Assembly (NCBI GenBank): GCA_022842305.1
Contig: JALHPY010000009.1
Span: forward strand, 1 to 64,000
Length of the DNA stretch: 64,000 nucleotides
Source of the DNA: Rubrivivax sp.
GTDB lineage: Bacteria > Pseudomonadota > Gammaproteobacteria > Burkholderiales > Burkholderiaceae_C
Direction: 5' to 3'
Positions 1 through 64,000 of this stretch are shown one piece after another. Below the pieces are notes generated by a model. That model did not search any database, was not told the DNA's origin, and saw only the letters and a program-made list of their open reading frames with translations. Position 1 is the first letter of the stretch, and each line of letters opens with the position of its first letter. The position numbers and the translations under genes were made by a program.

Positions 1-99
1 CGCCTGGCCGCGCGCCAGCGGCTCCGCCGCGCGGGCCGCGCCGGCCCCGGCCAGGACCAGGCCGGCAACGAAGCGGCGTCGGTCGGGCGCAACGCTCAT
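1..99 (-). CDS. Partial secreted protein, N-terminus only
   Basis: Only about 33 codons lie in the window and the gene runs off the left edge. It begins MSVAPDRRRF, followed by a small hydrophobic stretch (AGLVLAGAGAARA) typical of a Sec or Tat export signal. Its ATG at 99 overlaps the TGA of the upstream metallo-hydrolase (ATGA), so the two are probably translationally coupled. Genes of the SoxH-like hydrolase type often sit beside a SoxYZ-like carrier, which makes that a guess for this gene, but nothing in the visible residues proves it. Confidence 0.6.
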   Translation of the reverse strand, partial: MSVAPDRRRFVAGLVLAGAGAARAAEPLARGQA

Positions 100-1064
100 C
101 GCTCGGCCTGCTGCTCCATCAACAGGTAGGTGTTGAAGGCGTTCATGCGGTTGGCCGCGCGGAACAGCGGCAGGCCCTCGAAGCGCGACCAGTCGGCGCG
201 GGCGTAGGCTTCTTCAAAGGGCTCCAGGTTGCGCGCGGCCTCGCCCATGGTGTGGCGCAGGTGGCGCAGGTAGTCCAGGGTCAGCGCCAGGTCGGCCTGC
301 GGATCGTTGGACAAGGGCCCGTGTCCCGGCACCACACGGCGCGGTCCGTAGACCAGCAGCTGCTGCAGCGACTCGATCCAGCGGCGGCTGTCGGCCTGGC
401 CGACAAAGGGGATGCGGCCGCGGAAGAACAGGTCGCCCGAGAACAGCACGGCGGACCCGGGCACGAAGACCACCAGGTCCTCGGGCGTGTGCGCCGAGCC
501 CACGTGGCGTATCAACAACTCCACCTTCCCCACGCGCAGCCGCGTCTCGCCGTCGTCCAGCCAGCGGTCGGCCTCCACCAGGCGGGTCTGCGCGTCGACC
601 CAGGGCGCCAGCTCGGCGCGGCTGGCCTGCAGGCGCTGGCGCGCGGTGTCGGAGTGCAGGTACTCGCGCGCCGCGCGGTGCGCCAGGATGCTGGCCCCGG
701 CAGCCTTGAAGACCTGCAGCCCGTAGATGTGGTCGGCGTGGTAGTGGGTGACGATGACGTGGCGCACGGGTTCGCTGGTCACGCGGCGTATCGCCGCCAG
801 CATCTCGGAGGCCAGCGCCGGCGAGCCCAGCGCGTCGATCACCACCACGCCGTCGCCGGTGACGACGAAGCCGCTGTTGGAAATGAAGTTGCGGTTGGCC
901 GGCGAGCCCAGGGCGGCATCGCCCTGGAAGTACCACACGCCTTCGGCCACCGGCCGCGCCTCCAGCGTTTGCGCAGCGGCGCCCAGCGGCAACACCAGTG
1001 CCGCCGCCACGGCCAGGCGGGCGATCAGGCCGGCGATCAGGCGCAAGGGGGGCAGCATCGGCAT
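96..1064 (-). CDS. Periplasmic MBL-fold metallo-hydrolase, SoxH-like
   Basis: A 322-residue metallo-beta-lactamase-fold protein. The metal signature THYHADH (HxHxDH) is present about a third of the way in, with later conserved histidines in the segments HVGSAHTPEDL and VVPGHGPLS and the Asp in LFSGDLFF. The N-terminus has a signal peptide (MPMLPPLRLIAGLIARLAVA... ending AAAQ). I chose the ATG at 1064 because the in-frame ATG at 1109 adds 15 polar residues before the signal; ATG 1058 is also possible. The family includes SoxH and the quinoprotein-relay zinc hydrolases found beside sox genes; substrate unknown. It diverges from the NapC/fcc operon across promoter module A, so it probably shares that control. 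Confidence 0.8.
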   Translation of the reverse strand: MPMLPPLRLIAGLIARLAVAAALVLPLGAAAQTLEARPVAEGVWYFQGDAALGSPANRNFISNSGFVVTGDGVVVIDALGSPALASEMLAAIRRVTSEPVRHVIVTHYHADHIYGLQVFKAAGASILAHRAAREYLHSDTARQRLQASRAELAPWVDAQTRLVEADRWLDDGETRLRVGKVELLIRHVGSAHTPEDLVVFVPGSAVLFSGDLFFRGRIPFVGQADSRRWIESLQQLLVYGPRRVVPGHGPLSNDPQADLALTLDYLRHLRHTMGEAARNLEPFEEAYARADWSRFEGLPLFRAANRMNAFNTYLLMEQQAER

Positions 1065-1151
1065 GCGGGGTTCGCCAGGAGTTCGGAACGGCCAAATGTT
1101 AGGGCGCAACGGCCGTGCGCCCGCGCACCGCAGGCTCGCGTTTGCCCGCCC

Positions 1152-1197
1152 TACCGCTTTGGGTGATGGCTCCTAACCCATGTGGGTAGTGTGGAAT
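1152..1197. promoter_or_regulatory. Two-dyad operator module A (fcc operon / MBL divergent region)
   Basis: Two imperfect dyads: ACC-N5-GGG centred near 1158 and CCC-N4-GGG (ACCCATGTGGGT) centred near 1181.5, about 23.5 bp apart. On the minus strand the second dyad reads CTACCCACATGGGTTAG, matching copies at 17051 (minus) and 52772 (plus). It lies between the divergent hydrolase (start 1064) and NapC-like gene (start 1321), so it could serve both. Bound factor is inferred, not shown. Confidence 0.55.
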
Positions 1198-1320
1198 CCG
1201 CCGGCCGCAAGCCACCATCGCCTGCCGCAGTTTGGGCGTGGTTCGACTCGAGCGAAGGGGTTCTTCGATGCTGCAGGGCAGGCAAGGCGCGGTCAGGGCT
1301 GGTTACCTGGAATCAAGGGC

Positions 1321-1953
1321 ATGAGCGACAGAAAGCCCGAGCAGACGCCCGCGCAGGATGCGCCGCGCCGCGGCCTGTGGGCGCGCCTGAAGCGCCCGCC
1401 GCAGATGTCGCTGCTGGCCACCGTGTTCGTCGGCCTGATCGGCGGCATAGCTCTGTGGGGCGCGCTCAACACCGGCGTCGAGTGGACCAACCGCACCGAG
1501 TTCTGCCTGTCGTGCCACGAGATGAGCATTCCGTATGCGGAATACAAGAAGACGGTGCACTTCAGCAACCGCAGCGGCACCACCGTGTCCTGCGCCGACT
1601 GCCACGTGGCCGGCAGCAAGCATCCGCTGGACTACGCCCGCAAGCTCACGCTCAAGGTGTTGGCCGCGCGCGACGTCTACGGCCACCTGATGGGCACCAT
1701 CGACACGCCCGAGAAGTACCAGGCCAAGCGCCTGGAGATGGCGCAGCGCGTATGGGCGCGCATGAAGGAAGTGGATTCCAAGGAATGCCGCAACTGCCAC
1801 GACTTCAAGACCATGGACACCACCAAGCAGAAAGACCGCTCCGTGGTGCGCCACGAAAGCGCCATCGAGGACGGCCAGACCTGCATGGACTGCCACAAGG
1901 GCATTGCCCACAACACGATGCCCCCGCCGCAGCAAGCCAAGGCACCCGGCTAG
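1321..1953 (+). CDS. NapC/NirT-family tetraheme cytochrome c
   Basis: A 210-residue membrane-anchored cytochrome with one N-terminal membrane helix (LLATVFVGLIGGIALWGAL, about residues 30-50) and four CxxCH heme sites: CLSCH, CADCH, CRNCH and CMDCH. Spacing and length fit NapC/NirT quinol dehydrogenases, which move electrons between the quinone pool and periplasmic partners. The start is the ATG at 1321 (MSDRKPEQ); an in-frame ATG at 1180 would add 47 implausible residues and lie inside promoter module A. It heads an operon with an EB_dh-type cytochrome and fccAB, so it may carry electrons from sulfide oxidation to quinone, or the reverse. Family assignment is firm; direction is inference. 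Confidence 0.9.
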   Translation: MSDRKPEQTPAQDAPRRGLWARLKRPPQMSLLATVFVGLIGGIALWGALNTGVEWTNRTEFCLSCHEMSIPYAEYKKTVHFSNRSGTTVSCADCHVAGSKHPLDYARKLTLKVLAARDVYGHLMGTIDTPEKYQAKRLEMAQRVWARMKEVDSKECRNCHDFKTMDTTKQKDRSVVRHESAIEDGQTCMDCHKGIAHNTMPPPQQAKAPG

Positions 1954-1987
1954 CCGCGGCCGCGACAACGACACAAGGAGACAAAGC

Positions 1988-3007
1988 ATGCATTTCAAGC
2001 CGCTGTTGCTGGCGCTGTGCGCCTGCCTGGCCGGCAGCGCCTGGGCCGATCCCGACTGGTCCAAGGTGGCGCCGCGCAAGCTCAACCTGTTCTACCCCGG
2101 CCAGGCCGGCATCGAGTGGGTCATGAACAAGGCCGACCACTCGGCCGTGCCCGACATCGTCGACAAGAAGCGCCCCTGCGCCAAGTGCCACGAGGGCGAC
2201 GCGGCCGAGATCGGCGACAAGATCATCGCCGGCAAGCCGCTGGGCAGTTCGCGCGCCGTGCTCGACGCCAGCCCGCCCAAGGGCAAGGCCGGTTCGCTGC
2301 CGGCCACGCTGCAGGTGGCGCACGACGGCAGCAAGATCTACTTCCGCTTCGAGTGGGCATCGCCCAAGGCTGGCGACACCAAGGAGGACGCGCGCAACGA
2401 GGTCAAGCTGACGCTGCTGTTCGACGGTGGCGGCACGGTGGAAGGCGCTGCGCTCAACGGCTGCTGGAGCGCCTGCCACATGGACCTGCAGACCATGCCC
2501 GACGCCAGCGACGCCGCCAAGGGCCACGCCCGCGCCAAGGCCCTGGGCTGGAGCGAAGGCGTCACCAAGTACCTGCCCGAGTCGCGCAGCGCGATCTCCA
2601 TGACCAAGCCGCGCGGCGGCTGGGACAAGCTGCGGCCCGAGGCCGAGATCGCCGCGGCGCTGAAGGCCGGCAAGTTTCTCGACCTGATGCAGTACCGCAG
2701 CGGCAAGGGCGAAAAGCCGGTGGACGGCCACGTGCTGGATTCGCGCCACATGGCCGGCGGCAAGAGCCTGCTGCGCGCCGAAGGCCGCAAGGAAGGCGGC
2801 AAGTGGGTGGTGGTGTTCGAGCGCAGCCTGGCGGCGGGCGGGCCCGGCGACCACGCCATCGTGCCCGATCGCGTCTACGGCTTCGGCTTCGCCATCCACG
2901 AAGACCACGCCGCCGATCGCCATCACCACGTGTCGCTGGGCTACCAGTTCGCGCTGGACAAGGCCATGCCCGACGTGCGCAGCCACATCAACGTGATCAA
3001 GCAGTAG
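1988..3007 (+). CDS. Periplasmic heme protein with ethylbenzene-dehydrogenase-type heme domain
   Basis: A 339-residue exported protein (signal peptide ending GSAWA, mature from DPDWSKV). It has one classical heme site, CAKCH, near residue 62, and a second unusual site, CWSACH (CX3CH), near residue 160. The rest resembles the cytochrome c-552/DMSO-reductase-like heme domain (EB_dh family), which uses axial Met and Lys/His; a His/Met-rich stretch (HEDHAADRHHHVSLGYQF) lies near the C-terminus. ATG 1988 follows AAGGAGACAAAGC. It sits 34 bp after the NapC-like gene and before fccA, suggesting a periplasmic electron carrier between FccAB and NapC. Function is inferred from context. Confidence 0.78.
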   Translation: MHFKPLLLALCACLAGSAWADPDWSKVAPRKLNLFYPGQAGIEWVMNKADHSAVPDIVDKKRPCAKCHEGDAAEIGDKIIAGKPLGSSRAVLDASPPKGKAGSLPATLQVAHDGSKIYFRFEWASPKAGDTKEDARNEVKLTLLFDGGGTVEGAALNGCWSACHMDLQTMPDASDAAKGHARAKALGWSEGVTKYLPESRSAISMTKPRGGWDKLRPEAEIAAALKAGKFLDLMQYRSGKGEKPVDGHVLDSRHMAGGKSLLRAEGRKEGGKWVVVFERSLAAGGPGDHAIVPDRVYGFGFAIHEDHAADRHHHVSLGYQFALDKAMPDVRSHINVIKQ

Positions 3008-3068
3008 CAGGCGCGGCAGCCGGACCGGCGCACGCGCAGTTCAATAACGACGAAGGAGACAAGACACC

Positions 3069-3647
3069 ATGGTCACAAGGCTTTGCAAGACAGCGGCCGG
3101 CGCCGCCGTGCTGCTGCTGTCGCTGGGCACGGCGCTGGCAGCTACCTCGCCCGCGATGCTGTCCAGCGCCTGCGCCGGCTGCCACGGCACCAACGGCGCC
3201 AGCGCCGGGCCCAGCATGCCCAGCCTGGCGGGGCAGTCGCGCATCGCCATCGTCGAGGCCATGAAGGGCTTCAAGAGCGGCGAACGCCCGGCCACGGTGA
3301 TGGGCCGCCTGGCCAAGGGCTACAGCGACGCCGACTTCGAGGCCATGGGCGAGTTCTTCTCCCGGCAGAAGACCTTTGCCAACAGCGGCTCGGCCGACGC
3401 GGCCAAGGCCGCGCAGGGCGCCGACCTGCATGAGCGCCATTGCGCGCGCTGCCACGTCGACGACGGCCGCGAGATCAAGGACAACTCGCCCATCCTGGCC
3501 GGGCAGTGGGTGCGCTACCTCGAGATCCAGATGCAGGACTACGCGGCAGGGCGACGCAAGATGTTCGATCGCAAGCAGGAAAAGATGAAGCCGCTGTCGA
3601 TGCCGGAGCTTGAAGCCCTGGCGCACTACTACGCCAGCGTGAAGTAG
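3069..3647 (+). CDS. fccA: Diheme cytochrome c, FCSD cytochrome subunit
   Basis: A 192-residue exported protein with two cytochrome c domains, CAGCH near residue 35 and CARCH near residue 123, the cytochrome c4-like arrangement of FccA. The signal peptide runs to about residue 24 (LGTALA). It precedes the flavoprotein gene by 15 bp. In flavocytochrome c sulfide dehydrogenase this subunit takes electrons from the FAD subunit after sulfide oxidation. A stand-alone cytochrome c4 is the alternative, but the neighbour makes FccA much more likely. Confidence 0.88.
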   Translation: MVTRLCKTAAGAAVLLLSLGTALAATSPAMLSSACAGCHGTNGASAGPSMPSLAGQSRIAIVEAMKGFKSGERPATVMGRLAKGYSDADFEAMGEFFSRQKTFANSGSADAAKAAQGADLHERHCARCHVDDGREIKDNSPILAGQWVRYLEIQMQDYAAGRRKMFDRKQEKMKPLSMPELEALAHYYASVK

Positions 3648-3662
3648 CCAGGAGCCGCCACC

Positions 3663-4940
3663 ATGAGCACGCAACGCAGAAGTTTCCTCAGGGCCCTGGG
3701 TGCCGGTGCCGGCGCAGCCGTCGCGCTGGCCGGATGCGCCACCACCGGTGAGATGATTCCCCGCAGCGGCCGCCGCGTGGTCGTTGTCGGCGGGGGTTAC
3801 GGCGGCAGCATCGCCGCCAAGTACATCCGCATGAACGACCCCGGCATCGAGGTCGTGCTGATCGAGCAGAACCGTCAGTTCGTGTCCTGCCCCTTCAGCA
3901 ACCTGTACATCGGCGGCCTGCTGAAAGACCTGTCCAGCTTAAGCTTCGGCTACGACAAGCTGGCCGCCAACCACGGCATCAAGATGGTCTACGCCACCGT
4001 CACCGCCATCGACCCGGCGGCGCGCAAGGTGGTCACGACCAGCGGCACCGTCGCCTACGACCGGCTCATCGTCGCGCCCGGCATCGATTTCCGCTTCGAG
4101 GACATCAAGGGCTACGACCCCGAGCGCACGCCCGGGCGCGTGCCGCATGCCTGGAAGGCCGGCGAACAGACCCTGCTGCTGCGCCGCCAGCTCGAGGCCA
4201 TGCGCGACGGCGGCACGGTGGTGATGTCGGTGCCGCTCACGCCCTACCGCTGCCCGCCCGGGCCGTACGAGCGCGCCAGCATGATCGCCATGTACCTGAA
4301 GCAGACCAAGCCCAAGTCCAAGCTCATCGTGCTCGACGCCAACCCCGACATCGTCTCCAAGGCCGGGCTGTTCAAGAAGGGCTGGGCGCGCCACTACGCC
4401 GGCATCATCGACTACCGCGGCGCCAAGAAGGTGACCGAGGTCGACGACGCCACCCGCACCGTGTCGATCGAAGGCCTGGAGGAAGTCAAGGGCGACGTCG
4501 TCAACCTGATTCCGCCGCAGCGCGCCGGGCGCATCGCCGTGGCCGCAGGCCTGGTGGGCCCCGACAAGAACTGGTGCCCGGTGAACCCGACCACCTTCGA
4601 ATCGACCCTGCACAAGGACATCCACGTCATCGGCGACGCGGCGCTGGCCGGCGCCATGCCCAAGTCGGGCTACTCGGCCAACTCCGAGGCCAAGGCCTGC
4701 GCGCTCAACCTGGTGGCGACGATGAACGACCGCGAGCTCAGCGAGTTCTCGGGCATCAACACCTGCTACAGCTTCATCAGCGCCAAGGAGGCGGTGGAAG
4801 TGACCGGTGTCTACAAGGTGGACAAGGGCGCCATCGTGGCCGTGCCCGGCTCGGTGGGCGTGTCACCCGACCTGTCGGAGCTGGAAGCCGTCTACGCCGA
4901 GAGCTGGCTCAAGAACATCCTGACCGAGATGTCGACCTGA
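3663..4940 (+). CDS. fccB: Sulfide dehydrogenase (flavocytochrome c) flavoprotein subunit
   Basis: A 425-residue FAD-dependent disulfide oxidoreductase-fold protein that oxidises sulfide in the periplasm. The N-terminus has a twin-arginine signal (RRSFLRALG) followed by a possible lipobox (LAGC), so the protein may be folded before export and perhaps lipid-anchored. The Rossmann motif VVVVGGGYGGSIAA starts near residue 40. Catalytic-type cysteines include the one in FVSCPFSN and one in NWCPVNP. RBS is AGGAGCCGCCACC before ATG 3663. It ends the operon and is followed at once by a strong hairpin. Confidence 0.93.
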   Translation: MSTQRRSFLRALGAGAGAAVALAGCATTGEMIPRSGRRVVVVGGGYGGSIAAKYIRMNDPGIEVVLIEQNRQFVSCPFSNLYIGGLLKDLSSLSFGYDKLAANHGIKMVYATVTAIDPAARKVVTTSGTVAYDRLIVAPGIDFRFEDIKGYDPERTPGRVPHAWKAGEQTLLLRRQLEAMRDGGTVVMSVPLTPYRCPPGPYERASMIAMYLKQTKPKSKLIVLDANPDIVSKAGLFKKGWARHYAGIIDYRGAKKVTEVDDATRTVSIEGLEEVKGDVVNLIPPQRAGRIAVAAGLVGPDKNWCPVNPTTFESTLHKDIHVIGDAALAGAMPKSGYSANSEAKACALNLVATMNDRELSEFSGINTCYSFISAKEAVEVTGVYKVDKGAIVAVPGSVGVSPDLSELEAVYAESWLKNILTEMST

Positions 4941-4944
4941 ACCC

Positions 4945-4970
4945 GTCAGCGCCCGGCCACGGGCGCTGAC
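4945..4970. terminator. Perfect 10-bp inverted repeat, probable bidirectional terminator
   Basis: GTCAGCGCCC pairs exactly with GGGCGCTGAC around a 6-nt loop (GGCCAC). It fills the 31-bp gap between the convergent ends of fccB and the DsrE-like gene. There is no run of T on either side, so it is either a Rho-assisted stop or a 3'-end stabilising hairpin serving both strands. Confidence 0.75.
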
Positions 4971-4971
4971 C

Positions 4972-5385
4972 TCAGGGCTTGATGTAGGAAGCGCCTTCTT
5001 TCTGCATCTTGGCGATGCGGACCACGCCCGAGGGCGTGAACGTCGCCTCCTGGATGAACTGCTCCTTCTTGAGATTGCGGTTCTTCAGCGTGATCTCGCA
5101 GATCTCGAACTTGACGCCGCGGCTGGCCAGGGCCGAGACCAGTGGCGCGTACTCGGTGCCGCTGGCGTGCTTTTCGCCCTCCATCAGGAAGTCCACGCCG
5201 TTGGCGTGCGTCACCGCGGTGATCTGCGCCTTGGGGTCGACGTCGAGGTGGTTGCGCATGTTGCGCAGCCCCTTCAGACCCTGGACTGCCGCGTCGTCGA
5301 TGTGGTAGACCACGGCGTCCTGGGCGCTGGCCAGGGGCGCGGCCAGGGCGATCAGGCTGCAGACCAGCAGGCGTTTCAGGTTCAT
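4972..5385 (-). CDS. Exported DsrE/F-like small protein
   Basis: A 137-residue protein with a Sec signal (MNLKRLLVCSLIALAAPLASA) and a DsrE/DsrF-like fold (YHIDDAAVQGLKGLRNMRNH, then VDFLMEGEK and EICEITLKNRNL). The single mature cysteine in KFEICEITL is where the family usually keeps its conserved Cys. Periplasmic members of this group are common at the 3' end of sox operons; their role in sulfur handling is not settled. The ATG at 5385 follows GGAGACGAAC. It is the last gene of the minus-strand sox operon, 32 bp after the HbpS-like gene. Confidence 0.75.
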   Translation of the reverse strand: MNLKRLLVCSLIALAAPLASAQDAVVYHIDDAAVQGLKGLRNMRNHLDVDPKAQITAVTHANGVDFLMEGEKHASGTEYAPLVSALASRGVKFEICEITLKNRNLKKEQFIQEATFTPSGVVRIAKMQKEGASYIKP

Positions 5386-5417
5386 GTTCGTCTCCGTATC
5401 GGATGGGGGTCGCGGCA

Positions 5418-5927
5418 TCAGAACTCTATGGCTTCGGCGATGGCCTTGAGGCCGGCTCGGGCACAGGCATCGTCGGCCTCGCCGCCGGGCGCACCCGATA
5501 CGCCGATGCCGCCGAAGGTGCTGCCGCCGGCCTCGATCACCAGGCCGCCGCCGAAGGCCGCCACCTCGGGTAGCGCGCGGATGCCGCTCATGGGCATGCC
5601 GGCCTGGGTCTCGGCCGCCAGCGCCGTGGTGGAAATGCGAAAGCTCGCCGCCGACCAGGCCTTGCGCGTGGCGGCCTCTACCGTGTGCGCGCCGGCAAAG
5701 CGGTCGCGCAGCAGCACCTGCAGCCCGCCGCTGCGGTCGGCCACGGCCACCGCCACCTGGAAACCGGCCTTGCGGCACTGCGCCAGCGCGGCCTGGGCCG
5801 CCACCAGCGCGGTCTCGGGCGTCAGCAGCCTGACCGCATAAGTGCCGGGTGTTGGCTGCTGGGCCGCGGCGGGCATTGCCGGCAGCAGGGCCGCGGCGCT
5901 GATGAGAAATCCAAGGGTCTTGTTCAT
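5418..5927 (-). CDS. Exported GlcG/HbpS-family (DUF336) protein
   Basis: A 169-residue protein with a signal peptide ending PAAAQ and the typical HbpS/GlcG core: a long helix (TALVAAQAALAQCRKAGFQV), the strand VAVAVADRSGGLQVLLRD, and the Gly-rich segment FGGGLVIEAGG...GGIGVSGAPGGEAD. The family binds heme or heme-degradation products in some cases. It is six bp downstream of soxB, so it is co-expressed with thiosulfate oxidation; a specific role is not known. Confidence 0.8.
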   Translation of the reverse strand: MNKTLGFLISAAALLPAMPAAAQQPTPGTYAVRLLTPETALVAAQAALAQCRKAGFQVAVAVADRSGGLQVLLRDRFAGAHTVEAATRKAWSAASFRISTTALAAETQAGMPMSGIRALPEVAAFGGGLVIEAGGSTFGGIGVSGAPGGEADDACARAGLKAIAEAIEF

Positions 5928-5933
5928 GTTCGC

Positions 5934-7664
5934 CTATCCCGGGGCCAGGCCCGTGTTGCCTTGCATGCCGACCAGGGCCGGCGTATTGAGCTGACGCCGC
6001 GCGACGCGGCCGCCCGGCTGTGACTTGAGCCAGGTCTCCACCACGTCCCACACCGGCCGGGCGCCGGGCGCGTGGCGCGCCTCTTCGGCCACCGGCGCCC
6101 AACCCGCCACCTTGTAGCGGCGTGCGGCGTCCAGCGGGCGGCCGCCCAGGCGCAGATCGGTGATGCGGCTGCCCATCCTGGCGTGCGGGCTGCAGCTGTA
6201 GCTGAGGCCGCCCACGCGCACCATGTCGCCGCCCTGCTGGTAGTAGGGGTCGGGGTTGAACAGGTTGTCGGCCACGTCCTCGAGGATGGTCTTGATGGTC
6301 TCGCCCGTCATCTCGGCGAGCGTGGCCCAGGGGTAGGTGATGGCCAGCTGGTCCATCATCAGCTCGCGCGTGATGGTGTCGCCCGGCAGCAGCGTGGTGC
6401 CCCAGCGAAAGCCCGGGCTGAAGGCAATCTGCGCGCCCTGCACATCCATCAGCGCGTCGCACACCAGCTGGTCCCAGCTGCCGTTGAAGTTGCCGCGCCG
6501 GTACAGCAGGCCGTCGGTGACGGCCAGCTTCTCGGCCAGCTTCGCGGCATGCGGCTGGCGCACGCGGTTGATGAGCGCGGCCATCTCGGGGTCGGCCGGC
6601 AATTGGTCGGCAAACACCGGCAGCAGGCGGTAGCGGTAGTCGGCCACGCGGCCGTCGCGCACGTCGAAATCCATCACGCCCAGAAACTTGCCGTTGCTGC
6701 CGGCGTTGGTGACCAGGGTCTTGCCGCCGCCGTTGGTGACGGGCACGGCCAGTGGCACGCCGTCGTGCGTGTGGCCACCGAAGATGGCGTCGATGCCGCG
6801 CACGCGGCCGGCCAGCTTGAGGTCGACGTCCATGCCGTTGTGCGACAGCAGCACCACCACCTGCGCGCCCTTGGCACGCGCCTGCTCCACCATCTTCTGC
6901 AGGTTCTCTTCCTGGATGCCGAAGCTCCAGTCGGCCACCAGGTAGCGCGGGTTGGCGATGGGCGTGTAGGGGAAGGCCTGGCCGATGATGGCCACCGGCA
7001 CGCCGTTCACCTGCTTCATCACCCAGGGCTTGAACACCGGATCGTCGAAGTCGGCCGTGCGCACGTTCTGCGCCACGAAGTCGACGCGGCCCTTGAAGTC
7101 GCCGTCCACGATCTGCTGCACGCGCTGCATGCCGTAGGTGAACTCCCAGTGGCCGGTCATCACGTCCACGCCCAGCAGCTTGCAGGCGTCCACCATGTCC
7201 TGCGCGCCGGACCACAGCGCCGTGGCGCTGCCCTGCCAGGTATCGCCGCCGTCCAGCAGCAGCGCGCCCGGGCGGCTGGCGCGCAGCTGCTTGACCAGCG
7301 TGGCCAGGTGGGCAAAGCCGCCTACCTTGCCGTAGCGGCGTGCCGCCAGTTCGAAGTCAATGTAGGTGAAGGCGTGGGCCTGGGCCGAACCCGGCGCAAC
7401 GCCCGCGGCGCGCAGCAGTTCCTCACCCACGCGGTGCGGCCACTGGCCCTGCATCGCGCCCACGCCCATGTTGACGCTGGGCTCGCGAAAGTACAGCGGC
7501 AGCAGCTGCGCGTGGCAGTCGGTCATGTGCAGCAGCGACACCTGGCCGAAGCGCGGCAGCTCGTACAGGCCGGGCTGCGCGGCCTCGGCGTGGCGTTGCA
7601 GCGGCAGGCCGGCGGCCGAGGCCGCGGCCAGCACCTGCAGGAATTCGCGCCGGCTCAGGCTCAT
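5934..7664 (-). CDS. soxB: Thiosulfohydrolase SoxB
   Basis: A 576-residue periplasmic hydrolase that releases sulfate from the SoxY-bound sulfonate. It has a Tat signal (SRREFLQVLAAASAAGLPLQ) and the metal-binding metallophosphatase motifs HMTDCHAQ near residue 48, LLDGGDTWQGS near 140, LLSHNGMDVD near 275 and FGGHTHDG near 293. Length matches known SoxB (about 560-600). It is ten bp after soxX and six before the HbpS-like gene. Confidence 0.97.
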   Translation of the reverse strand: MSLSRREFLQVLAAASAAGLPLQRHAEAAQPGLYELPRFGQVSLLHMTDCHAQLLPLYFREPSVNMGVGAMQGQWPHRVGEELLRAAGVAPGSAQAHAFTYIDFELAARRYGKVGGFAHLATLVKQLRASRPGALLLDGGDTWQGSATALWSGAQDMVDACKLLGVDVMTGHWEFTYGMQRVQQIVDGDFKGRVDFVAQNVRTADFDDPVFKPWVMKQVNGVPVAIIGQAFPYTPIANPRYLVADWSFGIQEENLQKMVEQARAKGAQVVVLLSHNGMDVDLKLAGRVRGIDAIFGGHTHDGVPLAVPVTNGGGKTLVTNAGSNGKFLGVMDFDVRDGRVADYRYRLLPVFADQLPADPEMAALINRVRQPHAAKLAEKLAVTDGLLYRRGNFNGSWDQLVCDALMDVQGAQIAFSPGFRWGTTLLPGDTITRELMMDQLAITYPWATLAEMTGETIKTILEDVADNLFNPDPYYQQGGDMVRVGGLSYSCSPHARMGSRITDLRLGGRPLDAARRYKVAGWAPVAEEARHAPGARPVWDVVETWLKSQPGGRVARRQLNTPALVGMQGNTGLAPG

Positions 7665-7674
7665 GCGCTGGTCC

Positions 7675-8340
7675 CTACTGGTTGACCGGCGAACGCGGGT
7701 CCAGGATCAGCGCCATCAGGTGCTTGAGCTGGGTCTCGTCCAGCAGCCCGGCGTGGCCAAAGCGCGGCATGCCCGAGCAGGCGTTGTAGGCCTTGGCGTT
7801 GTAGAGCTTGTTCCAGGTGTACTCGACCACTGCCCGCGCCGTGGGGGACTCGAGGTCCTGCACGCCGCGGCTCTTGCCGTACTGGTACAGGCTGGGACCG
7901 ATGGTGCCGTGCGAGATCTCGGCCTTGGAGATCTGGTGGCAGTTGTAGCAGCTGCCACCATTGGCCGTGGTCGCGGCCGAGGCGTCGGTCCAGGTCATGC
8001 CGCGGCCGTTCTGCGCCAGCTTCTCGCCTTCGCGCCAGTCGCCGATGTAGCGGCCGTCGGCAGGCTGGCGCACCGTGCGCAGCGCGGCCTGCTGCAGCGC
8101 CTGGGCCACGCCCTCGGGCAGCGGCGCGCCCTCGGCCTTGGAGCAGAGATCGTTGGCCTCGTCCTGCTGCAGGCGGTCGGCCTTGGCGATGCCCTGGTCG
8201 CGGAACGATGCCTTCATCATCGCCGCCACTTCGGCGTCGTAGTTGGGCCTGGGCTGCAGCGCGGCACAGCCGGCCAGGGACAGGGCGGCCAGCGCGGCGG
8301 CGGCCAGGGGGATGCGTGCAATGGGCTTGGGGGTCTTCAT
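7675..8340 (-). CDS. soxX: SoxX cytochrome c subunit of SoxAX
   Basis: A 221-residue monoheme cytochrome that pairs with SoxA to attach thiosulfate to SoxY. The heme site is CYNCH, with a probable axial Met in ACSGMPRFG. The N-terminus carries a lipobox (LSLAGCAAL), so it is probably a lipoprotein, and an extra N-terminal region (about residues 30-100) makes it longer than the minimal SoxX. The start ATG at 8340 follows GGAGGCCGGC (revcomp) and lies 11 bp after soxA. Confidence 0.93.
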   Translation of the reverse strand: MKTPKPIARIPLAAAALAALSLAGCAALQPRPNYDAEVAAMMKASFRDQGIAKADRLQQDEANDLCSKAEGAPLPEGVAQALQQAALRTVRQPADGRYIGDWREGEKLAQNGRGMTWTDASAATTANGGSCYNCHQISKAEISHGTIGPSLYQYGKSRGVQDLESPTARAVVEYTWNKLYNAKAYNACSGMPRFGHAGLLDETQLKHLMALILDPRSPVNQ

Positions 8341-8351
8341 GCCGGCCTCCT

Positions 8352-9149
8352 TCAGCGCTTGAGCGCAGGCGCGATGGACTCGGCGCCACGGGCGTTGACG
8401 CCCATGTACACGCCCAGGGCGATGGTCACGTCCGAGCCATAGCCCGGGAAGGGGAAGCGCTGCTGGCGGTAGCAGTCGTTCAGCCGCCGCTGCATGCTCC
8501 ACATTTCGCCACTGCTCACGCGGTAGGCGGGCCAGGCGGCAAAGCCGATGCCGTCGCCCGGGTTGCGCGTGAGCTCGGGCAGGTCCTGCATGCGGATGCG
8601 CTTGCCGGCCTCGGAGTGGCACGAGGCGCACGAGAAGTCGTAAGGCCCGGCGCGGTAGAAGAACGCGCGCTTGCCCAACTCGAAGGTCTTGCGCTCTTCG
8701 GCGTGGCCCTGGGGCAGGGCGAAGCGCAGTCCGCGCGATTCGGCCGAGATCCAGGCCACCAGGCCTTCCAGGTTGCGCTGCTCGCCGCGGCCGAAGGGCG
8801 TGCGCGCGATCTCGGCAGCGTCCAGGCCCTGCAGGCTCTGCATGCAGGTGAGCAGGCGCGATTCGAGGTCCTGCACGCGGCCGGTGTCGGCAAACCAGCG
8901 CGGCAGTTCGACGAAGGCGCCCTTCACCACGCCCGGGCCCTTGCCCAGGTCGCACTGCTCCATCGAGGCGTTGGACGGCCCGCGTTTCTGTTTCCACAGG
9001 GCTTCGCCCCTGGCCTCGAACAGCTCGGCCGGGTTGCCGTCGGCCAGCATGGCCCGGTATTCGGCAATGCCGTCGGCGGCCGATTTCTGCTGCGCCTGGG
9101 CGGTGCCGGCCAGGGCCAGCAGGGCTGCCACTATCAGGGTGTTCTTCAT
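8352..9149 (-). CDS. soxA: SoxA, monoheme c-type cytochrome sulfurtransferase subunit
   Basis: A 265-residue exported protein (signal peptide ending GTAQAQ). Only one CxxCH is present, CASCH in the C-terminal domain; in the N-terminal domain the heme cysteines are replaced by a likely disulfide pair (EQCDLG and LLTCMQ). The active-site cysteine that ligates the catalytic heme is in LNDCYRQQ near the C-terminus. So this is the monoheme SoxA type. I use ATG 9149 (MKNTLIV); an upstream in-frame ATG at 9173 would overlap the end of soxZ and precede the signal peptide. Confidence 0.94.
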   Translation of the reverse strand: MKNTLIVAALLALAGTAQAQQKSAADGIAEYRAMLADGNPAELFEARGEALWKQKRGPSNASMEQCDLGKGPGVVKGAFVELPRWFADTGRVQDLESRLLTCMQSLQGLDAAEIARTPFGRGEQRNLEGLVAWISAESRGLRFALPQGHAEERKTFELGKRAFFYRAGPYDFSCASCHSEAGKRIRMQDLPELTRNPGDGIGFAAWPAYRVSSGEMWSMQRRLNDCYRQQRFPFPGYGSDVTIALGVYMGVNARGAESIAPALKR

Positions 9150-9172
9150 GCGCTTGTCTCCTGGGCGCGCCA

Positions 9173-9484
9173 TCAGCTGACCGTGGCCTCGTCGGTGCGC
9201 TTCTCGCCCTTGTTGTCGACCCAGCTGATGCTGACCTTGTCGCCGACCTTGGCGCCGCGGATGTTGAACTGCATGAACGGGTTCTTGGCCACCGCCGGCC
9301 CCCAGTAGGCGTTGAACACGGGCTTGCCGTTGAGCTGCGCCGTGACCTGCTGGATGTACCAGGCGGGGATGTTCTTGCCGGCGGCGTCCTTGCGCTGGCC
9401 GGTCTCCATCTCGTGGCTCATCAGCACACGCACGGTGGCCTTGTCGCCGGCCATCTGGGCGCGGATCTTCATCGGGTCTGCCAT
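9173..9484 (-). CDS. soxZ: SoxZ, sulfur-carrier scaffold partner
   Basis: A 103-residue immunoglobulin-like protein (MADPMKIRAQ at the start, SHEMETGQRKD, NPFMQFNIRGAK) that forms the SoxYZ heterodimer. No signal peptide, as expected, because SoxZ is exported with SoxY. ATG 9484 follows AAAGGAGACAGAC; the longer frame to 9538 overlaps soxY and is not needed. It lies 37 bp after soxY. Confidence 0.96.
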   Translation of the reverse strand: MADPMKIRAQMAGDKATVRVLMSHEMETGQRKDAAGKNIPAWYIQQVTAQLNGKPVFNAYWGPAVAKNPFMQFNIRGAKVGDKVSISWVDNKGEKRTDEATVS

Positions 9485-9521
9485 GTCTGTCTCCTTTGAT
9501 TGCTTGTGTCGGGTGCGCGGC

Positions 9522-9989
9522 TCAGCCGCCACAACCACCCAGCGTGACCTTGATTTCCTTGACCGCGTACAGCACCTTGCCGTCGGCCATCAGGGCCACG
9601 GCGTAGACGTTGGACGACTGGCCCATCTTCACGCGCGTGGTGACGCTGGGGTCCACGGCGTCGCCGATGTCGAACATCGCCGCCAGCATGGACGGGTTCT
9701 TCTCCACCAGCAGCAACATGCGCTTGACGCCGGGCAGCGTGCTGGTGGCACCCACCGGCACCACGGCGCCGTTCTCGGCGATGTCGGGGCCGGTGATGCC
9801 GATGTCGCGGCTCTCAGTCGGGGCGCCTGTGCCCAGCGCCTTCATCAGATCGGCCATGTTCTTGGCGTCGAAGGCCGCGCTGGGGTAGGCCGCGGTCTGG
9901 GCGCCTGCCGTCAGCGGCAGCAGCCCCAGCGCGGCCAGCATGCCGGCCAACCGGGCCGAACGGGTGAGCAGTTCTCTGCGCGTGTTCAT
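9522..9989 (-). CDS. soxY: SoxY, covalent sulfur-substrate carrier
   Basis: A 155-residue protein with an N-terminal twin-arginine-like export signal (MNTRRELLTRSARLAG) and the diagnostic C-terminal swinging arm ending GGCGG, whose cysteine carries the thiosulfate-derived intermediates. ATG 9989 is preceded by AAGGAGACACCG. It pairs with SoxZ and lies 40 bp after soxD. Confidence 0.97.
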   Translation of the reverse strand: MNTRRELLTRSARLAGMLAALGLLPLTAGAQTAAYPSAAFDAKNMADLMKALGTGAPTESRDIGITGPDIAENGAVVPVGATSTLPGVKRMLLLVEKNPSMLAAMFDIGDAVDPSVTTRVKMGQSSNVYAVALMADGKVLYAVKEIKVTLGGCGG

Positions 9990-10029
9990 CGGTGTCTCCT
10001 TGTTGTGTGATGGGTGGGGCGCCGCGGCT

Positions 10030-10797
10030 TCAGGGCCGCGGTCGTGGTGAAGGGGGCGGCACAGTCTGGACACCGTGCACGGCGCCCACGCTGCGATTCT
10101 GTTCCGCCAGGTTGCCATGCAGGGGCAGCGCGCTGTCGGGCAGGGCCGAGGCCACGCTCGGGAAGGCGCCGCAGTCGCGCAGGCAGCGGCGCGCACGAAC
10201 GTCGGGCACAGCGGGGCGGCCGGGCCACAGCGCGTGGTCGGTACTCATGCCGTGGCGGTTGGGCAGGCGTTGCTGCACGGCGGCGATGTTGCCGTCCGAA
10301 AGCATCGCATCGGCCGGCAGCAGGTCGCCCAGGTGCAGCAGGTAGGCCACCAGCGCGTAGACCTCGTCGGGCTGCAGCGAGCGCGGCGTCTTGAAGGGCA
10401 TGGCGCGGCGGATGTAGTCCCACAGCGTGGCGAGCGTGGGCAGCTTCATCAGCGTGCTGCGCACCGGGTAGGCCGGGTCGGCCAGCGCGGCCACGCGGCC
10501 GCTGGCGCTGTCTTGCGCCGTGGTGCCGCCCACCAGTGGCGTGGAGAACTCGTTGCTTTCGCCGAACACGCCGTGACAGGACGCGCAGCGCGCCTCGTAC
10601 AGCAGCTGGCCCTGCGCCACCGTGCCGGATCCTGGCGGCAGGCCCTTGAAGTCGGGCCGCACGTCGATGTCCCAGGCCGCCACTTCGGCGGGCGTGGCGG
10701 CGCGGCCAATGCCGGGGTAGGCGTCCCGCGCCAGCGCCGATGAAACACCGGCGGCCAGCAGCAGAGTGCCGAGCACCGCGCTAGGCCAGCTGCACAT
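10030..10797 (-). CDS. soxD: SoxD cytochrome c subunit of SoxCD sulfane dehydrogenase
   Basis: A 255-residue exported cytochrome (signal to about residue 23, SALA) with a single heme site, CASCH, near residue 71 and a probable axial Met in RRAMPFKTPR. The C-terminal tail keeps the SoxD hallmark PDVRARRCLRDC, a CX3C pair that is not a heme site. Paracoccus SoxD is larger and diheme; this copy lacks a second cytochrome domain. Its ATG at 10797 lies inside the end of soxC (17-nt overlap), so translation is coupled. It accepts electrons from the SoxC molybdenum subunit. Confidence 0.9.
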   Translation of the reverse strand: MCSWPSAVLGTLLLAAGVSSALARDAYPGIGRAATPAEVAAWDIDVRPDFKGLPPGSGTVAQGQLLYEARCASCHGVFGESNEFSTPLVGGTTAQDSASGRVAALADPAYPVRSTLMKLPTLATLWDYIRRAMPFKTPRSLQPDEVYALVAYLLHLGDLLPADAMLSDGNIAAVQQRLPNRHGMSTDHALWPGRPAVPDVRARRCLRDCGAFPSVASALPDSALPLHGNLAEQNRSVGAVHGVQTVPPPSPRPRP

Positions 10798-12133
10798 TCG
10801 ACACCTCGCCGCTGGCCTGCACCAGCCAGGTCTGCACCGCGTTGTTGTGATAGACCGAGCGCGTGCCGCGCCGCGCGCGCAGCTGGCGATACGTGGGCTG
10901 CACGTATCCGGTGTCGTCGACGGCGCGGCTTTGCAGCAGGGCGGGGCTGCCGTCCCACACCCAGTCCAGGCCGAAGCGCGTGAGGCACTTGTCCAGCACC
11001 GGCGTCTGCAGCCGCGCGGCGCGCCAGTTCTGGCCGCCGTCCACCGAGACATCCACGCGCCGCACCCGCCCGCGCCCCGACCAGGCCAGGCCGCTGATGG
11101 CGCAGAAGCCGCGGTCCAGCAGCCTTTGCCCGCCCGAGGGCTGGGTGATCACGCTCTTGCATTCCTGCACGCTGGTGTACTGACGCAGCCGGCCGTCGGG
11201 CATCAGATCCGCGTACTGAAGGGTCTCGTCCTTGCTGCCATAGGGCTGGTCGCCCAGCTCGATGCGGCGCAGGTACTTGACCCAGCTGACGCCCTGCACG
11301 CCGGGCACCACCAGGCGCAGCGGGTAGCCGTTCTCGGGCCGCAGCATCTCGCCGTTCTGGCCATAGGCCACCAGCACCTCGCCGCGTTCGACCAGTTCCA
11401 TGGGGATGGTGCGCGTCAGGCCCGAGCCGTCGCCGCCTTCGGCCAGCAGGTAGCGGCCGCGCCGCCGGTCGGCGCCGGCCATGTCCAGCAGCAGGTTCAG
11501 CGGCACGCCGGTAAATTCACTGCAGCTGAGCATGCCGTGCGTGTACTGGCAGGTGGGCACGGCCACGTTGCCCCATTCCATGCCGGTGTTGGCGCCGCAT
11601 TCGATGAAGTGGAAGCGGCTGACCGATGGCAGGCGCATCAGCTCGTCCATCGTGAAGACCATGGGCCGGCGCAGCAGGCGCTCGTCGCTGCCGTTGAGCA
11701 TCAGGCGGTGCTGCGTCGGGTCCACATCCCACCAACCCTGGTGGTGGCGCTCGAAGTGCAGACCGCTGGGCGTGACGATGCCGAACAGCGACTGCAGCGG
11801 CGCGAACGAGACCGAGGACTGCGGCGTGGGCGTCAGGCCCGGGCTGGCGCGGCGCTGCACCGCGGCTTCGAAGCGCGAGGGTCGACCATAGGCCTCGCTC
11901 AGCACCGGGCGGCCCAGGCCCAGTGCATGCGCCTGCGGCTGCAGGATGGCCGGGTCACCGGCCTGCGCGCGTGCCTGCAGCGGCAGGCCGACGGCAGCCG
12001 CGGCAAAGGCCTGGCGGATGAAGTCGCGGCGCCCGTGGCGGGCCTCGGTGCGCACCGCCTGCACGCCAGCCGCGTCGAGAAAGTTCTCGGGCGCGCGCTG
12101 CAGGTGGCCGGCAGACAGGGGGGCTGGGTGCAA
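10781..12133 (-). CDS. soxC: SoxC, molybdenum subunit of sulfane dehydrogenase
   Basis: A sulfite-oxidase-family protein of about 450 residues that oxidises the sulfane sulfur bound to SoxY. The molybdenum-ligating cysteine is in FHFIECGANTG, with NPENGYPLRLVVPG-like family sequence downstream and a C-terminal dimer domain (VDVSVDGGQNW). The family N-terminal signature RAPENFL is followed by a Tat signal (RRDFIRQAFAAAAVG). The start is uncertain: there is no ATG near RAPENFL. I prefer TTG 12133, preceded by AGGACACC; ATG 12277, overlapping the upstream stop, would add 48 low-complexity residues. The presence of soxCD means complete Sox-type oxidation to sulfate is possible. Confidence 0.9.
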   Translation of the reverse strand: MHPAPLSAGHLQRAPENFLDAAGVQAVRTEARHGRRDFIRQAFAAAAVGLPLQARAQAGDPAILQPQAHALGLGRPVLSEAYGRPSRFEAAVQRRASPGLTPTPQSSVSFAPLQSLFGIVTPSGLHFERHHQGWWDVDPTQHRLMLNGSDERLLRRPMVFTMDELMRLPSVSRFHFIECGANTGMEWGNVAVPTCQYTHGMLSCSEFTGVPLNLLLDMAGADRRRGRYLLAEGGDGSGLTRTIPMELVERGEVLVAYGQNGEMLRPENGYPLRLVVPGVQGVSWVKYLRRIELGDQPYGSKDETLQYADLMPDGRLRQYTSVQECKSVITQPSGGQRLLDRGFCAISGLAWSGRGRVRRVDVSVDGGQNWRAARLQTPVLDKCLTRFGLDWVWDGSPALLQSRAVDDTGYVQPTYRQLRARRGTRSVYHNNAVQTWLVQASGEVSNVQLA

Positions 12134-12276
12134 GAGGTGTCCTGGGGCGAGGGCGTGGTGGCGGGCGCGGGCGCGGCCCGGGGCCACATCACTGTAGAAA
12201 GTCCGATGCCCGAACGCCGCCCGGACAAACCCGCGGCGCGGCGGCGGCAGGTTGTGGGCATGCGGGGCAAACTGCA
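12134..12276 (-). other. Gap upstream of soxC, start-codon ambiguity region
   Basis: These 143 bp between the S24-like gene and the preferred soxC start stay open in the soxC frame but encode an unconvincing Arg/Pro/His-rich stretch. I see no two-dyad module and no clear hairpin, so soxC is probably reached by read-through from the accessory operon. A weak internal promoter cannot be excluded. Confidence 0.4.
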
Positions 12277-12645
12277 TCACTTGTAGAACTTGCTGAGCCG
12301 CCGCCGCCCGGGCACGGCCTTCTGGATCACCACGCCGTGCACCGCCTGCAGGTCGGCCAGCGGCAGCTCCGGCAGGCCGGCCTTGAGCGCGCGCAGGGCC
12401 CAGCCCGCGCCGCGCTGGCACAGCTGGCGGAACAGCCATTCGTCGCCCTGCCGCGCCAGCACATAGCTGCCGTCGTGCAGCGCGCCATCGGGCTCGACGA
12501 TGATGATCTCGCCGTGCAGGAACTCCGGTGCCATCTCATCGCCCAGCACGCGCAGCGCAAAGGACTCGCCGCCGCTGCAGCTGGCGGCTGCGGCCTCTTC
12601 CGTGTCCGGCGCGCAGGCGGGTGTCTGGCAGCCACACCCACTCAT
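12277..12645 (-). CDS. S24/LexA-like fold protein without catalytic residues
   Basis: A 122-residue protein with a Cys-rich N-terminus (MSGCGCQTPAC) and a domain following the S24 (LexA/UmuD C-terminal) pattern: LRVLGDEMAPEFLHGEIIIV, then YVLARQGDEWLFRQL. In active S24 proteases the Gly-Asp is followed by the nucleophile Ser and the second motif holds a Lys; here they are Glu and Arg, so self-cleavage looks impossible. No DNA-binding domain. It stands 58 bp after the ferredoxin-reductase gene and its TGA overlaps an in-frame ATG of the soxC frame (TGATG). Role unknown; a scaffold or redox-responsive protein is conceivable. Confidence 0.65.
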   Translation of the reverse strand: MSGCGCQTPACAPDTEEAAAASCSGGESFALRVLGDEMAPEFLHGEIIIVEPDGALHDGSYVLARQGDEWLFRQLCQRGAGWALRALKAGLPELPLADLQAVHGVVIQKAVPGRRRLSKFYK

Positions 12646-12703
12646 TGACCAAGCCTCCGCGCTGCGCGCTGCGGCATGAGCGCTCTGGAGCGGCCACGCG
12701 CGC

Positions 12704-14173
12704 TCATGCCGTGGCCTCGCAGTGGATCTGCGCCGCGGGCACCGAGGCCGCCAGCAACTCGGCCCTGAGCGTGTCGACAAAGTCTTCCGGCCCGGCCAGG
12801 TAGAAGGCGCAGTCGATGTCGAACAGGTCGGCGCGCATGGCCGCGGCCATCTGGCTGGCGCCCACGGCCGTGCTGCCGTTGCGCAGCAGCGCGTATTCAA
12901 ACGGGTCCAGCGCCTCCGACCAGGCGCGGCACTGGTTGGCCATGAAGTGGCCGTCGGCGCGCGTGGCCAGCCAGTACAGGGTGATGGAAGGCGCGGCGTC
13001 CAGCGACAGCGCGTGCTCGATCAGGCTCTTCACCGGCGCAAAGCCGGTGTCGCAGGCCGCAAACACCAGCGGCAGCGTGCCCTCGGCCAACACGAAGCGG
13101 CCGCTGGGGCCGCTCAGGCCCAGGCTGTCGCCGACCTTGACCTCACCGTCGAACAGGCGCACGGCCAGCGCGTCGTCGGGGTCGCGCGGGATGAAGAACT
13201 GCAGGTTTCGGTCATCGCAGGGGCAGCTGGCGATGGGGTGCTGCGAGCGCGCATCGTTGCCGACCCCGCTGCCCAGCGCCACGCCCTGCCCGGCCAGGAA
13301 GCGCAGGCGGTGGCTGCGCGGCGTCTGCAGGTGCAGCAGCAGCGTGTCGGGCGCCAGCGGCCGCAGCGCGTACACGCGGGTCACGATCTCCTGCTGCGGC
13401 ATGTCGTCGGGGCCGGCGGCTTCCAGGGTCTCCAGCGTCAGCTCGCTGCTGGCCGCCGTGTGCGCGCAGGCCAGCACGTAACCCTGGGCCTTCTCCTGCT
13501 CCGACAGCGGGTAGTCGGTGGGCACGGTGCGCGCCACCTGGCCGGCGGTGACGCGCACCTTGCACATGCCGCAGCTGCCGTTGCCGCAGCCGTAGTTGAG
13601 CTTGAGCCCGGCGCGCATGCCGGCCTGCAGCAGCGTGTCGTGACCCTCCACCGTGAACTGGTGGCCGCTGGGGCGCAGCGTGACCTGGGCCGATACCACC
13701 TTGAGCATGTCGTCCATCACGTCCAGCACATCGACCGGTTCAGTGGCCAGTGCCCGCGCCAGCCCGTCGTTCAGCTGGGACTGCAGTTCGAGCAACCGGG
13801 GGTCGCCACCCTGCGCGGCCAGTGCCTGCAGGCGTGAGCGCAGGTCCAGCACCAGCGCGTGGTAGCGCTGCAGGTGGCGTTGGGTGTCGGCCAGTTCCTG
13901 GCTCTGGCGGAACACGCGCTGCGCCAGCACTTCCTGGCTGGGCAGCAGGCGCTCGCGCACGCGCCGGCCGAAGGCCTCGTCGCGGATCTGCACCACGCGC
14001 TCGAGCAGGCCCGTGGCCTCGAGATCGGCCTGCGGGTACAGGGCCAGCAGCGACGCGGTGGACACCATGCCGTCGTTCAACGCCAGCTCGCCCGCGCGCA
14101 CACGCTGCTGCAGCGTGCCGCGTGGCACGCCCACCAGCTGCGCCGCGCGCCAGATGGTCACCCATTGCGCCAT
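12704..14173 (-). CDS. HTH / coiled-coil / 2Fe-2S ferredoxin / FAD-NAD reductase fusion
   Basis: A 489-residue cytoplasmic protein. Residues 1-45 read like a MerR/excisionase-type helix-turn-helix (AAQLVGVPRGTLQQRVRAGEL). Residues 60-150 are long charged helices, probably coiled coil. Around residue 205 a plant-type 2Fe-2S domain follows (YGCGNGSCGMCK plus a later Cys in YVLACAH). From about 265 an FNR-type reductase follows: an Arg-less flavin segment SQHPIASCPCDD, then the NAD-binding part LPLVFAACDTGFAPVKSLIEHA. Reductases of this type feed oxygenases. ATG 14173 overlaps the dioxygenase gene by 16 nt, so it may be that enzyme's electron donor, or a redox-sensing DNA-binding protein. Confidence 0.75.
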   Translation of the reverse strand: MAQWVTIWRAAQLVGVPRGTLQQRVRAGELALNDGMVSTASLLALYPQADLEATGLLERVVQIRDEAFGRRVRERLLPSQEVLAQRVFRQSQELADTQRHLQRYHALVLDLRSRLQALAAQGGDPRLLELQSQLNDGLARALATEPVDVLDVMDDMLKVVSAQVTLRPSGHQFTVEGHDTLLQAGMRAGLKLNYGCGNGSCGMCKVRVTAGQVARTVPTDYPLSEQEKAQGYVLACAHTAASSELTLETLEAAGPDDMPQQEIVTRVYALRPLAPDTLLLHLQTPRSHRLRFLAGQGVALGSGVGNDARSQHPIASCPCDDRNLQFFIPRDPDDALAVRLFDGEVKVGDSLGLSGPSGRFVLAEGTLPLVFAACDTGFAPVKSLIEHALSLDAAPSITLYWLATRADGHFMANQCRAWSEALDPFEYALLRNGSTAVGASQMAAAMRADLFDIDCAFYLAGPEDFVDTLRAELLAASVPAAQIHCEATA

Positions 14174-15084
14174 GGCGATGGCGCACAGGCGCAGCGGTCG
14201 AGGTAGCGGGCGCGGTACAGCAGGCGCGGGCGGGCCGCGTCGTCGAAAAAAGCCGCGCGGTCGTGCAGCACGTTGTGGCACACCACGCCCATGCCGGCCT
14301 GCAGCCGCAGGCGCAGCACCCAGGGCGAGCTGGCCAGCAGGGCTTCGAGCGCGGCCACGGCAGCGCGCGTGGCGGCATCTGCCTTCCACTCGATGCTGCG
14401 GGTGCGCGCGGTGTAGCGCATGTGCAGGCTGCCGTCCTGCGCGTCGATAGAAAACACCGGGCCGGCCTGCGCCGCGCGCGCCACGCCGTCGTCGTCTGCG
14501 CGCGCCGGGATGGTCATGGCGTCGGGCTGCATCAGCGCCTGCACGTGTGCCGGCGACGCGTCGCGCAGCGCGATGTAGGCCAGCTCGTGGTCCAGCAGCG
14601 CGGTCTCGCCGCCGCGCACCGCGGGGCGCACGCAGTGCAGGATCATGCTGTGGATGCGCCGCGACTGCGGGTGGTAATAGCCGTCGGTGTGCCAGCGGAT
14701 GGCGCGGTCGGTGTAGGGGATGAAGCCGCCGCGGCCGTCGCTGGCTTCGGACACGGCGATGGGCGAGATGCCGTCTTCATCGGCCAGCCAGTTGGCGTCC
14801 AGCCGGTGCAGGCCCACGGCCGCCCCCAGGTCGCGCACCAGGGATTTGTCTTCACCCCGAGGCGTGCAGCAGTACAGCGCCAGGTTGCAGCGCGCGATGC
14901 GCTGCAGCAGCGCCTCGCGTTCGGCTGCGGTCGGCGCGTGCGGGTCGCCCAGTTCCACCGTCAGCGCGGCGGCGTCGGTGGCCGCGTGCTGCAGCTTCCA
15001 GTCGCGCCAGCCACGGTAGGCGCGGTCGTCGTCCAGATCGAAGGGGCTGGCGGCGTGCGCCGCGCTGGGCAGGCTGGCGCCCAT
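14158..15084 (-). CDS. TauD/TfdA-family Fe(II)/2-oxoglutarate-dioxygenase-like protein
   Basis: A 308-residue protein with the HxD iron motif in IRWHTDGYYHP and a distal His in VCHNVLHDRAAF, the 2-His-1-carboxylate set of TauD-like oxygenases, followed by a conserved-position Arg (RPRLLYRARY). Family members hydroxylate sulfonates, amino acids and many other small molecules; the substrate here is unknown. I place the start at ATG 15084; a GTG at 15096 overlaps the upstream gene and adds four residues. Its neighbour downstream is a ferredoxin-reductase fusion, which is unusual because 2OG enzymes do not need a reductase. Confidence 0.72.
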   Translation of the reverse strand: MGASLPSAAHAASPFDLDDDRAYRGWRDWKLQHAATDAAALTVELGDPHAPTAAEREALLQRIARCNLALYCCTPRGEDKSLVRDLGAAVGLHRLDANWLADEDGISPIAVSEASDGRGGFIPYTDRAIRWHTDGYYHPQSRRIHSMILHCVRPAVRGGETALLDHELAYIALRDASPAHVQALMQPDAMTIPARADDDGVARAAQAGPVFSIDAQDGSLHMRYTARTRSIEWKADAATRAAVAALEALLASSPWVLRLRLQAGMGVVCHNVLHDRAAFFDDAARPRLLYRARYLDRCACAPSPWRNG

Positions 15085-15088
15085 GGCC

Positions 15089-15739
15089 CTACTCACCGCT
15101 CACGCTGCTGCGGCGCGCGCGCCGCGGCGCCGGGTCGTGCAGGTCGCGCATGGCGCGCTGCACGGTGGCGATGGCCTCGGGCGCCTCGATCGCCATGACC
15201 TGGTCGAGCACCCAGCGCCGGTCCTTGTCGGGCAGTGTGGGCTCGAGCCGGCGGCCCAGGTAGCGCACGAAGCCGAAGTCTGGGTGAAAGCCGGTGCCAC
15301 CGGCCGCGCTATCCGGGTCGGCGCCGAACTCGCCGTAGTGCGCCGTCACCTCGTTGACCAGGTCGATGAAGCTGTCGGCATAGGACGCCGCGCCCTCGGC
15401 GGGCGCGCCCAGCAGATCCTGCTCGTTCTCGGCCAGATTGCGCGCCAGGTGACGCACCAGCGCCATGGTGAACTCGGCCCGCGCCTCGGCCGGCATCTGC
15501 GCGAAGGCGATGCGGTCGGTCAGCGCCACCAGGAACACCAGCACCTCGCGCAGGAAGGCGAAATAGGGCTGGCCGGCGTCGATGTCGAAGTCGGCACCGC
15601 GCATGCGCTTGAGCATCTGCTGCGCCACGCGGAACTCGATGAAGGCCATGGCGCTGGCCTGCTCGGCCGGCGACTTGCTGGCACCGGGCTTGAACCAGTG
15701 CGTCTTCAGCCGCATGGTGGGCAGGGTGTGCGCGTTCAT
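15089..15739 (-). CDS. Unknown helical protein of the accessory operon
   Basis: A 216-residue protein I do not recognise. It is predicted mostly helical, rich in aromatic and acidic residues (HWFKPGASKSP, AFLREVLVFLVALTDRIAF, FIDLVNEVTAHYGEFG), with no signal peptide or cysteine-based motif and a basic C-terminus. The central hydrophobic helix VLVFLVALTDRIAF is too short and charged to be a clear membrane span. RBS GGGAAGGGCG precedes ATG 15739. It overlaps or abuts the dioxygenase gene, so the two proteins may act together. Confidence 0.6.
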   Translation of the reverse strand: MNAHTLPTMRLKTHWFKPGASKSPAEQASAMAFIEFRVAQQMLKRMRGADFDIDAGQPYFAFLREVLVFLVALTDRIAFAQMPAEARAEFTMALVRHLARNLAENEQDLLGAPAEGAASYADSFIDLVNEVTAHYGEFGADPDSAAGGTGFHPDFGFVRYLGRRLEPTLPDKDRRWVLDQVMAIEAPEAIATVQRAMRDLHDPAPRRARRSSVSGE

Positions 15740-15788
15740 GCGCCCTTCCCGCCGCCGACGGCCTGGTCGCGGGCCATCGTGCGGGCCA

Positions 15789-16118
15789 TCAGTAACCGCC
15801 CTTGCCCAAGGGCTGCGGCAGGCCGGCCACCTTGGCGCCCTGCTTGGCCGGGCCCAGCGGGAACAGCTCGTACAAGGCCTTGCTGTCGCAGCCCGGCATG
15901 ACCTCGCCCAGGCCCTTGAGCATGTTGCGGAAGTTGGGCGTGTGGCCGTGTTCGCGGTATTCGTCGCGCAGGTAGGCCACCACCTTCCAGTGGTCGTCGT
16001 TCAGCTCCAGGCCTTCGGCGGCGGCGATGACCTGCACGGCCTCGTCGCTGTAGTCGGGCTCGATCAGGTAGCCCTGCTCGTCGGTCTCGAGCTCGGCGCC
16101 GTTCACGGTGTAGGGCAT
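15789..16118 (-). CDS. DsrC/TusE-like protein lacking both C-terminal cysteines
   Basis: A 109-residue DsrC/TusE-family protein: VNGAELETDEQGYL at the start, DDHWKVVAYLRDEYREHG in the middle, and the family C-terminus LYELFPLGPAKQGAKVAGLPQP. Where DsrC has its two redox cysteines (ACKIAGLPKPTGCV in the copy at 20661), this one has Ala and Lys and ends GKGGY. The only cysteine is Cys77, outside the arm. It therefore cannot carry a DsrC trisulfide and is more like the RspA-type paralogs proposed to be regulatory. It lies between the Cas6-like gene and the helical unknown. Confidence 0.85.
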   Translation of the reverse strand: MPYTVNGAELETDEQGYLIEPDYSDEAVQVIAAAEGLELNDDHWKVVAYLRDEYREHGHTPNFRNMLKGLGEVMPGCDSKALYELFPLGPAKQGAKVAGLPQPLGKGGY

Positions 16119-16152
16119 GAGGGGTGTCTCCTTGCTATCTTTGATTGGCAGA

Positions 16153-16749
16153 TCAGTGGGGCGTGCCCACCGCGGCAGCCGAGCGGTGCGGCACGAACAG
16201 GCCGCAGCCCAGCAGTCGGTGGGCTCCCAGGCCGCTGTCCAGCAGCTGGCGCGCGCCGGCGGCGGACAGGCCGTCGAGCATCAGGCTGAAGCCGTGCAGG
16301 CCGTCTTCGTCCAGCGCCTGGTGGCGGCCGCAGATGGCGCGGCAGGCCAGCCCCAGGGCGTCCAGCTCGGCCTGCACCGCGGCCAGGAAGTCGGCTTCGT
16401 CGGCACCCGTCTCAGCCGCCACCAGGTGTGCGTACAAGGTGCCGTGCGGCAGCAGTTCGCGCAGCTGCGGCGCGCCCAGGCGCAGGCGCACCGGGCCCAG
16501 GTCCAGCGCCTGGCCCTGCAGTGCCGCGGCAGCGGCGGCACGCTCGCGCGGCAGGCGCAGCGTGAGCCGGGTGCGACCCGACAGCAGCGCCTGCGCGCCG
16601 CCGCCGGCAGACACATTGAGGCGGTGCACGCCCGCCCCGGGCAGCGTGGGCAGCCAGGGCAGCGCCTGCGCCAGCGCGGCGGCCAGCGCGCGCCGGTGCT
16701 GGCGCGGCACGCTGGTGGCATCCTGCAGGGCGAAGGCCAGGTCGATCAT
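16153..16749 (-). CDS. Orphan Cas6-like RAMP protein (Cas6/Cmx6 type)
   Basis: A 198-residue protein whose C-terminus, GAHRLLGCGLFVPHRS, matches the glycine-rich loop of Cas6 RNA endonucleases, especially the form annotated as type I-MYXAN Cas6/Cmx6; the N-terminal half (MIDLAFAL...HRLNVSAGG) fits a ferredoxin-like fold. Possible catalytic His residues are in GVHRLNV, RHQAL and PHRSA. I see no CRISPR repeats or other cas genes in the window. It overlaps the 71-aa gene upstream (ATGA at 16746-16749). An RNA-binding or RNA-processing role in this sulfur operon is inference; annotation by remembered motif only. Confidence 0.6.
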   Translation of the reverse strand: MIDLAFALQDATSVPRQHRRALAAALAQALPWLPTLPGAGVHRLNVSAGGGAQALLSGRTRLTLRLPRERAAAAAALQGQALDLGPVRLRLGAPQLRELLPHGTLYAHLVAAETGADEADFLAAVQAELDALGLACRAICGRHQALDEDGLHGFSLMLDGLSAAGARQLLDSGLGAHRLLGCGLFVPHRSAAAVGTPH

Positions 16750-16961
16750 GGTGGCAGCGTGCGCCGGGCCCAGGCCAGCATCTCCTGGCCCCATTGCTCG
16801 GCGGTGACGGGGTCGATGTCGAACACGGTGAAGCGGCTGCCTTCGCGGATGCGGGTGCGTAGAAGGCTCATGCCGTCGCCGTCGAAATCGATCTGCTGAA
16901 GCTCGATCTCCTGCCCGCCCAGGGGGGCGCGCAGCTTGGCCAGCGGAGTCAGACGCGTCAT
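16746..16961 (-). CDS. 71-residue unknown protein, first gene of accessory operon
   Basis: A small acidic-basic mixed protein (begins MTRLTPLAKLRAPLGGQEI, ends WARRTLPP) with a compact alpha/beta pattern: FDGDGMSLLRTRIREGSR then FTVFDIDPVTAEQWGQ. No signal peptide, cysteine or metal motif. It is the promoter-proximal gene, about 45 bp downstream of the end of module B read on the minus strand, and is coupled to the Cas6-like gene by a four-nucleotide overlap. I do not know its function. Confidence 0.65.
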   Translation of the reverse strand: MTRLTPLAKLRAPLGGQEIELQQIDFDGDGMSLLRTRIREGSRFTVFDIDPVTAEQWGQEMLAWARRTLPP

Positions 16962-17007
16962 GGAAGGCCCATCAAAGGCGGCATTGAGCGCGCCGCGCCA
17001 GTGGCCT

Positions 17008-17056
17008 GTCCATACCCGGTACGGGTGAGCGCCGAATAGCCCATACGGGTAGTGGC
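17008..17056. promoter_or_regulatory. Two-dyad operator module B between accessory/sox operon and dsrA
   Basis: Dyads TACCC-GGTAC-GGGT style (ACCCGGTACGGGT, centre 17020) and GCCCATACGGGT (centre 17044.5), 24.5 bp apart. Read on the minus strand it is CTACCCGTATGGGCTAT then CACCCGTACCGGGTATGGAC, ending about 47 bp before ATG 16961. Read on the plus strand it matches module D (GCCCAT-CGGG-A-TGG). It sits between two divergent operons and can serve both; dsrA starts 129 bp downstream. Confidence 0.7.
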
Positions 17057-17184
17057 GGCCCACCCTCAACGGTCTATCTTCGCTACCCAACGAGAGTGAT
17101 AGCGGGCGGCCGCCCATGCCGCCACGATTCATCCCCACAGTGGCAGCCGGCGCGGCGAGCCCCATAGAACTGGAGACAAGCTGC

Positions 17185-18480
17185 ATGGCCAAGAAACCGC
17201 ACGACACACCGATGCTCGACGAGCTCGAGTCCGGCCCCTGGCCCAGCTTCGTGACCGGGCTCAAGCGCCTGGCCAACGACAAGGACTACATGGTCGACCT
17301 GATGGGTCAGCTGGAGACGTCCTACCGCACCAAGAAGGGCTACTGGAAAGGTGGCACGGTGGGCGTGTTCGGCTACGGCGGGGGCGTGATCCCGCGCTTC
17401 ACCGAGCTGAAGGACGAGAAAGGCGCGCCGGTATACCCCGACGCGGCCGAGTTCCACACGCTGCGCATCCAGCCGCCGGCCGGCATGCACTACGACACCG
17501 CGGTGCTGCGCAAGATGTGCGACATCTGGGAAGAGCACGGCTCGGGCCTGATCGCCTTCCACGGCCAGAGCGGCGACATCATGTTCCAGGGCGCCAAGAC
17601 CGACAAGGTGCAGGACGCCTTCGACGCCCTCAACGAACTGGGCTTCGACCTGGGCGGCGCCGGCCCCGCGGTGCGCACCTCGATGAGCTGCGTGGGCGCG
17701 GCGCGCTGCGAACAAAGCTGCTACGACGAGGCGCGCGCGCACCGCCAGGTGCTGAACAACTTCCTCGACGACATCCACCGCCCGGCCCTGCCCTACAAGT
17801 TCAAGTTCAAGTTCAGCGGCTGCGGCAACGACTGCATGAACTCGATCCAGCGCTCGGACATGGCCGTGATCGGCACCTGGCGCGACAACATGCGCACCGA
17901 CGAGGCGCTGGCGCGCAAGTGGTTCGACAAGCACGGCATGAACGAGCTGGTCAACGACGTCATCTCGCGCTGCCCGACCAAGACCATCCTGCTGAAGGAA
18001 GTCAAGGACGTCGCCGCGGGGGACCGCATCAGCAGCGTCAAGCTCAACGACACCCACGCGCTGGAGATCGACAACAGCAACTGCGTGCGCTGCATGCACT
18101 GCATCAACGTGATGACCGGCGCGCTGGCGCACGGCACCGACACCGGCGCCACCATCCTGATCGGCGGCAAGCGCACGCTCAAGATCGGCGACCTGATGGG
18201 CACCGTGATCGTGCCCTTCATGCCCCTGAAGACCGACGAGGACTACGACGCCCTGGTCGAGCTGGGCCAGAAGGTCATCGACTTCTTCGCCGAGAACGCG
18301 CTCGAGCACGAGCGCACTGGCGAGATGATCGAACGCATAGGCCTGGTGAACTTCCTCGAAGGCATCGGCGTGGAGATCGACGCCAACATGGTGTCGGCCC
18401 CCCGTACCAACCCCTATGTGCGCACCGACGGTTGGGACGACGAGGTCGCCCGCATCAACGCCCAGAAGTCGGCAGCCTGA
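17185..18480 (+). CDS. dsrA: Reverse-type dissimilatory sulfite reductase alpha subunit
   Basis: A 431-residue cytoplasmic siroheme enzyme subunit that oxidises DsrC-bound sulfur toward sulfite. The siroheme-[4Fe-4S] motifs CVGAARC (CX5C) and CGNDC (CX3C) are intact near residues 174 and 213, and the inserted ferredoxin domain has CVRCMHC. ATG 17185 follows GGAGACAAGCTGC; the frame is open further upstream but without a plausible start. It heads a 14.8-kb plus-strand operon. Presence of dsrL, dsrEFH and dsrN with it marks the oxidative (reverse) type. Confidence 0.97.
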   Translation: MAKKPHDTPMLDELESGPWPSFVTGLKRLANDKDYMVDLMGQLETSYRTKKGYWKGGTVGVFGYGGGVIPRFTELKDEKGAPVYPDAAEFHTLRIQPPAGMHYDTAVLRKMCDIWEEHGSGLIAFHGQSGDIMFQGAKTDKVQDAFDALNELGFDLGGAGPAVRTSMSCVGAARCEQSCYDEARAHRQVLNNFLDDIHRPALPYKFKFKFSGCGNDCMNSIQRSDMAVIGTWRDNMRTDEALARKWFDKHGMNELVNDVISRCPTKTILLKEVKDVAAGDRISSVKLNDTHALEIDNSNCVRCMHCINVMTGALAHGTDTGATILIGGKRTLKIGDLMGTVIVPFMPLKTDEDYDALVELGQKVIDFFAENALEHERTGEMIERIGLVNFLEGIGVEIDANMVSAPRTNPYVRTDGWDDEVARINAQKSAA

Positions 18481-18497
18481 AGAAGGGAAACGAGACC

Positions 18498-19565
18498 ATG
18501 GCCATGCGCAACCCCATCGAGAGCGGCGTTCCCGACAACAAGCCGTTCCTGCACCCCACGCTGCTGAAGAACTACGGCAACTGGAAATGGCATGACCGGC
18601 CGCGGCCCGGCGTGCTGCACCACGTGGCCCACAGCGGCGACGAAGTCTGGAGCGTGCGCGCCGGCACGCAGCGGCAGATGGACGTCTACACCATCCGCAA
18701 GCTCTGCGACATCGCCGACACCTATGCCGAAGGGCATGTGCGCTTCACCATCCGCAGCAACATCGAGTTCATGGTGTCCGACCAGAGCAAGGTCGCGCCG
18801 CTGGTCGAAGCGCTGCAGAGCAACGGCTTCCCGGTGGGCGGCACTGGCAACTCGGTGAGCATGATCGCCCACACCCAGGGCTGGCTGCACTGCGACATCC
18901 CCGGCACCGACGCCTCGGGCGCGGTGAAGGCGCTGATGGACGACCTGTACGCCGAGTTCATACAAGAGGACATGCCCAACCGCGTGCACCTGTCCACCAG
19001 CTGCTGCGAGATCAACTGCGGTGGCCAGGCCGACATCGCCATCATCGTGCAGCACACCAAGCCGCCCAAGATCAACCACGACCTGGTGGCCAACGTCTGC
19101 GAGCGCCCGGCGGTGGTGGCGCGCTGCCCGGTGGCGGCCATCCGCCCGGCGCTGGTCAACGGCAAGCCCTCGCTCGAGATCGACGAACAGAAGTGCATGT
19201 GCTGCGGCGCCTGCTACCCGCCCTGCCCGCCGATGCAGATCAACGACCCCGAGCACACCAAGCTGGCCATCTGGGTGGGCGGCAAGAACAGCAACGCGCG
19301 CGGCAAGCCCACCTTCATGAAGCTGGTGGCCAGCGGCCTGCCCAACAACCCGCCGCGCTGGCCCGAGGTGTCGGCCATGGTGAAGAAGATCCTCTACACC
19401 TACAAGGAAGACGCCCGCTCCTGGGAGCGCGTGTCCGACTGGGTCGAGCGCATCGGCTGGCCGCGCTTCTTCGAGAAGTGCGACCTGCCCTTCACCAAGT
19501 ACCTGATCGACGACTGGCGCGGCTCGCGCGCCAACCTCAACGCGTCCACGCACATCCGCTTCTAA
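18498..19565 (+). CDS. dsrB: Reverse-type dissimilatory sulfite reductase beta subunit
   Basis: A 355-residue partner of DsrA. The siroheme-region cysteines are in STSCCEINCGGQ and the ferredoxin domain in CMCCGACYPPCPP. It is 17 bp after dsrA with RBS AAGGGAAACGAGACC; MAMRN is used as the start, with a second Met two codons in as an alternative. Forms the alpha2beta2 sulfite reductase. Confidence 0.97.
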   Translation: MAMRNPIESGVPDNKPFLHPTLLKNYGNWKWHDRPRPGVLHHVAHSGDEVWSVRAGTQRQMDVYTIRKLCDIADTYAEGHVRFTIRSNIEFMVSDQSKVAPLVEALQSNGFPVGGTGNSVSMIAHTQGWLHCDIPGTDASGAVKALMDDLYAEFIQEDMPNRVHLSTSCCEINCGGQADIAIIVQHTKPPKINHDLVANVCERPAVVARCPVAAIRPALVNGKPSLEIDEQKCMCCGACYPPCPPMQINDPEHTKLAIWVGGKNSNARGKPTFMKLVASGLPNNPPRWPEVSAMVKKILYTYKEDARSWERVSDWVERIGWPRFFEKCDLPFTKYLIDDWRGSRANLNASTHIRF

Positions 19566-19580
19566 AGCAAGAGACCAGAC

Positions 19581-19940
19581 ATGAAGTTCGGCTTGCTCGT
19601 CAGCGAAGGCCCGTACACCCACCAGGCCAGCGACACCGCCTACCAGTTTGCGGTTGCGGCCATCGCCAAGGGCCACGAGGTGCAGCGCGTGTTTTTCTAC
19701 CACGACGGGGTCTACAACTCGACGCGGCTGACCGAGCCCCCGCAGGACGACCGCCACGTGGTCAACCGCTGGTCGGCGCTGAAGGCGCAGCACGGCGTGG
19801 ACCTGGTGGTGTGCGTGGCCGCCGCCCTGCGCCGCGGCATCAAGGACGAGGTGCTGGCACCGGGCTTCCGCATCTCGGGGCTGGGTCAGCTGGTGGACAG
19901 CGGCATCAAGGCCGACCGCATGCTCACCTTCGGCGGCTGA
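19581..19940 (+). CDS. dsrE: Sulfurtransferase subunit DsrE
   Basis: A 119-residue member of the DsrEFH complex that receives sulfur from TusA and hands it to DsrC. The active cysteine is Cys78 in DLVVCVAAALRRG, at the position known for DsrE. It is 15 bp after dsrB and begins the EFH trio found only in sulfur oxidisers and tRNA-thiolation (TusBCD) systems. Confidence 0.96.
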   Translation: MKFGLLVSEGPYTHQASDTAYQFAVAAIAKGHEVQRVFFYHDGVYNSTRLTEPPQDDRHVVNRWSALKAQHGVDLVVCVAAALRRGIKDEVLAPGFRISGLGQLVDSGIKADRMLTFGG

Positions 19941-19956
19941 ACAGGAACCCTGCACC

Positions 19957-20313
19957 ATGAAGAAGTTCATGTTCGTCAACCGCAAGGCCCCCTACGGCAC
20001 GATCTACGCGCTGGAGAGCCTGGAGGTCGTGCTCATCGCCGCCACCTTCGACCAGGACGTGAGCCTGGTGTTCATCGACGATGGCGTGTACGAGCTGGTC
20101 AAGGGCCAGGACACACAGGCCATCGGCATCAAGAACCACAGCAAGACCTACCGCGCGCTCGACGGCTACGACGTCGAGAAGCTGTTCGTCGAACGCGAGT
20201 CCATGGACGAACGCGGCCTGACCGAAGCCGACCTGCTGGTGCCCGTGGAGGTGCTGTCCAGCACCGAGATGGCCGCCCTGATGGCCGAGCAGGACGTGGT
20301 CCTGTCCTTCTGA
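19957..20313 (+). CDS. dsrF: Sulfurtransferase subunit DsrF
   Basis: A 118-residue DsrE/F-fold protein (KKFMFVNRKAPYGTIYALES) that builds the DsrEFH hexamer. No cysteine occurs in it, in line with DsrF not being the sulfur-carrying subunit. It lies 16 bp after dsrE. Confidence 0.95.
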   Translation: MKKFMFVNRKAPYGTIYALESLEVVLIAATFDQDVSLVFIDDGVYELVKGQDTQAIGIKNHSKTYRALDGYDVEKLFVERESMDERGLTEADLLVPVEVLSSTEMAALMAEQDVVLSF

Positions 20314-20333
20314 AACCGACCCGCCCCAACGCC

Positions 20334-20633
20334 ATGCTGCACATCGTCAACAAGTCCCACATGCAGGCCAGCGCCTTGCAGACCTGCCTGCGCCTGGCCC
20401 AGCCCGGCAGCGCGCTGCTGCTGATCGAAGACGCCGTATACGCCGCCACCCAGGCCGGCGCCGCCAGCTGCAGCATGACCGACGCGCTGCAGCAGCTCAA
20501 GGTCTACGTGCTGCAGCCCGACCTGCAGGCGCGCGGCATGGCCAGCCGGCTGCAGGCGGGCGTGACCGCCATCGATTACGCCGGCTTCGTCGACCTCGTG
20601 GCCGAGCACCCCAACAACCAAACCTGGCTTTAG
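20334..20633 (+). CDS. dsrH: Sulfurtransferase subunit DsrH
   Basis: A 99-residue third subunit of DsrEFH (MLHIVNKSHMQASALQTC; LLIEDAVYAATQ). It contains a conserved-position cysteine near residue 18 and another near 43. It lies 20 bp after dsrF and 27 bp before dsrC. Confidence 0.94.
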   Translation: MLHIVNKSHMQASALQTCLRLAQPGSALLLIEDAVYAATQAGAASCSMTDALQQLKVYVLQPDLQARGMASRLQAGVTAIDYAGFVDLVAEHPNNQTWL

Positions 20634-20660
20634 AAGAGCCGAGGATCAAGGAGACAGCCC

Positions 20661-20993
20661 ATGGGCATCGAAGTCAACGGCAACACCTACGAAACCGACG
20701 AGGAAGGCTACCTGGTCAACCTGGCCGACTGGAACGAGGACATCGGCAACGTCCTGGCCAAGGGCGAGAACGTCGAGATGACGCCCAGCCACTGGGAAGT
20801 GGTGAACTTCCTGCGCGACTACTACAACGAGTACCAGATCGCCCCCGCCGTGCGCGTGCTGACCAAGGCCATCGGCAAGCAGCTCGGCCCCGAGAAGGGC
20901 AACAGCAAGTACCTGTACGAGCTGTTCCCCTACGGGCCGGCCAAGCAGGCCTGCAAGATCGCGGGTTTGCCCAAGCCGACCGGCTGCGTCTAA
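20661..20993 (+). CDS. dsrC: DsrC sulfur-carrier protein
   Basis: A 110-residue physiological substrate of DsrAB. The flexible C-terminal arm keeps both redox cysteines, Cys98 and Cys109, in ACKIAGLPKPTGCV. Oxidised trisulfide is formed on these residues and regenerated by DsrMKJOP. Two paralogs without these cysteines occur in the window (15789 and 30322). RBS AAGGAGACAGCCC precedes the ATG. Confidence 0.97.
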   Translation: MGIEVNGNTYETDEEGYLVNLADWNEDIGNVLAKGENVEMTPSHWEVVNFLRDYYNEYQIAPAVRVLTKAIGKQLGPEKGNSKYLYELFPYGPAKQACKIAGLPKPTGCV

Positions 20994-21033
20994 GCCGCCG
21001 CCAGCTCCCCGCTGCCACGGAACCCCGACGGCC

Positions 21034-21765
21034 ATGTCGGCGCTTGCGCTCGCCTATGCGCTGCTCTTCTACACCGCCACCGCGGTGCTGGTGGTCGGCG
21101 TGGCCCTCAAGATCCGCAGCTACACGCGCACGCCGGCACCGCTGAAGATCCCCACCACGCCAGCGCCCACCACCACCAGCGGCGTGGCCCTGCGCATGAC
21201 GCGCGAGGTGGTGTTCTTCGAGAGCCTGTTCAAGGGCAACAAGTGGACCTGGGCTTTCGGGTGGATGTTCCACGCCGCGCTGCTGCTGGTGCTGCTGCGC
21301 CACGCGCGCTACTTCCAGCAGCCGGTGTGGGACGTGATTGCCTTCATCCAGCCCTTCGGCACCTACGCCTCATTCGCCATGGTGGCCGGTCTGGCCGGGC
21401 TGTGGGCGCGGCGCTTCCTGGTGGACCGGGTGCGCTACATCAGCACGCCGTCGGACCACCTGCACCTGGCGCTGCTGCTGGCCATCGGCCTCAGCGGCAT
21501 GGCGCTGCGCTTCGTGGCACCCACCGACATCGTGGCCGTCAAGGCCTACATGCTGGGGCTGATGCGGCTTGACATCCAACCCCTGCCCACCGACCCGTTG
21601 CTGCTGTTGCACCTGGCGCTGGTGGCGCTGCTGATGCTGATCTTCCCCATCAGCAAGCTGCTGCATGCGCCGGGGCTGTTCTTCAGCCCCACGCGCAACC
21701 AGGCCGACACCTCGCGCGAGGCGCGCCACATCGCCGCCTGGGCCTCGGCCCTGGAAAAGAAGTAA
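21034..21765 (+). CDS. dsrM: DsrM, NarI-like membrane cytochrome b
   Basis: A 243-residue integral membrane protein with about five helices (LAYALLFYTATAVLVVGVAL at the start, MFHAALLLVLLRHAR, LHLALLLAIGLSGMAL, LLLLHLALVALLMLIFP). Histidines in these helices fit heme b ligation. It belongs to the DsrMKJOP complex that links cytoplasmic DsrC redox chemistry to membrane quinone and periplasmic carriers. Confidence 0.93.
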   Translation: MSALALAYALLFYTATAVLVVGVALKIRSYTRTPAPLKIPTTPAPTTTSGVALRMTREVVFFESLFKGNKWTWAFGWMFHAALLLVLLRHARYFQQPVWDVIAFIQPFGTYASFAMVAGLAGLWARRFLVDRVRYISTPSDHLHLALLLAIGLSGMALRFVAPTDIVAVKAYMLGLMRLDIQPLPTDPLLLLHLALVALLMLIFPISKLLHAPGLFFSPTRNQADTSREARHIAAWASALEKK

Positions 21766-21776
21766 GGCGCCCCGCC

Positions 21777-23273
21777 ATGGCCACCGCCGCCTTCAAGACA
21801 CCCGCCCTCGGGCCTTACCCGGTCATCCCCCTGGTGGCCGAGGGCGCGACCGCGCACCTCAAGCCCTTCGTCGCCTCGCCCGCCATTCAAGAGAAGATCG
21901 GCTTCCCGGGTGAGCTGACCGAAGGCTGGGAACAGCGCGCCATTGCCCGCATGGGCGAGCTGCTGGACAAGTACCGGTCCTTGCGCGTCTACATGGACGC
22001 CTGCGTGCACTGCGGCGCCTGCAGCGACAAGTGCCACTACTTCCTGGGCACGGGCGACCCCAAGAACATGCCGGTGGCGCGGCAGGACCTGATGCGCGCC
22101 GTCTACCGCCGCTACTTCACCTTTGCCGGCAAGCATTTCCCCAAGCTGGTGGGCGCGGTGGACATGACGAAGGACGTGCTCGACGCCTGGTGGAGCTACT
22201 ACAACCAGTGCAGCGAATGCCGCCGCTGCAGCGTGTTCTGCCCCTACGGCATCGACACCGCCGAGATCACCATGGCCGCGCGCGAGATCATGGACAGCGT
22301 GGGCCTGGGCCAGAAGTACGCGAACGAGATCATCGGCAAGGTGCACCGCATCGGCAACAACCTGGGCATTCCCGGGCCGGCGCTGGAAGACACCTTGCTG
22401 GGCCTGGAGGAAGACACGCTCGAGGAAACCGGCGTCGCGGTGAAGTTCCCGCTGGACGTGGAAGGCGCCGAGGTGCTGCTGGTCACACCCAGCGCCGACT
22501 TCTTCAGCGAACCACATGTCGAAAGCCTGATCGGCTATGCCAAGGTCTTCCACGCCGCGGGCATCAGCTGGACGCTGTCCACCAAGGCCAGCGAGGCCGG
22601 CAACTTCGGCCTGTTCATCGGCAACTACGAGCAGATGCGCAACATCTCGCTGCGCGTCAAGCAGGCGGCACAAGAGCTGGGCGTCAAGCGCATCATCGTC
22701 GGCGAATGCGGCCATGCCTGGCGCGTGGCCTACAGCTTCTGGAACACGCTGATCGGCCCCTTCGACTGGCTGGACCCGCGCTACCCGGTGCCGCAGCACA
22801 TCTGCGAGTTCACCTACGACCTGATCCAGCGCGGCGCGCTCAAGTTCGACAAAGAGAAGAACGACGGCCGCATCATCACCTTCCACGACTCGTGCAACGT
22901 GGCGCGGGCCTCGCGCATGGGCAGCATGCCGGGCGGGCAGTTCGTGATCCCGCGCGAGATCATCAAGGCGGTGGCCAACCGCTTCCACGACATGGCGCCG
23001 GGCACCATCCACGAGTCCACCTTCTGCTGCGGTGGCGGTGGCGGCCTGCTCACCGACGACCTGATCGAGCTGCGCGTCAAGGGTGCGCTGCCGCGCATGG
23101 AAGCGCTCAAGCACGTGGTCGACGACCACGGCGTCAACTTCATGGCCACGATCTGCGCCATCTGCAAGGCGCAGTTCAGCAAGGTGCTGCCCTACTACGG
23201 CTTCGACATGAGCATGGTCGGCGGCGTGCACCAGTTGGTGAGCAAGGCCATACGGCTGGGTGAGCCGCAATGA
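21777..23273 (+). CDS. dsrK: DsrK, HdrD-like iron-sulfur catalytic subunit
   Basis: A 498-residue cytoplasmic protein with two ferredoxin-like [4Fe-4S] motifs (CVHCGACSDKC near residue 76 and CSECRRCSVFCP near 143) and HdrD-type CCG domains (DSCNVAR, FCCGGGGGLLTDD, ICAICKAQF) that hold the catalytic cubane acting on the DsrC disulfide or trisulfide. It is 11 bp after dsrM. Confidence 0.96.
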   Translation: MATAAFKTPALGPYPVIPLVAEGATAHLKPFVASPAIQEKIGFPGELTEGWEQRAIARMGELLDKYRSLRVYMDACVHCGACSDKCHYFLGTGDPKNMPVARQDLMRAVYRRYFTFAGKHFPKLVGAVDMTKDVLDAWWSYYNQCSECRRCSVFCPYGIDTAEITMAAREIMDSVGLGQKYANEIIGKVHRIGNNLGIPGPALEDTLLGLEEDTLEETGVAVKFPLDVEGAEVLLVTPSADFFSEPHVESLIGYAKVFHAAGISWTLSTKASEAGNFGLFIGNYEQMRNISLRVKQAAQELGVKRIIVGECGHAWRVAYSFWNTLIGPFDWLDPRYPVPQHICEFTYDLIQRGALKFDKEKNDGRIITFHDSCNVARASRMGSMPGGQFVIPREIIKAVANRFHDMAPGTIHESTFCCGGGGGLLTDDLIELRVKGALPRMEALKHVVDDHGVNFMATICAICKAQFSKVLPYYGFDMSMVGGVHQLVSKAIRLGEPQ

Positions 23274-23292
23274 AGGCGACAGGAGACTGACC

Positions 23293-24570
23293 ATGGCTCA
23301 CATCGTCATCATGGGCGCCGGCCTCGGCGGCATGCCGGCCGCTTACGAGATGCGCGCCATGCTGGGCGCGCAGCACAAGGTCACCGTGGTCAGCGCGCTC
23401 GACTACTTCCAGTTCGTGCCGTCCAACCCCTGGGTGGCGGTGGGCTGGCGCCAGCGCGACGAAGTCATCCTGAAGGTGGAGCCGCTGCTGGCGCGCAAGA
23501 ACATCGCCTTCATCGGCAAGGCGGTGACGCAGATCGACGCCGAGGCCAGCAGCCTGACGCTGGACGGCGGCCAGACGCTGGCCTACGACTACCTGGTCAT
23601 CACCACCGGCCCCAAGCTGAGCTTCGACGAGGTGCCGGGCGCGGGGCCGGTGAACGGCCACACGCACTCGATCTGCTCGGTCGACCATGCGCAGAAGTTC
23701 TGGGCCGACTACCAGGAATTCCTCAAGGCCCCCGGCCCGGTGATCATCGGCGCCATGCCCATGGCCAGCTGCTTCGGCCCGGCGTACGAGTTCGCCTTCA
23801 TCCTGGACGCCGACCTGCGCAAGCGCAAGCAGCGCCACCAGGTGCCCATCACCTTCGTCACCAGCGAGCCCTACATCGGCCACCTGGGCCTGGGCGGCGT
23901 GGGCGACAGCAAGTCGATGATGGAATCCGAGATGCGTGGCCACGACATCAAGTGGATCACCAACGCCAAGACCACCAAGGTCGAAGCCGGCAAGCTGTTC
24001 ACCACGCAACTGGACGACCAGGGCAATGTGCTCAAGGAGCACGAAGTCCCCTTCAAGCTGGCCATGATGCTGCCGGCCTTCAAGGGCGTGGACCCGGTGG
24101 CCGCGGTGCCCCGGCTGTGCAACCCGCGCGGCTTCGTGCTGATCGACGAATTCCAGCGCAGCAAGGCCTACCGCAACATCTTCTCGGCCGGCGTGTGCGT
24201 GGCCATCCCGCCGGTGGAAGTGACGGTGGTGCCCACCGGCGCGCCCAAGACCGGCTACATGATCGAGACCATGGTCTCGGCCATCGTGCGCAACATCGCC
24301 GATGAGCTGAAGGGCGCCACGCCCAACGCCAAGGCCACCTGGAACGCCATCTGCCTGGCCGACATGGGCGACACCGGCGCGGCCTTCGTGGCGCTGCCGC
24401 AGATTCCGCCGCGCAACGTGAACTGGTTCAAGAAGGGCAAGTGGGTGCACCTGGCCAAGATCGCCTTCGAGAAGTACTTCATGAGCAAGATGCGCAACGG
24501 CAACTCAGAGCCCATCTACGAGAAATACGTGCTCAAGGCCATGGGCATCGAGCGTCTGGCCGAGAAGTGA
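23293..24570 (+). CDS. sqr: Sulfide:quinone oxidoreductase inserted in the dsr operon
   Basis: A 425-residue FAD protein (IVIMGAGLGGMPAAYEM at the N-terminus). Three cysteines match the known SQR catalytic set in position: Cys128, Cys160 (MASCFGPAYEF) and Cys354 (NAICLADMGD), close to the numbering of the characterised Acidithiobacillus enzyme. The C-terminus has a basic amphipathic region that can sit on the membrane. SQR makes polysulfide from sulfide and reduces quinone. It sits between dsrK and dsrL, where classical dsr operons have no gene, with 19 and 40 bp gaps, so it is co-transcribed. ATG 23293 is used (MAHIVIMG). Confidence 0.85.
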   Translation: MAHIVIMGAGLGGMPAAYEMRAMLGAQHKVTVVSALDYFQFVPSNPWVAVGWRQRDEVILKVEPLLARKNIAFIGKAVTQIDAEASSLTLDGGQTLAYDYLVITTGPKLSFDEVPGAGPVNGHTHSICSVDHAQKFWADYQEFLKAPGPVIIGAMPMASCFGPAYEFAFILDADLRKRKQRHQVPITFVTSEPYIGHLGLGGVGDSKSMMESEMRGHDIKWITNAKTTKVEAGKLFTTQLDDQGNVLKEHEVPFKLAMMLPAFKGVDPVAAVPRLCNPRGFVLIDEFQRSKAYRNIFSAGVCVAIPPVEVTVVPTGAPKTGYMIETMVSAIVRNIADELKGATPNAKATWNAICLADMGDTGAAFVALPQIPPRNVNWFKKGKWVHLAKIAFEKYFMSKMRNGNSEPIYEKYVLKAMGIERLAEK

Positions 24571-24610
24571 CCGCGGCAGCCTATCCACAACAGCATCCAG
24601 GAGACCCGCC

Positions 24611-26578
24611 ATGTCCGCACCCCTCGACACCACGCCGCCGCGCCCGCTGACCTTTCGCCGCTACCGCGATGGCGACGACAAGCCCGGGCGCTGGCAAGAC
24701 CAGATCTTCGACGCCGACCACTCGCACAAGTGCCCCACCTACATCCAGAGCACGCCGCCCTGCCAGGGCTCGTGCCCCGCGGGTGAGGACATCCGCGGCT
24801 ACCTCAACATCGTGCGCGGCGTCGAGAAGCCGCCTGCCGGCGTGCCCTGGCAAGAGTACGCCTGGCGCCGCCTGACCGAGGCCAACCCGCTGCCGTCGGT
24901 GATGGGCCGGGTATGCCCGGCGCCCTGTGAATCGGGCTGCAACCGCAACCAGGTGGAAGACTTCGTCGGCATCAACTCGGTCGAGCACTTCCTGGGCGAC
25001 TGGGCCAACGAGCACGGCCTGGCCTACCCCAAGCCGGCGCAGCCCAGCGGCAAGAAAGTGGCGGTGATCGGCGGCGGCCCGGCCGGGCTGTCGGCGGCCT
25101 ACCAGCTGGCGCGCAAGGGCCACGCGGTGACGATCTTCGACGAGCGGGCCGAGCTCGGCGGCATGATGCGCTACGGCATCCCGGGCTTCCGCACGCCGCG
25201 CGCGGTGCTGGACACCGAGATCCAGCGCATCCTGGACCTGGGCGTGGCCACGCGCATGAGCTGCCGCATCGGCAGCGACGTGACGCTGGCGCAGATCCAG
25301 GCCGACTTCGACGCCGTGTTCCTGGGCCTGGGCGCGCAGAGCGGCCGGCCGCTGCCGGTGGAAGGCAGCGACGCGCCCAACTGCGTCACGGCCACCGCCT
25401 TCCTCAAGGCCTTCAACGACGGGCGCATGCTGCACGTGGGCAAGCGCGTGGTGGTGGTGGGCGGCGGCGACACCTCCATCGACGTGGCCACCGTGGCGCG
25501 GCGCCTGGGCCACATCGACCAGATCCACGAATCCGACCGGCCCGAGAACGCCATCTCCGGCTCCACCGGGTTTGCCGCGCACGACGCGGCCACGCTGTCG
25601 CGCCGCCAGGGCGCCGAGGTCACGCTGACCTCGATCTTCGACATCGAGAAGATGCAGGCCAGCAAGCAGGAGGTCGAGCACGCGTTGGGCGAAGGCATCG
25701 CCATCCGCGGTGGCATGGCACCGGTGGCCGTGCTGCGCGACGCCAGCGGCCGCGCCACCGCGCTGCGCATCATGCGCTGCGAGGCCAGGTTCGTCGGCGG
25801 CCGGCTCGAGGTGAAGACCATCCCCGGCACCGAGGAGGACATAGCGGCCGACCTCATCGTCTCGGCCATCGGCCAGGCGGTGGACTTCGCCGGCCTGGAG
25901 GTGCTGAACAACGGCAAGGGCGCCATCACGGCCGACAAGAACTACCAGGTGCAAGGCCAGGCGGGCATGTTCGTCGGCGGCGACGTGCTGCGCCCGCACC
26001 TGCTGACCACCGCCATCGGCCACGGCGCCATCGCCGCCGACGGCATCGACCGCCACCTGCGCGGTGAGCCCCAGGACAAGCGGCCCAAGATCGACGTGCA
26101 CGGCTTCGACCTGACGCGCAAGATGATCGAGAAGGGGCTGAAGATCACGCCGGTCGAGGCCCCGCTGCGCGGCACCGACGCCAGCACCGGCGCCATCCAC
26201 AACTACGACAACCGCTCCGACCGCTACGTCATCTCGCACAAGGAGCTGTTCCTCGGCCACTTCAGCTACACGCCACGGCTACGCCGCAAGGTGGTGACGC
26301 TGAGCGCGACCGAGGCGCTGAGCAACTTCGAGGAGCGTCTGCTGCCGCTGCTGGAAGCCCAGGCCCAGGCCGAGGCCAAGCGCTGCATGAGCTGCGGCCA
26401 GTGCTTCGAGTGCGACAACTGCGTGGTGTACTGCCCGCAGACCGCCGTGTTCAAGGTGTCCAAGAGCAAGGCCACCACCGGCCGCTACGTCGACACCGAC
26501 TACAACAAGTGCATCGGCTGCCACATCTGCAAGGATGTCTGCCCCACCGGCTACATCCAGATGGGGCTCGGAGAGTAG
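24611..26578 (+). CDS. dsrL: DsrL, iron-sulfur flavoprotein NAD(P)H:acceptor oxidoreductase
   Basis: A 655-residue GltD-like protein: N-terminal Cys clusters (CQGSCPAGED, CPAPCESGC), an FAD Rossmann motif (VAVIGGGPAGLSAAYQLA near residue 152), an NAD(P) motif (VVVVGGGDTSIDVATVA near 280) and a C-terminal ferredoxin part with CMSCGQCFECDNC and CIGCHICKDVC. DsrL couples electrons from DsrAB to NAD. RBS CAGGAGACCCGCC precedes ATG 24611. Confidence 0.95.
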   Translation: MSAPLDTTPPRPLTFRRYRDGDDKPGRWQDQIFDADHSHKCPTYIQSTPPCQGSCPAGEDIRGYLNIVRGVEKPPAGVPWQEYAWRRLTEANPLPSVMGRVCPAPCESGCNRNQVEDFVGINSVEHFLGDWANEHGLAYPKPAQPSGKKVAVIGGGPAGLSAAYQLARKGHAVTIFDERAELGGMMRYGIPGFRTPRAVLDTEIQRILDLGVATRMSCRIGSDVTLAQIQADFDAVFLGLGAQSGRPLPVEGSDAPNCVTATAFLKAFNDGRMLHVGKRVVVVGGGDTSIDVATVARRLGHIDQIHESDRPENAISGSTGFAAHDAATLSRRQGAEVTLTSIFDIEKMQASKQEVEHALGEGIAIRGGMAPVAVLRDASGRATALRIMRCEARFVGGRLEVKTIPGTEEDIAADLIVSAIGQAVDFAGLEVLNNGKGAITADKNYQVQGQAGMFVGGDVLRPHLLTTAIGHGAIAADGIDRHLRGEPQDKRPKIDVHGFDLTRKMIEKGLKITPVEAPLRGTDASTGAIHNYDNRSDRYVISHKELFLGHFSYTPRLRRKVVTLSATEALSNFEERLLPLLEAQAQAEAKRCMSCGQCFECDNCVVYCPQTAVFKVSKSKATTGRYVDTDYNKCIGCHICKDVCPTGYIQMGLGE

Positions 26579-26580
26579 GG

Positions 26581-26961
26581 ATGGTGCTGCGCCGCTTCAT
26601 TGTGCTGCTGCTGGCCGGCGCGGCCGCCGCCACGGCGCTGGCGGCTGGGCGCACGCCCATCCCCGCGCTGGAGCCGGCGCGCGCCGGCACGCAGTGCGTG
26701 GAGCCGCCGGCTGTCATGCGCCGCCAGCACATGGACCTGCTGCGCCACCAGCGCGACGACACCGTGCACGGCGGCATCCGCGGCGCGCGCCACAGCCTGA
26801 AGGGCTGCATCGATTGCCACGCCAGCCGCCAGACCGCCAGCGTGGCCGCGGCGCCGGGTGACTTCTGCGTCAGCTGCCACCGCTACGCGGCGGTCAGCAT
26901 CGACTGCTTCGAGTGCCACACCGGCAAGGCCGCCGCCGTGGCCGCGGGGGGCCCGCGATGA
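26581..26961 (+). CDS. dsrJ: DsrJ triheme cytochrome c
   Basis: A 126-residue exported protein anchored by its N-terminal signal (RRFIVLLLAGAAAATALAA). Three heme sites are present: CIDCH, CVSCH and CFECH. The conserved extra cysteine of the family (an unusual His/Cys heme ligand in Allochromatium) is probably that in AGTQCVEPP. It begins two bp after the dsrL stop and overlaps dsrO by four. Confidence 0.94.
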   Translation: MVLRRFIVLLLAGAAAATALAAGRTPIPALEPARAGTQCVEPPAVMRRQHMDLLRHQRDDTVHGGIRGARHSLKGCIDCHASRQTASVAAAPGDFCVSCHRYAAVSIDCFECHTGKAAAVAAGGPR

Positions 26962-27692
26962 GCCGCCGCGGCTTCCTGGGCGTGGCGGCAGCCGGCCTGG
27001 CCGGCGTGATGCTGGCGCCGGGCATACGCCTGGTCGAGATTGCCCAGGCCGCCACCACCAACACCACGCCCACTGCCGGTGCCAACCCCCGGGTGCGCTG
27101 GGGCATGCTGATCGACACCACGAAGTGCGCCACCGGCTGCACCGATTGCGTGGACGCCTGCAACACCGAGAACGGCCTGGCCGGCGGCCCCGACGCCACG
27201 CGGCCGCAGTGGCTGCGCAAGGTCGAGATCAAGGACCTGCGCACCGGCCGTGCCGCATCCGCCCCGGTGATGTGCCAGCACTGCGCCGAGCCGCCCTGCG
27301 TGGACGTCTGCCCCACCGGCGCCTCGTTCAAGCGCGCCGACGGCATCGTGCTGGTCGACCGCCACACCTGCATCGGCTGCCGCTACTGCATGATGGCCTG
27401 CCCCTACAAGGCACGCTCTTTCGTGCACGAGCCGCTCACCGACCAGAAGCCCGACGTGCCGCGCGGCAAGGGCTGCGTCGAGAGCTGCACGCTGTGCGTG
27501 CACCGCCTGGACCGCGGTGACAAGACGACTGCCTGTGCCCAGGCCTGCAGCCGCGCCGGGCACGGCGCCATCGTCTTCGGCGACCTCAACGACCCCGACA
27601 GCGAGATTGCACGCCGCGTGCGCGAGATCAGCAGCACCCAGCTGCGCGCCGATCTGCGCCTGGACCCGGGCGTGCGTTACCACGGGCTCTGA
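26958..27692 (+). CDS. dsrO: DsrO periplasmic ferredoxin-like subunit
   Basis: A 244-residue protein with a Tat signal (SRRGFLGVAAAGLAG) and four [4Fe-4S] clusters' worth of cysteines: CTDCVDACN, CQHCAEPPCVDVCPTGA, CIGCRYCMMACPYKA and CTLCVHR...CAQAC. It is exported folded and passes electrons within DsrMKJOP between DsrJ and DsrP. ATG at 26958 overlaps the dsrJ TGA. Confidence 0.95.
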   Translation: MSRRGFLGVAAAGLAGVMLAPGIRLVEIAQAATTNTTPTAGANPRVRWGMLIDTTKCATGCTDCVDACNTENGLAGGPDATRPQWLRKVEIKDLRTGRAASAPVMCQHCAEPPCVDVCPTGASFKRADGIVLVDRHTCIGCRYCMMACPYKARSFVHEPLTDQKPDVPRGKGCVESCTLCVHRLDRGDKTTACAQACSRAGHGAIVFGDLNDPDSEIARRVREISSTQLRADLRLDPGVRYHGL

Positions 27693-27695
27693 ACC

Positions 27696-28883
27696 ATGCG
27701 AAGCGCCGCCGACACCCGCAATTTCTGGCTGCTGCTGGCCCTGGGCGGCGCGCTCACGGCCGTGGGCCTGGGCGCAGCCCACTACATGGAAGTGCACGGC
27801 CACATCGTCACCGGCATGAACAACCAGGTGGTCTGGGGCCTGCCGCATGTGTTTGCGCTGTTCATGATCGTGGCCGCGTCGGGCGTGCTCAACGTGGCCT
27901 CCATCGGCTCGGTCTTCGGCCAGCCGGTGTACAAGCCGCGCGCGCCGCTGTCGGGCCTGCTGTGCCTGGCGCTGCTGGCCGGCGGCCTGATGGTGCTGAT
28001 GCTCGACCTGGGCCGGCCCGAGCGCGTGCTGGTGGCGGCCACGCACTACAACTTCCGTTCGGTCTTCGCCTGGAACGTGATCCTCTATTCGGGCATGGGC
28101 GCCATCGTCGCGGTCTACCTGTGGACGATGTTCGAGCGCCGCTTCAACGCCTGGTCCAAGCCGGCCGGCCTGGCGGCGCTGCTGTGGCGCTTTGTGCTGA
28201 CCACCGGCACCGGCTCGATCTTCGGCTTTCTGGTCGCGCGCCAGGCCTTCCACAGCGCGCTGATGGCGCCGCTGTTCATCGTGCTGTCCTTCGCCTGGGG
28301 CCTGGCCGTCTTTCTGCTGGTGCAGCACGTGATGTACGCCTGGAACGGGCAGACGCTGCCCGCCGCCATCCAGCGCCGCATGGCGCGGCTGCTGGGGGTG
28401 TTCGTCGGTGCGGCGCTGTACCTGGTGGCGGTGTACCACCTCACCAACCTGTACTTTGCGCGCCAGGCGGCGTTCGAGGCCTTCATCCTTCGCGACGGCG
28501 GCGTCTACCCGGCGCTGTTCTGGGGCGGCTTCGTGCTGGCCGGATCGCTGCTGCCGCTGCTGCTGCTGTTCCATCCGCGCCTGGGCAGCGGGCGCGACAC
28601 GCTGATGGCCTCGATTCTGGTGGTGCTGGGCGCGGGCGCCTGGCTGTACGTGTTCATCATCGGCGGCCAGGCCTTCCCGCTGGAGATCTTCCCCGGCGCG
28701 GCGGTCAGCAGCAGCTTCGGCGACGGCGCAGTGGCCGCCTACACACCCGCGCTGCCCGAATGGCTGCTGGGCCTGGGCGGCCTGGGCGCGGCCTTCGTGC
28801 TGACCACCGTGGGCGTGCGCGTGCTCGACTTCATGCCGCAGGACGACTTTGCCACCACCGCCACCGCGGCCAAGGGCGGCTGA
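27696..28883 (+). CDS. dsrP: DsrP, NrfD-like membrane subunit
   Basis: A 395-residue polytopic protein with about ten helices (LLLALGGALTAVGLGAAHY first, LLPLLLLFHP late) of the NrfD/PsrC family, the quinone-interacting membrane part of DsrMKJOP. It is three bp after dsrO. The long loops contain HNFRS/YNFRSVFAWN-like polar sequence typical of the family. Confidence 0.94.
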   Translation: MRSAADTRNFWLLLALGGALTAVGLGAAHYMEVHGHIVTGMNNQVVWGLPHVFALFMIVAASGVLNVASIGSVFGQPVYKPRAPLSGLLCLALLAGGLMVLMLDLGRPERVLVAATHYNFRSVFAWNVILYSGMGAIVAVYLWTMFERRFNAWSKPAGLAALLWRFVLTTGTGSIFGFLVARQAFHSALMAPLFIVLSFAWGLAVFLLVQHVMYAWNGQTLPAAIQRRMARLLGVFVGAALYLVAVYHLTNLYFARQAAFEAFILRDGGVYPALFWGGFVLAGSLLPLLLLFHPRLGSGRDTLMASILVVLGAGAWLYVFIIGGQAFPLEIFPGAAVSSSFGDGAVAAYTPALPEWLLGLGGLGAAFVLTTVGVRVLDFMPQDDFATTATAAKGG

Positions 28884-28891
28884 GGCGCGCC

Positions 28892-30304
28892 ATGCACCGC
28901 CTGCTCGTCTCGGCCGCGCACAAGTCCTCGGGCAAGACCACGGTCACGCTCGGCCTGGGCGCCGCGCTCACCCGCAGCGGCGTGGCGGTGCAGCCGTTCA
29001 AGAAGGGGCCCGACTACATCGATCCGATGTGGCTGGCGCGGGCCTGCGGCCGGCCTTGCTACAACCTGGACGCCTGGCTGGCCGACGAGGCCACGCTGGC
29101 CGCCGGCTTTGCCGCGCACGCCCAGGGCGCCAATCTGGCGCTGGTGGAAGGCAACAAGGGCCTGTACGACGGCCTGGCGCTGGACGGCAGCAACAGCAAC
29201 GCCGCGCTGGCGCGCCAACTCGGCCTGCCGGTGCTGCTGGTGATCGACGCGCGCGGCATGACGCGCGGCATCGCGCCGCTGATCCTGGGCTACCAGGCCT
29301 TCGACCCGGGCATCCGCATCGGCGGCGTCATCCTCAACCGCGTGGGCGGCACGCGCCATGAGGCCAAGCTGCGCGCGGTGATCGAGCACTACACCAGCGT
29401 GCCAGTGCTGGGCGCGGTGGCCGAGGACGAGCGCCTGGCGATGGTGGAGCGCCACCTGGGCCTGATGCCCTGCACCGAGGTCGACGACGCGCAGGCCCGT
29501 GTCGATGCGATCGGCCGCATCGTCGCGCAGCAGGTCAACCTGGCCCACGTGCGCGCGCTCGCCGCGTCGGCCGGGCCGCTGCCCTTCGCCGGCAGCGCAG
29601 CGCCGCCGGCGGCGCCGCGCGCCGACCTGCGCATCGGCATCGCCCGCGACCGCGCCTTCGGCTTCTACTACCCCGACGACCTGGCCGCGCTGGAAGCAGC
29701 GGGCGCGACACTGGTGCCCATCGACACGCTGCACGACACGCGCCTGCCGGCGCTGGACGGGCTGTTCATCGGCGGCGGCTTTCCCGAGGCCTGCATGGCC
29801 CAACTCGAAGCCAACACGGCGCTGCGTGCGGCGCTGCGCGAAGCCATCGTCGCCGGCCTGCCCACCTATGCCGAATGCGGCGGCCTGATGTACCTGTCGC
29901 GCAGCATCACCTGGCAGGGCCGCACGGCGCGCATGGTGGGGGCGATACCCGGCGACGCCGTGATGCACGCGCGGCCGGTGGGCCGCGGCTACGTGCAACT
30001 GCAGGAGACGGCGGCGATGCCGTGGCGCAACGGCGGGAGCGGCACGCTGCGCGGCCACGAGTTCCACCACTCCAGCCTGGAGAACCTGGACCCCGGGGTC
30101 GCCTTCGCCTACCGCGTGCAGCGCGGCCACGGCATCGACGGCCAGCACGACGGCCTGCAGGTGCACAGGCTGCTGGCGTCGTATGCCCATCTGCGCAGCG
30201 GGGCCGGGTCGCACTGGGCACCGCGTTTCGTCGCCTATGTGCGCGAGCAGCGCGAAGCTCGCCTGCCCGTGGCGCCGTGCCCGGCCCAGGCCGTGCCGGC
30301 ATGA
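28892..30304 (+). CDS. dsrN: DsrN, cobyrinate a,c-diamide synthase-like amidase for siroheme
   Basis: A 470-residue CbiA-family protein with the P-loop SAAHKSSGKTTVT at the N-terminus, GPDYIDPM, and a glutamine amidotransferase domain with the nucleophile in TYAECGGLMYLS. DsrN is thought to amidate siroheme to the siro-amide form used by DsrAB. ATG 28892 lies eight bp after dsrP. Confidence 0.93.
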   Translation: MHRLLVSAAHKSSGKTTVTLGLGAALTRSGVAVQPFKKGPDYIDPMWLARACGRPCYNLDAWLADEATLAAGFAAHAQGANLALVEGNKGLYDGLALDGSNSNAALARQLGLPVLLVIDARGMTRGIAPLILGYQAFDPGIRIGGVILNRVGGTRHEAKLRAVIEHYTSVPVLGAVAEDERLAMVERHLGLMPCTEVDDAQARVDAIGRIVAQQVNLAHVRALAASAGPLPFAGSAAPPAAPRADLRIGIARDRAFGFYYPDDLAALEAAGATLVPIDTLHDTRLPALDGLFIGGGFPEACMAQLEANTALRAALREAIVAGLPTYAECGGLMYLSRSITWQGRTARMVGAIPGDAVMHARPVGRGYVQLQETAAMPWRNGGSGTLRGHEFHHSSLENLDPGVAFAYRVQRGHGIDGQHDGLQVHRLLASYAHLRSGAGSHWAPRFVAYVREQREARLPVAPCPAQAVPA

Positions 30305-30321
30305 GGGAACGGAGCACGCCG

Positions 30322-30675
30322 ATGCACGACACCCTCCAGCGCACCGTGATGGTCGACGGCCGCGCCGTCGCGACCGACAGCGAAGGCTACCTGCAGCGCC
30401 TGGACGACTGGTCGGAAGCCTTCGCCCGCGCGCTGGCGAGCCAGGAGGAGCTGAACTTGACGCCGGAGCACTGGGAAGTCATCCGCTTCCTGCGCCAGTA
30501 CTACCACGAGCACGGAGTGCAGGCACAGGTGCGCGTGATGATCAAGCACTTCACGCAGGCCTGGGGGCCGCAGCTTGGCAGCAACCACCACCTGCACGAC
30601 CTGTTCCCGCGCGGCGGGCCGCAGAAGCAGGGCAACCGCCTCGCCGGGCTGCTGCGCACCAAGGGAGAACACTGA
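30322..30675 (+). CDS. DsrC/TusE paralog with no cysteine
   Basis: A 117-residue DsrC-fold protein (VDGRAVATDSEGYLQRLDDW; LTPEHWEVIRFLRQYYHEHG; HDLFPRGGPQKQGNRLAG) with no cysteine at all, so it cannot be a sulfur carrier. ATG 30322 has GGAG seven nt upstream; another in-frame ATG at 30301 overlaps the dsrN TGA and would add seven residues. Its place between dsrN and dsrR suggests a structural or regulatory partner of the Dsr machinery. Confidence 0.8.
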   Translation: MHDTLQRTVMVDGRAVATDSEGYLQRLDDWSEAFARALASQEELNLTPEHWEVIRFLRQYYHEHGVQAQVRVMIKHFTQAWGPQLGSNHHLHDLFPRGGPQKQGNRLAGLLRTKGEH

Positions 30676-30676
30676 A

Positions 30677-31057
30677 ATGAGCGACACGATGTTCAAGGTC
30701 ACCACCGCTGCCGCCAGCGAGCTCCTGGCCGCAGCCGTGCGCAGCGACGCCGCCGGGCAGGCCCTGCGCGTGGCCGCCCGGCAGACCGCCGACGGCTCGA
30801 TCGAGTACGCGATGGGCTTCGACGAAGAGCGCGAAGGCGACGAACCGGCGGCGTTCGACGGCCTGACCGTGCTCGTCGGCTCGCCCAGCCAGCCGCTGTT
30901 GGCCGGCACGCTGCTGGACTACGTGGAGATCGAGCCCGGGCGCTTCGACTTCGTCTTCATCCCGTCCGCCGAGGAAGCCGGTGCGGACGTTGGTTCGGGT
31001 GCGCCGACGGCACGCGGCGCCTGCGGCAGCGGTGGCTGCGCAGGCTGCGGTGGTTGA
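30677..31057 (+). CDS. dsrR: DsrR, A-type carrier-like protein
   Basis: A 126-residue IscA-fold protein (FKVTTAAASELLAAAV; GLTVLVGSP; DYVEIEPGRFDFVF). The tail GACGSGGCAGCGG is unusually Cys/Gly-rich; classical DsrR lacks the three IscA cysteines, so these may give it a new metal or sulfur site. It starts one bp after the preceding stop (TGAAATG). Confidence 0.82.
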   Translation: MSDTMFKVTTAAASELLAAAVRSDAAGQALRVAARQTADGSIEYAMGFDEEREGDEPAAFDGLTVLVGSPSQPLLAGTLLDYVEIEPGRFDFVFIPSAEEAGADVGSGAPTARGACGSGGCAGCGG

Positions 31058-31090
31058 CAGGCACGCTGCAGTGACAAGGAGAACAAGGGC

Positions 31091-31954
31091 ATGAACTCAT
31101 TGGTCGACATCCCCGCGATGATGGCAGCCTGCCGTGCCGCCTGTGGCACGGTCTACCTCGTCGGCGCCGGCCCGGGTGACCCGGACCTGCTGACGCTGCG
31201 CGCCGCGCGGCTGCTGGCGCAGGCGGACGTGGTGGTCCACGACCATCTGGTCGGCACCGAAGTGCTGGCGCTGATCGGACGCGATGCCGAGCGCATCTAC
31301 GTCGGCAAGGAGCGCAACCACCACAGCATGCCGCAGGAGGACATCAACACCCTGCTGGTCCGCCTGGCGCGCGCGGGGCGCAACGTGGTGCGGCTGAAGG
31401 GCGGCGACCCCTTCGTCTTCGGCCGCGGCGGCGAAGAGCTCCAGGTGCTGGCCGCCGAAGGCATCCCCTTCGAGGTGGTGCCGGGCGTCACCGCGGCCTG
31501 CGGCGTGGCCAGCTATGCCGGCATCCCGCTCACGCACCGCGACTACGCGCAGAGCTGCACCTTCGTCACCGGCCACCTCAAGGACGGCAGCTGCGACCTC
31601 GACTGGCCCGCGCTCGCACGCCCGCGCCAGACGGTCGTCATCTACATGGGGCTGTCGGGGCTGGCGACGATCTGCGAACAACTCATCGCGCACGGCCTGC
31701 CGGCCGACTGGCCGGCCGCCGTGGTGGCGCAGGGCACGCTGACGTCGCAGCGCGAGGTCTGCGCAACGCTGGGCACGCTGGCCGACGCGGTGGCGCGCGC
31801 CGGGCTGCAGTCACCCTGCCTGACGATCATCGGCGAGGTCGTGCGCCTGCGCGACGAACTCGCCTGGTTCTCGCGGCAGCGCGAAGCTGCATCGGCGCCC
31901 CTTGATCCGGTTGCCCACCCCGGCATGCCGGCCCTGGCCACCCTGGGCGCCTGA
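31091..31954 (+). CDS. cobA: Uroporphyrinogen-III C-methyltransferase for siroheme
   Basis: A 287-residue SAM-dependent tetrapyrrole methylase making precorrin-2, the first step to siroheme. Family motifs are [36 protein letters not shown] and [17 protein letters not shown]. No dehydrogenase or chelatase domain is fused, so it is the stand-alone SUMT (CobA-like) rather than full CysG. RBS AAGGAGAACAAGGGC. It supplies siroheme for DsrAB and ends the dsr operon. Confidence 0.93.
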
Positions 31955-32020
31955 ACCGGCTGCGGCACCCAGCCCGGTGGGCCGGGGCCGCCTGCCCCTG
32001 ATCGACCCGCGCTGCGCCGA

Positions 32021-32677
32021 TCAGCGCGAGCCCAGGGCACGCATCTCGACGGCCAGCACCGCGGCCTCGACGCGCGAGCTGAGGTTGAGCTTGGCCAGGA
32101 TGTGCCGCACGTGCAGCTTCACCGTGTCGTGGCTGATGTCCAGCGCACGGGCGATGGTCTTGTTGCTTTCGCCGCGCGCCAGGTGATCGAGGATCTGGCG
32201 CTCGCGTTCGGTGAGAGACGCCAGCAGGCCGCGCCGGTCGCTGCCCTTGCTGCCCGACTGCAGCAGTTGCGCCAGCTTGAGCGTCATCGACGGCGCCACG
32301 GTCAGTTCGCCACGCGCGGCGTTGCCGATGGCGGCGATCACATCCTCGGGCTCCATGTCCTTGAGCAGATAGCCGCACACGCCGGCGCGCAGCGCGGCCG
32401 ACAGGTCCACCTCGGAGTCGCTCATGGTCAGGATCACCGCCGGTGTGTCGATGCCCTCGGCGCGGATGCGTCGCAGCAACGCCAGGCCATCGATGGCCGG
32501 CATGCGCAGGTCCAGCACCACCAGATCGGGCTGCGTTTCGCGCAACACCTTCAGCACCTGGTCGGGGTCGGAAAGCGCCGCCACCACATCCATGCCGCCG
32601 CGATAGGAGAGCAGGTCCGACAGGCCATTGCGACACAGCGCGTGGTCATCGACGAGAACGATGCGGGGCCCCGCCAT
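32021..32677 (-). CDS. NarL/FixJ-family response regulator
   Basis: A 218-residue regulator: receiver domain with phospho-acceptor Asp in LVVLDLRMPAIDG and conserved Lys in GYLLKDMEP, then a LuxR-type helix-turn-helix (LTERERQILDHLARGESNKTIARALDIS). It is coupled to the kinase gene (TGATG overlap at 32675-32679). Placed between the dsr and sat-apr operons, it is the best candidate to bind the two-dyad modules A-F, an inference only. Confidence 0.93.
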   Translation of the reverse strand: MAGPRIVLVDDHALCRNGLSDLLSYRGGMDVVAALSDPDQVLKVLRETQPDLVVLDLRMPAIDGLALLRRIRAEGIDTPAVILTMSDSEVDLSAALRAGVCGYLLKDMEPEDVIAAIGNAARGELTVAPSMTLKLAQLLQSGSKGSDRRGLLASLTERERQILDHLARGESNKTIARALDISHDTVKLHVRHILAKLNLSSRVEAAVLAVEMRALGSR

Positions 32678-33897
32678 CACCACGCTCCCTTGGCAGGGCT
32701 GGTCGCCACCTGGGGCGCCGGGAATGCCAGCCGCACACGCGTGCCGCCACCTTGTCGCGGGCCGATCTCCAGCGTGCCGCCCAGGCGGCGTGCGCGCTCG
32801 AGCATGACTTCCACACCGTAGTGCGAGCCGCCGCGGGCTGCGACAGCGGGCAGGCCGGCGCCGTCGTCCTCGACCACGATCTCGACACCGCCCGGTGGCG
32901 CCGCCGCCACCTGCAGCCACGCATGGCGGGCGCTGGCGTGGCGCGCGACGTTGCTCAGGGCTTCCTGCACGATGTGGAAGACCTGCGCTTCCTCGTCTGG
33001 CCCCAGCTTCAGATCCGGTATCCGGTTGATGAACTCCAGCCCGGCGCCGGTGCTGTCGCGGAATTGACGGGCACTGGCGTCCAGCGCGTGCACCAGGCCC
33101 TGCGGATCCATGGGCGAGCGAAAGTGCGTCAGGATGCCGCGCAGGCTGGCATGCGCCTGCGACACCGCGGCGCGCACGTCTCCGCAATACTGCAGCGCGC
33201 GGGCTTCCTGGTGCTGCACCAGGGCATCCTCGAGCAGCGGCATGCGCATCTTCACGAAGGCCAGCGACTGCGCCAGCGAATCGTGCACCTCGGCGGCCAT
33301 GCGCTGGCGCTCCTGGGTCAGCCGGGCCTGCAGCTTCTCGGCTTCGAGGCGCGCGTTGTTCAGCGCCAGACCGAGGATCTCGCCGACGGCCTTGAGCACC
33401 GCCAACACCTCCGGCCCCGGGGACGGGCTGCGCGCGTAGAAGAGGTTGTAGATGCCCAGCACGCGCCCGCGGTAGCGCAGGGGCACGGCCACCATGCACC
33501 GGAAATCGGCCCCCGCAGGCCCGGCGGGGCGCAGCCGCGCACAGCCCACGGCTTCGTTCGCCCAGGTCGGGGTTTCGCCCGACGCGGCCGCACCGCAGGC
33601 ACCACAGTGGGCCTGGACCGTTGCTTCGGCCCGCGCCATGTCGTCGGGCAGCCCGACGCTGCTGATCAGGTGCAACTGGTCACCGGTGCCCGACAACGCG
33701 CGCACGGCCCCGGCATCTGCGCCGGACATCTGCAACAAGGGCAGCAGGAAGCGCTTCAGCAACTCCGGCATGTTGCTCTCGGCCGCCAGGTCCGACGCCA
33801 ACTCGCCAAGGATGCGGGCTTCGGCATTGACGCTGGACAGAGAGGTCTCGACCTCGCATGTCATGTCGGAAACAGCATGGATCTTGGACTCGCACAT
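32677..33897 (-). CDS. NarX-type sensor histidine kinase with GAF domain
   Basis: A 406-residue soluble kinase: GAF-like domain (about residues 40-180), a HisKA_3 dimerisation helix with the phospho-His in RQRMAAEVHDSLAQS, and an ATPase domain (VQEALSNVARHAS, VVEDDGAGLP). No membrane spans, so it senses a cytoplasmic signal. The GAF domain carries clustered cysteines, VQAHCGACGAAAS, VGCARLR and FRCMVAV, which could bind a metal or respond to sulfur or redox state. I prefer the ATG at 33897 (MCESK); ATG 33936 would add 13 residues. Confidence 0.88.
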   Translation of the reverse strand: MCESKIHAVSDMTCEVETSLSSVNAEARILGELASDLAAESNMPELLKRFLLPLLQMSGADAGAVRALSGTGDQLHLISSVGLPDDMARAEATVQAHCGACGAAASGETPTWANEAVGCARLRPAGPAGADFRCMVAVPLRYRGRVLGIYNLFYARSPSPGPEVLAVLKAVGEILGLALNNARLEAEKLQARLTQERQRMAAEVHDSLAQSLAFVKMRMPLLEDALVQHQEARALQYCGDVRAAVSQAHASLRGILTHFRSPMDPQGLVHALDASARQFRDSTGAGLEFINRIPDLKLGPDEEAQVFHIVQEALSNVARHASARHAWLQVAAAPPGGVEIVVEDDGAGLPAVAARGGSHYGVEVMLERARRLGGTLEIGPRQGGGTRVRLAFPAPQVATSPAKGAW

Positions 33898-33952
33898 CGC
33901 ACCCGCTCGCGCCCAGCGGAATGCCGAGCATGGCATTTGACACCGCTGGCGG

Positions 33953-33995
33953 CCTGACCGGTATCGGGATCAGCGAGGATACCCAAGCAGGTGTG
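33953..33995 (-). promoter_or_regulatory. Weaker two-dyad module F before the kinase gene
   Basis: On the minus strand ACC-TGCTT-GGGTATCC is followed by ATCCCGATACCGGTCAGG; dyad centres are near 33987 and 33963.5, again 23.5 bp apart. The ends align with module B (GGG-TAT, then CCC-GTACCGGG). It lies about 56 bp before the kinase ATG, as expected for autoregulation. The match is degenerate and the call is tentative. Confidence 0.35.
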
Positions 33996-34070
33996 CGCTC
34001 TTCAAACAATTCCGTCACTCAGGGTAAGTACCGACCCCGTCGGATGCATTGCATTTCGCGTCTTCGCCGA

Positions 34071-34116
34071 TACCCCAAAAGGGCTATTCGCCGCCTGCCC
34101 CATCCCGGTAGTAGAC
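34071..34116 (+). promoter_or_regulatory. Two-dyad operator module E before sat
   Basis: TACCCCAAAAGGGCTATTC followed by CCCCATCCCGGTAGTAGAC; dyad centres near 34078 and 34103.5, 25.5 bp apart. The stretch GGGCTATTC-GCC is identical or near-identical to the one in module B (minus) and close to module C. It lies 125 bp before the sat ATG. The rest of 33898-34240 shows only module F and no gene. Confidence 0.65.
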
Positions 34117-34240
34117 GCCTGCAGCCGCATCTTGCCCAATGCGCCAGCACCACGCGCAGCACAGGGTCGCACGTCGGCCCGGAGCCCCATTGAGCGTCGT
34201 GCACCGTCCTCCATCGGCAGAAGCACAAGAAGGCCCATCG

Positions 34241-35446
34241 ATGAACAGCTTGGTCAGCCCGCACGGCAGCTCGGAATTGAAGCCGCTGCTGCTGTCGGGC
34301 CCCGCGCTCGAGCAGGAGCGCAGCCGCGCGCAGTCCCTGCCCCAGTGGCGGGTGAGTTCGCGTGAGCGCGGCGACATCATCATGATGGGCATCGGCGGCT
34401 TCACGCCGCTCGAAGGCTTCATGGGCCAGGACGACTGGCGCAGCGTCTGCGACACCCTGCACACCGCGGCGGGCCTGTTCTGGCCGATCCCGATCACGCT
34501 GTCGGCCGACGAAGCCTTCGCGTCGGCCATCGCACCCGGCGGCGAGATCGCGCTCGTCGACCCCGACGACGGCCACGTGCTGGCAACGATGCGCGTGACC
34601 GAGCAGTACGCCATCGACAAGGCGCATGAATGCGTCCGCGTCTTCCGCACCAACGACCCCGCGCACCCCGGCGTGCGCATGGTGATGGACCAGCCGGCGG
34701 TCAACCTTGCCGGGCCGGTGAAGGTGCTGTCGCAGGGCGGCTTCCCCGAGAAGTACGGCGACCTGTTCATGACGCCGGCGCAGACACGCACGCTGTTCGA
34801 GTCCTACGGCTGGACACGCATCGCCGCCTTCCAGACGCGCAACCCCATGCACCGCTCGCACGAGTACCTGGCCAAGGTGGCGATCGAGGTCTGCGACGGG
34901 GTGCTGGTGCACTCGCTGCTCGGCGCCTTGAAGCCAGGCGATATCCCGGCCGATGTGCGCACCCAGGCCATCGCCGCGCTGGCGAAGAACTACTTCGTGC
35001 CCTCGACGATCGTGCAGGCCGGCTATCCGCTGGACATGCGCTACGCCGGCCCGCGCGAAGCGTTGCTGCACGCCCTCTTTCGCCAGAACTACGGCTGTTC
35101 GCACCTGATCGTCGGCCGCGATCACGCCGGCGTCGGCAGCTACTACGGGCCGTTCGAGGCACACCAGATCTTCGACGAGATCCCGGAAGATGCGCTGCTG
35201 ACCAAGCCGCTGAAGATCGACGTGTCGTTCTGGTGCCACCGCTGCGGCGGCATGGCTTCGGCGCGCACCTGCCCGCACACCGATGCAGACCGCCTGCAGG
35301 TCTCGGGCACCCAGTTGCGCAAGTGGCTGTCCGAAGGCGCCGACGTTCCCCCGCAGTTCAGCCGGCCGGAAGTGGTTGAAATCCTCCGCGCCTATTACGC
35401 CGAGTTGGACGCAGCACCTGCCCCCGCGGCCGCTGCCCCGAGGTGA
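34241..35446 (+). CDS. sat: ATP sulfurylase
   Basis: A 401-residue dissimilatory-type sulfurylase that turns adenylylsulfate plus pyrophosphate into ATP and sulfate. Signatures [13 protein letters not shown] and [13 protein letters not shown] are intact, and four C-terminal cysteines ([15 protein letters not shown]) suggest a zinc site seen in this sat subgroup. ATG 34241 begins MNSLVSPHG. Together with aprMBA it forms the AMP-dependent sulfite oxidation route. Confidence 0.96.
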
Positions 35447-35450
35447 GCGC

Positions 35451-35987
35451 GTGCGCGTCTGCATCGTCTCCGACAGCCACGATCGCGCCGATGCACTGCG
35501 CCAGGCGGTGCGCGAAGCAAAGGCGCTGGGCGCCGAAGCCGTGCTGCATTGCGGCGACCTGATCGGCACCCAGACGCTCAAGCCTGCGCTGGCGCTGGGG
35601 CTGCCGGTGCACCTCATCCACGGCAACAACCTCGGCGACGCCCAGGCGCTGCATCGGCTGGCCGCAGCCAGCGAAGGACGGCTGCGCTACCACGGTGCCG
35701 ACGCCCGCATCGAACTCGCCGGCCGGCGGATCTTCCTTGTTCACCAGGACGACTACGGCCATGCGATGGCCTGCACCGGCCACTGGGATCTGGTGTGCTG
35801 CGGTCATTCGCACCGGGCCGAAGTACGCAGCGTCGCCAGTGTGGAGGGCCGCGCCACCTGGCTCGTCAACCCCGGCACGGTGGCCGGCCTGGCCGCGCCA
35901 TCCACGTGGGTGATGGGCGATCTGGCGGCCATGCGCTTCGAGTTGAAGGAACTGGAGGGCGAGCCTGCTTCGCCCCACCTGCAGTGA
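35451..35987 (+). CDS. YfcE/MJ0936-family metallophosphoesterase
   Basis: A 178-residue two-metal phosphodiesterase-like protein. Motifs VSDSHDRADA, LHCGDLIG, HGNNLGD and CCGHSHRAE give the usual metal ligands. It begins with GTG 35451, four bp after the sat stop. Its place between sat and aprM is unusual; it might hydrolyse a nucleotide by-product such as diadenosine or APS-derived material, but this is speculation. Confidence 0.8.
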   Translation: MRVCIVSDSHDRADALRQAVREAKALGAEAVLHCGDLIGTQTLKPALALGLPVHLIHGNNLGDAQALHRLAAASEGRLRYHGADARIELAGRRIFLVHQDDYGHAMACTGHWDLVCCGHSHRAEVRSVASVEGRATWLVNPGTVAGLAAPSTWVMGDLAAMRFELKELEGEPASPHLQ

Positions 35988-36006
35988 TTGAGCCGCGTGA
36001 TCGGCA

Positions 36007-36050
36007 GCGGGCCGAAACCCGCACCCCCGTGAAATGGCCGCAAGGCCGTG
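36007..36050 (+). other. Paired short hairpins before aprM
   Basis: GCGGG-CCGAAA-CCCGC (36007-36022) is followed by GGCC-GCAA-GGCC at about 36036-36047, the second having a GNRA tetraloop. They lie in the 94-bp gap after the phosphoesterase gene. They may stabilise or partly terminate the sat transcript and set sat versus apr ratios; weak evidence. Confidence 0.3.
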
Positions 36051-36081
36051 AAGAAAAACCGTTTCGAGGAGACCGCCCCCC

Positions 36082-36909
36082 ATGTTCGCCCTGAACCCGT
36101 TTGCCGCATTGAGCGGCGCATTGCCCCCGAATGCCATGCAGATCTACATCGCGCTGATGGCGCTGGCGGTGATCGCCGGCACGCTGCTCGACATGTCCCA
36201 CAAGGCCAGCGCGAAATACTTCTTCGCCAACTGGCGCAAGACGCGGGACAAGGGCACGCCGGTCGATGTGGCGTCGATCGCGGTCAAGACCGTCGTGGTG
36301 GATGTGCTCGCGTCGGGCGAGTTCTGCAACCAGCGGCGCCGCGTCGCCCACCTGCTCACGATGTACGGGTTCATCCTGTATCTGGTCACCACCGCGGTCA
36401 TGGTGTTCGCCTACCCGACGGCCGCGACACCGACGCCGGCCCTGGTGGCGCAGATCTGGTGGCTGGGCGGCCTGATGGTCCTGGCCGGTGGCTACTGGTT
36501 CTGGTTCTTCATCCGCGTCGACGTCGCGGCCGAAGGCGGCACGCCCTTGCGCCTGATGCGCGCCGATCTCTTCATCCTGTCGCTGCTTGCCAGCGTGACG
36601 CTCGGCCTCGTCTGGGCCGGCCTGCAGGCGCAGGGCAGCACGGCCTCCGTCATCTTCTTCGGCCTGTACATCGCCGCCACCACGGTGCTGTTCGGCGGCG
36701 TGTACTGGTCCAAGTTCGCGCACATGTTCTTCAAGCCCGCAGCGGCCTTCGAGAAGCGGGTCTCCAAGGCCAACGGCACGGCCGCCAACCTGCCCCTGCA
36801 GACACGGGACGACCCCGCAGAACAGGCACGGCACTCGATGGAACTGCTGCGGGATGCCCCCATGGACATGGGGCTTGGCATCAAGCGCGAAGCACCGCGC
36901 CACTACTAA
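36082..36909 (+). CDS. aprM: AprM, membrane anchor of APS reductase
   Basis: A 275-residue membrane protein with about six helices (MQIYIALMALAVIAGTLL, LLTMYGFILYLVTTAVMVF, WWLGGLMVLAGGYWFWFFI, VIFFGLYIAATTVLFGGVY). AprM replaces QmoABC in many sulfur oxidisers as the quinone-linking partner of AprBA. RBS GAGGAGACCGCCCCC precedes the ATG. Length is typical. Confidence 0.93.
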   Translation: MFALNPFAALSGALPPNAMQIYIALMALAVIAGTLLDMSHKASAKYFFANWRKTRDKGTPVDVASIAVKTVVVDVLASGEFCNQRRRVAHLLTMYGFILYLVTTAVMVFAYPTAATPTPALVAQIWWLGGLMVLAGGYWFWFFIRVDVAAEGGTPLRLMRADLFILSLLASVTLGLVWAGLQAQGSTASVIFFGLYIAATTVLFGGVYWSKFAHMFFKPAAAFEKRVSKANGTAANLPLQTRDDPAEQARHSMELLRDAPMDMGLGIKREAPRHY

Positions 36910-36955
36910 AAGACAGCCCGCACCTTTTCGGCACAACACAACAAGGAGCCAGTAC

Positions 36956-37435
36956 ATGCCTACCTTCGTCTACATGACGAGGTGCGACGGATGCGGACAT
37001 TGCGTCGACATCTGTCCCTCGGACATCATGCACATCGACAAGACCTATCGACGCGCCTACAACATCGAACCGAGCATGTGCTGGGAGTGCTTCTCCTGCG
37101 TCAAGGCTTGCCCGCAGCATGCGATCGATGTGCGTGGCTATGCCGACTTTGCACCGCTGGGCCACAGCGTTCGCGTCGACCGCGACGAACGCAAGGGCAC
37201 CATCGCCTGGCGGATCAAGTTCCGCAACGGGACGGAAAAGAATTTCCTGTCGCCCATCACCACCAAGCCCTGGGGACAGGCGATCCCGAAGCTGGCGGAG
37301 GTTCCCGCGCCCAGCAAGGAAATGCGCGACGGCGAGTTGCTCTACAACGAACCGAAATACATCCGCCTGGATGACGGCAGCCTGCGCACGCTTGCAGCCG
37401 CAGGTCTCAAGCTCAAGACGGGGGTTTGCTACTAA
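36956..37435 (+). CDS. aprB: APS reductase beta (ferredoxin) subunit
   Basis: A 159-residue iron-sulfur protein with two [4Fe-4S] motifs, CDGCGHCVDICP and CWECFSCVKACP, and the AprB tail. It passes electrons from AprA toward AprM. RBS AAGGAGCCAGTAC. Its TAA overlaps the aprA ATG (TAATG). Confidence 0.97.
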   Translation: MPTFVYMTRCDGCGHCVDICPSDIMHIDKTYRRAYNIEPSMCWECFSCVKACPQHAIDVRGYADFAPLGHSVRVDRDERKGTIAWRIKFRNGTEKNFLSPITTKPWGQAIPKLAEVPAPSKEMRDGELLYNEPKYIRLDDGSLRTLAAAGLKLKTGVCY

Positions 37436-39303
37436 TGGCTTACGAAACCATCATCGAAGACGGCATCGATATTCTTGTCGTCGGTGCGGGCCTTGGCGGC
37501 ACGGGTGCCGCCTGGGAGGCGAGATTCTGGGGTCAGGACAAGAAGATCGTCATTGCCGAGAAGGCCAACATCGATCGCTCGGGTGCGGTTGCACAGGGTC
37601 TGTACGCGATCAACTGCTACATGGGCACACGCTGGGGCGAAAACAACCCGGAGGACCATGTCCGTTACGCGCGCATCGACCTGATGGGCATGGTGCGCGA
37701 AGACCTGCTGTTCGACATGGCCCGCCACGTCGACTCCACGGTGCACCAGTTCGAGGAATGGGGCCTGCCCATCATGAAGGACGCCAAGACCGGGCGCTAC
37801 CTTCGTGAAGGCCGCTGGCAGATCATGATCCACGGCGAGTCCTACAAGCCCATCGTGGCCGAGGCCGCCAAGAAGTCGGCGGACAAGGTCTTCAACCGCA
37901 TCTGCGTCACCCATCTGCTGATGGACGACAGCAAGGAAAACCGGGTGGCCGGTGCCGTCGGGTTCAACGTCCGCACGGGCAACTATCACGTCTTCAAGTC
38001 CAAGACCGTGATCTGCGGCGCAGGTGGCGCCTCCAACATCTTCAAGCCACGCTCGGTGGGCGAAGGTTCCGGGCGGACCTGGTACGCACCCTGGTCGTCG
38101 GGGTCTGCCTACGGCCTGATGATCAATGCCGGCGCCAAGATGACGCAGATGGAAAACCGCATCGTGCTGGCGCGCTTCAAGGACGGCTATGGCCCGGTCG
38201 GCGCCTACTTCCTGCACCTGAAGACCTACACGCAGAACGGCGTGGGCGAAGAGTACGAATCCAAGTGGTTCCCCGAACTGCAGAAGATGGTGGGCAAGGA
38301 GTATCTCGACCCGGAAGCCTCACACCTGACGCATCGGCCCATCCCGACCTGCTTGCGCAACCACGCGTTGATCAACGAAGTCAATGCCGGTCGCGGCCCC
38401 ATTCACATGATCACCATGCGCGCCTTCCAGGATCCGCACCTGGAAGAGGTGGGTTGGGAGAACTTCCTCGGCATGACCGTCGGCCAGGCGGTTCTGTGGG
38501 CGGCAACCGATGTCGACCCGAAGAACGAGAACCCCGAACTCACGACATCCGAGCCCTACGTCATGGGCTCGCACGCCACCGGTTCGGGTGCCTGGTGCTC
38601 AGGCCCCGAGGACCTCTCCCCGCCCGAGTACTTCTGGGGCTACAACCGCATGACGACGATCGAAGGCCTGTTCGGCGCCGGTGACGCGGTGGGCGGCACG
38701 CCGCACGCCTTCTCGTCGGGGTCGTTCACCGAAGGCCGGCTCGCCGCGAAGGCCGCCTGCAAGTACATCGATGACGGCAAGGCCAAGGGCATCGTCGTTT
38801 CCGACGAGCAGATCAAGCGCCGTGGGGAAGAGATCTTCAAGCCCATGGAGCACTACAGGATCTACCGCAACGAGATCGTGGCGGGCGATGTCAACCCGCA
38901 CTACATCAATCCCAAGCAGGGCCTGGATCGCTTGCAGAAGCTGATGGACGAATATTGTGGCGGCGTGACCGTCAACTACATGACCAACGAGAAGCTCTTG
39001 AACATCGGTCTCAAGAAGCTCAAGATCATGGAGGAAGACCTCGAAAGCCTGGCCGCAAAGGACATCCACGAGTTGCTGCGCGCGTGGGAACTGAAGCACC
39101 GCCATCGCGCCGCCGAGTGCGTCACGCAGCACACGCTGTTCCGCAAGGAGACCCGTTGGCCGGGCTACTATTACCGCGGCGACGCCATGAAGGTGGACGA
39201 CAAGGACTGGCACGTGCTGACGGTTTCGCGCCGCGATCCGAAGAGCGGCGAATACACCATGGAGAAGGCGCCCTGCTATCACCTGGTGGCGGATGAGAAG
39301 TAG
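37435..39303 (+). CDS. aprA: APS reductase alpha (flavoprotein) subunit
   Basis: A 622-residue FAD subunit that couples sulfite and AMP to form adenylylsulfate in the oxidative direction. The FAD motif DILVVGAGLGGTGAAWEA is at the N-terminus; the stretch FGAGDAVGGTPHAFSSGSF holds the flavin-end motif. Start is ATG 37435 (MAYETIIEDG). Confidence 0.97.
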   Translation: MAYETIIEDGIDILVVGAGLGGTGAAWEARFWGQDKKIVIAEKANIDRSGAVAQGLYAINCYMGTRWGENNPEDHVRYARIDLMGMVREDLLFDMARHVDSTVHQFEEWGLPIMKDAKTGRYLREGRWQIMIHGESYKPIVAEAAKKSADKVFNRICVTHLLMDDSKENRVAGAVGFNVRTGNYHVFKSKTVICGAGGASNIFKPRSVGEGSGRTWYAPWSSGSAYGLMINAGAKMTQMENRIVLARFKDGYGPVGAYFLHLKTYTQNGVGEEYESKWFPELQKMVGKEYLDPEASHLTHRPIPTCLRNHALINEVNAGRGPIHMITMRAFQDPHLEEVGWENFLGMTVGQAVLWAATDVDPKNENPELTTSEPYVMGSHATGSGAWCSGPEDLSPPEYFWGYNRMTTIEGLFGAGDAVGGTPHAFSSGSFTEGRLAAKAACKYIDDGKAKGIVVSDEQIKRRGEEIFKPMEHYRIYRNEIVAGDVNPHYINPKQGLDRLQKLMDEYCGGVTVNYMTNEKLLNIGLKKLKIMEEDLESLAAKDIHELLRAWELKHRHRAAECVTQHTLFRKETRWPGYYYRGDAMKVDDKDWHVLTVSRRDPKSGEYTMEKAPCYHLVADEK

Positions 39304-39323
39304 CACGACCCCCGGGCACACGC

Positions 39324-39674
39324 GTGAACATCATTGAAAAGACCGACGAAGAGATCCTGGGCCTGGCCCATCCCCTGTGGAGCGACCTCCTCAAGTACTC
39401 GAACGAGGGCAAGTACGGGGAGTTCGCAAGGAACTTTTCCAGTTCCATGGCGCGGACGATCGATCAGGTGGTGGCGGGCCACCAGTTCGCGCACAGCGAA
39501 CTGGCGCGCAGCCTGTCCGACCAGATCGACCCGCTCGGCATCATCCGCCGGGGCGAGCACGTGACGGTCGTCTACCGCCAGCGCAGCACCAAGAAGCCCG
39601 GCGAATGGCTGGGCCGCCTGGTCCTGGGTTATGAGGACGGCAAGCTCCGGATCTTCGGCGCATCCATCTTCTGA
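39324..39674 (+). CDS. Unknown 116-residue protein downstream of aprA
   Basis: A soluble acidic protein (MNIIEKTDEEILGLAHPLW) with helices in the first half and a beta-rich end (EHVTVVYRQRSTKKPGEWLG, DGKLRIFGASIF), possibly a small NTF2-like fold. No cysteine or metal motif. It is 20 bp after aprA and 20 bp before the SlyD-like gene. I do not recognise it. Confidence 0.7.
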   Translation: MNIIEKTDEEILGLAHPLWSDLLKYSNEGKYGEFARNFSSSMARTIDQVVAGHQFAHSELARSLSDQIDPLGIIRRGEHVTVVYRQRSTKKPGEWLGRLVLGYEDGKLRIFGASIF

Positions 39675-39694
39675 TCACTGCGACGGCATCTGAA

Positions 39695-40204
39695 ATGAGC
39701 GAAGTCATCCGGCCCGGCAAGTTCGTAGAACTCACCTACAAGGTGACCGACAGGACGACGGGGCATGTCCTCACCACGGTCGATTTCCCGCTCGGCTACG
39801 TGCACGGACACAACGAGATCCTGGCCCCTTCGGTCCACATGCAGCTCGAGGGCAAGTCCGCAGGCGACGTCATCGAAGTGGCGATCGACGGCAGCCAGAT
39901 CTTCGGGCCCAGAGACGAGTCGCTGGTCTTCTCCGATGACATCGACAACGTCCCCGAGGAATACCGGCACGTCGGCACATCCATCCTGATGGAGAACGAC
40001 AAGGGTCAGACGCGCAGCTTCCTCGTGACGCACATGGACGACGAGAGACTGACGGTCGATGGCAACAACCCGCTTTGCGGCAGAGGCGTCGTCTTCACGC
40101 TGGCGATACTGACCGTGCGCGACGCGACCGATGTAGAGACCAGAGCGGGCGGGGCGATCCAGGCGGGTGCCGCTGTCGACCCCTCGCGTCTGAGACCTGT
40201 TTGA
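39695..40204 (+). CDS. SlyD-like FKBP-type peptidyl-prolyl isomerase
   Basis: A 169-residue protein with the FKBP/SlyD layout: GKFVELTYKVTDRTTG, GYVHGHNEILAPSV, then an inserted-flap region (GPRDESLVFSDDI) and ILTVRDAT. The His/Cys-rich metal tail of E. coli SlyD is absent. It may fold or assemble Apr proteins, inferred only from co-location. Confidence 0.72.
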   Translation: MSEVIRPGKFVELTYKVTDRTTGHVLTTVDFPLGYVHGHNEILAPSVHMQLEGKSAGDVIEVAIDGSQIFGPRDESLVFSDDIDNVPEEYRHVGTSILMENDKGQTRSFLVTHMDDERLTVDGNNPLCGRGVVFTLAILTVRDATDVETRAGGAIQAGAAVDPSRLRPV

Positions 40205-40239
40205 ACAGCTGCCACACATTGCGGCAAGAAAGGTGACCC

Positions 40240-40401
40240 ATGAGCGACCACAAGCCTCCCCCGACCAAGGTTCCCGATGGCGTCACGCCCTATGTGACGA
40301 CGCGTCAGATGCCGCCCAACGAGAAGGGCTTCGTCGGTTACGAAACGATCTGGAAACCCCTCCAGAAGGAAGCCCCGTACAAGACGCCCAAGCGGCCGTA
40401 G
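40240..40401 (+). CDS. 53-residue unknown protein of the apr cluster
   Basis: A short frame beginning MSDHKPPPTKVPDGV and ending YKTPKRP, with RBS AGGTGACCC close to its ATG. It is proline- and lysine-rich (KPPPTK, PLQKEAPYKTPKRP), with TTRQMPPNEKG and GYETIWKPL in the centre. It sits 35 bp after the SlyD-like gene. No known family; codon use resembles its neighbours, so I treat it as real. Confidence 0.5.
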   Translation: MSDHKPPPTKVPDGVTPYVTTRQMPPNEKGFVGYETIWKPLQKEAPYKTPKRP

Positions 40402-40572
40402 GCGTCACGCCGAGGCACGGGCGAGCCGATCCGGCGCACGCCTTCGCCGGGCTGCCGTGCACGCCTGCAGATCGCGCGCGACCTGCAGGCCCGGGCGCGG
40501 GAATATGCATATGAGCAAGTGTTCCAACCCGGCCGCTGGCCCGGTGCGAGAATCCACCCGAGAGGAAATGCC

Positions 40573-40962
40573 ATGGAACACCTGCATCCCACCAAAGCGT
40601 TCGAGGTCATCAAGGACAACGCGAATACGCTCTTGATCGACTGCCGTACCGAGGTCGAGTTCTTCTACGTGGGCCACCCGGTCGAAGCCATCAATATCGA
40701 GTGGAACACGGCGCCCGATTTCGAGACGAACCCGCACTTCGCCGACCAGGTGCTGCGCATGGCCGGTCGCAAGGACCGGCCCGTCATCCTGATCTGCCGC
40801 AGCGGCAAGCGCTCGGTGGACGCGGCGCTTGAACTCGAGAAGCACGGCTTCACCCAGGTCGCCAACGTGCTCGAAGGGTTCGAAGGCGAACTCGACTCCG
40901 AGCACCATCGCGGCAACCTTGGCGGCTGGCGCAAGCACGGCCTGCCCTGGCGCCAGGTCTAG
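40573..40962 (+). CDS. Rhodanese-like sulfurtransferase
   Basis: A 129-residue single-domain rhodanese. The catalytic cysteine loop is ICRSGKRS, and the N-terminal LLIDCRTEVEF is typical. No signal peptide, so it acts in the cytoplasm, where it could feed persulfide to TusA or DsrEFH. RBS GAGAGGAAATGCC. It is the last gene before the soe promoter region. Confidence 0.9.
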   Translation: MEHLHPTKAFEVIKDNANTLLIDCRTEVEFFYVGHPVEAINIEWNTAPDFETNPHFADQVLRMAGRKDRPVILICRSGKRSVDAALELEKHGFTQVANVLEGFEGELDSEHHRGNLGGWRKHGLPWRQV

Positions 40963-41386
40963 TCGGCGAGCGCTGACGCGGGCCGGGCGGCGCCTGGCCC
41001 TGGTCGGCGGGCACATCGCCAGGATGCTTGCGCCCTCAGCCGGCAGCTCGATCGGCGCGCAACCCCGGCATTGACCGCTGCGATCGCCGGCGGCGCAATG
41101 CCACGGCCACCGGGTTCGAGGCAAGCCATTGGTGCAGACACGCGTGTTCTCGCGACGCACCCTGTGACGTGCTGCGCGCGCCCCGCCGCGGCCACTCGGT
41201 CCGTCGTGCCCGCTGTCCACGGCGCGTACCCCTGACGGGTAGGTTGCGCTACGCCCATCCGGGAATGGACGCAAGCGCCGGCCCCGCGTTCAATCGCCCC
41301 ATGCGCCTGCCGGGACGTGTCAGTGGCCTTGCTCCTGCGCAAAGAAGAAGCCGCCTGACTGGCCGACACGACCTCAACAAAAGCCC
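40963..41386 (+). other. Intergenic region with the soe control module
   Basis: About 424 bp without a convincing gene. It contains module D at 41227-41270. A T-loop-like GGTTCGAG near 41113 is not part of a tRNA. No T-rich terminator is seen after the rhodanese gene; a GC-rich region at about 40980-41005 may pair weakly. Confidence 0.6.
41227..41270 (+). promoter_or_regulatory. Two-dyad operator module D before soeA
   Basis: TACCCCTGACGGGTAGG (centre 41234) and GCCCATCCGGGAATGGAC (centre 41258.5), 24.5 bp apart, the same spacing as module B. The end AATGGAC corresponds to TATGGAC in B and AATAGAC in C, perhaps the -10 region of an activator-dependent promoter. soeA starts 117 bp downstream. 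Confidence 0.65.
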
Positions 41387-44308
41387 ATGGCCCGATCTCC
41401 GCTGCATGACCCGCTAGCCGATCCGGATGCCGGTGCCGCGCGCGAGACGCGCAACACCACCTGCTACATGTGCGCCTGCCGCTGCGGCATCCGCGTGCAC
41501 CTGCGCGACGGCAAGGTGCGCTACATCGACGGCAACCCCGACCACCCGCTGAACCAGGGCGTTATCTGCGCCAAGGGTTCGTCGGGCATCATGAAGCAGT
41601 ACTCGCCGGCCCGCCTGACCAAGCCGCTCAAGCGCCGCGAAGGTGCCGAGCGGGGGGCGGCCGACTTCGTCGAGATCGAGTGGGAAGAGGCCTTCGCCAC
41701 CTTGACCGAGCGGCTGGCGCGCATCCGCTCCACCGACCCGAAGAAGTTCGCGCTCTTCACCGGGCGTGACCAGATGCAGGCGCTGACGGGCCTGTTCGCA
41801 CGCCAGTTCGGCACCCCCAACTACGCCGCGCACGGCGGCTTCTGCTCGGTCAACATGGCCGCCGGCATGATCTACACGATCGGCGGCTCGTTCTGGGAGT
41901 TCGGCGGCCCCGACCTCGACCGCGCCAAGCTGTTCGTGATGATCGGCACCGCGGAGGACCACCACTCCAACCCGATGAAGATCGCGCTCGCCAAGTTCAA
42001 GCGCGACGGCGGCCGCTTCGTCTCGATCAACCCGGTGCGCACCGGCTATTCGGCGATCGCCGACGAGTGGGTGCCGATCCGCCCCGGCACCGACGGCGCC
42101 TTCCTGCTCGCAGTGATCCACGAGATCCTGGCCAAGGGCCTGTACGACCGCGACTTCGTCGTGCAGTACAGCAACGGCGGCGAGCTGGTCAACCTCGACG
42201 CCGCGCACGACGAGTTCGGCATGTTCGTGCGCACCGAGGTGCCGGCCGAGGAAGCCTGCTACGACCCGCAGAACAAGCTGTGGTGGGACCGGCACACCGA
42301 CAAACCGGTGGTCAGCCACACGCCGGGGGCCGATCCGTTCCTGCTCGGTGAGTTCAAGCTGTCCGACGGCACGCCCGTCAAGCCGTCGTTCCAGTTGCTG
42401 CAGGACCGGGTCAAGGACTACACGCCCGAATGGGCGGCGCAGATCACCGGCATCCCGGCCGAGACGATCAGGCGCCTGGCGCACGAGATGGGCATCACCG
42501 CGCGCGACCAGCGCATCGAGCTGCCGATCGCCTGGACCGACTCGTGGGGCAAGGAGCACGACACCGTCAGCGGCAACCCGGTGGCCTTCCACGCCATGCG
42601 CGGGCTGGCGGCGCATTCGAACGGTTTCCAGACCATCCGGGCGCTGGCGATCCTGATGTCGCTGCTGGGCACGATCGACCGGCCCGGGGGCTTTCGCCAC
42701 AAGGCGCCGTTCCCGCGCCCGATCCCGCCTTGCGCGCGCACGCCCAACGACGCGCGCGCAGTCAAGCCGAACAGCCCGCTCGACGGCATGGCGCTGGGCT
42801 GGCCCTCGGACCCGGATGACCTGTTCGTCAACGACGACGGCAGCCCGGTGCGCATCGACAAGGCGTTCTCCTGGGAGTACCCGCTGTCGGTGCACGGCCT
42901 GATGCACAACGTGATCACCAATGCCTGGCGCGGCGACCCGTACCGCATCGACACGCTGCTGATCTTCATGGCCAACATGTCGTGGAACTCCACGATGAAC
43001 ACGGTCGAAGTCAGGAAGATGCTGAACGACAAGGACGAGGCCGGCGAGTACAAGATCCCGTTCCTCGTCGTCGCCGACGCCTTCCATTCGGAGATGACGG
43101 CATTCGCCGACCTGATCCTGCCCGACACCACCTACCTCGAGCGGCACGACGTGATGTCGATGCTCGATCGGCCGATCAGCGAGTTCACCGGGCCGGTCGA
43201 CGCGGTGCGCATCCCGGTCGTGCCCCCCAGCGGCGACTGCAAGCCGTTCCAGGAGGTGCTGATCGAGATCGGCACGCGGCTGAAGCTGCCCACCTTCGTC
43301 ACCAAGGAAGGCCAGCGCAAGTACCGCGACTACCCCGACTTCGTCGTCAACTGGGAGACCGAGCCGGGCAGCGGCATCGGCTTCCTGGCCGGCTGGCGCG
43401 GCAAGGGCGGCGAGAAGTTCCTGGTCGGCGAACCGAATCCCAGGCAGTGGGAGATGTACGCGCAGCACGACTGCGTGTTCCACCACGAACTGCCGCGCAG
43501 CTACCAGTACATGCGCAACTGGAACCAGGGCTACCTGGAGTGGAGCCGCGCCAACCGCATCACGCGCTACGCCGAGCCGATCCTGATCCACCTGTACTCG
43601 GAGGTGCTGCAACGCTTCCGCACCGCGGCACAAGGCAAGGGCCTGACGCGCAAGCCGCCGCAGCACCTGGCGAAGCGCATCGAGACCTACTTCGACCCGC
43701 TGCCCTTCTTCTACGAGCCGCTCGAGGCGCACGTCACCGACAAGCACAAGTACCCGCTGGCCGCGGTGACGCAGCGGCCGATGGCGATGTACCACTCGTG
43801 GGACTCGCAGAACGCCTGGCTGCGCCAGATCCACACCTACAACCTGCTGCACATCAACACCCAGACCGCCCGCGCCGCCGGCATCGCCGACGGCGACTGG
43901 GTCTGGGTCGAGTCGCAGTGGGGCCGCGTGCGCTGCAAGGCGGCGCACTCACAGGCGGTCGAGCCAGGCACCGTCTGGACCTGGAACGCCATCGGCAAGG
44001 CGGCCGGCGCCTGGAACCTGGAGCCCGACGCCAACGAGTCGCGTCAAGGCTTCCTGCTCAACCACGTGATCAGCGAGGAACTGCCGGTGCGCGGCAGCGA
44101 CGCGCGCGTCTCCAACTCCGACCCGATCACGGGCCAGGCCGCCTGGTACGACGTGCGGGTGCGCGTGGTCAAGGCCGAGGACGGCGAGCCGCAGGCCACC
44201 GCGCCGCAGTTCGGGGCGATGCGGCCCTACCCCGGCATGGCCGAGCGGCCGCGCGAGCTGGTCTCGCTGAGCGGGCTGCTGGCCACGCTGAAGAGGCGCG
44301 TGCGATGA
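41387..44308 (+). CDS. soeA: Sulfite dehydrogenase SoeA, molybdopterin subunit
   Basis: A 973-residue cytoplasmic member of the complex iron-sulfur molybdoenzyme family. The N-terminal [4Fe-4S] motif TCYMCACRCGI with the last Cys in VICAKGSSG is intact. There is no Tat signal, in line with the cytoplasm-facing SoeABC that oxidises sulfite directly to sulfate. It is about the length of known SoeA. Polysulfide or thiosulfate reductase is the alternative, but absence of a signal and the soeBC partners favour SoeA. Confidence 0.88.
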   Translation: MARSPLHDPLADPDAGAARETRNTTCYMCACRCGIRVHLRDGKVRYIDGNPDHPLNQGVICAKGSSGIMKQYSPARLTKPLKRREGAERGAADFVEIEWEEAFATLTERLARIRSTDPKKFALFTGRDQMQALTGLFARQFGTPNYAAHGGFCSVNMAAGMIYTIGGSFWEFGGPDLDRAKLFVMIGTAEDHHSNPMKIALAKFKRDGGRFVSINPVRTGYSAIADEWVPIRPGTDGAFLLAVIHEILAKGLYDRDFVVQYSNGGELVNLDAAHDEFGMFVRTEVPAEEACYDPQNKLWWDRHTDKPVVSHTPGADPFLLGEFKLSDGTPVKPSFQLLQDRVKDYTPEWAAQITGIPAETIRRLAHEMGITARDQRIELPIAWTDSWGKEHDTVSGNPVAFHAMRGLAAHSNGFQTIRALAILMSLLGTIDRPGGFRHKAPFPRPIPPCARTPNDARAVKPNSPLDGMALGWPSDPDDLFVNDDGSPVRIDKAFSWEYPLSVHGLMHNVITNAWRGDPYRIDTLLIFMANMSWNSTMNTVEVRKMLNDKDEAGEYKIPFLVVADAFHSEMTAFADLILPDTTYLERHDVMSMLDRPISEFTGPVDAVRIPVVPPSGDCKPFQEVLIEIGTRLKLPTFVTKEGQRKYRDYPDFVVNWETEPGSGIGFLAGWRGKGGEKFLVGEPNPRQWEMYAQHDCVFHHELPRSYQYMRNWNQGYLEWSRANRITRYAEPILIHLYSEVLQRFRTAAQGKGLTRKPPQHLAKRIETYFDPLPFFYEPLEAHVTDKHKYPLAAVTQRPMAMYHSWDSQNAWLRQIHTYNLLHINTQTARAAGIADGDWVWVESQWGRVRCKAAHSQAVEPGTVWTWNAIGKAAGAWNLEPDANESRQGFLLNHVISEELPVRGSDARVSNSDPITGQAAWYDVRVRVVKAEDGEPQATAPQFGAMRPYPGMAERPRELVSLSGLLATLKRRVR

Positions 44309-45039
44309 GCCGCAAGCAGCTCGCGCTCGTCATCGACCTCAACGTCTGCGTGGGCTGCCACGCCTGCGTCACCAGCTGCAAGGAGTGGAACGGTGCCGGC
44401 GCCGCCGGGCCGATGAGCGACCAGAACCCCTTCGGCGCCGACCCCAGCGGTACCTTCTTCAACCGCGTGCAGACCTTCGAGGTGGGCGAGTTCCCGCACA
44501 CCGAGACCGTGCACTTCCCCAAGAGCTGCCTGCACTGCGAAGACCCGCCCTGCGTGCCGGTATGCCCGACCGGCGCCTCCTACAAGCGCGCCGAGGACGG
44601 CATCGTGCTCGTCGACTACGACAAGTGCATCGGCTGCAAGTACTGCAGCTGGGCCTGCCCGTACGGCGCGCGCGAGCTCGACGCGAACCAGAAGGTGATG
44701 AAGAAGTGCACGCTGTGCGTGGATCGCATCTACGACACCCGCCTCGCCGAGATCGACCGCAAGCCGGCCTGCGTCAAGGCCTGCCCCACCTCGGCGCGCC
44801 TGTTCGGCGACATCCACGACCCGCAGTCCGAGGTCTCGCGCGCGATCCGCGACAACGGCGGCTACGCACTGATGCCCGAGTGGGGCACCCACCCGGCCAA
44901 CCACTACCTGCCGCGGCGCAAGACCAGGCTGCGCATCCACGACGACGAACTGGTGCGCGCCGACAACCCGCTCACCGTCGAAGGCCACCTGCCGCAGCCG
45001 GCGGCCGGCACCGCCACGCTCGAAGACGCCAGCGTCTAG
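44305..45039 (+). CDS. soeB: Sulfite dehydrogenase SoeB, iron-sulfur subunit
   Basis: A 244-residue four-cluster ferredoxin protein with CVGCHACVTSCK, CLHCEDPPCVPVCP, CIGCKYCSWACP and CTLCVDR...CVKACP. It carries electrons from SoeA to the membrane subunit. The ATG at 44305 overlaps the soeA TGA. Confidence 0.93.
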   Translation: MSRKQLALVIDLNVCVGCHACVTSCKEWNGAGAAGPMSDQNPFGADPSGTFFNRVQTFEVGEFPHTETVHFPKSCLHCEDPPCVPVCPTGASYKRAEDGIVLVDYDKCIGCKYCSWACPYGARELDANQKVMKKCTLCVDRIYDTRLAEIDRKPACVKACPTSARLFGDIHDPQSEVSRAIRDNGGYALMPEWGTHPANHYLPRRKTRLRIHDDELVRADNPLTVEGHLPQPAAGTATLEDASV

Positions 45040-45082
45040 CGCCACCGTCCCTTCCCCCCTGCCGCACGCCTGCCCGAGCCCG

Positions 45083-46072
45083 ATGAATCCCGCCTTCTCC
45101 GTCATCCTGCTCACGACGCTGATCGGTGCCGGCCAGGGCCTCTTCCTGGCGCTGGCCACGCTGCAGCTCTATGCCCTGGCGGGCCTGTTGCCGCCGGCGC
45201 AGGGCAGCGCGCTGTTCGTCGCCGGCAGCGCGGCCGCGCTGGTGCTGCTGGCCGGGGGCCTGGTGGCGTCGTTCTTCCACCTCGGGCGCCCCGAGCGCGC
45301 CTGGCGCTCGGCGGCGATGTGGCGCACCTCGTGGCTGTCGCGCGAGGTGATCGTGCTTCCGGCCTTCATGGCGGCGGTGGCGCTCTATGGGCTGCTGTTC
45401 CTGAGCGGCTGGGACCCGGTGCTGATGACTTCGGCGCGCGGCGTCGAGATCGATCTTGCGCTCGCGGTCGCCGTGCTCGGCACGGTGCTCGCGCTCGCGC
45501 TCTTCGTCTGCACCGGCATGATCTACGCTGCGGTGCGCTTTCTCGCCGAGTGGCACACGGCGCTGACACCGCTGAACTACACGCTGATGGGCGGCGCTTC
45601 GGGGTTCACGCTGGCCGCCGGCCTGGCGGCGCTGGTCGAGCCGCAGCGGGTGGCGTTCCTGGCCGGCTGGGCGATCGTGCTGACGGCGCTGGCCGCCGCG
45701 GGCCGCGTCGCATCGCTGCTGCGCAATGCGCGTCTCAAACCCCGTTCGACCATCCAGTCGGCGATCGGCATCAAGCATCCGGTGGTGGTGCAGCGCTCGA
45801 TGGGCTTCATGGGCGGTTCGTTCAACACGCGCGAGTTCTTCCACGGCGCGTCGGCGCTCTGGCTGCGCACGGTGAAGCCGGCCTTCCTGCTGCTGGCCTT
45901 CGTGCTGCCGCTGGCGCTGCTCGTGCTCGGGCGCGCTCAGCCGCTGGAGTCCTCGACGCCGACGCTGCTCGCCGCCTTCGGCGTGCAGTACCTCGGGCTG
46001 CTGGCCGAGCGCTGGTTCTTCTTCGCCCAGGCCCGGCACCCGCAGAACCTCTACTACCAGGCCGTTTCCTGA
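45083..46072 (+). CDS. soeC: Sulfite dehydrogenase SoeC, DmsC-like membrane subunit
   Basis: A 329-residue protein with about eight helices (LLTTLIGAGQGLFLALATLQL first) of the DmsC family, linking SoeAB to quinone. The C-terminus is FFAQARHPQNLYYQAVS, which is copied in a remnant at 46671. It starts 43 bp after soeB. Confidence 0.92.
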   Translation: MNPAFSVILLTTLIGAGQGLFLALATLQLYALAGLLPPAQGSALFVAGSAAALVLLAGGLVASFFHLGRPERAWRSAAMWRTSWLSREVIVLPAFMAAVALYGLLFLSGWDPVLMTSARGVEIDLALAVAVLGTVLALALFVCTGMIYAAVRFLAEWHTALTPLNYTLMGGASGFTLAAGLAALVEPQRVAFLAGWAIVLTALAAAGRVASLLRNARLKPRSTIQSAIGIKHPVVVQRSMGFMGGSFNTREFFHGASALWLRTVKPAFLLLAFVLPLALLVLGRAQPLESSTPTLLAAFGVQYLGLLAERWFFFAQARHPQNLYYQAVS

Positions 46073-46095
46073 CCCCCACGAAGGGACTGATTGCC

Positions 46096-46671
46096 ATGAT
46101 CAAGCGAAACAGACACGGTGCGCTCGCGCTGGTCCTGTGGGCTGCGTGCGTCGGCGCGCAAGCCCAGGACGCGTCCTGGATCCAGGATGCACGCCAGGTG
46201 GCCGCACAAGTGCCGCCCAAGCTGCTCGCCACGCTGAACGCGGCCATCGACAAGGGCGGCCCCGATGGCGCCATCGCGGTATGCCGCGACGAGGCACCGA
46301 AGCTGGCGAAGGCCGCGTCGGAGCAGAGCGGCTGGAGCATCCGGCGCGTGAGCCTGCGGCATCGCAACCCGAAGGCCGTGCCCGACGCCTGGGAGCGTGC
46401 CGCGCTTGAAGACTTCGACCGCCGCGCGGTCGCCGGCGAGAGCCCGGCCACGCTGGAGAAGGCCGAGGTGGTGAACGAAGGCGGGCAGAAGCTACAGCGC
46501 TACATGCGCGCGCTGCCCACGCAGCAGCTTTGCCTGGCCTGCCATGGCGACGCCGCCAGTCTGAGCCCGACAGTCAGCACGCGCCTGAAGGAGCTGTATC
46601 CGGAGGACCGGGCCGTCGGCTACGCGGTGGGCCAGATCCGCGGCGCGATGTCGATCAAGCGGCCGCAGTGA
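46096..46671 (+). CDS. Exported DUF3365/Tll0287-like c-type heme protein
   Basis: A 191-residue protein with a signal peptide (ALALVLWAACVGAQA), a DUF3365-type domain (KAVPDAWERAALEDFDRR; RYMRALPTQQLCLACHG) and a single CxxCH (CLACH). Such domains act as heme-based redox or gas sensors or electron carriers. It follows soeC by 23 bp and may relay or sense periplasmic redox state. Confidence 0.85.
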   Translation: MIKRNRHGALALVLWAACVGAQAQDASWIQDARQVAAQVPPKLLATLNAAIDKGGPDGAIAVCRDEAPKLAKAASEQSGWSIRRVSLRHRNPKAVPDAWERAALEDFDRRAVAGESPATLEKAEVVNEGGQKLQRYMRALPTQQLCLACHGDAASLSPTVSTRLKELYPEDRAVGYAVGQIRGAMSIKRPQ

Positions 46672-46778
46672 TGCCCTGCCAGGTGAAGCGGCGCCTCCGG
46701 GACGAATGCCGCTTGGTCTTCGCGCCTGCCGACTGCCCGCGCCATCCCCAGAACCTCTACCACCAGGCGGTGTCGTGA
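46671..46778 (+). pseudogene. Remnant of a second soeC-like 3' end
   Basis: A 35-codon frame whose last residues, PRHPQNLYHQAVS, nearly repeat the soeC C-terminus RHPQNLYYQAVS, with a similar VFAPA segment before. At the DNA level about 39 nt align closely (46034-46072 with 46740-46778). The TGA overlaps the GTG start of the next gene (GTGA). It looks like the tail of a lost DmsC-like gene, perhaps kept because it couples translation to sulP. Confidence 0.6.
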
Positions 46779-48910
46779 CGGATGCGGGCGGCGACGCCGC
46801 GGCTGAGCGCGGCCAGCGGCTCGTCCGGCTGCTGCCCTTCCTGGCCTGGTTTCCGGTCAGCTCGCTGCTCCTGCGCGGCGACCTGATCGCCGGCATCACC
46901 GGTGCGCTGGTGCTCGTGCCCAAGGCCATGGCCTACGCCCAGTTGTCGGGCCTGCCGGTGCACTTCGGCCTGTATGTGGCGCTGGTGCCGGCCATCGTCG
47001 GCGCGCTGTGGGGCTCGTCGCGCCAGCTCGCCACCGGGCCGGTAGCGATCATCTCGCTGATGACGGCCGCCGCGCTCACGCCGCTGGCGGTGCCGTTCTC
47101 GGCCGAGTACATCGAGCTGGCACTGCTGCTGACGCTGATGGTGGGCGTGGTGCAGTTCGCGCTCGGCGCCTTCAAGCTCGGCACCATCGTCAACTTCGTC
47201 TCGCACCCGGTGATACTGGGCTTCATGAACGCGGCGGCGATCATCATCGCGCTGTCCCAGCTGGACATGCTGCTGGGCATCCCCAAGGGGCGCGGCGGTT
47301 CGTTCCTGCTCGACATCTGGGAGATGCTCGCCGAGTTGCCGCAGACCCACCTGCCGACGCTGGCGATGTCGGCCTTCGCGCTGGCGCTGATGCTGCTGCT
47401 CAAGCGCATTGCTGCGGTCTCCAAGCTCAGCGTGCTGATCGCCGTGGTCGTGACCATCGTCGCGAGCGTGCTGCTGGGTTACGAACACAAGGCGGCGGGG
47501 CGCATCGAACAGGTCACCGACGATGCGCTGCGGCAGGAACTGCTGGACTACGACCGGGACGCGCGCCGCATCCGCGAGCTGAACGCCAGGGCCACCGAGC
47601 AGGCGGCGAAGCTGCGCGCGCTGCCGCCCGGCGACCTGCGGGCAGGGGCCACGCTGCGCCATGAACTGCACCTGAGCGAACTCGACGCCACCGACCTTGC
47701 GGCCGAGAACAAGCAGCGCTGGCGCACGCTGGCGCGCGTGCGCCTCGAACAAGGCCAGGCCGCGCCGGGCAGCCCGCCGCGCCTGGTGCTGGCCGGCAGT
47801 GCCGGCCAGCCGGCCGACGGCCGGGCCTGGCGCATCAAGAAGATCGCCGACGGCGAGCTGCAACTGGTGGGCGGCGGCGACGTCGTCGGCAACATCCCGC
47901 AGGGCCTGCCGGCGCTGCGCGTGCCGCGCATCGGCTGGGACGCCCTGCTGTCGCTGCTGAGTGCCGCGGTGGTGATCGCGCTGGTCGGCTTCATGGAGTC
48001 GATCGCGATGGCCAAGGCGCTGGCGGCCAAGACGCGGCAGCGCATCGACCCGAACCAGGAACTCATCGGCCAGGGCCTGGCCAACCTCACGGGCTCGTTC
48101 TTCCAGTCGTACCCGGCCTGCGGATCGTTCACCGGCTCGGCGATCAACCTGCAGGCCGGCGCCAAGACCGGTTTCGCGATGGTCTTCAACGGCCTGTTCG
48201 TCGCCGCCACGCTGCTGGTGCTGACGCCCTTCCTCTACCACCTGCCCAAGGCCACCCTGGGCGTGATCATCCTGCTGGCCGTGACCACCCTGATCACGCC
48301 CGCCGCGCTGGTGCACGCCTGGCGCGCCAGCCGCGCCGACGGCCTGGTGGCGCTGGCCACCTTCGTGCTCACGCTGCTGGCCGCGCCGCACCTGGACAAG
48401 GGCATCCTGATGGGCGCCGGCCTGGCGGTGCTGCTGTACCTGTGGCGCACGATGAAGCCGCGCGTGGCCGTGCTCGGCCGCCACTCCGACGGCGTGCTGC
48501 GCGACGTGCAGGTCTATCCCGAAATGCCGACCAGCCCCGAGATCCTGGCGCTGCGCTTCGACGACACCCTGTACTTCGCCAACGCCGCGTTCTTCGAATC
48601 CCAGGTGCTCGACGAACTGGCGAAGAAGCCGCAGGCGCGCGTCCTGCTCGTCGTGGCCAACGGCATCAACCAGATGGACGCCTCGGGCGACGAGGCGGTG
48701 CGCCACCTGGTCGAACGGCTGCGCGCAGGCGGCATCGAGGTGTACTTCTGCGGCGTCAAGAAGCAGGTGCTCGACGTGATGCGGCGCACCCACCTGGACG
48801 AACTGATCGGCGCCGGCCACCTGTTCCCCAACGAAGAACAGGCGCTGGCGGCGATCTACGCCACGCTGGGCCGCGACGGGCGCGGCGAACTGCTCGCGCC
48901 GGCTGCGTGA
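46775..48910 (+). CDS. SulP-family anion transporter with a coiled-coil insertion
   Basis: A 711-residue SulP/SLC26-type transporter starting at GTG 46775 (VTDAGGDAAAERG). The membrane part begins FPVSSLLLRGDLIAG...LVLVPKAMAYAQLSGLP and GLYVALVPAIVGALWGSSRQ. An insert of about 135 residues (roughly 236-372, from YEHKAAGRIEQ to LRVPRIGW) between helices contains long charged helices (RDARRIRELNARATEQAAKL), absent from ordinary SulP. The C-terminal STAS domain includes QMDASGDEAV. It probably exports sulfate or sulfite. Confidence 0.85.
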   Translation: MTDAGGDAAAERGQRLVRLLPFLAWFPVSSLLLRGDLIAGITGALVLVPKAMAYAQLSGLPVHFGLYVALVPAIVGALWGSSRQLATGPVAIISLMTAAALTPLAVPFSAEYIELALLLTLMVGVVQFALGAFKLGTIVNFVSHPVILGFMNAAAIIIALSQLDMLLGIPKGRGGSFLLDIWEMLAELPQTHLPTLAMSAFALALMLLLKRIAAVSKLSVLIAVVVTIVASVLLGYEHKAAGRIEQVTDDALRQELLDYDRDARRIRELNARATEQAAKLRALPPGDLRAGATLRHELHLSELDATDLAAENKQRWRTLARVRLEQGQAAPGSPPRLVLAGSAGQPADGRAWRIKKIADGELQLVGGGDVVGNIPQGLPALRVPRIGWDALLSLLSAAVVIALVGFMESIAMAKALAAKTRQRIDPNQELIGQGLANLTGSFFQSYPACGSFTGSAINLQAGAKTGFAMVFNGLFVAATLLVLTPFLYHLPKATLGVIILLAVTTLITPAALVHAWRASRADGLVALATFVLTLLAAPHLDKGILMGAGLAVLLYLWRTMKPRVAVLGRHSDGVLRDVQVYPEMPTSPEILALRFDDTLYFANAAFFESQVLDELAKKPQARVLLVVANGINQMDASGDEAVRHLVERLRAGGIEVYFCGVKKQVLDVMRRTHLDELIGAGHLFPNEEQALAAIYATLGRDGRGELLAPAA

Positions 48911-50748
48911 TGACGCCCACCGCGCTCGCCTTGCGCTGGTTGCCCTTCCTGGCCTGGCGCGACCAGGTCACGGGCGAGACGCTGCGCCACGACGCGCTGG
49001 CCGCGCTCACCGGCGCGGTGGTCGTGCTGCCGCAGGCGGTGGCCTTTGCCACCATCGCCGGCCTGCCGCCGCAGTACGGCCTGTACGCCGCGATGGTGCC
49101 CGCGGTCGTGGCCGCGCTGTGGGGGTCGAGCCGGCACCTGGTGAGCGGGCCGACGACGGCGATCTCGGTGCTGGTGTTCGCCACCCTGAGCCCGATCGCC
49201 GAGCCGGGCAGCGAGCGTTACCTGGGCATGGTGCTCACGCTGGCGCTGCTGGCCGGGGTGTTCCAGCTCGCGATGGGCCTGGCGCGGCTGGGCGCGCTGG
49301 TCAACTTCATCTCGCACACGGTGATCGTCGGCTTCACCGCCGGCGCGGCCTTCCTGATCGCGGCCAGCCAGATCAAGCACTTCCTCGGCCTGGCGGTGCC
49401 GCGCGGTGCCGAATTCCACGAGGTGCTGCTGTACGCCGCCCAGCACCTGGGCGAATCCCACCTGTGGGTTGCCGTGGTCGGCCTGGCCACGCTGGCGGCG
49501 GGCCTGCTGGCGCGGCGCTTCGTGCCGCGGCTGCCGTACATGATCGTGGCGATGCTGGTGGGCTCGCTCGTCGCCGCCGCGCTCAACCGGGCGCTGGGCG
49601 CCGCCCAGACCGGCATCGAGACCGTCGGCGCGCTGCCCAGCGCGCTGCCTTCGCTGTCGATGCCCGACCTGTCCTACGGCTCGCTGAAGGCCCTGCTGTT
49701 CCCGGCCGTGGTGGTGGCAATCATCGGCCTGACCGAGGCGGTGGCGATCGCGCGTTCGGTGGCCCTGAAGAGCGGCCAGCGTCTGGACGCCGACCAGGAA
49801 TTCATCGGCCAGGGTCTGTCCAACATCGCCGGCAGCTTTCTCTCGGCCTACCCGTCCAGCGGTTCCTTCAACCGCAGCGGCATCAACCACGCGGCCGGCG
49901 CACGCACGCCGCTGGCAGCCGCGCTGTCGGCACCCTTCCTGCTCGCGATCGCGCTGCTCGCAGCCCCGCTGGCGGCCTACCTGCCGGTGGCGGCGATGGC
50001 GGCCATCCTGTTCATCGTCGCCTGGGGCCTGATCGACTGGCACCAGATCGGGCAGATCCTGCGCCGGCACCCGCGCGAGCGCATCGTGCTGGCGGTCACC
50101 TGGCTGGGCGTGCTGGCGGACCTGGAAAAAGGCCTGTTCGCCGGCGTCGTCGTCTCGCTGCTGTTCTACCTGTACCGCACGTCGCGGCCGGTGATCGAAG
50201 AGCGCGCGCCGCTGCGCTCCGAGCTCGGCAACGTGCGCCGCAAGATGACGGCGGCCGACGCGCAGGCGCCCGCCTGCCCGCAGTTGGCGATGCTGCGCCT
50301 GAGCGGCTCGATCTACTTCGGCGCCGTCGAGCACGTGCGCGAGCACCTGCATCTCGTCGACGAGGAAGACCCGCGCCGCAAGTGGGTGCTGCTGCTGGCG
50401 CCGGGCGTCAACTTCGTCGATCTGGCCGGCGCGCAGATGCTGGCCGAGGAAGCCCGCCGCCGGCGCGCACTGGGCGGCGGGCTGCTGATCGTCGGCGCCC
50501 GGCCCGCCGTGCACGACATGCTCGTGCGCAGCGAGCAGATCAAGGCGATTGGCGCCGAGCGCCTGATCGAGCACAAGGGCGACGCGCTGCGCACGGTCTA
50601 TCCGGAACTCGACACAGACCTCTGCCGCGACTGCGCGGTGCGCGCCTTCAGGGAATGCCAGACCACGCTGCCCGACGGCTCGCCGCGCAGCAGCCTCCCA
50701 CCGACGACGGCGGCTCCCGTCGACTCTCTCAACCCCCTCCGACCATGA
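48910..50748 (+). CDS. SulP-family sulfate/sulfite transporter with STAS domain
   Basis: A 612-residue SulP protein of normal length: VVVLPQAVAFATIAGLPPQYGLY near the start, SGPTTAISVLVFATLSP, and a C-terminal STAS domain (GVNFVDLAGAQMLAEEA). The end carries an extra tail with cysteines (LCRDCAVRAFREC). ATG 48910 overlaps the first sulP stop (TGATG). A tandem SulP pair may handle different anions. Confidence 0.9.
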   Translation: MTPTALALRWLPFLAWRDQVTGETLRHDALAALTGAVVVLPQAVAFATIAGLPPQYGLYAAMVPAVVAALWGSSRHLVSGPTTAISVLVFATLSPIAEPGSERYLGMVLTLALLAGVFQLAMGLARLGALVNFISHTVIVGFTAGAAFLIAASQIKHFLGLAVPRGAEFHEVLLYAAQHLGESHLWVAVVGLATLAAGLLARRFVPRLPYMIVAMLVGSLVAAALNRALGAAQTGIETVGALPSALPSLSMPDLSYGSLKALLFPAVVVAIIGLTEAVAIARSVALKSGQRLDADQEFIGQGLSNIAGSFLSAYPSSGSFNRSGINHAAGARTPLAAALSAPFLLAIALLAAPLAAYLPVAAMAAILFIVAWGLIDWHQIGQILRRHPRERIVLAVTWLGVLADLEKGLFAGVVVSLLFYLYRTSRPVIEERAPLRSELGNVRRKMTAADAQAPACPQLAMLRLSGSIYFGAVEHVREHLHLVDEEDPRRKWVLLLAPGVNFVDLAGAQMLAEEARRRRALGGGLLIVGARPAVHDMLVRSEQIKAIGAERLIEHKGDALRTVYPELDTDLCRDCAVRAFRECQTTLPDGSPRSSLPPTTAAPVDSLNPLRP

Positions 50749-51371
50749 GTGACGCCCTCAACTACCTCATCAAGGCGCGCGGTGACGCGCTCGGCCACTA
50801 CTTCGCCTTCCTCAAGGAGTGCGGCAAGCACCTGGACCCGAAGACGCGCAACCTGATCAGCGTGATCACCAAGGTCGACGCGCAGACCGAGCGCGGCTTC
50901 AGGCAGTACCTGGGCCGTGCGCTGCGCGAGGGCTGCACGCCCGTGGAGGTGCTGGACGCGCTGCTGATGGCCTTCCCCACGCTGGGCCTGGCCAAGATCG
51001 TCTGGGCGGCGGACATCATCCTGGCGATGGACCTGCCAGAGTTCCAGCCCGGCGCCATGGGCGCGGCCGGCGAATGGCACGACGTCATGGCCACCAAGGG
51101 CTTCAAGGACGGCCAGACACAGCGCGTCGAGTGCGACGGCCGCGGCCTGTTCGTGCACCGTGCAGGCAAGGACTGGCGCGTCTACGACAGCCGCTGTCCG
51201 CACCAGACCACCAACATCCCCGATCTGGCGTTGCACGAGTGCAAGTTGACATGCCCCAAACATGGGTGGGTATTCGACGTTCAGACTGGCAACTGCATCG
51301 AGAAGGGCAACAGCCCGCTGCGGCTGTGGCCCAGCAAGGTGGCCAAGGGCCGCCTGCTTGCGCGCTGGTGA
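50745..51371 (+). CDS. Carboxymuconolactone-decarboxylase-like/Rieske fusion protein
   Basis: A 208-residue protein. Residues 1-100 are an AhpD/CMD-like helical domain without the CXXC pair (DPKTRNLISVITKVDAQTE; LGLAKIVWAADI). Residues 110-208 are a Rieske [2Fe-2S] domain with SRCPHQTTN and LTCPKHGWVFD (CxH...CxxH). No signal peptide, so it is cytoplasmic. It overlaps sulP2 (ATGA). Role unknown; perhaps an electron-transfer or sensing protein. Confidence 0.8.
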   Translation: MSDALNYLIKARGDALGHYFAFLKECGKHLDPKTRNLISVITKVDAQTERGFRQYLGRALREGCTPVEVLDALLMAFPTLGLAKIVWAADIILAMDLPEFQPGAMGAAGEWHDVMATKGFKDGQTQRVECDGRGLFVHRAGKDWRVYDSRCPHQTTNIPDLALHECKLTCPKHGWVFDVQTGNCIEKGNSPLRLWPSKVAKGRLLARW

Positions 51372-51424
51372 ACGCGCCGGCACCGTATTCAACTCCCCTT
51401 CTTCACCCACAAAAGGAAACGAAC

Positions 51425-52750
51425 ATGCGCGCGACACCCCGGCTCTTCAAACTCACATCATTGGCCTCGCTGTGCGCGTTCGCGTTGCCGGCACTGGCCA
51501 CCAACGGCATGAATATGGAAGGCTATGGGCCCGTCTCCACCGCCATGGGCGGCGCGTCGCAGGCACTGGACCATGGCACCGCGGCCATGGCGCAGAACCC
51601 GGCCACCTTGGGCCTGATGGCCCCGGGCGCGCGCCTGGACGCCGCCTTCGGCGTGCTGGGCCCCGACGTGGCCAGTTCGGTCCCCGGCGCGACCGCCAAG
51701 TCCGGTGGCACCTCCTACGTCATGCCGGCCTTCGGCTACGCGCGGCGCAGCGGCAGCCTGACCTACGGCGTGGGCATGTTCGCGCAAGGCGGCATGGGCA
51801 CCGAGTACGACGGCAATGCGTTCTTCACGGCCGGCGGCTCGGGCCGGGAGACCCGCTCCGAGCTCGGCGTAGGGCGCTTGCTGTTGCCGCTCGCCTGGGA
51901 GGTGGCGCCGAACTTCATCGTCGGCGGCTCGATCGACTTCGTCTGGGCCAACCTCGACCTGCGCATGGAATTGCCGGGCAGCCGGTTGGCCAGCTTGGTG
52001 ACCGGCACCCCATCGGGCGGGCTGGCCAGTCAACTGGGGCCGCTGTCGGGATCGCCCTGGGTCCGCATCGACTTCTCGGACGACAACGACTTCAGCGGCG
52101 CCGCCCGGTCCACCGGCTGGGCCTTCAAGCTGGGCGCGGTCTGGAAGGCGAGCCCGAGCTTCACTTTGGGAGCGTCATACCAGGGCAAGACGACGCTGGA
52201 CGACATGAAGACCGGCACCACCGGCGCGGCGATGAGCGGCCCCGGTGGTTTCGGCGACGCTGGCCGCATCACGGTGCTCGACTTCCAGTGGCCGACTCTG
52301 TTGGCTATCGGCGGCGCCTGGCAAGCGACTCCGGCGCTGCTGGTGGCGGCCGACGTCAAGCGCATCGGCTGGTCGGACGTCATGGAGAGCTTCAAGATGC
52401 GCTACGACAGCGCCGGCTTCGGCGGCTCGGTGACCTTCGCGCTGCCGCAGCAGTGGAAGGACCAGACCGTCGTCAACCTCGGCGTGGCCTATGCCTTGAA
52501 CCAGCAGTTCACGCTGCGCGCCGGCTACAACCATGCCGACAATCCGATTCCGGAAGCCTTCGTGAACCCGCTGTTCCCGGCCACTGTCGAGAACCACTAC
52601 ACGCTGGGCCTGGGCTGGCAGGTCGCGCCCCGCCACGCCGTCAACGCCTCGCTCACCGTGGCCCCCGAGAGCAGCGTGACCAACGGCGACGGCATCGTCG
52701 TCACGCACAAGCAGACCAACGTGCAGGTGATGTACAGCTTCCGCTTCTGA
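51425..52750 (+). CDS. FadL/TodX-family outer-membrane channel
   Basis: A 441-residue beta-barrel protein with a signal peptide ending ALPALA, the FadL hatch sequence TNGMNMEGYGPVSTAMGGAS and a terminal Phe (YSFRF). FadL channels import hydrophobic compounds. In a sulfur locus it may pass polysulfide or elemental sulfur, which is inference. RBS AAAGGAAACGAAC. Confidence 0.88.
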   Translation: MRATPRLFKLTSLASLCAFALPALATNGMNMEGYGPVSTAMGGASQALDHGTAAMAQNPATLGLMAPGARLDAAFGVLGPDVASSVPGATAKSGGTSYVMPAFGYARRSGSLTYGVGMFAQGGMGTEYDGNAFFTAGGSGRETRSELGVGRLLLPLAWEVAPNFIVGGSIDFVWANLDLRMELPGSRLASLVTGTPSGGLASQLGPLSGSPWVRIDFSDDNDFSGAARSTGWAFKLGAVWKASPSFTLGASYQGKTTLDDMKTGTTGAAMSGPGGFGDAGRITVLDFQWPTLLAIGGAWQATPALLVAADVKRIGWSDVMESFKMRYDSAGFGGSVTFALPQQWKDQTVVNLGVAYALNQQFTLRAGYNHADNPIPEAFVNPLFPATVENHYTLGLGWQVAPRHAVNASLTVAPESSVTNGDGIVVTHKQTNVQVMYSFRF

Positions 52751-52771
52751 GCAAGCTGCGGCCGCCGCCCC

Positions 52772-52814
52772 TACCCGGATGGGCTATCCCCCATCCCCCG
52801 TCGCGGGAATAGAC
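52772..52814 (+). promoter_or_regulatory. Two-dyad operator module C before tusA
   Basis: TACCCGGATGGGCTAT (centre 52778.5) and CCCGTCGCGGGAATAGAC (centre 52802), 23.5 bp apart. The first box matches module B (minus) TACCCGTATGGGCTAT at all but one base. The tusA ATG lies 65 bp downstream. Confidence 0.7.
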
Positions 52815-52878
52815 GGTGGCGGCCCCCAGCGACGCTAATCACCCCACGAACAGCGCCGCTGGCGCACCGGAGACAAAC

Positions 52879-53106
52879 ATGAAATTCGACAAGGAATTCG
52901 ACGCCTCGGGCCTGGCCTGCCCGCTGCCCATCGTCAAGACCAAGAAGTCGCTCACCGACATGGCACCGGGCCAGGTGCTGCGCGTGGTGGCCACCGACCC
53001 GGGCTCGGTGTGCGACATGGCCGCCTTCGCCGAGCAGACCGGCCACGCGCTGCTGCAGTCGGGCGAAGAAGGCGGCAAGTACGTCTTCTTCCTCAAGAAG
53101 GCCTGA
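52879..53106 (+). CDS. tusA: TusA sulfur-carrier protein
   Basis: A 75-residue TusA-family protein with the CPxP motif (DASGLACPLPIVKTKK; Cys14 is the carrier residue). It hands persulfide sulfur to DsrEFH in sulfur oxidisers. RBS CGGAGACAAAC. First gene of an operon with dsrE2 and a YeeE-type transporter. Confidence 0.95.
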   Translation: MKFDKEFDASGLACPLPIVKTKKSLTDMAPGQVLRVVATDPGSVCDMAAFAEQTGHALLQSGEEGGKYVFFLKKA

Positions 53107-53116
53107 GGCGCAGCGC

Positions 53117-53587
53117 ATGGCCACCAAGAAGATGGCGATCATCGCCACCAAGGGCGCGCTGGACATGGCCTACCCGCCACTGATCCTGGCGTCTACCGCG
53201 GCCGCGCTGGGCTGGGAGGTGCAGATCTTCTTCACCTTCTACGGCCTGCAGCTGCTGCGCAAGGACCTGAGCGGCATCGCCATCAGCCCGCTGGCCAACC
53301 CGGCCATGCCCATGCCGGTGCCCATGCCGGTGATCGTCTCGGTGCTGCCCGGCATGCAGGCCATGGCCACCTCGATGATGAAGGCCAAGATGAAGAAGAA
53401 GGGCGTGGCCTCGCTGACCGAGCTGCGCGACCTGTGCCTGGAAGCCGAGGTCAAGTTCATTGCCTGCCAGATGACGGTGGACCTGTTCGAGTTCGACAAG
53501 TCCGAATTCATCGATGGCGTGGAATACGGCGGCGCCGCCACCTTCATGAAGTTCGCCGGCGAGACCGACGTCTGCCTGTTCATCTGA
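53117..53587 (+). CDS. dsrE2: DsrE2-like sulfurtransferase
   Basis: A 156-residue DsrE/DsrF-fold protein (KMAIIATKGALDMAYPPLILAS; FFTFYGLQLLRKDLSG). The Met/Pro-rich segment NPAMPMPVPMPVIVSV is typical of DsrE2A, and the cysteines in LRDLCLEAEVKFIACQMT are the likely sulfur-binding pair. It lies ten bp after tusA, the usual TusA-DsrE2 pairing. Confidence 0.92.
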   Translation: MATKKMAIIATKGALDMAYPPLILASTAAALGWEVQIFFTFYGLQLLRKDLSGIAISPLANPAMPMPVPMPVIVSVLPGMQAMATSMMKAKMKKKGVASLTELRDLCLEAEVKFIACQMTVDLFEFDKSEFIDGVEYGGAATFMKFAGETDVCLFI

Positions 53588-53624
53588 GCCTGCCCCGCCC
53601 CGGGGCTCTGCAGGAGGCGCGTGC

Positions 53625-54734
53625 ATGAGCATGAGCAGCATCGTCATCGGCGGCGGCTTCGTCATCGCCTTCGTCTTCGGCCTGGTGGCCGCGCGCAGCA
53701 ATTTCTGCACCATGGGCGCGCTGTCGGACGTGGTCAACATGGGCCACTGGGGGCGCGTGCGCATGTGGGTGCTGGCGGTGGCCGTGGCCCTGGCCGGCAC
53801 CACCCTGCTGGCCTACACCGGGCAGGTGGACCTGTCCAAGTCCGTGGTGCAGCGGCCGGTGCTGCCCTGGCTGTCGCTGCTGCTGGGCGGCCTGCTGTTC
53901 GGCGTGGGCATGACGCTGGCCGGCGGCTGCGCCAACAAGAACCTGGTGCGCCTGGGCGGCGGCAGCCTGCGGTCGCTGGTGGTGCTGGTGTTCATGGCCA
54001 TCGCCGCCTACATGACGCTCAAGGGCCTGTTCGGACAGTGGCGCGCCGCGCTGCTGGACCCGGTGAACGTGGACCTGCGCACCCTGGGCTGGGACAGCCA
54101 GAGCCTGGCCACGGCGCTGGCCCGCGCCACCGGCCTGGAGGCGCGCGCCGCGCTGCTGGCCACCACCGGCCTGGCACTGGCCGGGGCGCTGTTCTTCGTC
54201 TTCAAGGACAGCCGCTTCCGCGCCAACACCACGCAGATCGTCGGGGCCGTGGTGCTGGGGCTGCTGGTGGCGGCCGGCTGGTACGTCACCGGCCACCTGG
54301 GCTACGGCGAGAACCCCGACACGTTGGAAACCGTGTACCACGCCACCAACACGCGCACGCTCGAATCGATGAGCTTCGTGGCACCGCTGGCCTTCAGCCT
54401 GGAACTGCTGATGCTCTGGACCGACGCCTCGCTGCACGCCACCTTCGGCATTGCCAGCGTGCTGGGCGTGGTGGCCGGCTCGGCCGCGTACGCGCTGTCG
54501 GCGGGCAAGTTCCGCTGGGAGGGCTTTGCCTCTTTCGAGGACCTGCACCAGCAACTGCTGGGCGCCATGCTGATGGGCCTGGGCGGCGTCACCGCCTTGG
54601 GCTGCACCATCGGCCAGGGCATGAGCGGGCTGTCGACGCTGGCACTGGGTTCGTTCATCGCCGTGGCCGGCATCGTGGCTGGCAGCGTGGCCATGCTGCG
54701 CTACATGCTGTGGAAGGCCGAGCGCGACGACTGA
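53625..54734 (+). CDS. YeeE/YedE-family (TsuA/PmpA-like) sulfur transporter
   Basis: A 369-residue membrane protein with about nine helices. The three cysteine-containing motifs that line the thiosulfate or sulfur path are present: SNFCTMGAL, AGGCANKNL and LGCTIGQGMSGL. RBS CAGGAGGCGCGTGC. With TusA and DsrE2 it may bring sulfane sulfur into the cytoplasm. Confidence 0.9.
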   Translation: MSMSSIVIGGGFVIAFVFGLVAARSNFCTMGALSDVVNMGHWGRVRMWVLAVAVALAGTTLLAYTGQVDLSKSVVQRPVLPWLSLLLGGLLFGVGMTLAGGCANKNLVRLGGGSLRSLVVLVFMAIAAYMTLKGLFGQWRAALLDPVNVDLRTLGWDSQSLATALARATGLEARAALLATTGLALAGALFFVFKDSRFRANTTQIVGAVVLGLLVAAGWYVTGHLGYGENPDTLETVYHATNTRTLESMSFVAPLAFSLELLMLWTDASLHATFGIASVLGVVAGSAAYALSAGKFRWEGFASFEDLHQQLLGAMLMGLGGVTALGCTIGQGMSGLSTLALGSFIAVAGIVAGSVAMLRYMLWKAERDD

Positions 54735-54778
54735 ACGGCGGCAACTGCGCGGGCATCCACCAGCGCCTACAGTCCGCA

Positions 54779-54801
54779 CTGCGCCCCCGTGAAGGGCGCA
54801 G
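54779..54801 (+). terminator. Hairpin between the transporter and the GST pair
   Basis: CTGCGCCC-CCGTGAA-GGGCGCAG, an exact 8-bp stem, 44 bp after the YeeE-type stop and 15 bp before the next ATG. No T tract follows and the downstream RBS GGAGCC is adjacent, so it may be a weak terminator or a stabiliser that controls the GST genes. Confidence 0.5.
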
Positions 54802-54816
54802 CCAGGAGCCGCCCGC

Positions 54817-55707
54817 ATGACAGCCCCCGCCGACTACACCCCACCCGCCGTCTGGACCTGGAAGCCCGGCAACGGCGGCCGCTTTGCCAACATCAACCGC
54901 CCCACGGCGGGCGCCACGCACGAGCAGCCCCTGCCGCGCGGCCGCCACCCGCTGCAGCTGTATTCGCTGGCCACGCCCAACGGCGTGAAGGTGACGGTGA
55001 TGCTCGAGGAACTGCTGGCCCTGGGCCACAGCGGTGCCGAGTACGACGCCTGGCCGATACGCATCACCGAGGGCGACCAGTTCGGCAGCGGCTTCGTCGC
55101 CGTCAACCCCAATTCCAAGATCCCGGCGCTGCTGGACTGCAGCGGGCCCGAGCCGATACGCGTGTTCGAGTCGGGCGCCATCCTGCTGCACCTGGCGCAG
55201 AAGTTCGACGCGCTGCTGCCGGCCGGCGCGGCGACGCGCGCCGAATGCCTCTCGTGGCTGTTCTGGCAGATGGGCAGCGCGCCCTACCTGGGTGGCGGCT
55301 TCGGCCACTTCTACGCCTACGCGCCCACCAAGATCGAATACGCCATCGACCGCTTTGCCATGGAAGCCAAGCGCCAGCTCGACGTGCTCGACCGGCGCCT
55401 GGCCGAGCAGCCCTTCCTGGCCGGCGCCGAGTACAGCATCGCCGACATCGCCGTCTGGCCCTGGTACGGCGCCCTGGCGCAAGGCCTGCTGTACGAGGCG
55501 GGCGCGTTCCTGGACGTGCAGGCCTACACCCATCTGCAGCGCTGGGCCCGGCAGATCGCGCAGCGCCCGGCGGCGCAGCGCGGGCGCATGGTCAACCGCA
55601 CCTGGGGCCCGCTGTCCACCCAGCTGCACGAACGCCACGACGCCAGCGACTTCGACACCCGCACCCAGGACAAGCTGGCGCCGCCAACCGAGAACCCCGC
55701 ACCATGA
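54817..55707 (+). CDS. yghU: YghU-like glutathione transferase/disulfide reductase
   Basis: A 296-residue GST with the YghU features: long N-terminal extension (WTWKPGNGGRFANINRPTAG), thioredoxin-like domain (HPLQLYSLATPNGVKVTVML) with the cis-Pro in NSKIPALLD, and a helical C-terminal domain. Such enzymes act on glutathione disulfide or persulfides, which would suit this neighbourhood. Confidence 0.9.
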   Translation: MTAPADYTPPAVWTWKPGNGGRFANINRPTAGATHEQPLPRGRHPLQLYSLATPNGVKVTVMLEELLALGHSGAEYDAWPIRITEGDQFGSGFVAVNPNSKIPALLDCSGPEPIRVFESGAILLHLAQKFDALLPAGAATRAECLSWLFWQMGSAPYLGGGFGHFYAYAPTKIEYAIDRFAMEAKRQLDVLDRRLAEQPFLAGAEYSIADIAVWPWYGALAQGLLYEAGAFLDVQAYTHLQRWARQIAQRPAAQRGRMVNRTWGPLSTQLHERHDASDFDTRTQDKLAPPTENPAP

Positions 55708-56336
55708 TCACGCTCTACGACTGCAGCACCGCGCCCAGCCCGCGCCGCGCCCGCATCCTGCTGGCCGAGAAGGGCGTGGCCCACGACACCGTGCAGATAG
55801 ACCTGCGCAACGGCGAGCAGCTGGGCGAGGCCTACCGCCGCATCAACCCGCTGTGCACCGTGCCCGCGCTGCGCACCGAAGACGGCCTGCTGCTCACCGA
55901 CAACGCAGCCATCACCGCCTACCTGGAGGCGCGCTTTCCGCAGCCGCCGCTGCTGGGCGAGACGCCGGCCGAGAAGGCCGAGATCGCCAGCTGGCACTGG
56001 CGCGCTGAATTCGAAGGCCTGCTGGCCGTGGCCGAGGCGCTGCGCAACGGCTCGCCGGCGATGGCGCAGCGCGCGCTGCCGGGGCCGGTGGACTATGCGC
56101 AGATCCCCGAACTGGCGGCGCGCGGCCTGGCGCGCGCGCAGCAGTTCTTTGCCACGCTGGACGAACGCCTGGCTGGGCGCGAGTACATCGCCGCCGGTCG
56201 CTTCAGCCTGGCCGACATCACCGCGGTGGTGGCCGTGGACTTTGCGCGCGTGATCAAGCTGCGGCCGGGCGAGCAGCAACCGAACCTGCTGCGCTGGCGC
56301 ACGGCGCTGGCGCAGCGGCCGTCGCTGGCGCTCTAA
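55704..56336 (+). CDS. Glutathione S-transferase family protein
   Basis: A 210-residue GST (MITLYDCSTAPSPRRARILL; VPALRTEDG; TDNAAITAYLEARF). A cysteine in YDCSTAPSPRR lies where active-site Ser/Cys/Tyr residues occur. It overlaps yghU by four nt (ATGA). Its TAA is opposite the stop of the bicupin gene, so the two operons converge with overlapping ends. Confidence 0.85.
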   Translation: MITLYDCSTAPSPRRARILLAEKGVAHDTVQIDLRNGEQLGEAYRRINPLCTVPALRTEDGLLLTDNAAITAYLEARFPQPPLLGETPAEKAEIASWHWRAEFEGLLAVAEALRNGSPAMAQRALPGPVDYAQIPELAARGLARAQQFFATLDERLAGREYIAAGRFSLADITAVVAVDFARVIKLRPGEQQPNLLRWRTALAQRPSLAL

Positions 56337-57019
56337 GCGACCGCAGGCGGCGCCAGCAGTTCGGCGCCCAGGTGGCCCACCTTCACGTAGATCAGCGCGC
56401 CCTCGGGCCCCGTGAAGGGCGTGTGGCGGCTCCAGCGCGGGCTGCGCAGCCAGGTGTGCGCGGGGTAGTCGCCGGCCTCGTCGCTGAACACGCCGTCCAG
56501 CACCAGGATCTCTTCGCCGCCGGGGTGGGCGTGCGTGTGGAAGCGGGTATCGGGCGCCCAGCGTACCAGGGCCGTGGAGACGCCGTCGTGCTCGTGCAGC
56601 GGCATCACCTGCAGGCCCGGCACCAGGCCCTGCCGCCAGGGCGTGGCGCGGGTGTCCATGCGCACGGGGGCCAGATCGTCGGGCGCAAACTGCCACAGCT
56701 TGACGAACAGCAGGCAGCCCTCACGCGAATACGGCGCGTGGGCGCTGCCGGGCGGGTTGCGCAGGTAGCTGCCCGCCGGGTGGTCGCCGCTGTCGTCGGA
56801 GAACACGCCCTCGAGCACCAGGATCTCTTCGCCGCCGGGGTGCACGTGGCGCTCGAAATGCGCACCGGGCGCGTAGCGCACCAGGCTGGTGGCGCGGGCG
56901 CGCTCGTCGCCCAGGCGGTCCAGCATGCGCCGCTCCACGCCCGGCAGGGGCGATGGCGTCCAGGGGGCGCCGGCCGCAGGGGCCACGATGCGCAGCGAGA
57001 AGTCGTCGTTCAGGTTCAT
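56333..57019 (-). CDS. Bicupin protein, ChrR-like
   Basis: A 228-residue protein made of two ChrR-type cupin repeats, each with a HxH...GGEEILVL metal pattern (HVHPGGEEILVLEGVFSD and HAHPGGEEILVLDGVFSD). No anti-sigma zinc domain or signal peptide is present. The repeats include a 29-bp identical DNA stretch. ATG 57019 (MNLNDDFSLRI) is used. Cytoplasmic metal-dependent enzyme or sensor of unknown substrate. Confidence 0.82.
   Translation of the reverse strand: MNLNDDFSLRIVAPAAGAPWTPSPLPGVERRMLDRLGDERARATSLVRYAPGAHFERHVHPGGEEILVLEGVFSDDSGDHPAGSYLRNPPGSAHAPYSREGCLLFVKLWQFAPDDLAPVRMDTRATPWRQGLVPGLQVMPLHEHDGVSTALVRWAPDTRFHTHAHPGGEEILVLDGVFSDEAGDYPAHTWLRSPRWSRHTPFTGPEGALIYVKVGHLGAELLAPPAVA
56499..56842. 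repeat. Direct 29-bp repeat inside the bicupin gene
   Basis: The same 29 bp occur at 56499-56527 and 56814-56842, both coding for HPGGEEILVL. The identity at every third base suggests a fairly recent internal duplication or gene conversion between the two cupin halves. Confidence 0.85.
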
Positions 57020-57138
57020 GGGGGCCAGGGTTTGTGCAGCAGACCGCGGCATCATGCGCTGCCGGCGCCACCCGCGTGGCGCCGCAGGGCATTGGCGGCT
57101 CACGCCCAGCCGATCACACCAGACAGGAGACATCCCGC

Positions 57139-57915
57139 ATGAAATGGCTTCGCTTTCTGCACCAGGGCCAGCCCGCATTCGGCGCTTTGGAGAGCGCGCT
57201 GGAGGGCGACCGGGTGCGCCGCTACGCCGGCACGCTGCTCGGCGAACACGCCGCCACCGACGAGACACTGCCCCTTGAAGGCCTGCACTGGCTGCCGCCC
57301 TGCGAGCCCGGCAAGATCATCGGGCTGTGGAACAACTTCCGCGCCGCGGCGGCCAAGAACGGCTGGGCCGAGCCGGCCGAGCCGCTGTACTTTCTCAAGT
57401 CCCCCGGCAGCCTGCTGGGCCATGGGCAAACCGTGCCGGTGCCGGCAGCCTACGACGGCCGCGTGTTCTACGAAGGTGAGCTGGCCGTGGTGATCGGCCG
57501 GCGCGCGCGCGCCGTGGCCCTGGCCGATGCGCAGGCGCACATCCTGGGCTACACCTGCGCCAACGACGTGACGGCGCTGGAACTGCTGCAGCGCGACCCG
57601 GCCTTCCCGCAATGGGCGCGGGCCAAGAGCTTCGACGGCTTCTGCCCGCTGGGCCCGGTGATCGCCACCGGCTTCGACCCCGCCAGCGCCGCGCTGCGCA
57701 CCCTGGTGGGCGGGCGCGAGCGCCAGAACTACGCGTTGGCCGACATGTTCTTCGGCCCGACCGAGCTGGTGTCGCGGCTGTCGCACGACATGACGCTGGA
57801 GCCTGGCGACGTGATCCTGTGCGGCACCTCGCTGGGGGCGCTGCCGATGAAGCCGGGCACGGCGGTCGAGGTGGTGGTGGACGGCATCGGCGCGCTGGCC
57901 AACGTCTACGGCTGA
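57139..57915 (+). CDS. Fumarylacetoacetate-hydrolase-family protein
   Basis: A 258-residue FAH-fold enzyme with metal-binding acids in FYEGELAVVIG and NDVTALELLQ, and the sequence EPGDVILCGTS late. Family members hydrolyse or decarboxylate acylpyruvates and related diketo acids. RBS CAGGAGACATCCCGC. No link to sulfur; it appears to be the edge of general metabolism. Confidence 0.88.
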   Translation: MKWLRFLHQGQPAFGALESALEGDRVRRYAGTLLGEHAATDETLPLEGLHWLPPCEPGKIIGLWNNFRAAAAKNGWAEPAEPLYFLKSPGSLLGHGQTVPVPAAYDGRVFYEGELAVVIGRRARAVALADAQAHILGYTCANDVTALELLQRDPAFPQWARAKSFDGFCPLGPVIATGFDPASAALRTLVGGRERQNYALADMFFGPTELVSRLSHDMTLEPGDVILCGTSLGALPMKPGTAVEVVVDGIGALANVYG

Positions 57916-59303
57916 GCCTCGTCCCCGGCCAGCCTGAAGCCGTTGCCGCCGCTCATCTTGGCGCGGTACATAGCGCGGTCGGCGGCATCCACGAACTGCT
58001 GCCAGGGGCGCCGGCAGTCCAGGCACAGCGCGACACCCACGCTGGCAGTCACCCGCACCGTGGCATTGCGCACCAGCATCGGCTTGCCCAGTGCCTCTAC
58101 CAGCTTGGCCGCCAGCCCGGTGGCCGCCGCTGGCGTGCGTGCGTCGGCCTGGACCACGGCAAACTCGTCGCCGCCCATGCGCGCCACCAGGTCGCCCTTG
58201 CGCGTGGCCCGCTGCAGGCGCTGCGCGACCTTGCGCAGCACCGCGTCGCCGGCCTCGTGCCCCAGGGTGTCGTTCACGGGCTTGAACTCGTCCAGGTCGA
58301 TGAAGTGGAAGGCGTAGCCGGTTTCGCCGCTGCGGCGCGCGCCCACACGCCCCAGGTGCTGCTGCAGCAGGTGCCGGTTGGGCAGCCCCGTCAGCGGGTC
58401 GTGGTCGGCGCGCAGCCGCAGTTCATCCATCAGGGCCTGTTCGGTGACGTCCTGCAAGGTGCCCACCCCGATCAGCCCCGCACCGATCTCGCGCGGACGG
58501 AACTCCACCATCAGCTCGGCCGGGTAGCGCTCGCCGGTGTGGCGCAGGCACTCGATGCGCAGTGCCTGGCGTCCCGAGGGCGCGCTCAGCACGTCGCGCA
58601 CCCGGTCGCGGTGCGGTGGCGCCACGCGTTCCAGAAACTGCGTCAGCTGCGCCGGCGGGGCAGCGTCACCTGGCAGGGCGAACAGGCTGCCGTACATCGA
58701 ATCGAAGCGCAGGCCGTCGGCGTCCTGGTCGTACTCGAAGTCGGCGACGTTGGCGCTGCGCTGCAGATGTTCCATGCGCCGGCTGCGGTCGAGCTGGTGC
58801 TCGAGCACGCGCCGCTGCTCGACCACCGACCAGATGCGGCGCGCCACCAGGTCCAGCACTTCGACATCGGCGTCGTCGTAGTCCTCGGGCTTGTTGCCCA
58901 CGCCCACGATCATGCGCGTCGCGCCGTCGGTCAACACCGGCATGCCCAGGTGGCGGACCAGGGTGGTGTGGCCCGTCGGCAGACCGCGCTTGCCCTGGTG
59001 GCCCGCGTAGTCGTTGTGCACGCAAGGCCTGCCCAATCGCGCCGCGTCGGCCCAGATGCCGGCCTTTCCGATCGGGTAGTGACGGTCGGACACCGCGGTG
59101 CAGGTCTTCAGGGTGTCGTGCGACCAGACGCCCAGCTCGAGGGTGCTCTGATCCTCGTTCAGGAAGTGGAGGTAGGCGATCTGGCTCGAAGTCGCATGCT
59201 GGGCAATGTCCACCCCCAGCTGGACGATCTCACGGATCGGCAGTCCCGTGGTGAGCGCTTCGAGACCACGCAAGACCTTCAGCAATGCAACGTCAAGGGG
59301 CAT
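57906..59303 (-). CDS. GAF-PAS-GGDEF diguanylate cyclase
   Basis: A 465-residue soluble signalling protein. An N-terminal GAF-like domain (about 15-165), a PAS-like domain (about 180-285, ending VGTLQDVTEQ) and a GGDEF domain with DHDPLTGLPNR, DLDEFKPVNDTLGHEAGD and the active site MGGDEFAVV. It should make cyclic di-GMP. The GAF cysteines (KTCTAVSD, RPCVHNDY) may allow redox sensing. Its end overlaps the FAH gene by 10 bp, convergently. Confidence 0.9.
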   Translation of the reverse strand: MPLDVALLKVLRGLEALTTGLPIREIVQLGVDIAQHATSSQIAYLHFLNEDQSTLELGVWSHDTLKTCTAVSDRHYPIGKAGIWADAARLGRPCVHNDYAGHQGKRGLPTGHTTLVRHLGMPVLTDGATRMIVGVGNKPEDYDDADVEVLDLVARRIWSVVEQRRVLEHQLDRSRRMEHLQRSANVADFEYDQDADGLRFDSMYGSLFALPGDAAPPAQLTQFLERVAPPHRDRVRDVLSAPSGRQALRIECLRHTGERYPAELMVEFRPREIGAGLIGVGTLQDVTEQALMDELRLRADHDPLTGLPNRHLLQQHLGRVGARRSGETGYAFHFIDLDEFKPVNDTLGHEAGDAVLRKVAQRLQRATRKGDLVARMGGDEFAVVQADARTPAAATGLAAKLVEALGKPMLVRNATVRVTASVGVALCLDCRRPWQQFVDAADRAMYRAKMSGGNGFRLAGDEAQP

Positions 59304-59417
59304 GGGGATCTATTTTCCACAGGATGCCGCCGCCGTGGGAAGCCAGAAAGCCCTGGTGCCAGCGCGGCGGGCGCGTGCCCGCCCTGGCCGGGCCAGGTGC
59401 GAACGCGAAGGCACGCC

Positions 59418-59639
59418 TCAGTGCGCGCGCTGAACCGTCGGGAACAGGTATTCGCGCCCGACCATGGCGCGCGCGCCGAGGTAGGCGTTGCGCAGCCGCT
59501 CGGGCAGCGCGTCCATGTCGACCTTGCCAGTGGCGTCGCAGGGCACGACGACGCCGCGGCCCGAGTGGTAAAGCGATGCGAAGCGCAGTTCGTGCGAGCA
59601 GGGCGCCGCCGCAGGCTCAGACGCAAGTGAAGTCTTCAT
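59418..59639 (-). CDS. 73-residue unknown conserved-type protein
   Basis: A small soluble protein (MKTSLASEPAAAPC at the start, LRFASLYHSGRGVVVPCD, then LPERLRNAYLGARAMVGRE). The RBS AAGGAAAGGTC is strong. Short proteins of similar pattern occur in Burkholderiales, as I remember, with no known function. It stands alone on the minus strand. Confidence 0.65.
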   Translation of the reverse strand: MKTSLASEPAAAPCSHELRFASLYHSGRGVVVPCDATGKVDMDALPERLRNAYLGARAMVGREYLFPTVQRAH

Positions 59640-60080
59640 GACCTTTCCTTTCCTGCCGCATCGACCGATCCGCAGGCTTCCCCGCTGGGTCTGCACTGGC
59701 CTGCTGCTGGTTCCAGTGTTGCCTTGAATGTCGGCGTCGGCCTCCCCTCCTCCAGGGGATGCGCCGCATCGCGGCCCGGGCCAGCGTGAGCCAGATCACG
59801 GACGGGGGCAGCGGGGCGCGGCGCAGACCGCACAAAAAACTTAGGCACCCCGGCAACGCGCCAAGCCCTTGATTCCACGGCAGCAGGCGGCCCGCGCACG
59901 CCCGGCGCTGCACATTTGCCGCGTACTTCGAGTGTGCGAAGGCGCCCGCCGCGCCGCCCCAGCCGCGCGCCGGGCTCGCCAAGTCATTGATTCGTCGAAC
60001 AAAAGCGCCGGGCGGCGCGCGGTGGCACGAATTGCGCATGCCTTCAGCTCAGAAGACCCCCAGCCCGCAGGCCACAGACC
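59640..60080. other. Intergenic region between small protein and receiver genes
   Basis: About 441 bp with no gene I can support. It holds a CRP-like palindrome at 59785-59800, the AT-rich spot CACAAAAAACTTAGG at about 59830, and TCATTGATTCGTCGAAC at about 59983, which could hold promoters for the divergent genes. No two-dyad sulfur module is present. Confidence 0.55.
59785..59800. promoter_or_regulatory. CRP/FNR-family-like palindrome
   Basis: CGTGAGCCAGATCACG is a perfect GTGA-N6-TCAC dyad as bound by CRP-type regulators (the outer T/A bases are C/G). It lies 146 bp before the small-protein ATG and 281 bp before the receiver gene. Tentative. Confidence 0.4.
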
Positions 60081-60530
60081 ATGAACGCCACCACCCGCAT
60101 CCTGATCGTCGATGACGAAGAGATCGTGCGCCGCTGCCACCTGCGCGTGCTGTCCAGCGAACACTGCGAGGCACAAGCCGTACACGGCGGCCTGCAGGCC
60201 CTGGAAGCCATGCAGGCCGCGCCCTACGACATCGTGCTGCTGGACCTGCGCATGCCCAGCATGGACGGCCTGGAAGTGTTGCGCCAGATCCGCAGCCGCT
60301 GGCCCGAGTGCGAAGTGGTCGTCATCACCGGCTACCCCTCGCTGGACAGCGCCAAGGAAGCCATGCGCCTGGGCGCGCACGACTACCTGGCCAAGCCCCT
60401 GGAGCCGGCCGCGGTGATACAGGCCGCCACCAGCGCCTACGAACACAAGCAGTGGACGCTGCGTCGCGAAGACCCGCTGCCGCGGGCCATTGCAGCGCAC
60501 GGCGCCCCGCAACCCATCCACACCACCTGA
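60081..60530 (+). CDS. Stand-alone receiver-domain protein
   Basis: A 149-residue CheY-like protein: acidic pocket in LIVDDEEIV, phospho-Asp in VLLDLRMPSMDG, conserved Thr in VVITGYPS and Lys in YLAKPLEP. After the receiver only a short tail follows. It forms a pair with the receiver protein 15 bp downstream; no kinase is in view. Confidence 0.9.
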   Translation: MNATTRILIVDDEEIVRRCHLRVLSSEHCEAQAVHGGLQALEAMQAAPYDIVLLDLRMPSMDGLEVLRQIRSRWPECEVVVITGYPSLDSAKEAMRLGAHDYLAKPLEPAAVIQAATSAYEHKQWTLRREDPLPRAIAAHGAPQPIHTT

Positions 60531-60545
60531 TTGAAAGGAAACATC

Positions 60546-61322
60546 ATGAGCGCGCAACGTCTGACCAAGGTCCTGGTGGTGGATGACGACCCCGTCGTCG
60601 GCAAGAGCTTCGACCGGGTGCTGTCCAGCAAGGGTTACGCAGTGGTCACCGCCAGCGATGGCGAAGAAGCCCTGCGCAAGATCGCCGCCGAGGACTACGA
60701 CGCGGTGTTCACCGACATCAAGATGCCCGGCATGGACGGCATCGCCGTGGCCGAGCAGATCCGTGCGCAGCGGCCCTGGCTGCCGGTGGTCATCGTCAGC
60801 GGCTACGCCACCGCCGAGAACGAGGCGCGGGCCCGGGCCGCCGGCGTGCGCGCCGTGCTGCACAAGCCGCTGTCGCCCCAGATGATCGAGCAGGGTGCGC
60901 TGGACGCGCTGCGCGAAGCCACCGCTGCGCCCGTTGCGCCCGCTGCAGCGCTCGTGCAGGAACCCGTGCAACAACCCGTGCAGGCCAGCGTGCAGGCACC
61001 GGCCGCCCCGCAACCCTGGCGCCACGTGCCCGCGCTGGCCGTGCCCTTCGTCACCCTGGCCTTCATCCTCCTGGCACCGCTGCTGGGGCTGGTGGCGCTG
61101 GTGGCCGTGCCGCTGTGGCACTTCGGCAAGTGGCTGATCGCCCGCCCCAGCACGCAGTTCGGCCAGTGGGGCCGCGACGTGGCGCTGTTCTTCGCCGCGC
61201 CCTTCCTGTGCCTGGCCTACATCGTGGCCGGCCCCTTCGTCGGGCTGGGCGCGATCGTCTGGTACGGCGCCAAGGCGCTGTTCGGGCGCCCCGTCAAGGC
61301 TGAACAGCCCGAGGTGAAGTGA
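60546..61322 (+). CDS. Receiver domain fused to a C-terminal membrane module
   Basis: A 258-residue protein. Residues 1-120 are a receiver (VLVVDDDPVV, phospho-Asp in VFTDIKMPGMDG, Lys in VLHKPLSP). Then a Gln/Pro/Val-rich linker (VQEPVQQPVQASVQAP) and two membrane helices (VTLAFILLAPLLGLVALVAV and FAAPFLCLAYIVAGPFVGLG). A receiver tethered to the membrane is rare; it may control a membrane complex such as the adjacent cytochromes. Confidence 0.85.
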   Translation: MSAQRLTKVLVVDDDPVVGKSFDRVLSSKGYAVVTASDGEEALRKIAAEDYDAVFTDIKMPGMDGIAVAEQIRAQRPWLPVVIVSGYATAENEARARAAGVRAVLHKPLSPQMIEQGALDALREATAAPVAPAAALVQEPVQQPVQASVQAPAAPQPWRHVPALAVPFVTLAFILLAPLLGLVALVAVPLWHFGKWLIARPSTQFGQWGRDVALFFAAPFLCLAYIVAGPFVGLGAIVWYGAKALFGRPVKAEQPEVK

Positions 61323-61324
61323 AC

Positions 61325-61360
61325 GCGGCGCGGGCCTGCCCAAAGGGGCCGGCCCGCCGC
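61325..61360 (+). terminator. GC-rich hairpin after the receiver genes
   Basis: GCGGCGCGGGCC pairs with GGCCCGCCGC (one bulged base), starting three bp after the stop codon and ending 28 bp before the next ATG. No T tract. It may separate the receiver pair from the cytochrome operon. Confidence 0.45.
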
Positions 61361-61387
61361 AGCACTGTCCGGAATTGAGGCCTCAAG

Positions 61388-62497
61388 ATGAATGCCGCTA
61401 CCAGCTTTTTGAGTCGGACCACGCGCACCCTGGCGTTGGCCCTTGTGTTGTTGCCGGGCCCCGCGCTGGCCGCCAGCCCCGAGGACGCGCTGTCCGACGG
61501 CGACCGGGCCTGCCTGGATTGCCACGGCTCGGCCGAGAAGGCTGCCAGCAAGGCCCGCGACGGACGCCTGGCGCCGGTGATCAATGTGTCGGTCTACGCG
61601 CGCTCGCTGCACGCCGATGCGGGCTGCGACGGCTGCCACGACACCATCGAGCTGCCGGCGCACCCGGGCAAGCTGCCCGCGGTCAAGCCCGTGGCGGCCA
61701 AGGCACCGGCCGTGGGCGAGACCTGCCGCAGTTGCCACGGCAAGGTGGTCAAGGCCTACGAGCGCAGCTTCCACGCCCAGCGTCTGCTGGCAGGCCGCAA
61801 GAAGGCCCCCGACTGCAACGACTGCCACACGCCGCACGCGGTGATGTCGGCGTCGGTGCAGGAAGGCCCGGACAACATCTGCCTGGACTGCCACGACGAC
61901 CCGGCCGAGACGCACGAGGTCTGGCTGCCGAACGCCGCGCGCCACTTGCAGGCGGTGGCCTGCGTCGCCTGCCACTCGCCAGGGTCGCTGCCGCGGGTGG
62001 ATTTGCGGCTGACCGCGGGCAGCGATCTGTCGGCCAACTTCGAGGAGCTGGCCAAGGCGGCCGATGCCAACCACGACGGGCTGGACGCGCACGAGTTCCG
62101 CACGCTGCTGCAGACCTTCGAGCGCCAGGGCACGCCGGCAGCGGTGCGCGGGCGCATCGAGCTGCGCAGTGGGGTGGCCGCGCATGCGATGCCCGACAAG
62201 ACCACGGCGCTGCGCGACTGCTTCGGCTGCCACGACCCCGATGCGCCGCCGTACAAGAGCGTGACGGTGTCCACGCTGGACGCCCAGGGCACGCCCGTGC
62301 GCTACGACGCACAGCGCGAGATCCTGACCTCGGCCGTCACGGTGGAAGCGCTCAAGGGCTTCTACGTGCTGGGCGGCACGCGGCTGGCGCAGCTGGACTA
62401 TCTGCTGGCGGCGGGTCTGATCCTGGGCATCTCGGTGCCGGGGCTGCATTTCCTGGCCCGGCGCGTGTTGCGCCGCCTGGCCGGCAAGAAGGAGTGA
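61388..62497 (+). CDS. Heptaheme c-type cytochrome with EF-hand-like segment
   Basis: A 369-residue exported protein (signal ending PALA) with seven CxxCH sites: CLDCH, CDGCH, CRSCH, CNDCH, CLDCH, CVACH and CFGCH. Between hemes 6 and 7 lies DANHDGLDAHEF, which fits an EF-hand calcium loop. A C-terminal membrane helix (LLAAGLILGISVPGLHFLA) anchors it. Paired with the cytochrome b gene, it resembles a quinone-linked multiheme electron carrier; the natural partner is unknown. Confidence 0.88.
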   Translation: MNAATSFLSRTTRTLALALVLLPGPALAASPEDALSDGDRACLDCHGSAEKAASKARDGRLAPVINVSVYARSLHADAGCDGCHDTIELPAHPGKLPAVKPVAAKAPAVGETCRSCHGKVVKAYERSFHAQRLLAGRKKAPDCNDCHTPHAVMSASVQEGPDNICLDCHDDPAETHEVWLPNAARHLQAVACVACHSPGSLPRVDLRLTAGSDLSANFEELAKAADANHDGLDAHEFRTLLQTFERQGTPAAVRGRIELRSGVAAHAMPDKTTALRDCFGCHDPDAPPYKSVTVSTLDAQGTPVRYDAQREILTSAVTVEALKGFYVLGGTRLAQLDYLLAAGLILGISVPGLHFLARRVLRRLAGKKE

Positions 62498-62502
62498 ACA
62501 CC

Positions 62503-63209
62503 ATGAGCACCCCCATGAGCACACGCCTGTACGTGCATCCGCTGCCCATCCGCATCTGGCACTGGGTGAACGCGGTCGGCTTCGTCGCGATGATCGCCAC
62601 CGGGCTGCAGATCCGCTACCGCGTGTTCGACGCGCTGGCGCTGGGCACGGTGATCGAGCTGCACAACAGAATAGGCTACGCGCTCATCGCCAACTACGCG
62701 GTGTGGCTGGTGTACTACCTGTTCTCGGACCGCATCACGGTCTACCACCCCGAGCTGTCGCCGCGGGCGCACTACAGCAGCATGCTCAAGCAGATGGCCT
62801 ACTACGGCTACGGGCTGTTCAAGGGCCAGCCCAACCCGCACCACGTGAGCGTGTACCGCAAGTTCAACGCGCTGCAGAGCATGACCTACCAGATCGTGAT
62901 GATGCTGCTGGTGCCGCTGATGCTGTACAGCGGCGTGGTGCTGGCCGACCTGCCGCGCTTCGCCGGCACAGTGGATCTGCTGGGCGGGCCGCGCGTGCTG
63001 AGCAGCCTGCACGTGGCGCTGTTCGTGGCCTTCGTGGTGTTCATGTTCGTGCACGTGTACCTCACCACGCTGGGCCATTCGGCCGGCGCGCACATCAAGG
63101 CCATGGTCACGGGGTATGAAGAGGTCGAGGGGTCTGACACGGCTGCCGAAGCCCCTGAAGCGACCCCGGCGCCGACCCCGGTGCCGACCCCGGTGCCGAC
63201 CCCGGCGCG

Positions 63210-63213
<4 letters not shown>
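62503..63213 (+). CDS. Cytochrome b561-like membrane subunit
   Basis: A 236-residue four-helix cytochrome b with heme-ligand histidines in PIRIWHWVNA, IELHNRIGY, LSSLHVALF and MFVHVYLT, the layout of thiosulfate-reductase or formate-dehydrogenase type cytochrome b. The C-terminus is a low-complexity tail of repeated APTP/VPTP. It begins five bp after the heptaheme stop, so the two form a quinone-to-cytochrome unit. ATG 62503 is used; a second ATG lies four codons in. Confidence 0.87.
63159..63206 (+). repeat. 12-bp tandem repeat coding for a Pro-rich tail
   Basis: About four copies of GCCGACCCCGGT-like 12-mers give PTPAPTPVPTPVPTP at the C-terminus of the cytochrome b protein. Probably a slippage-prone low-complexity tail. 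Confidence 0.8.

Positions 63214-64000
<787 letters not shown>

Follow-up and report, generated by a model that had tools for sequence, protein, structure and literature searches.

A module of two closely spaced dyads recurs at five places in the window (the whole 64,000-nucleotide stretch of Rubrivivax sp. DNA analyzed here), and it is probably, with a likelihood of roughly 80%, an activator operator on a weak sigma-70-type promoter, bound by the adjacent NarL-like regulator and switching on sulfur oxidation. By computation it is a repeated element with promoter-like geometry, a sulfur gene context, and co-occurrence with the kinase gene neighboring the regulator.

The module in the window and its genome

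Paired dyads are present at all five places (Table 1), as a sequence-only reading of this DNA had proposed, but the literal form that it gave, TACCC-N4/5-GGG followed by CCC-N4/5-GGG, is exact at only three of the five (17008, 41227, and 52772); site 1 departs from it with TACCG-CTTT-GGG, and site 3 departs in its second dyad, CCCC-ATCC-CGG. The spacing is similar at all five, although the centers are 22.5 to 24.5 bp apart rather than the 23.5 to 25.5 bp claimed, and the copies between divergent genes number three (sites 1, 2, and 3) instead of two. Among 70 unique copies from all genomes, the distal dyad is CCC-N4-GGG in 58 and the proximal dyad CCC-N5-GGG in 48. The literal pattern with TACCC has no further copy in the window and occurs in 0/200 shuffles; without the leading TA, 200 shuffles give a mean of 0.385 copies and a maximum of 2. 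A single fixed-gap pattern returned one unrelated place in the genome and was dropped, failing because the dyad spacings vary, and regular-expression scans missed many copies, so profiles were used instead.

Profile model R1 was trained on 17 copies from relatives and none from the window. It has 12 matches in the 5.19-Mb genome, of which the top five are exactly the five sites (E values of 2.6e-16 to 0.043); the sixth has an E value of 0.36, and below that value nothing was found inside genes or before unrelated operons. On the window alone, the five sites have E values of ≤5.1e-4 and the sixth match 0.085, and none of the 41 matches at E ≤ 10 falls in the two non-sulfur gaps, 59640-60080 and 57020-57138, from which the module had been reported to be absent. 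A matrix built only from dsr copies scores the tusA, sat, and soeA sites at 43.8, 32.9, and 27.9, respectively (60 shuffled windows reach at most 10.2), and a tusA-only matrix gives the soeA site just 12.8 (shuffled maximum, 10.0). The window is 69% GC and contains 44 single CCC-N4/5-GGG dyads, as would suit an origin from GC-rich palindromes by chance or from intergenic DNA that has not yet diverged; such an origin is nevertheless hardly credible, with the shuffles, the genome-wide ranking, the held-out classes, and the gene context arguing against it, and the operons concerned being different genes. The module is common to non-homologous sulfur promoters and is far from chance.

Table 1. Coordinates of the dyad sites, promoter-like elements, and neighboring genes in the window (R1 E values are genome-wide unless marked)
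Feature	Coordinates	Strand	Remarks
Metallo-beta-lactamase-fold gene	96-1064	-	One flank of site 1
Site 1	1152..1197	no strand	Two dyads, centers ~1158.5 and ~1181.5; R1 E 1.6e-4, - orientation, model positions 4-45
napC-like/EB_dh-like/fccAB cluster	1321-4940	+	Other flank of site 1
Site 2 -10-like CTCAAT	16983..16988	-	Promoter toward DUF6967, gene start 16961
Site 2 proximal dyad and -35-like TGGACA (17012-17007)	17007..17028	-	R1 E 2.6e-16
Site 2 distal dyad TACCCGTATGGGCTAT	17036..17051	-	Operon DUF6967/Cas6-like/dsrC-like/sox
Two further dyads, centers ~17067.5 and ~17091	17060..17103	+	Toward dsrA; complete the array of four
dsrA -35-like TAGCGG; -10-like CACGAT	17100-17105; 17123-17128	+	Chosen by eye; ahead of dsrA (17185)
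dsrA	17185..18480	+	Downstream of four-dyad array
NarL-like response regulator, 218 aa	32021..32677	-	Candidate module binder
GAF - HisKA_3 - HATPase kinase, 395 aa	32677..33864	-	Conserved cysteines C87, C90, C108
Site 3, distal and proximal dyads and -35-like TAGACG (34112-34117)	34071..34117	+	Toward sat; R1 E 3.2e-7
Site 3 -10-like CCCAAT	34135..34140	+	Ahead of sat, start ~34241
sat	34241..35446	+	Downstream of site 3
Site 4, distal and proximal dyads and -35-like TGGACG (41266-41271)	41227..41271	+	Toward soeABC; R1 E 0.043 (window, 5.1e-4)
Site 4 -10-like TTCAAT	41289..41294	+	Ahead of soeA, start ~41468
soeABC-like genes	41468..46072	+	Downstream of site 4
Site 5, distal and proximal dyads and -35-like TAGACG (52810-52815)	52772..52815	+	Toward tusA-dsrE2-yeeE; R1 E 3.3e-13
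Site 5 -10-like GCTAAT	52834..52839	+	Ahead of tusA, start 52879
tusA, dsrE2-like, yeeE-like (Sulf_transp)	52879..54734	+	Downstream of site 5

Promoter-like geometry

Sites 2 to 5 are placed before sulfur operons as had been claimed, with site 2 in its best promoter-like orientation on the minus strand, facing DUF6967/dsrC-like/sox, and site 3 flanked on its opposite side by the divergent kinase gene. Site 1 fits less well and is the weakest member of the five: it lies before the napC-like/EB_dh-like/fccAB genes, with fccA itself 1.9 kb farther on, the -35/-10 typical of the other copies was not seen there, and its neighbor gene has a relative in just 2/81 genomes, its own included.

The TATGGAC, AATAGAC, and AATGGAC ends of several copies had been taken for a possible -10 region, but in the alignment they behave as a -35. 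TRGAC is present in 69/70 unique copies (TTGAC in 1/70) and is followed, after a spacer of 17 to 18 bp, by a CTCAAT-, GCTAAT-, or CCTAAT-like hexamer that ends in AAT in 69/70, and the motif appears better read as a -35 than as a -10, which would put the dyad centers near -44 and -68. Judged by sequence only, sigma-70 geometry (-35 and -10 hexamers 17 to 18 bp apart, with the dyads abutting the -35) is present at sites 2 to 5 and absent from site 1. The dyads stand upstream of the -35-like hexamer and leave the -10 uncovered, a common activator placement, and both hexamers are poor; NarL, moreover, activates from similar positions (accessible text of PMC7419079). These features argue against an operator at which this regulator, or some other protein, would block transcription until removed by a sulfur signal, a distinctly unlikely arrangement even though SoxR and sHdrR, known regulators of thiosulfate oxidation, are repressors (accessible text of PMC12423496).

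At the dsr locus the dyads continue past site 2 into a four-dyad array with a period of about 24 bp, in which the distal dyad of site 2 is, on the plus strand, the second dyad before dsrA (center ~17044.5). TCTATC, a candidate dsrA -10, is found in 24/31 dsr copies, and the copies without this stretch retain the last dyad and have their own -35/-10, as judged by eye. In 26/30 further genomes, a paired dyad of looser form precedes dsrA (L051 was left out).

Targets and co-occurrence in relatives

The enrichment before sulfur genes foreseen by the sequence-only reading extends from its own genome, with the five sites on top, to its relatives. Across these genomes, 95 R1 matches gave 93 rows (G001:C130:29067 and G094:C277:10361 were left out) and, minus four own rows, 89 matches, of which 84 face sulfur genes; 82 face tusA, DUF6967/dsr, soeA, sat, or Rieske genes, and two of the remaining seven face TauE sulfite-exporter genes. 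Of the 17 R1 training copies, 11 are found again among the 81 genomes; when the 12 rows that match a training copy exactly are left out, the tally is 72/77.

Co-occurrence was scored on the kinase alone, with cut-offs fixed after the matches had been seen, and among the 81 genomes of the genus the module (E ≤ 1e-6) is present in 32/32 with the adjacent kinase versus 2/49 without it, a contrast for which Fisher values overstate independence because relatives share ancestry. The two module-bearing kinase-negative genomes are 80 to 82% complete, and at E ≤ 0.01 two further ones have weak matches (G092, 4.9e-4; G096, 4.7e-3); the next kinase match beyond the cut-off, in G077, is at 1.1e-59 and is 36% identical. 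The association holds among the 66 soxB-positive genomes (31/31 kinase-positive versus 1/35 kinase-negative). Three kinase-positive genomes without a detected dsrA (73 to 96% complete) still carry modules, and G023 has dsrA with both kinase and module absent. Together with the genome-wide specificity and the held-out promoters, the targets and the kinase co-occurrence favor the dedicated sulfur-regulon operator suspected earlier.

In all 15 named Burkholderiales loci the kinase gene comes first and the regulator gene next, and six of these loci have a module immediately between the kinase and either soeA or sat; the matrix scan found no module in another six (L002, which is short, L009, L011, L013, L014, and L015). 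Azohydromonas sediminis, a cultivated relative, carries the pair together with two modules. Many order-level genomes with 40 to 46% kinases have no R1 match. In the locus sets, L042 is left out of A1 (it repeats L043), L040 is left out as the own locus, and L016 is left out of A2 (stop codon). The adjacent pair could merely travel with sulfur genes while another factor, such as the true NarXL system or a regulator encoded away from these genes, binds the module, and the genome does encode, at another place (G000:C79), a longer NarX-like kinase whose NarL-like partner shares 43% identity with the regulator. This is unlikely, however, as paralogue-only genomes (e.g., G007, G032, G003, G064, G018, and G103) are without the module, and the space between the kinase/regulator pair and its divergent neighbor holds the module in several lineages.

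Candidate regulator and proposed mechanism

The candidate regulator is of the NarL type, with a receiver and a LuxR-type helix-turn-helix (HTH) matched over full length in NCBIfam and the PDB, and the phosphoacceptor D56 is invariant across the 52 aligned rows, 46 of them distinct. Its best match among solved structures is Escherichia coli NarL (157 bits), whose recognition helix is nearly the same, but the 492-aa open frame containing it scores 209.8 bits with the NarL equivalog NF007935 (NCBIfam), below the curated cut-off of 250 bits, and the N4 or N5 dyads differ from NarL-type 7-2-7 heptamers, which would give N6. The kinase has a NarX-like transmitter core (GAF-like, HisKA_3, and HATPase) and shows no periplasmic nitrate-sensing/transmembrane part of NarX/NarQ in Pfam, which gives only GAF_2, HisKA_3, and HATPase_c; it is short compared with five NarX-like paralogues examined, with open frames of 642 to 709 aa. 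Its predicted structure has a mean pLDDT of 77.5 and a pTM of 0.49. Proteobacterial NarX/NarQ carry a GAF-like domain, for which the accessible text of a review reports no evidence of sensing anything (PMC8199190). The case for the three cysteines as special to the kinase is weakened, as NarX-like paralogues have cysteines near the same positions.

We infer the regulator at 32021 as the binder, as well as the activation and the signal. Two dimers of the phosphorylated regulator (32021-32677) would occupy TACCC-type half-sites, each dimer on one dyad, the proximal dimer beside the degenerate -35 (TRGACG), centered near -44, and the distal dimer near -68. The two may jointly bring RNA polymerase to a promoter whose -10 is poor. 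At dsr, the four dyads ~24 bp apart would serve both directions. The kinase (32677-33864) is predicted to be NarX-related with the nitrate-sensing part missing, and its three GAF cysteines may read cytoplasmic reduced sulfur or the redox state. More tentatively, at a little short of even odds, this is an ancient two-component system that split from nitrate-sensing NarX/NarL, was redirected toward a cytoplasmic sulfur signal read through cysteines, and became the lineage-wide master activator of betaproteobacterial Dsr-type sulfur oxidation, acting through phased, close-set NarL-like dyad arrays, bidirectional at dsr.

In a full-text literature search, outside which most subscription papers lie, no regulator or operator for betaproteobacterial Dsr-type sulfur oxidation was found described. 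The analysis provides one candidate regulator, base-level operator coordinates, and a putative regulon (dsr, sat-apr, soe, tusA-dsrE2-yeeE, and TauE); it suggests a possible route by which a nitrate-type system is re-used for sulfur, and cultivable relatives now offer a direct way to test how lithotrophic sulfur oxidation is controlled.

Comparison with known systems

The NarL heptamer is a TACCC-type half-site, and the system described here resembles NarX/NarL in having such half-sites together with a HisKA_3-type kinase and a NarL-type regulator; it differs in the sulfur-oxidation genes downstream and in a kinase without the nitrate sensor. NarL sites are arranged as 7-2-7 inverted heptamers, whereas the half-sites of the module are 1 to 2 bp closer, and NarL activates E. 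coli ogt from -44.5 with -77.5, and also from -67.5 (accessible text of PMC7419079). As at ogt, the module has tandem sites, one beside the -35 and one further upstream, although its distal site would be near -68 rather than at -77.5. The sulfide-responsive NreB/NreC of Bacillus licheniformis is likewise a kinase/regulator pair activating sulfur-oxidation genes (sqr and pdo) but differs in its PAS sensor, its other targets, and its Gram-positive host (accessible text of PMC9918477). SoxR and sHdrR also control thiosulfate oxidation, but they are single-protein, ArsR-type sulfane-sulfur repressors of another family (accessible text of PMC12423496). Regulation of dsr is also reported for Allochromatium vinosum, which is, however, a gammaproteobacterium (Grimm et al. 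2010, as cited in the accessible text of PMC3397948).

Five copies of a predicted sulfur operator-promoter module

The window is contig C9 of a draft genome of 5.19 Mb, and gene calls and family matches place fcc, sox, dsr, sat-apr, soe and tusA-dsrE2-yeeE genes in it, with a response regulator and sensor kinase among them (see table). The module that recurs ahead of these genes is a real, specific and conserved predicted operator-promoter of a sulfur oxidation regulon, and the adjacent NarL-like protein is most likely its regulator, which would activate from the tandem dyads. A sulfur regulon operator had been proposed by the sequence-only reading, and genome-wide ranking, gene context and conservation all support this.

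Module copies and other features of the window
Feature	Position	Strand	Remarks
Site 1	1152-1197		Precedes napC-like/fcc cluster
Site 2	17008-17056		Precedes dsr/sox
Site 3	34071-34116		Precedes sat
Site 4	41227-41270		Precedes soeA
Site 5	52772-52814		Precedes tusA
NarL-type regulator	32021-32677	-	Gene calls/families; between dsr and sat
GAF/HisKA_3 kinase	32677-33864	-	Gene calls/families; between dsr and sat
Small Peptidase_S24-like gene	12277-12645	-	Within sox/tauD stretch
Cas6-matching gene	16153-16749	-	In dsr/sox operon; Pfam E 5e-49
Separate cluster at window end	60081-63974		Genes for two response regulators and for multihaem and b-type cytochromes, plus a sigma-54 activator fragment

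Two dyads are present at all five sites, with centers 22.5-24.5 bp apart rather than the 23.5-25.5 bp originally given, and the literal pattern claimed for all five is exact in three, the other two deviating. With its leading TACCC this pattern has no further copy in the window and none in 200 shuffles; without the leading TA, 200 shuffles average 0.385 copies (maximum 2). A sequence-only profile (R1) was built from an alignment (A1) of 17 copies, taken from relatives only to avoid circularity. A genome scan with a matrix of the five copies had been suggested. In the window's own genome the top five of 12 R1 matches are sites 2, 5, 3, 1, and 4 (in this order, E-values 2.6e-16, 3.3e-13, 3.2e-7, 1.6e-4, and 0.043), the sixth reaching 0.36; because 150 of its 7551 first-look candidates were scored, this search may have passed over weak copies. 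R1 found no clear module in the cluster at the window's end. The Cas6-matching gene keeps its place next to DUF6967 and dsrA in nine relatives whose loci were fetched (L041 and L043-L050).

The copies are not one conserved spacer; different operons lie downstream. Matrices trained on one promoter class, without any copy from the window, were applied to the window and to 60 resampled windows. The best three other sites for the dsr-trained matrix are tusA (43.8), sat (32.9), and soeA (27.9), with a resampled maximum of 10.2; the tusA-trained matrix gives dsr 46.5, sat 37.4, and soeA 12.8 (maximum 10.0), and training on soeA plus two Rieske copies gives tusA 46.9, dsr 43.9, sat 42.9, and soeA 32.2 (maximum 14.6). 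Site 1 stays under the resampled maximum with each matrix; the -35 and -10 elements, which the matrices contain and site 1 lacks, are the probable reason. R1, a mixed-class model, had supplied the training copies, and the window scan alone escapes this preselection.

Predicted promoter anatomy

Among the 70 unique sequences of 82 labelled copies, CCC-N4-GGG forms the distal dyad in 58 and CCC-N5-GGG the proximal one in 48. The proximal dyad is followed by TRGAC in 69/70 (TTGAC in one), and then, after a 17- or 18-bp spacer, by a hexamer ending in AAT in 69/70. Because of this spacer and hexamer, the TATGGAC-like sequence previously taken as a possible -10 is more plausibly a -35. If the -10 occupies -12 to -7, arithmetic puts the dyad centers near -44 (proximal) and -68 (distal). 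At dsr the array runs on towards dsrA (centers 17020, 17044, 17067.5, and 17091), and dsr copies short of about one dyad unit keep the last dyad in the same phase, as judged by eye.

Genes facing the module

Across 81 genomes of the genus, the window's own among them, R1 has 95 matches (E <= 0.01) in 36 genomes; gene neighbours were assigned for 93, including four in the own genome. The 89 non-own matches face tusA (32), DUF6967 divergent from dsrA (30), soeA (15), sat (3), and Rieske genes (2); seven face none of the window's genes, of which two face TauE sulfite-exporter genes, one (G021:C49, 31 bits) faces a gene for which Pfam gives no family, and the remaining four score weakly (18.7-22.6 bits). 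The set includes 11 of the 17 training copies, which occupy 12 rows; with these removed 72/77 non-own matches face sulfur genes. TauE/SafE genes lie directly behind strong copies in two congeners (L240:2532-3593 and L241:3-635, the latter an open frame ending at a contig edge), and sulfite export thus likely joins the predicted regulon. In genome G117, an IS1595-type transposase gene (L228:446-1375, minus strand) follows a strong copy, and this insertion may now sit behind a sulfur promoter.

Co-occurrence with the kinase

Taking E <= 1e-60 for the kinase and E <= 1e-6 for the module, the kinase is in 32/81 genomes of the genus, and the module is in 32/32 of these versus 2/49 kinase-negative genomes. 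The two exceptions, G072 and G073, are 82% and 80% complete; two more kinase-negative genomes (G092 and G096) have weak matches. soxB is in 66/81 genomes, and the module in 31/31 soxB-positive genomes with the kinase versus 1/35 without. Fisher values for co-occurrence (1.5e-20 and 5e-18) ignore the relatedness of genomes. dsrA is in 32/81, and G023, the only dsrA-positive genome without the module, also lacks a kinase ortholog. The module is absent where a longer NarX-like paralogue is the only match (e.g., G007, G032, G003, G064, G018, and G103).

The regulator gene was confirmed directly in 15/15 named loci, 13 of which continue with dsr-cluster genes in the window's order, and 51 fetched loci other than the window also have it. 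The module lies directly between the kinase and soeA/sat in six named loci (L003, L004, L005, L006, L010, and L012), adjoins the kinase and an unlabelled gene in L016, and is upstream of soeA, more distantly, in L007 and L008; a matrix scan of the named loci found none in L002, L009, L011, L013, L014, and L015.

Among 300 order-level genomes, dsrA is in 64 including the own, the 63 further ones being outside the genus; G142, G323, G262, G168, G247, and G281 have two dsrA copies at separate places. A kinase relative is in 61/63 at E <= 1e-30 and 49/63 at E <= 1e-60, some being paralogues. R1 matches (E <= 0.01) occur in 19/63, so in most the module is not detected by R1 itself. A looser test, applied to 30 loci (G023 from the same genus, G344 from the same family, and 28 from other families), looked within 350 bp upstream of dsrA for a pair of dyads spaced 22-26 bp, and compared each locus with its own resampled sequences. 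The pair beats these (p <= 0.02) in 26/30, although some of the 26, far from dsrA, may not be the operator; G323 and G202 have no pair, and G023 (0.145) and G060 (0.06) fail.

Regulator and kinase in comparison with NarL systems

Escherichia coli NarL is the regulator's top match among solved structures (157 bits), with recognition helices TVKLHVRHIL (regulator) and TVKVHVKHML (NarL), and the regulator falls under the NarL equivalog cut-off (209.8 versus 250 bits). The kinase, whose nearest named relatives are in Rubrivivax, Ideonella, Azohydromonas, and further Burkholderiales, has no nitrate-sensor part found by Pfam. Its C87, C90, and C108 are present in 53/53 aligned rows (47 distinct); in a 16-row alignment every row has C90 and C108, and some lack C87. 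These cysteines may be inherited, since NarX-like paralogues have cysteines near the same positions. A sulfur-reading role for them is a guess; it would fit the presence of the tusA/yeeE operon among the predicted targets and the signalling function that the title of PMC11582611 gives to YeeE-like SoxT proteins. The own genome also codes for a NarX-like kinase (G000:C79:9945-11072, minus strand, 654-aa open frame) and its NarL-like partner, which may be the true nitrate system; in relatives of this kinase, cysteines occur close to the positions of those in the sulfur kinase.

Control through the module would be a variant of NarL-type control, and its close dyad spacing, target set and spread were not met in the literature searched. 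A comparison is the ogt promoter, which E. coli NarL, as described in PMC7419079, activates from sites at -44.5 and -77.5 combined, as well as from a site moved to -67.5; the module dyads, calculated to lie near -44 and -68, take similar positions, apart from the ogt site at -77.5.
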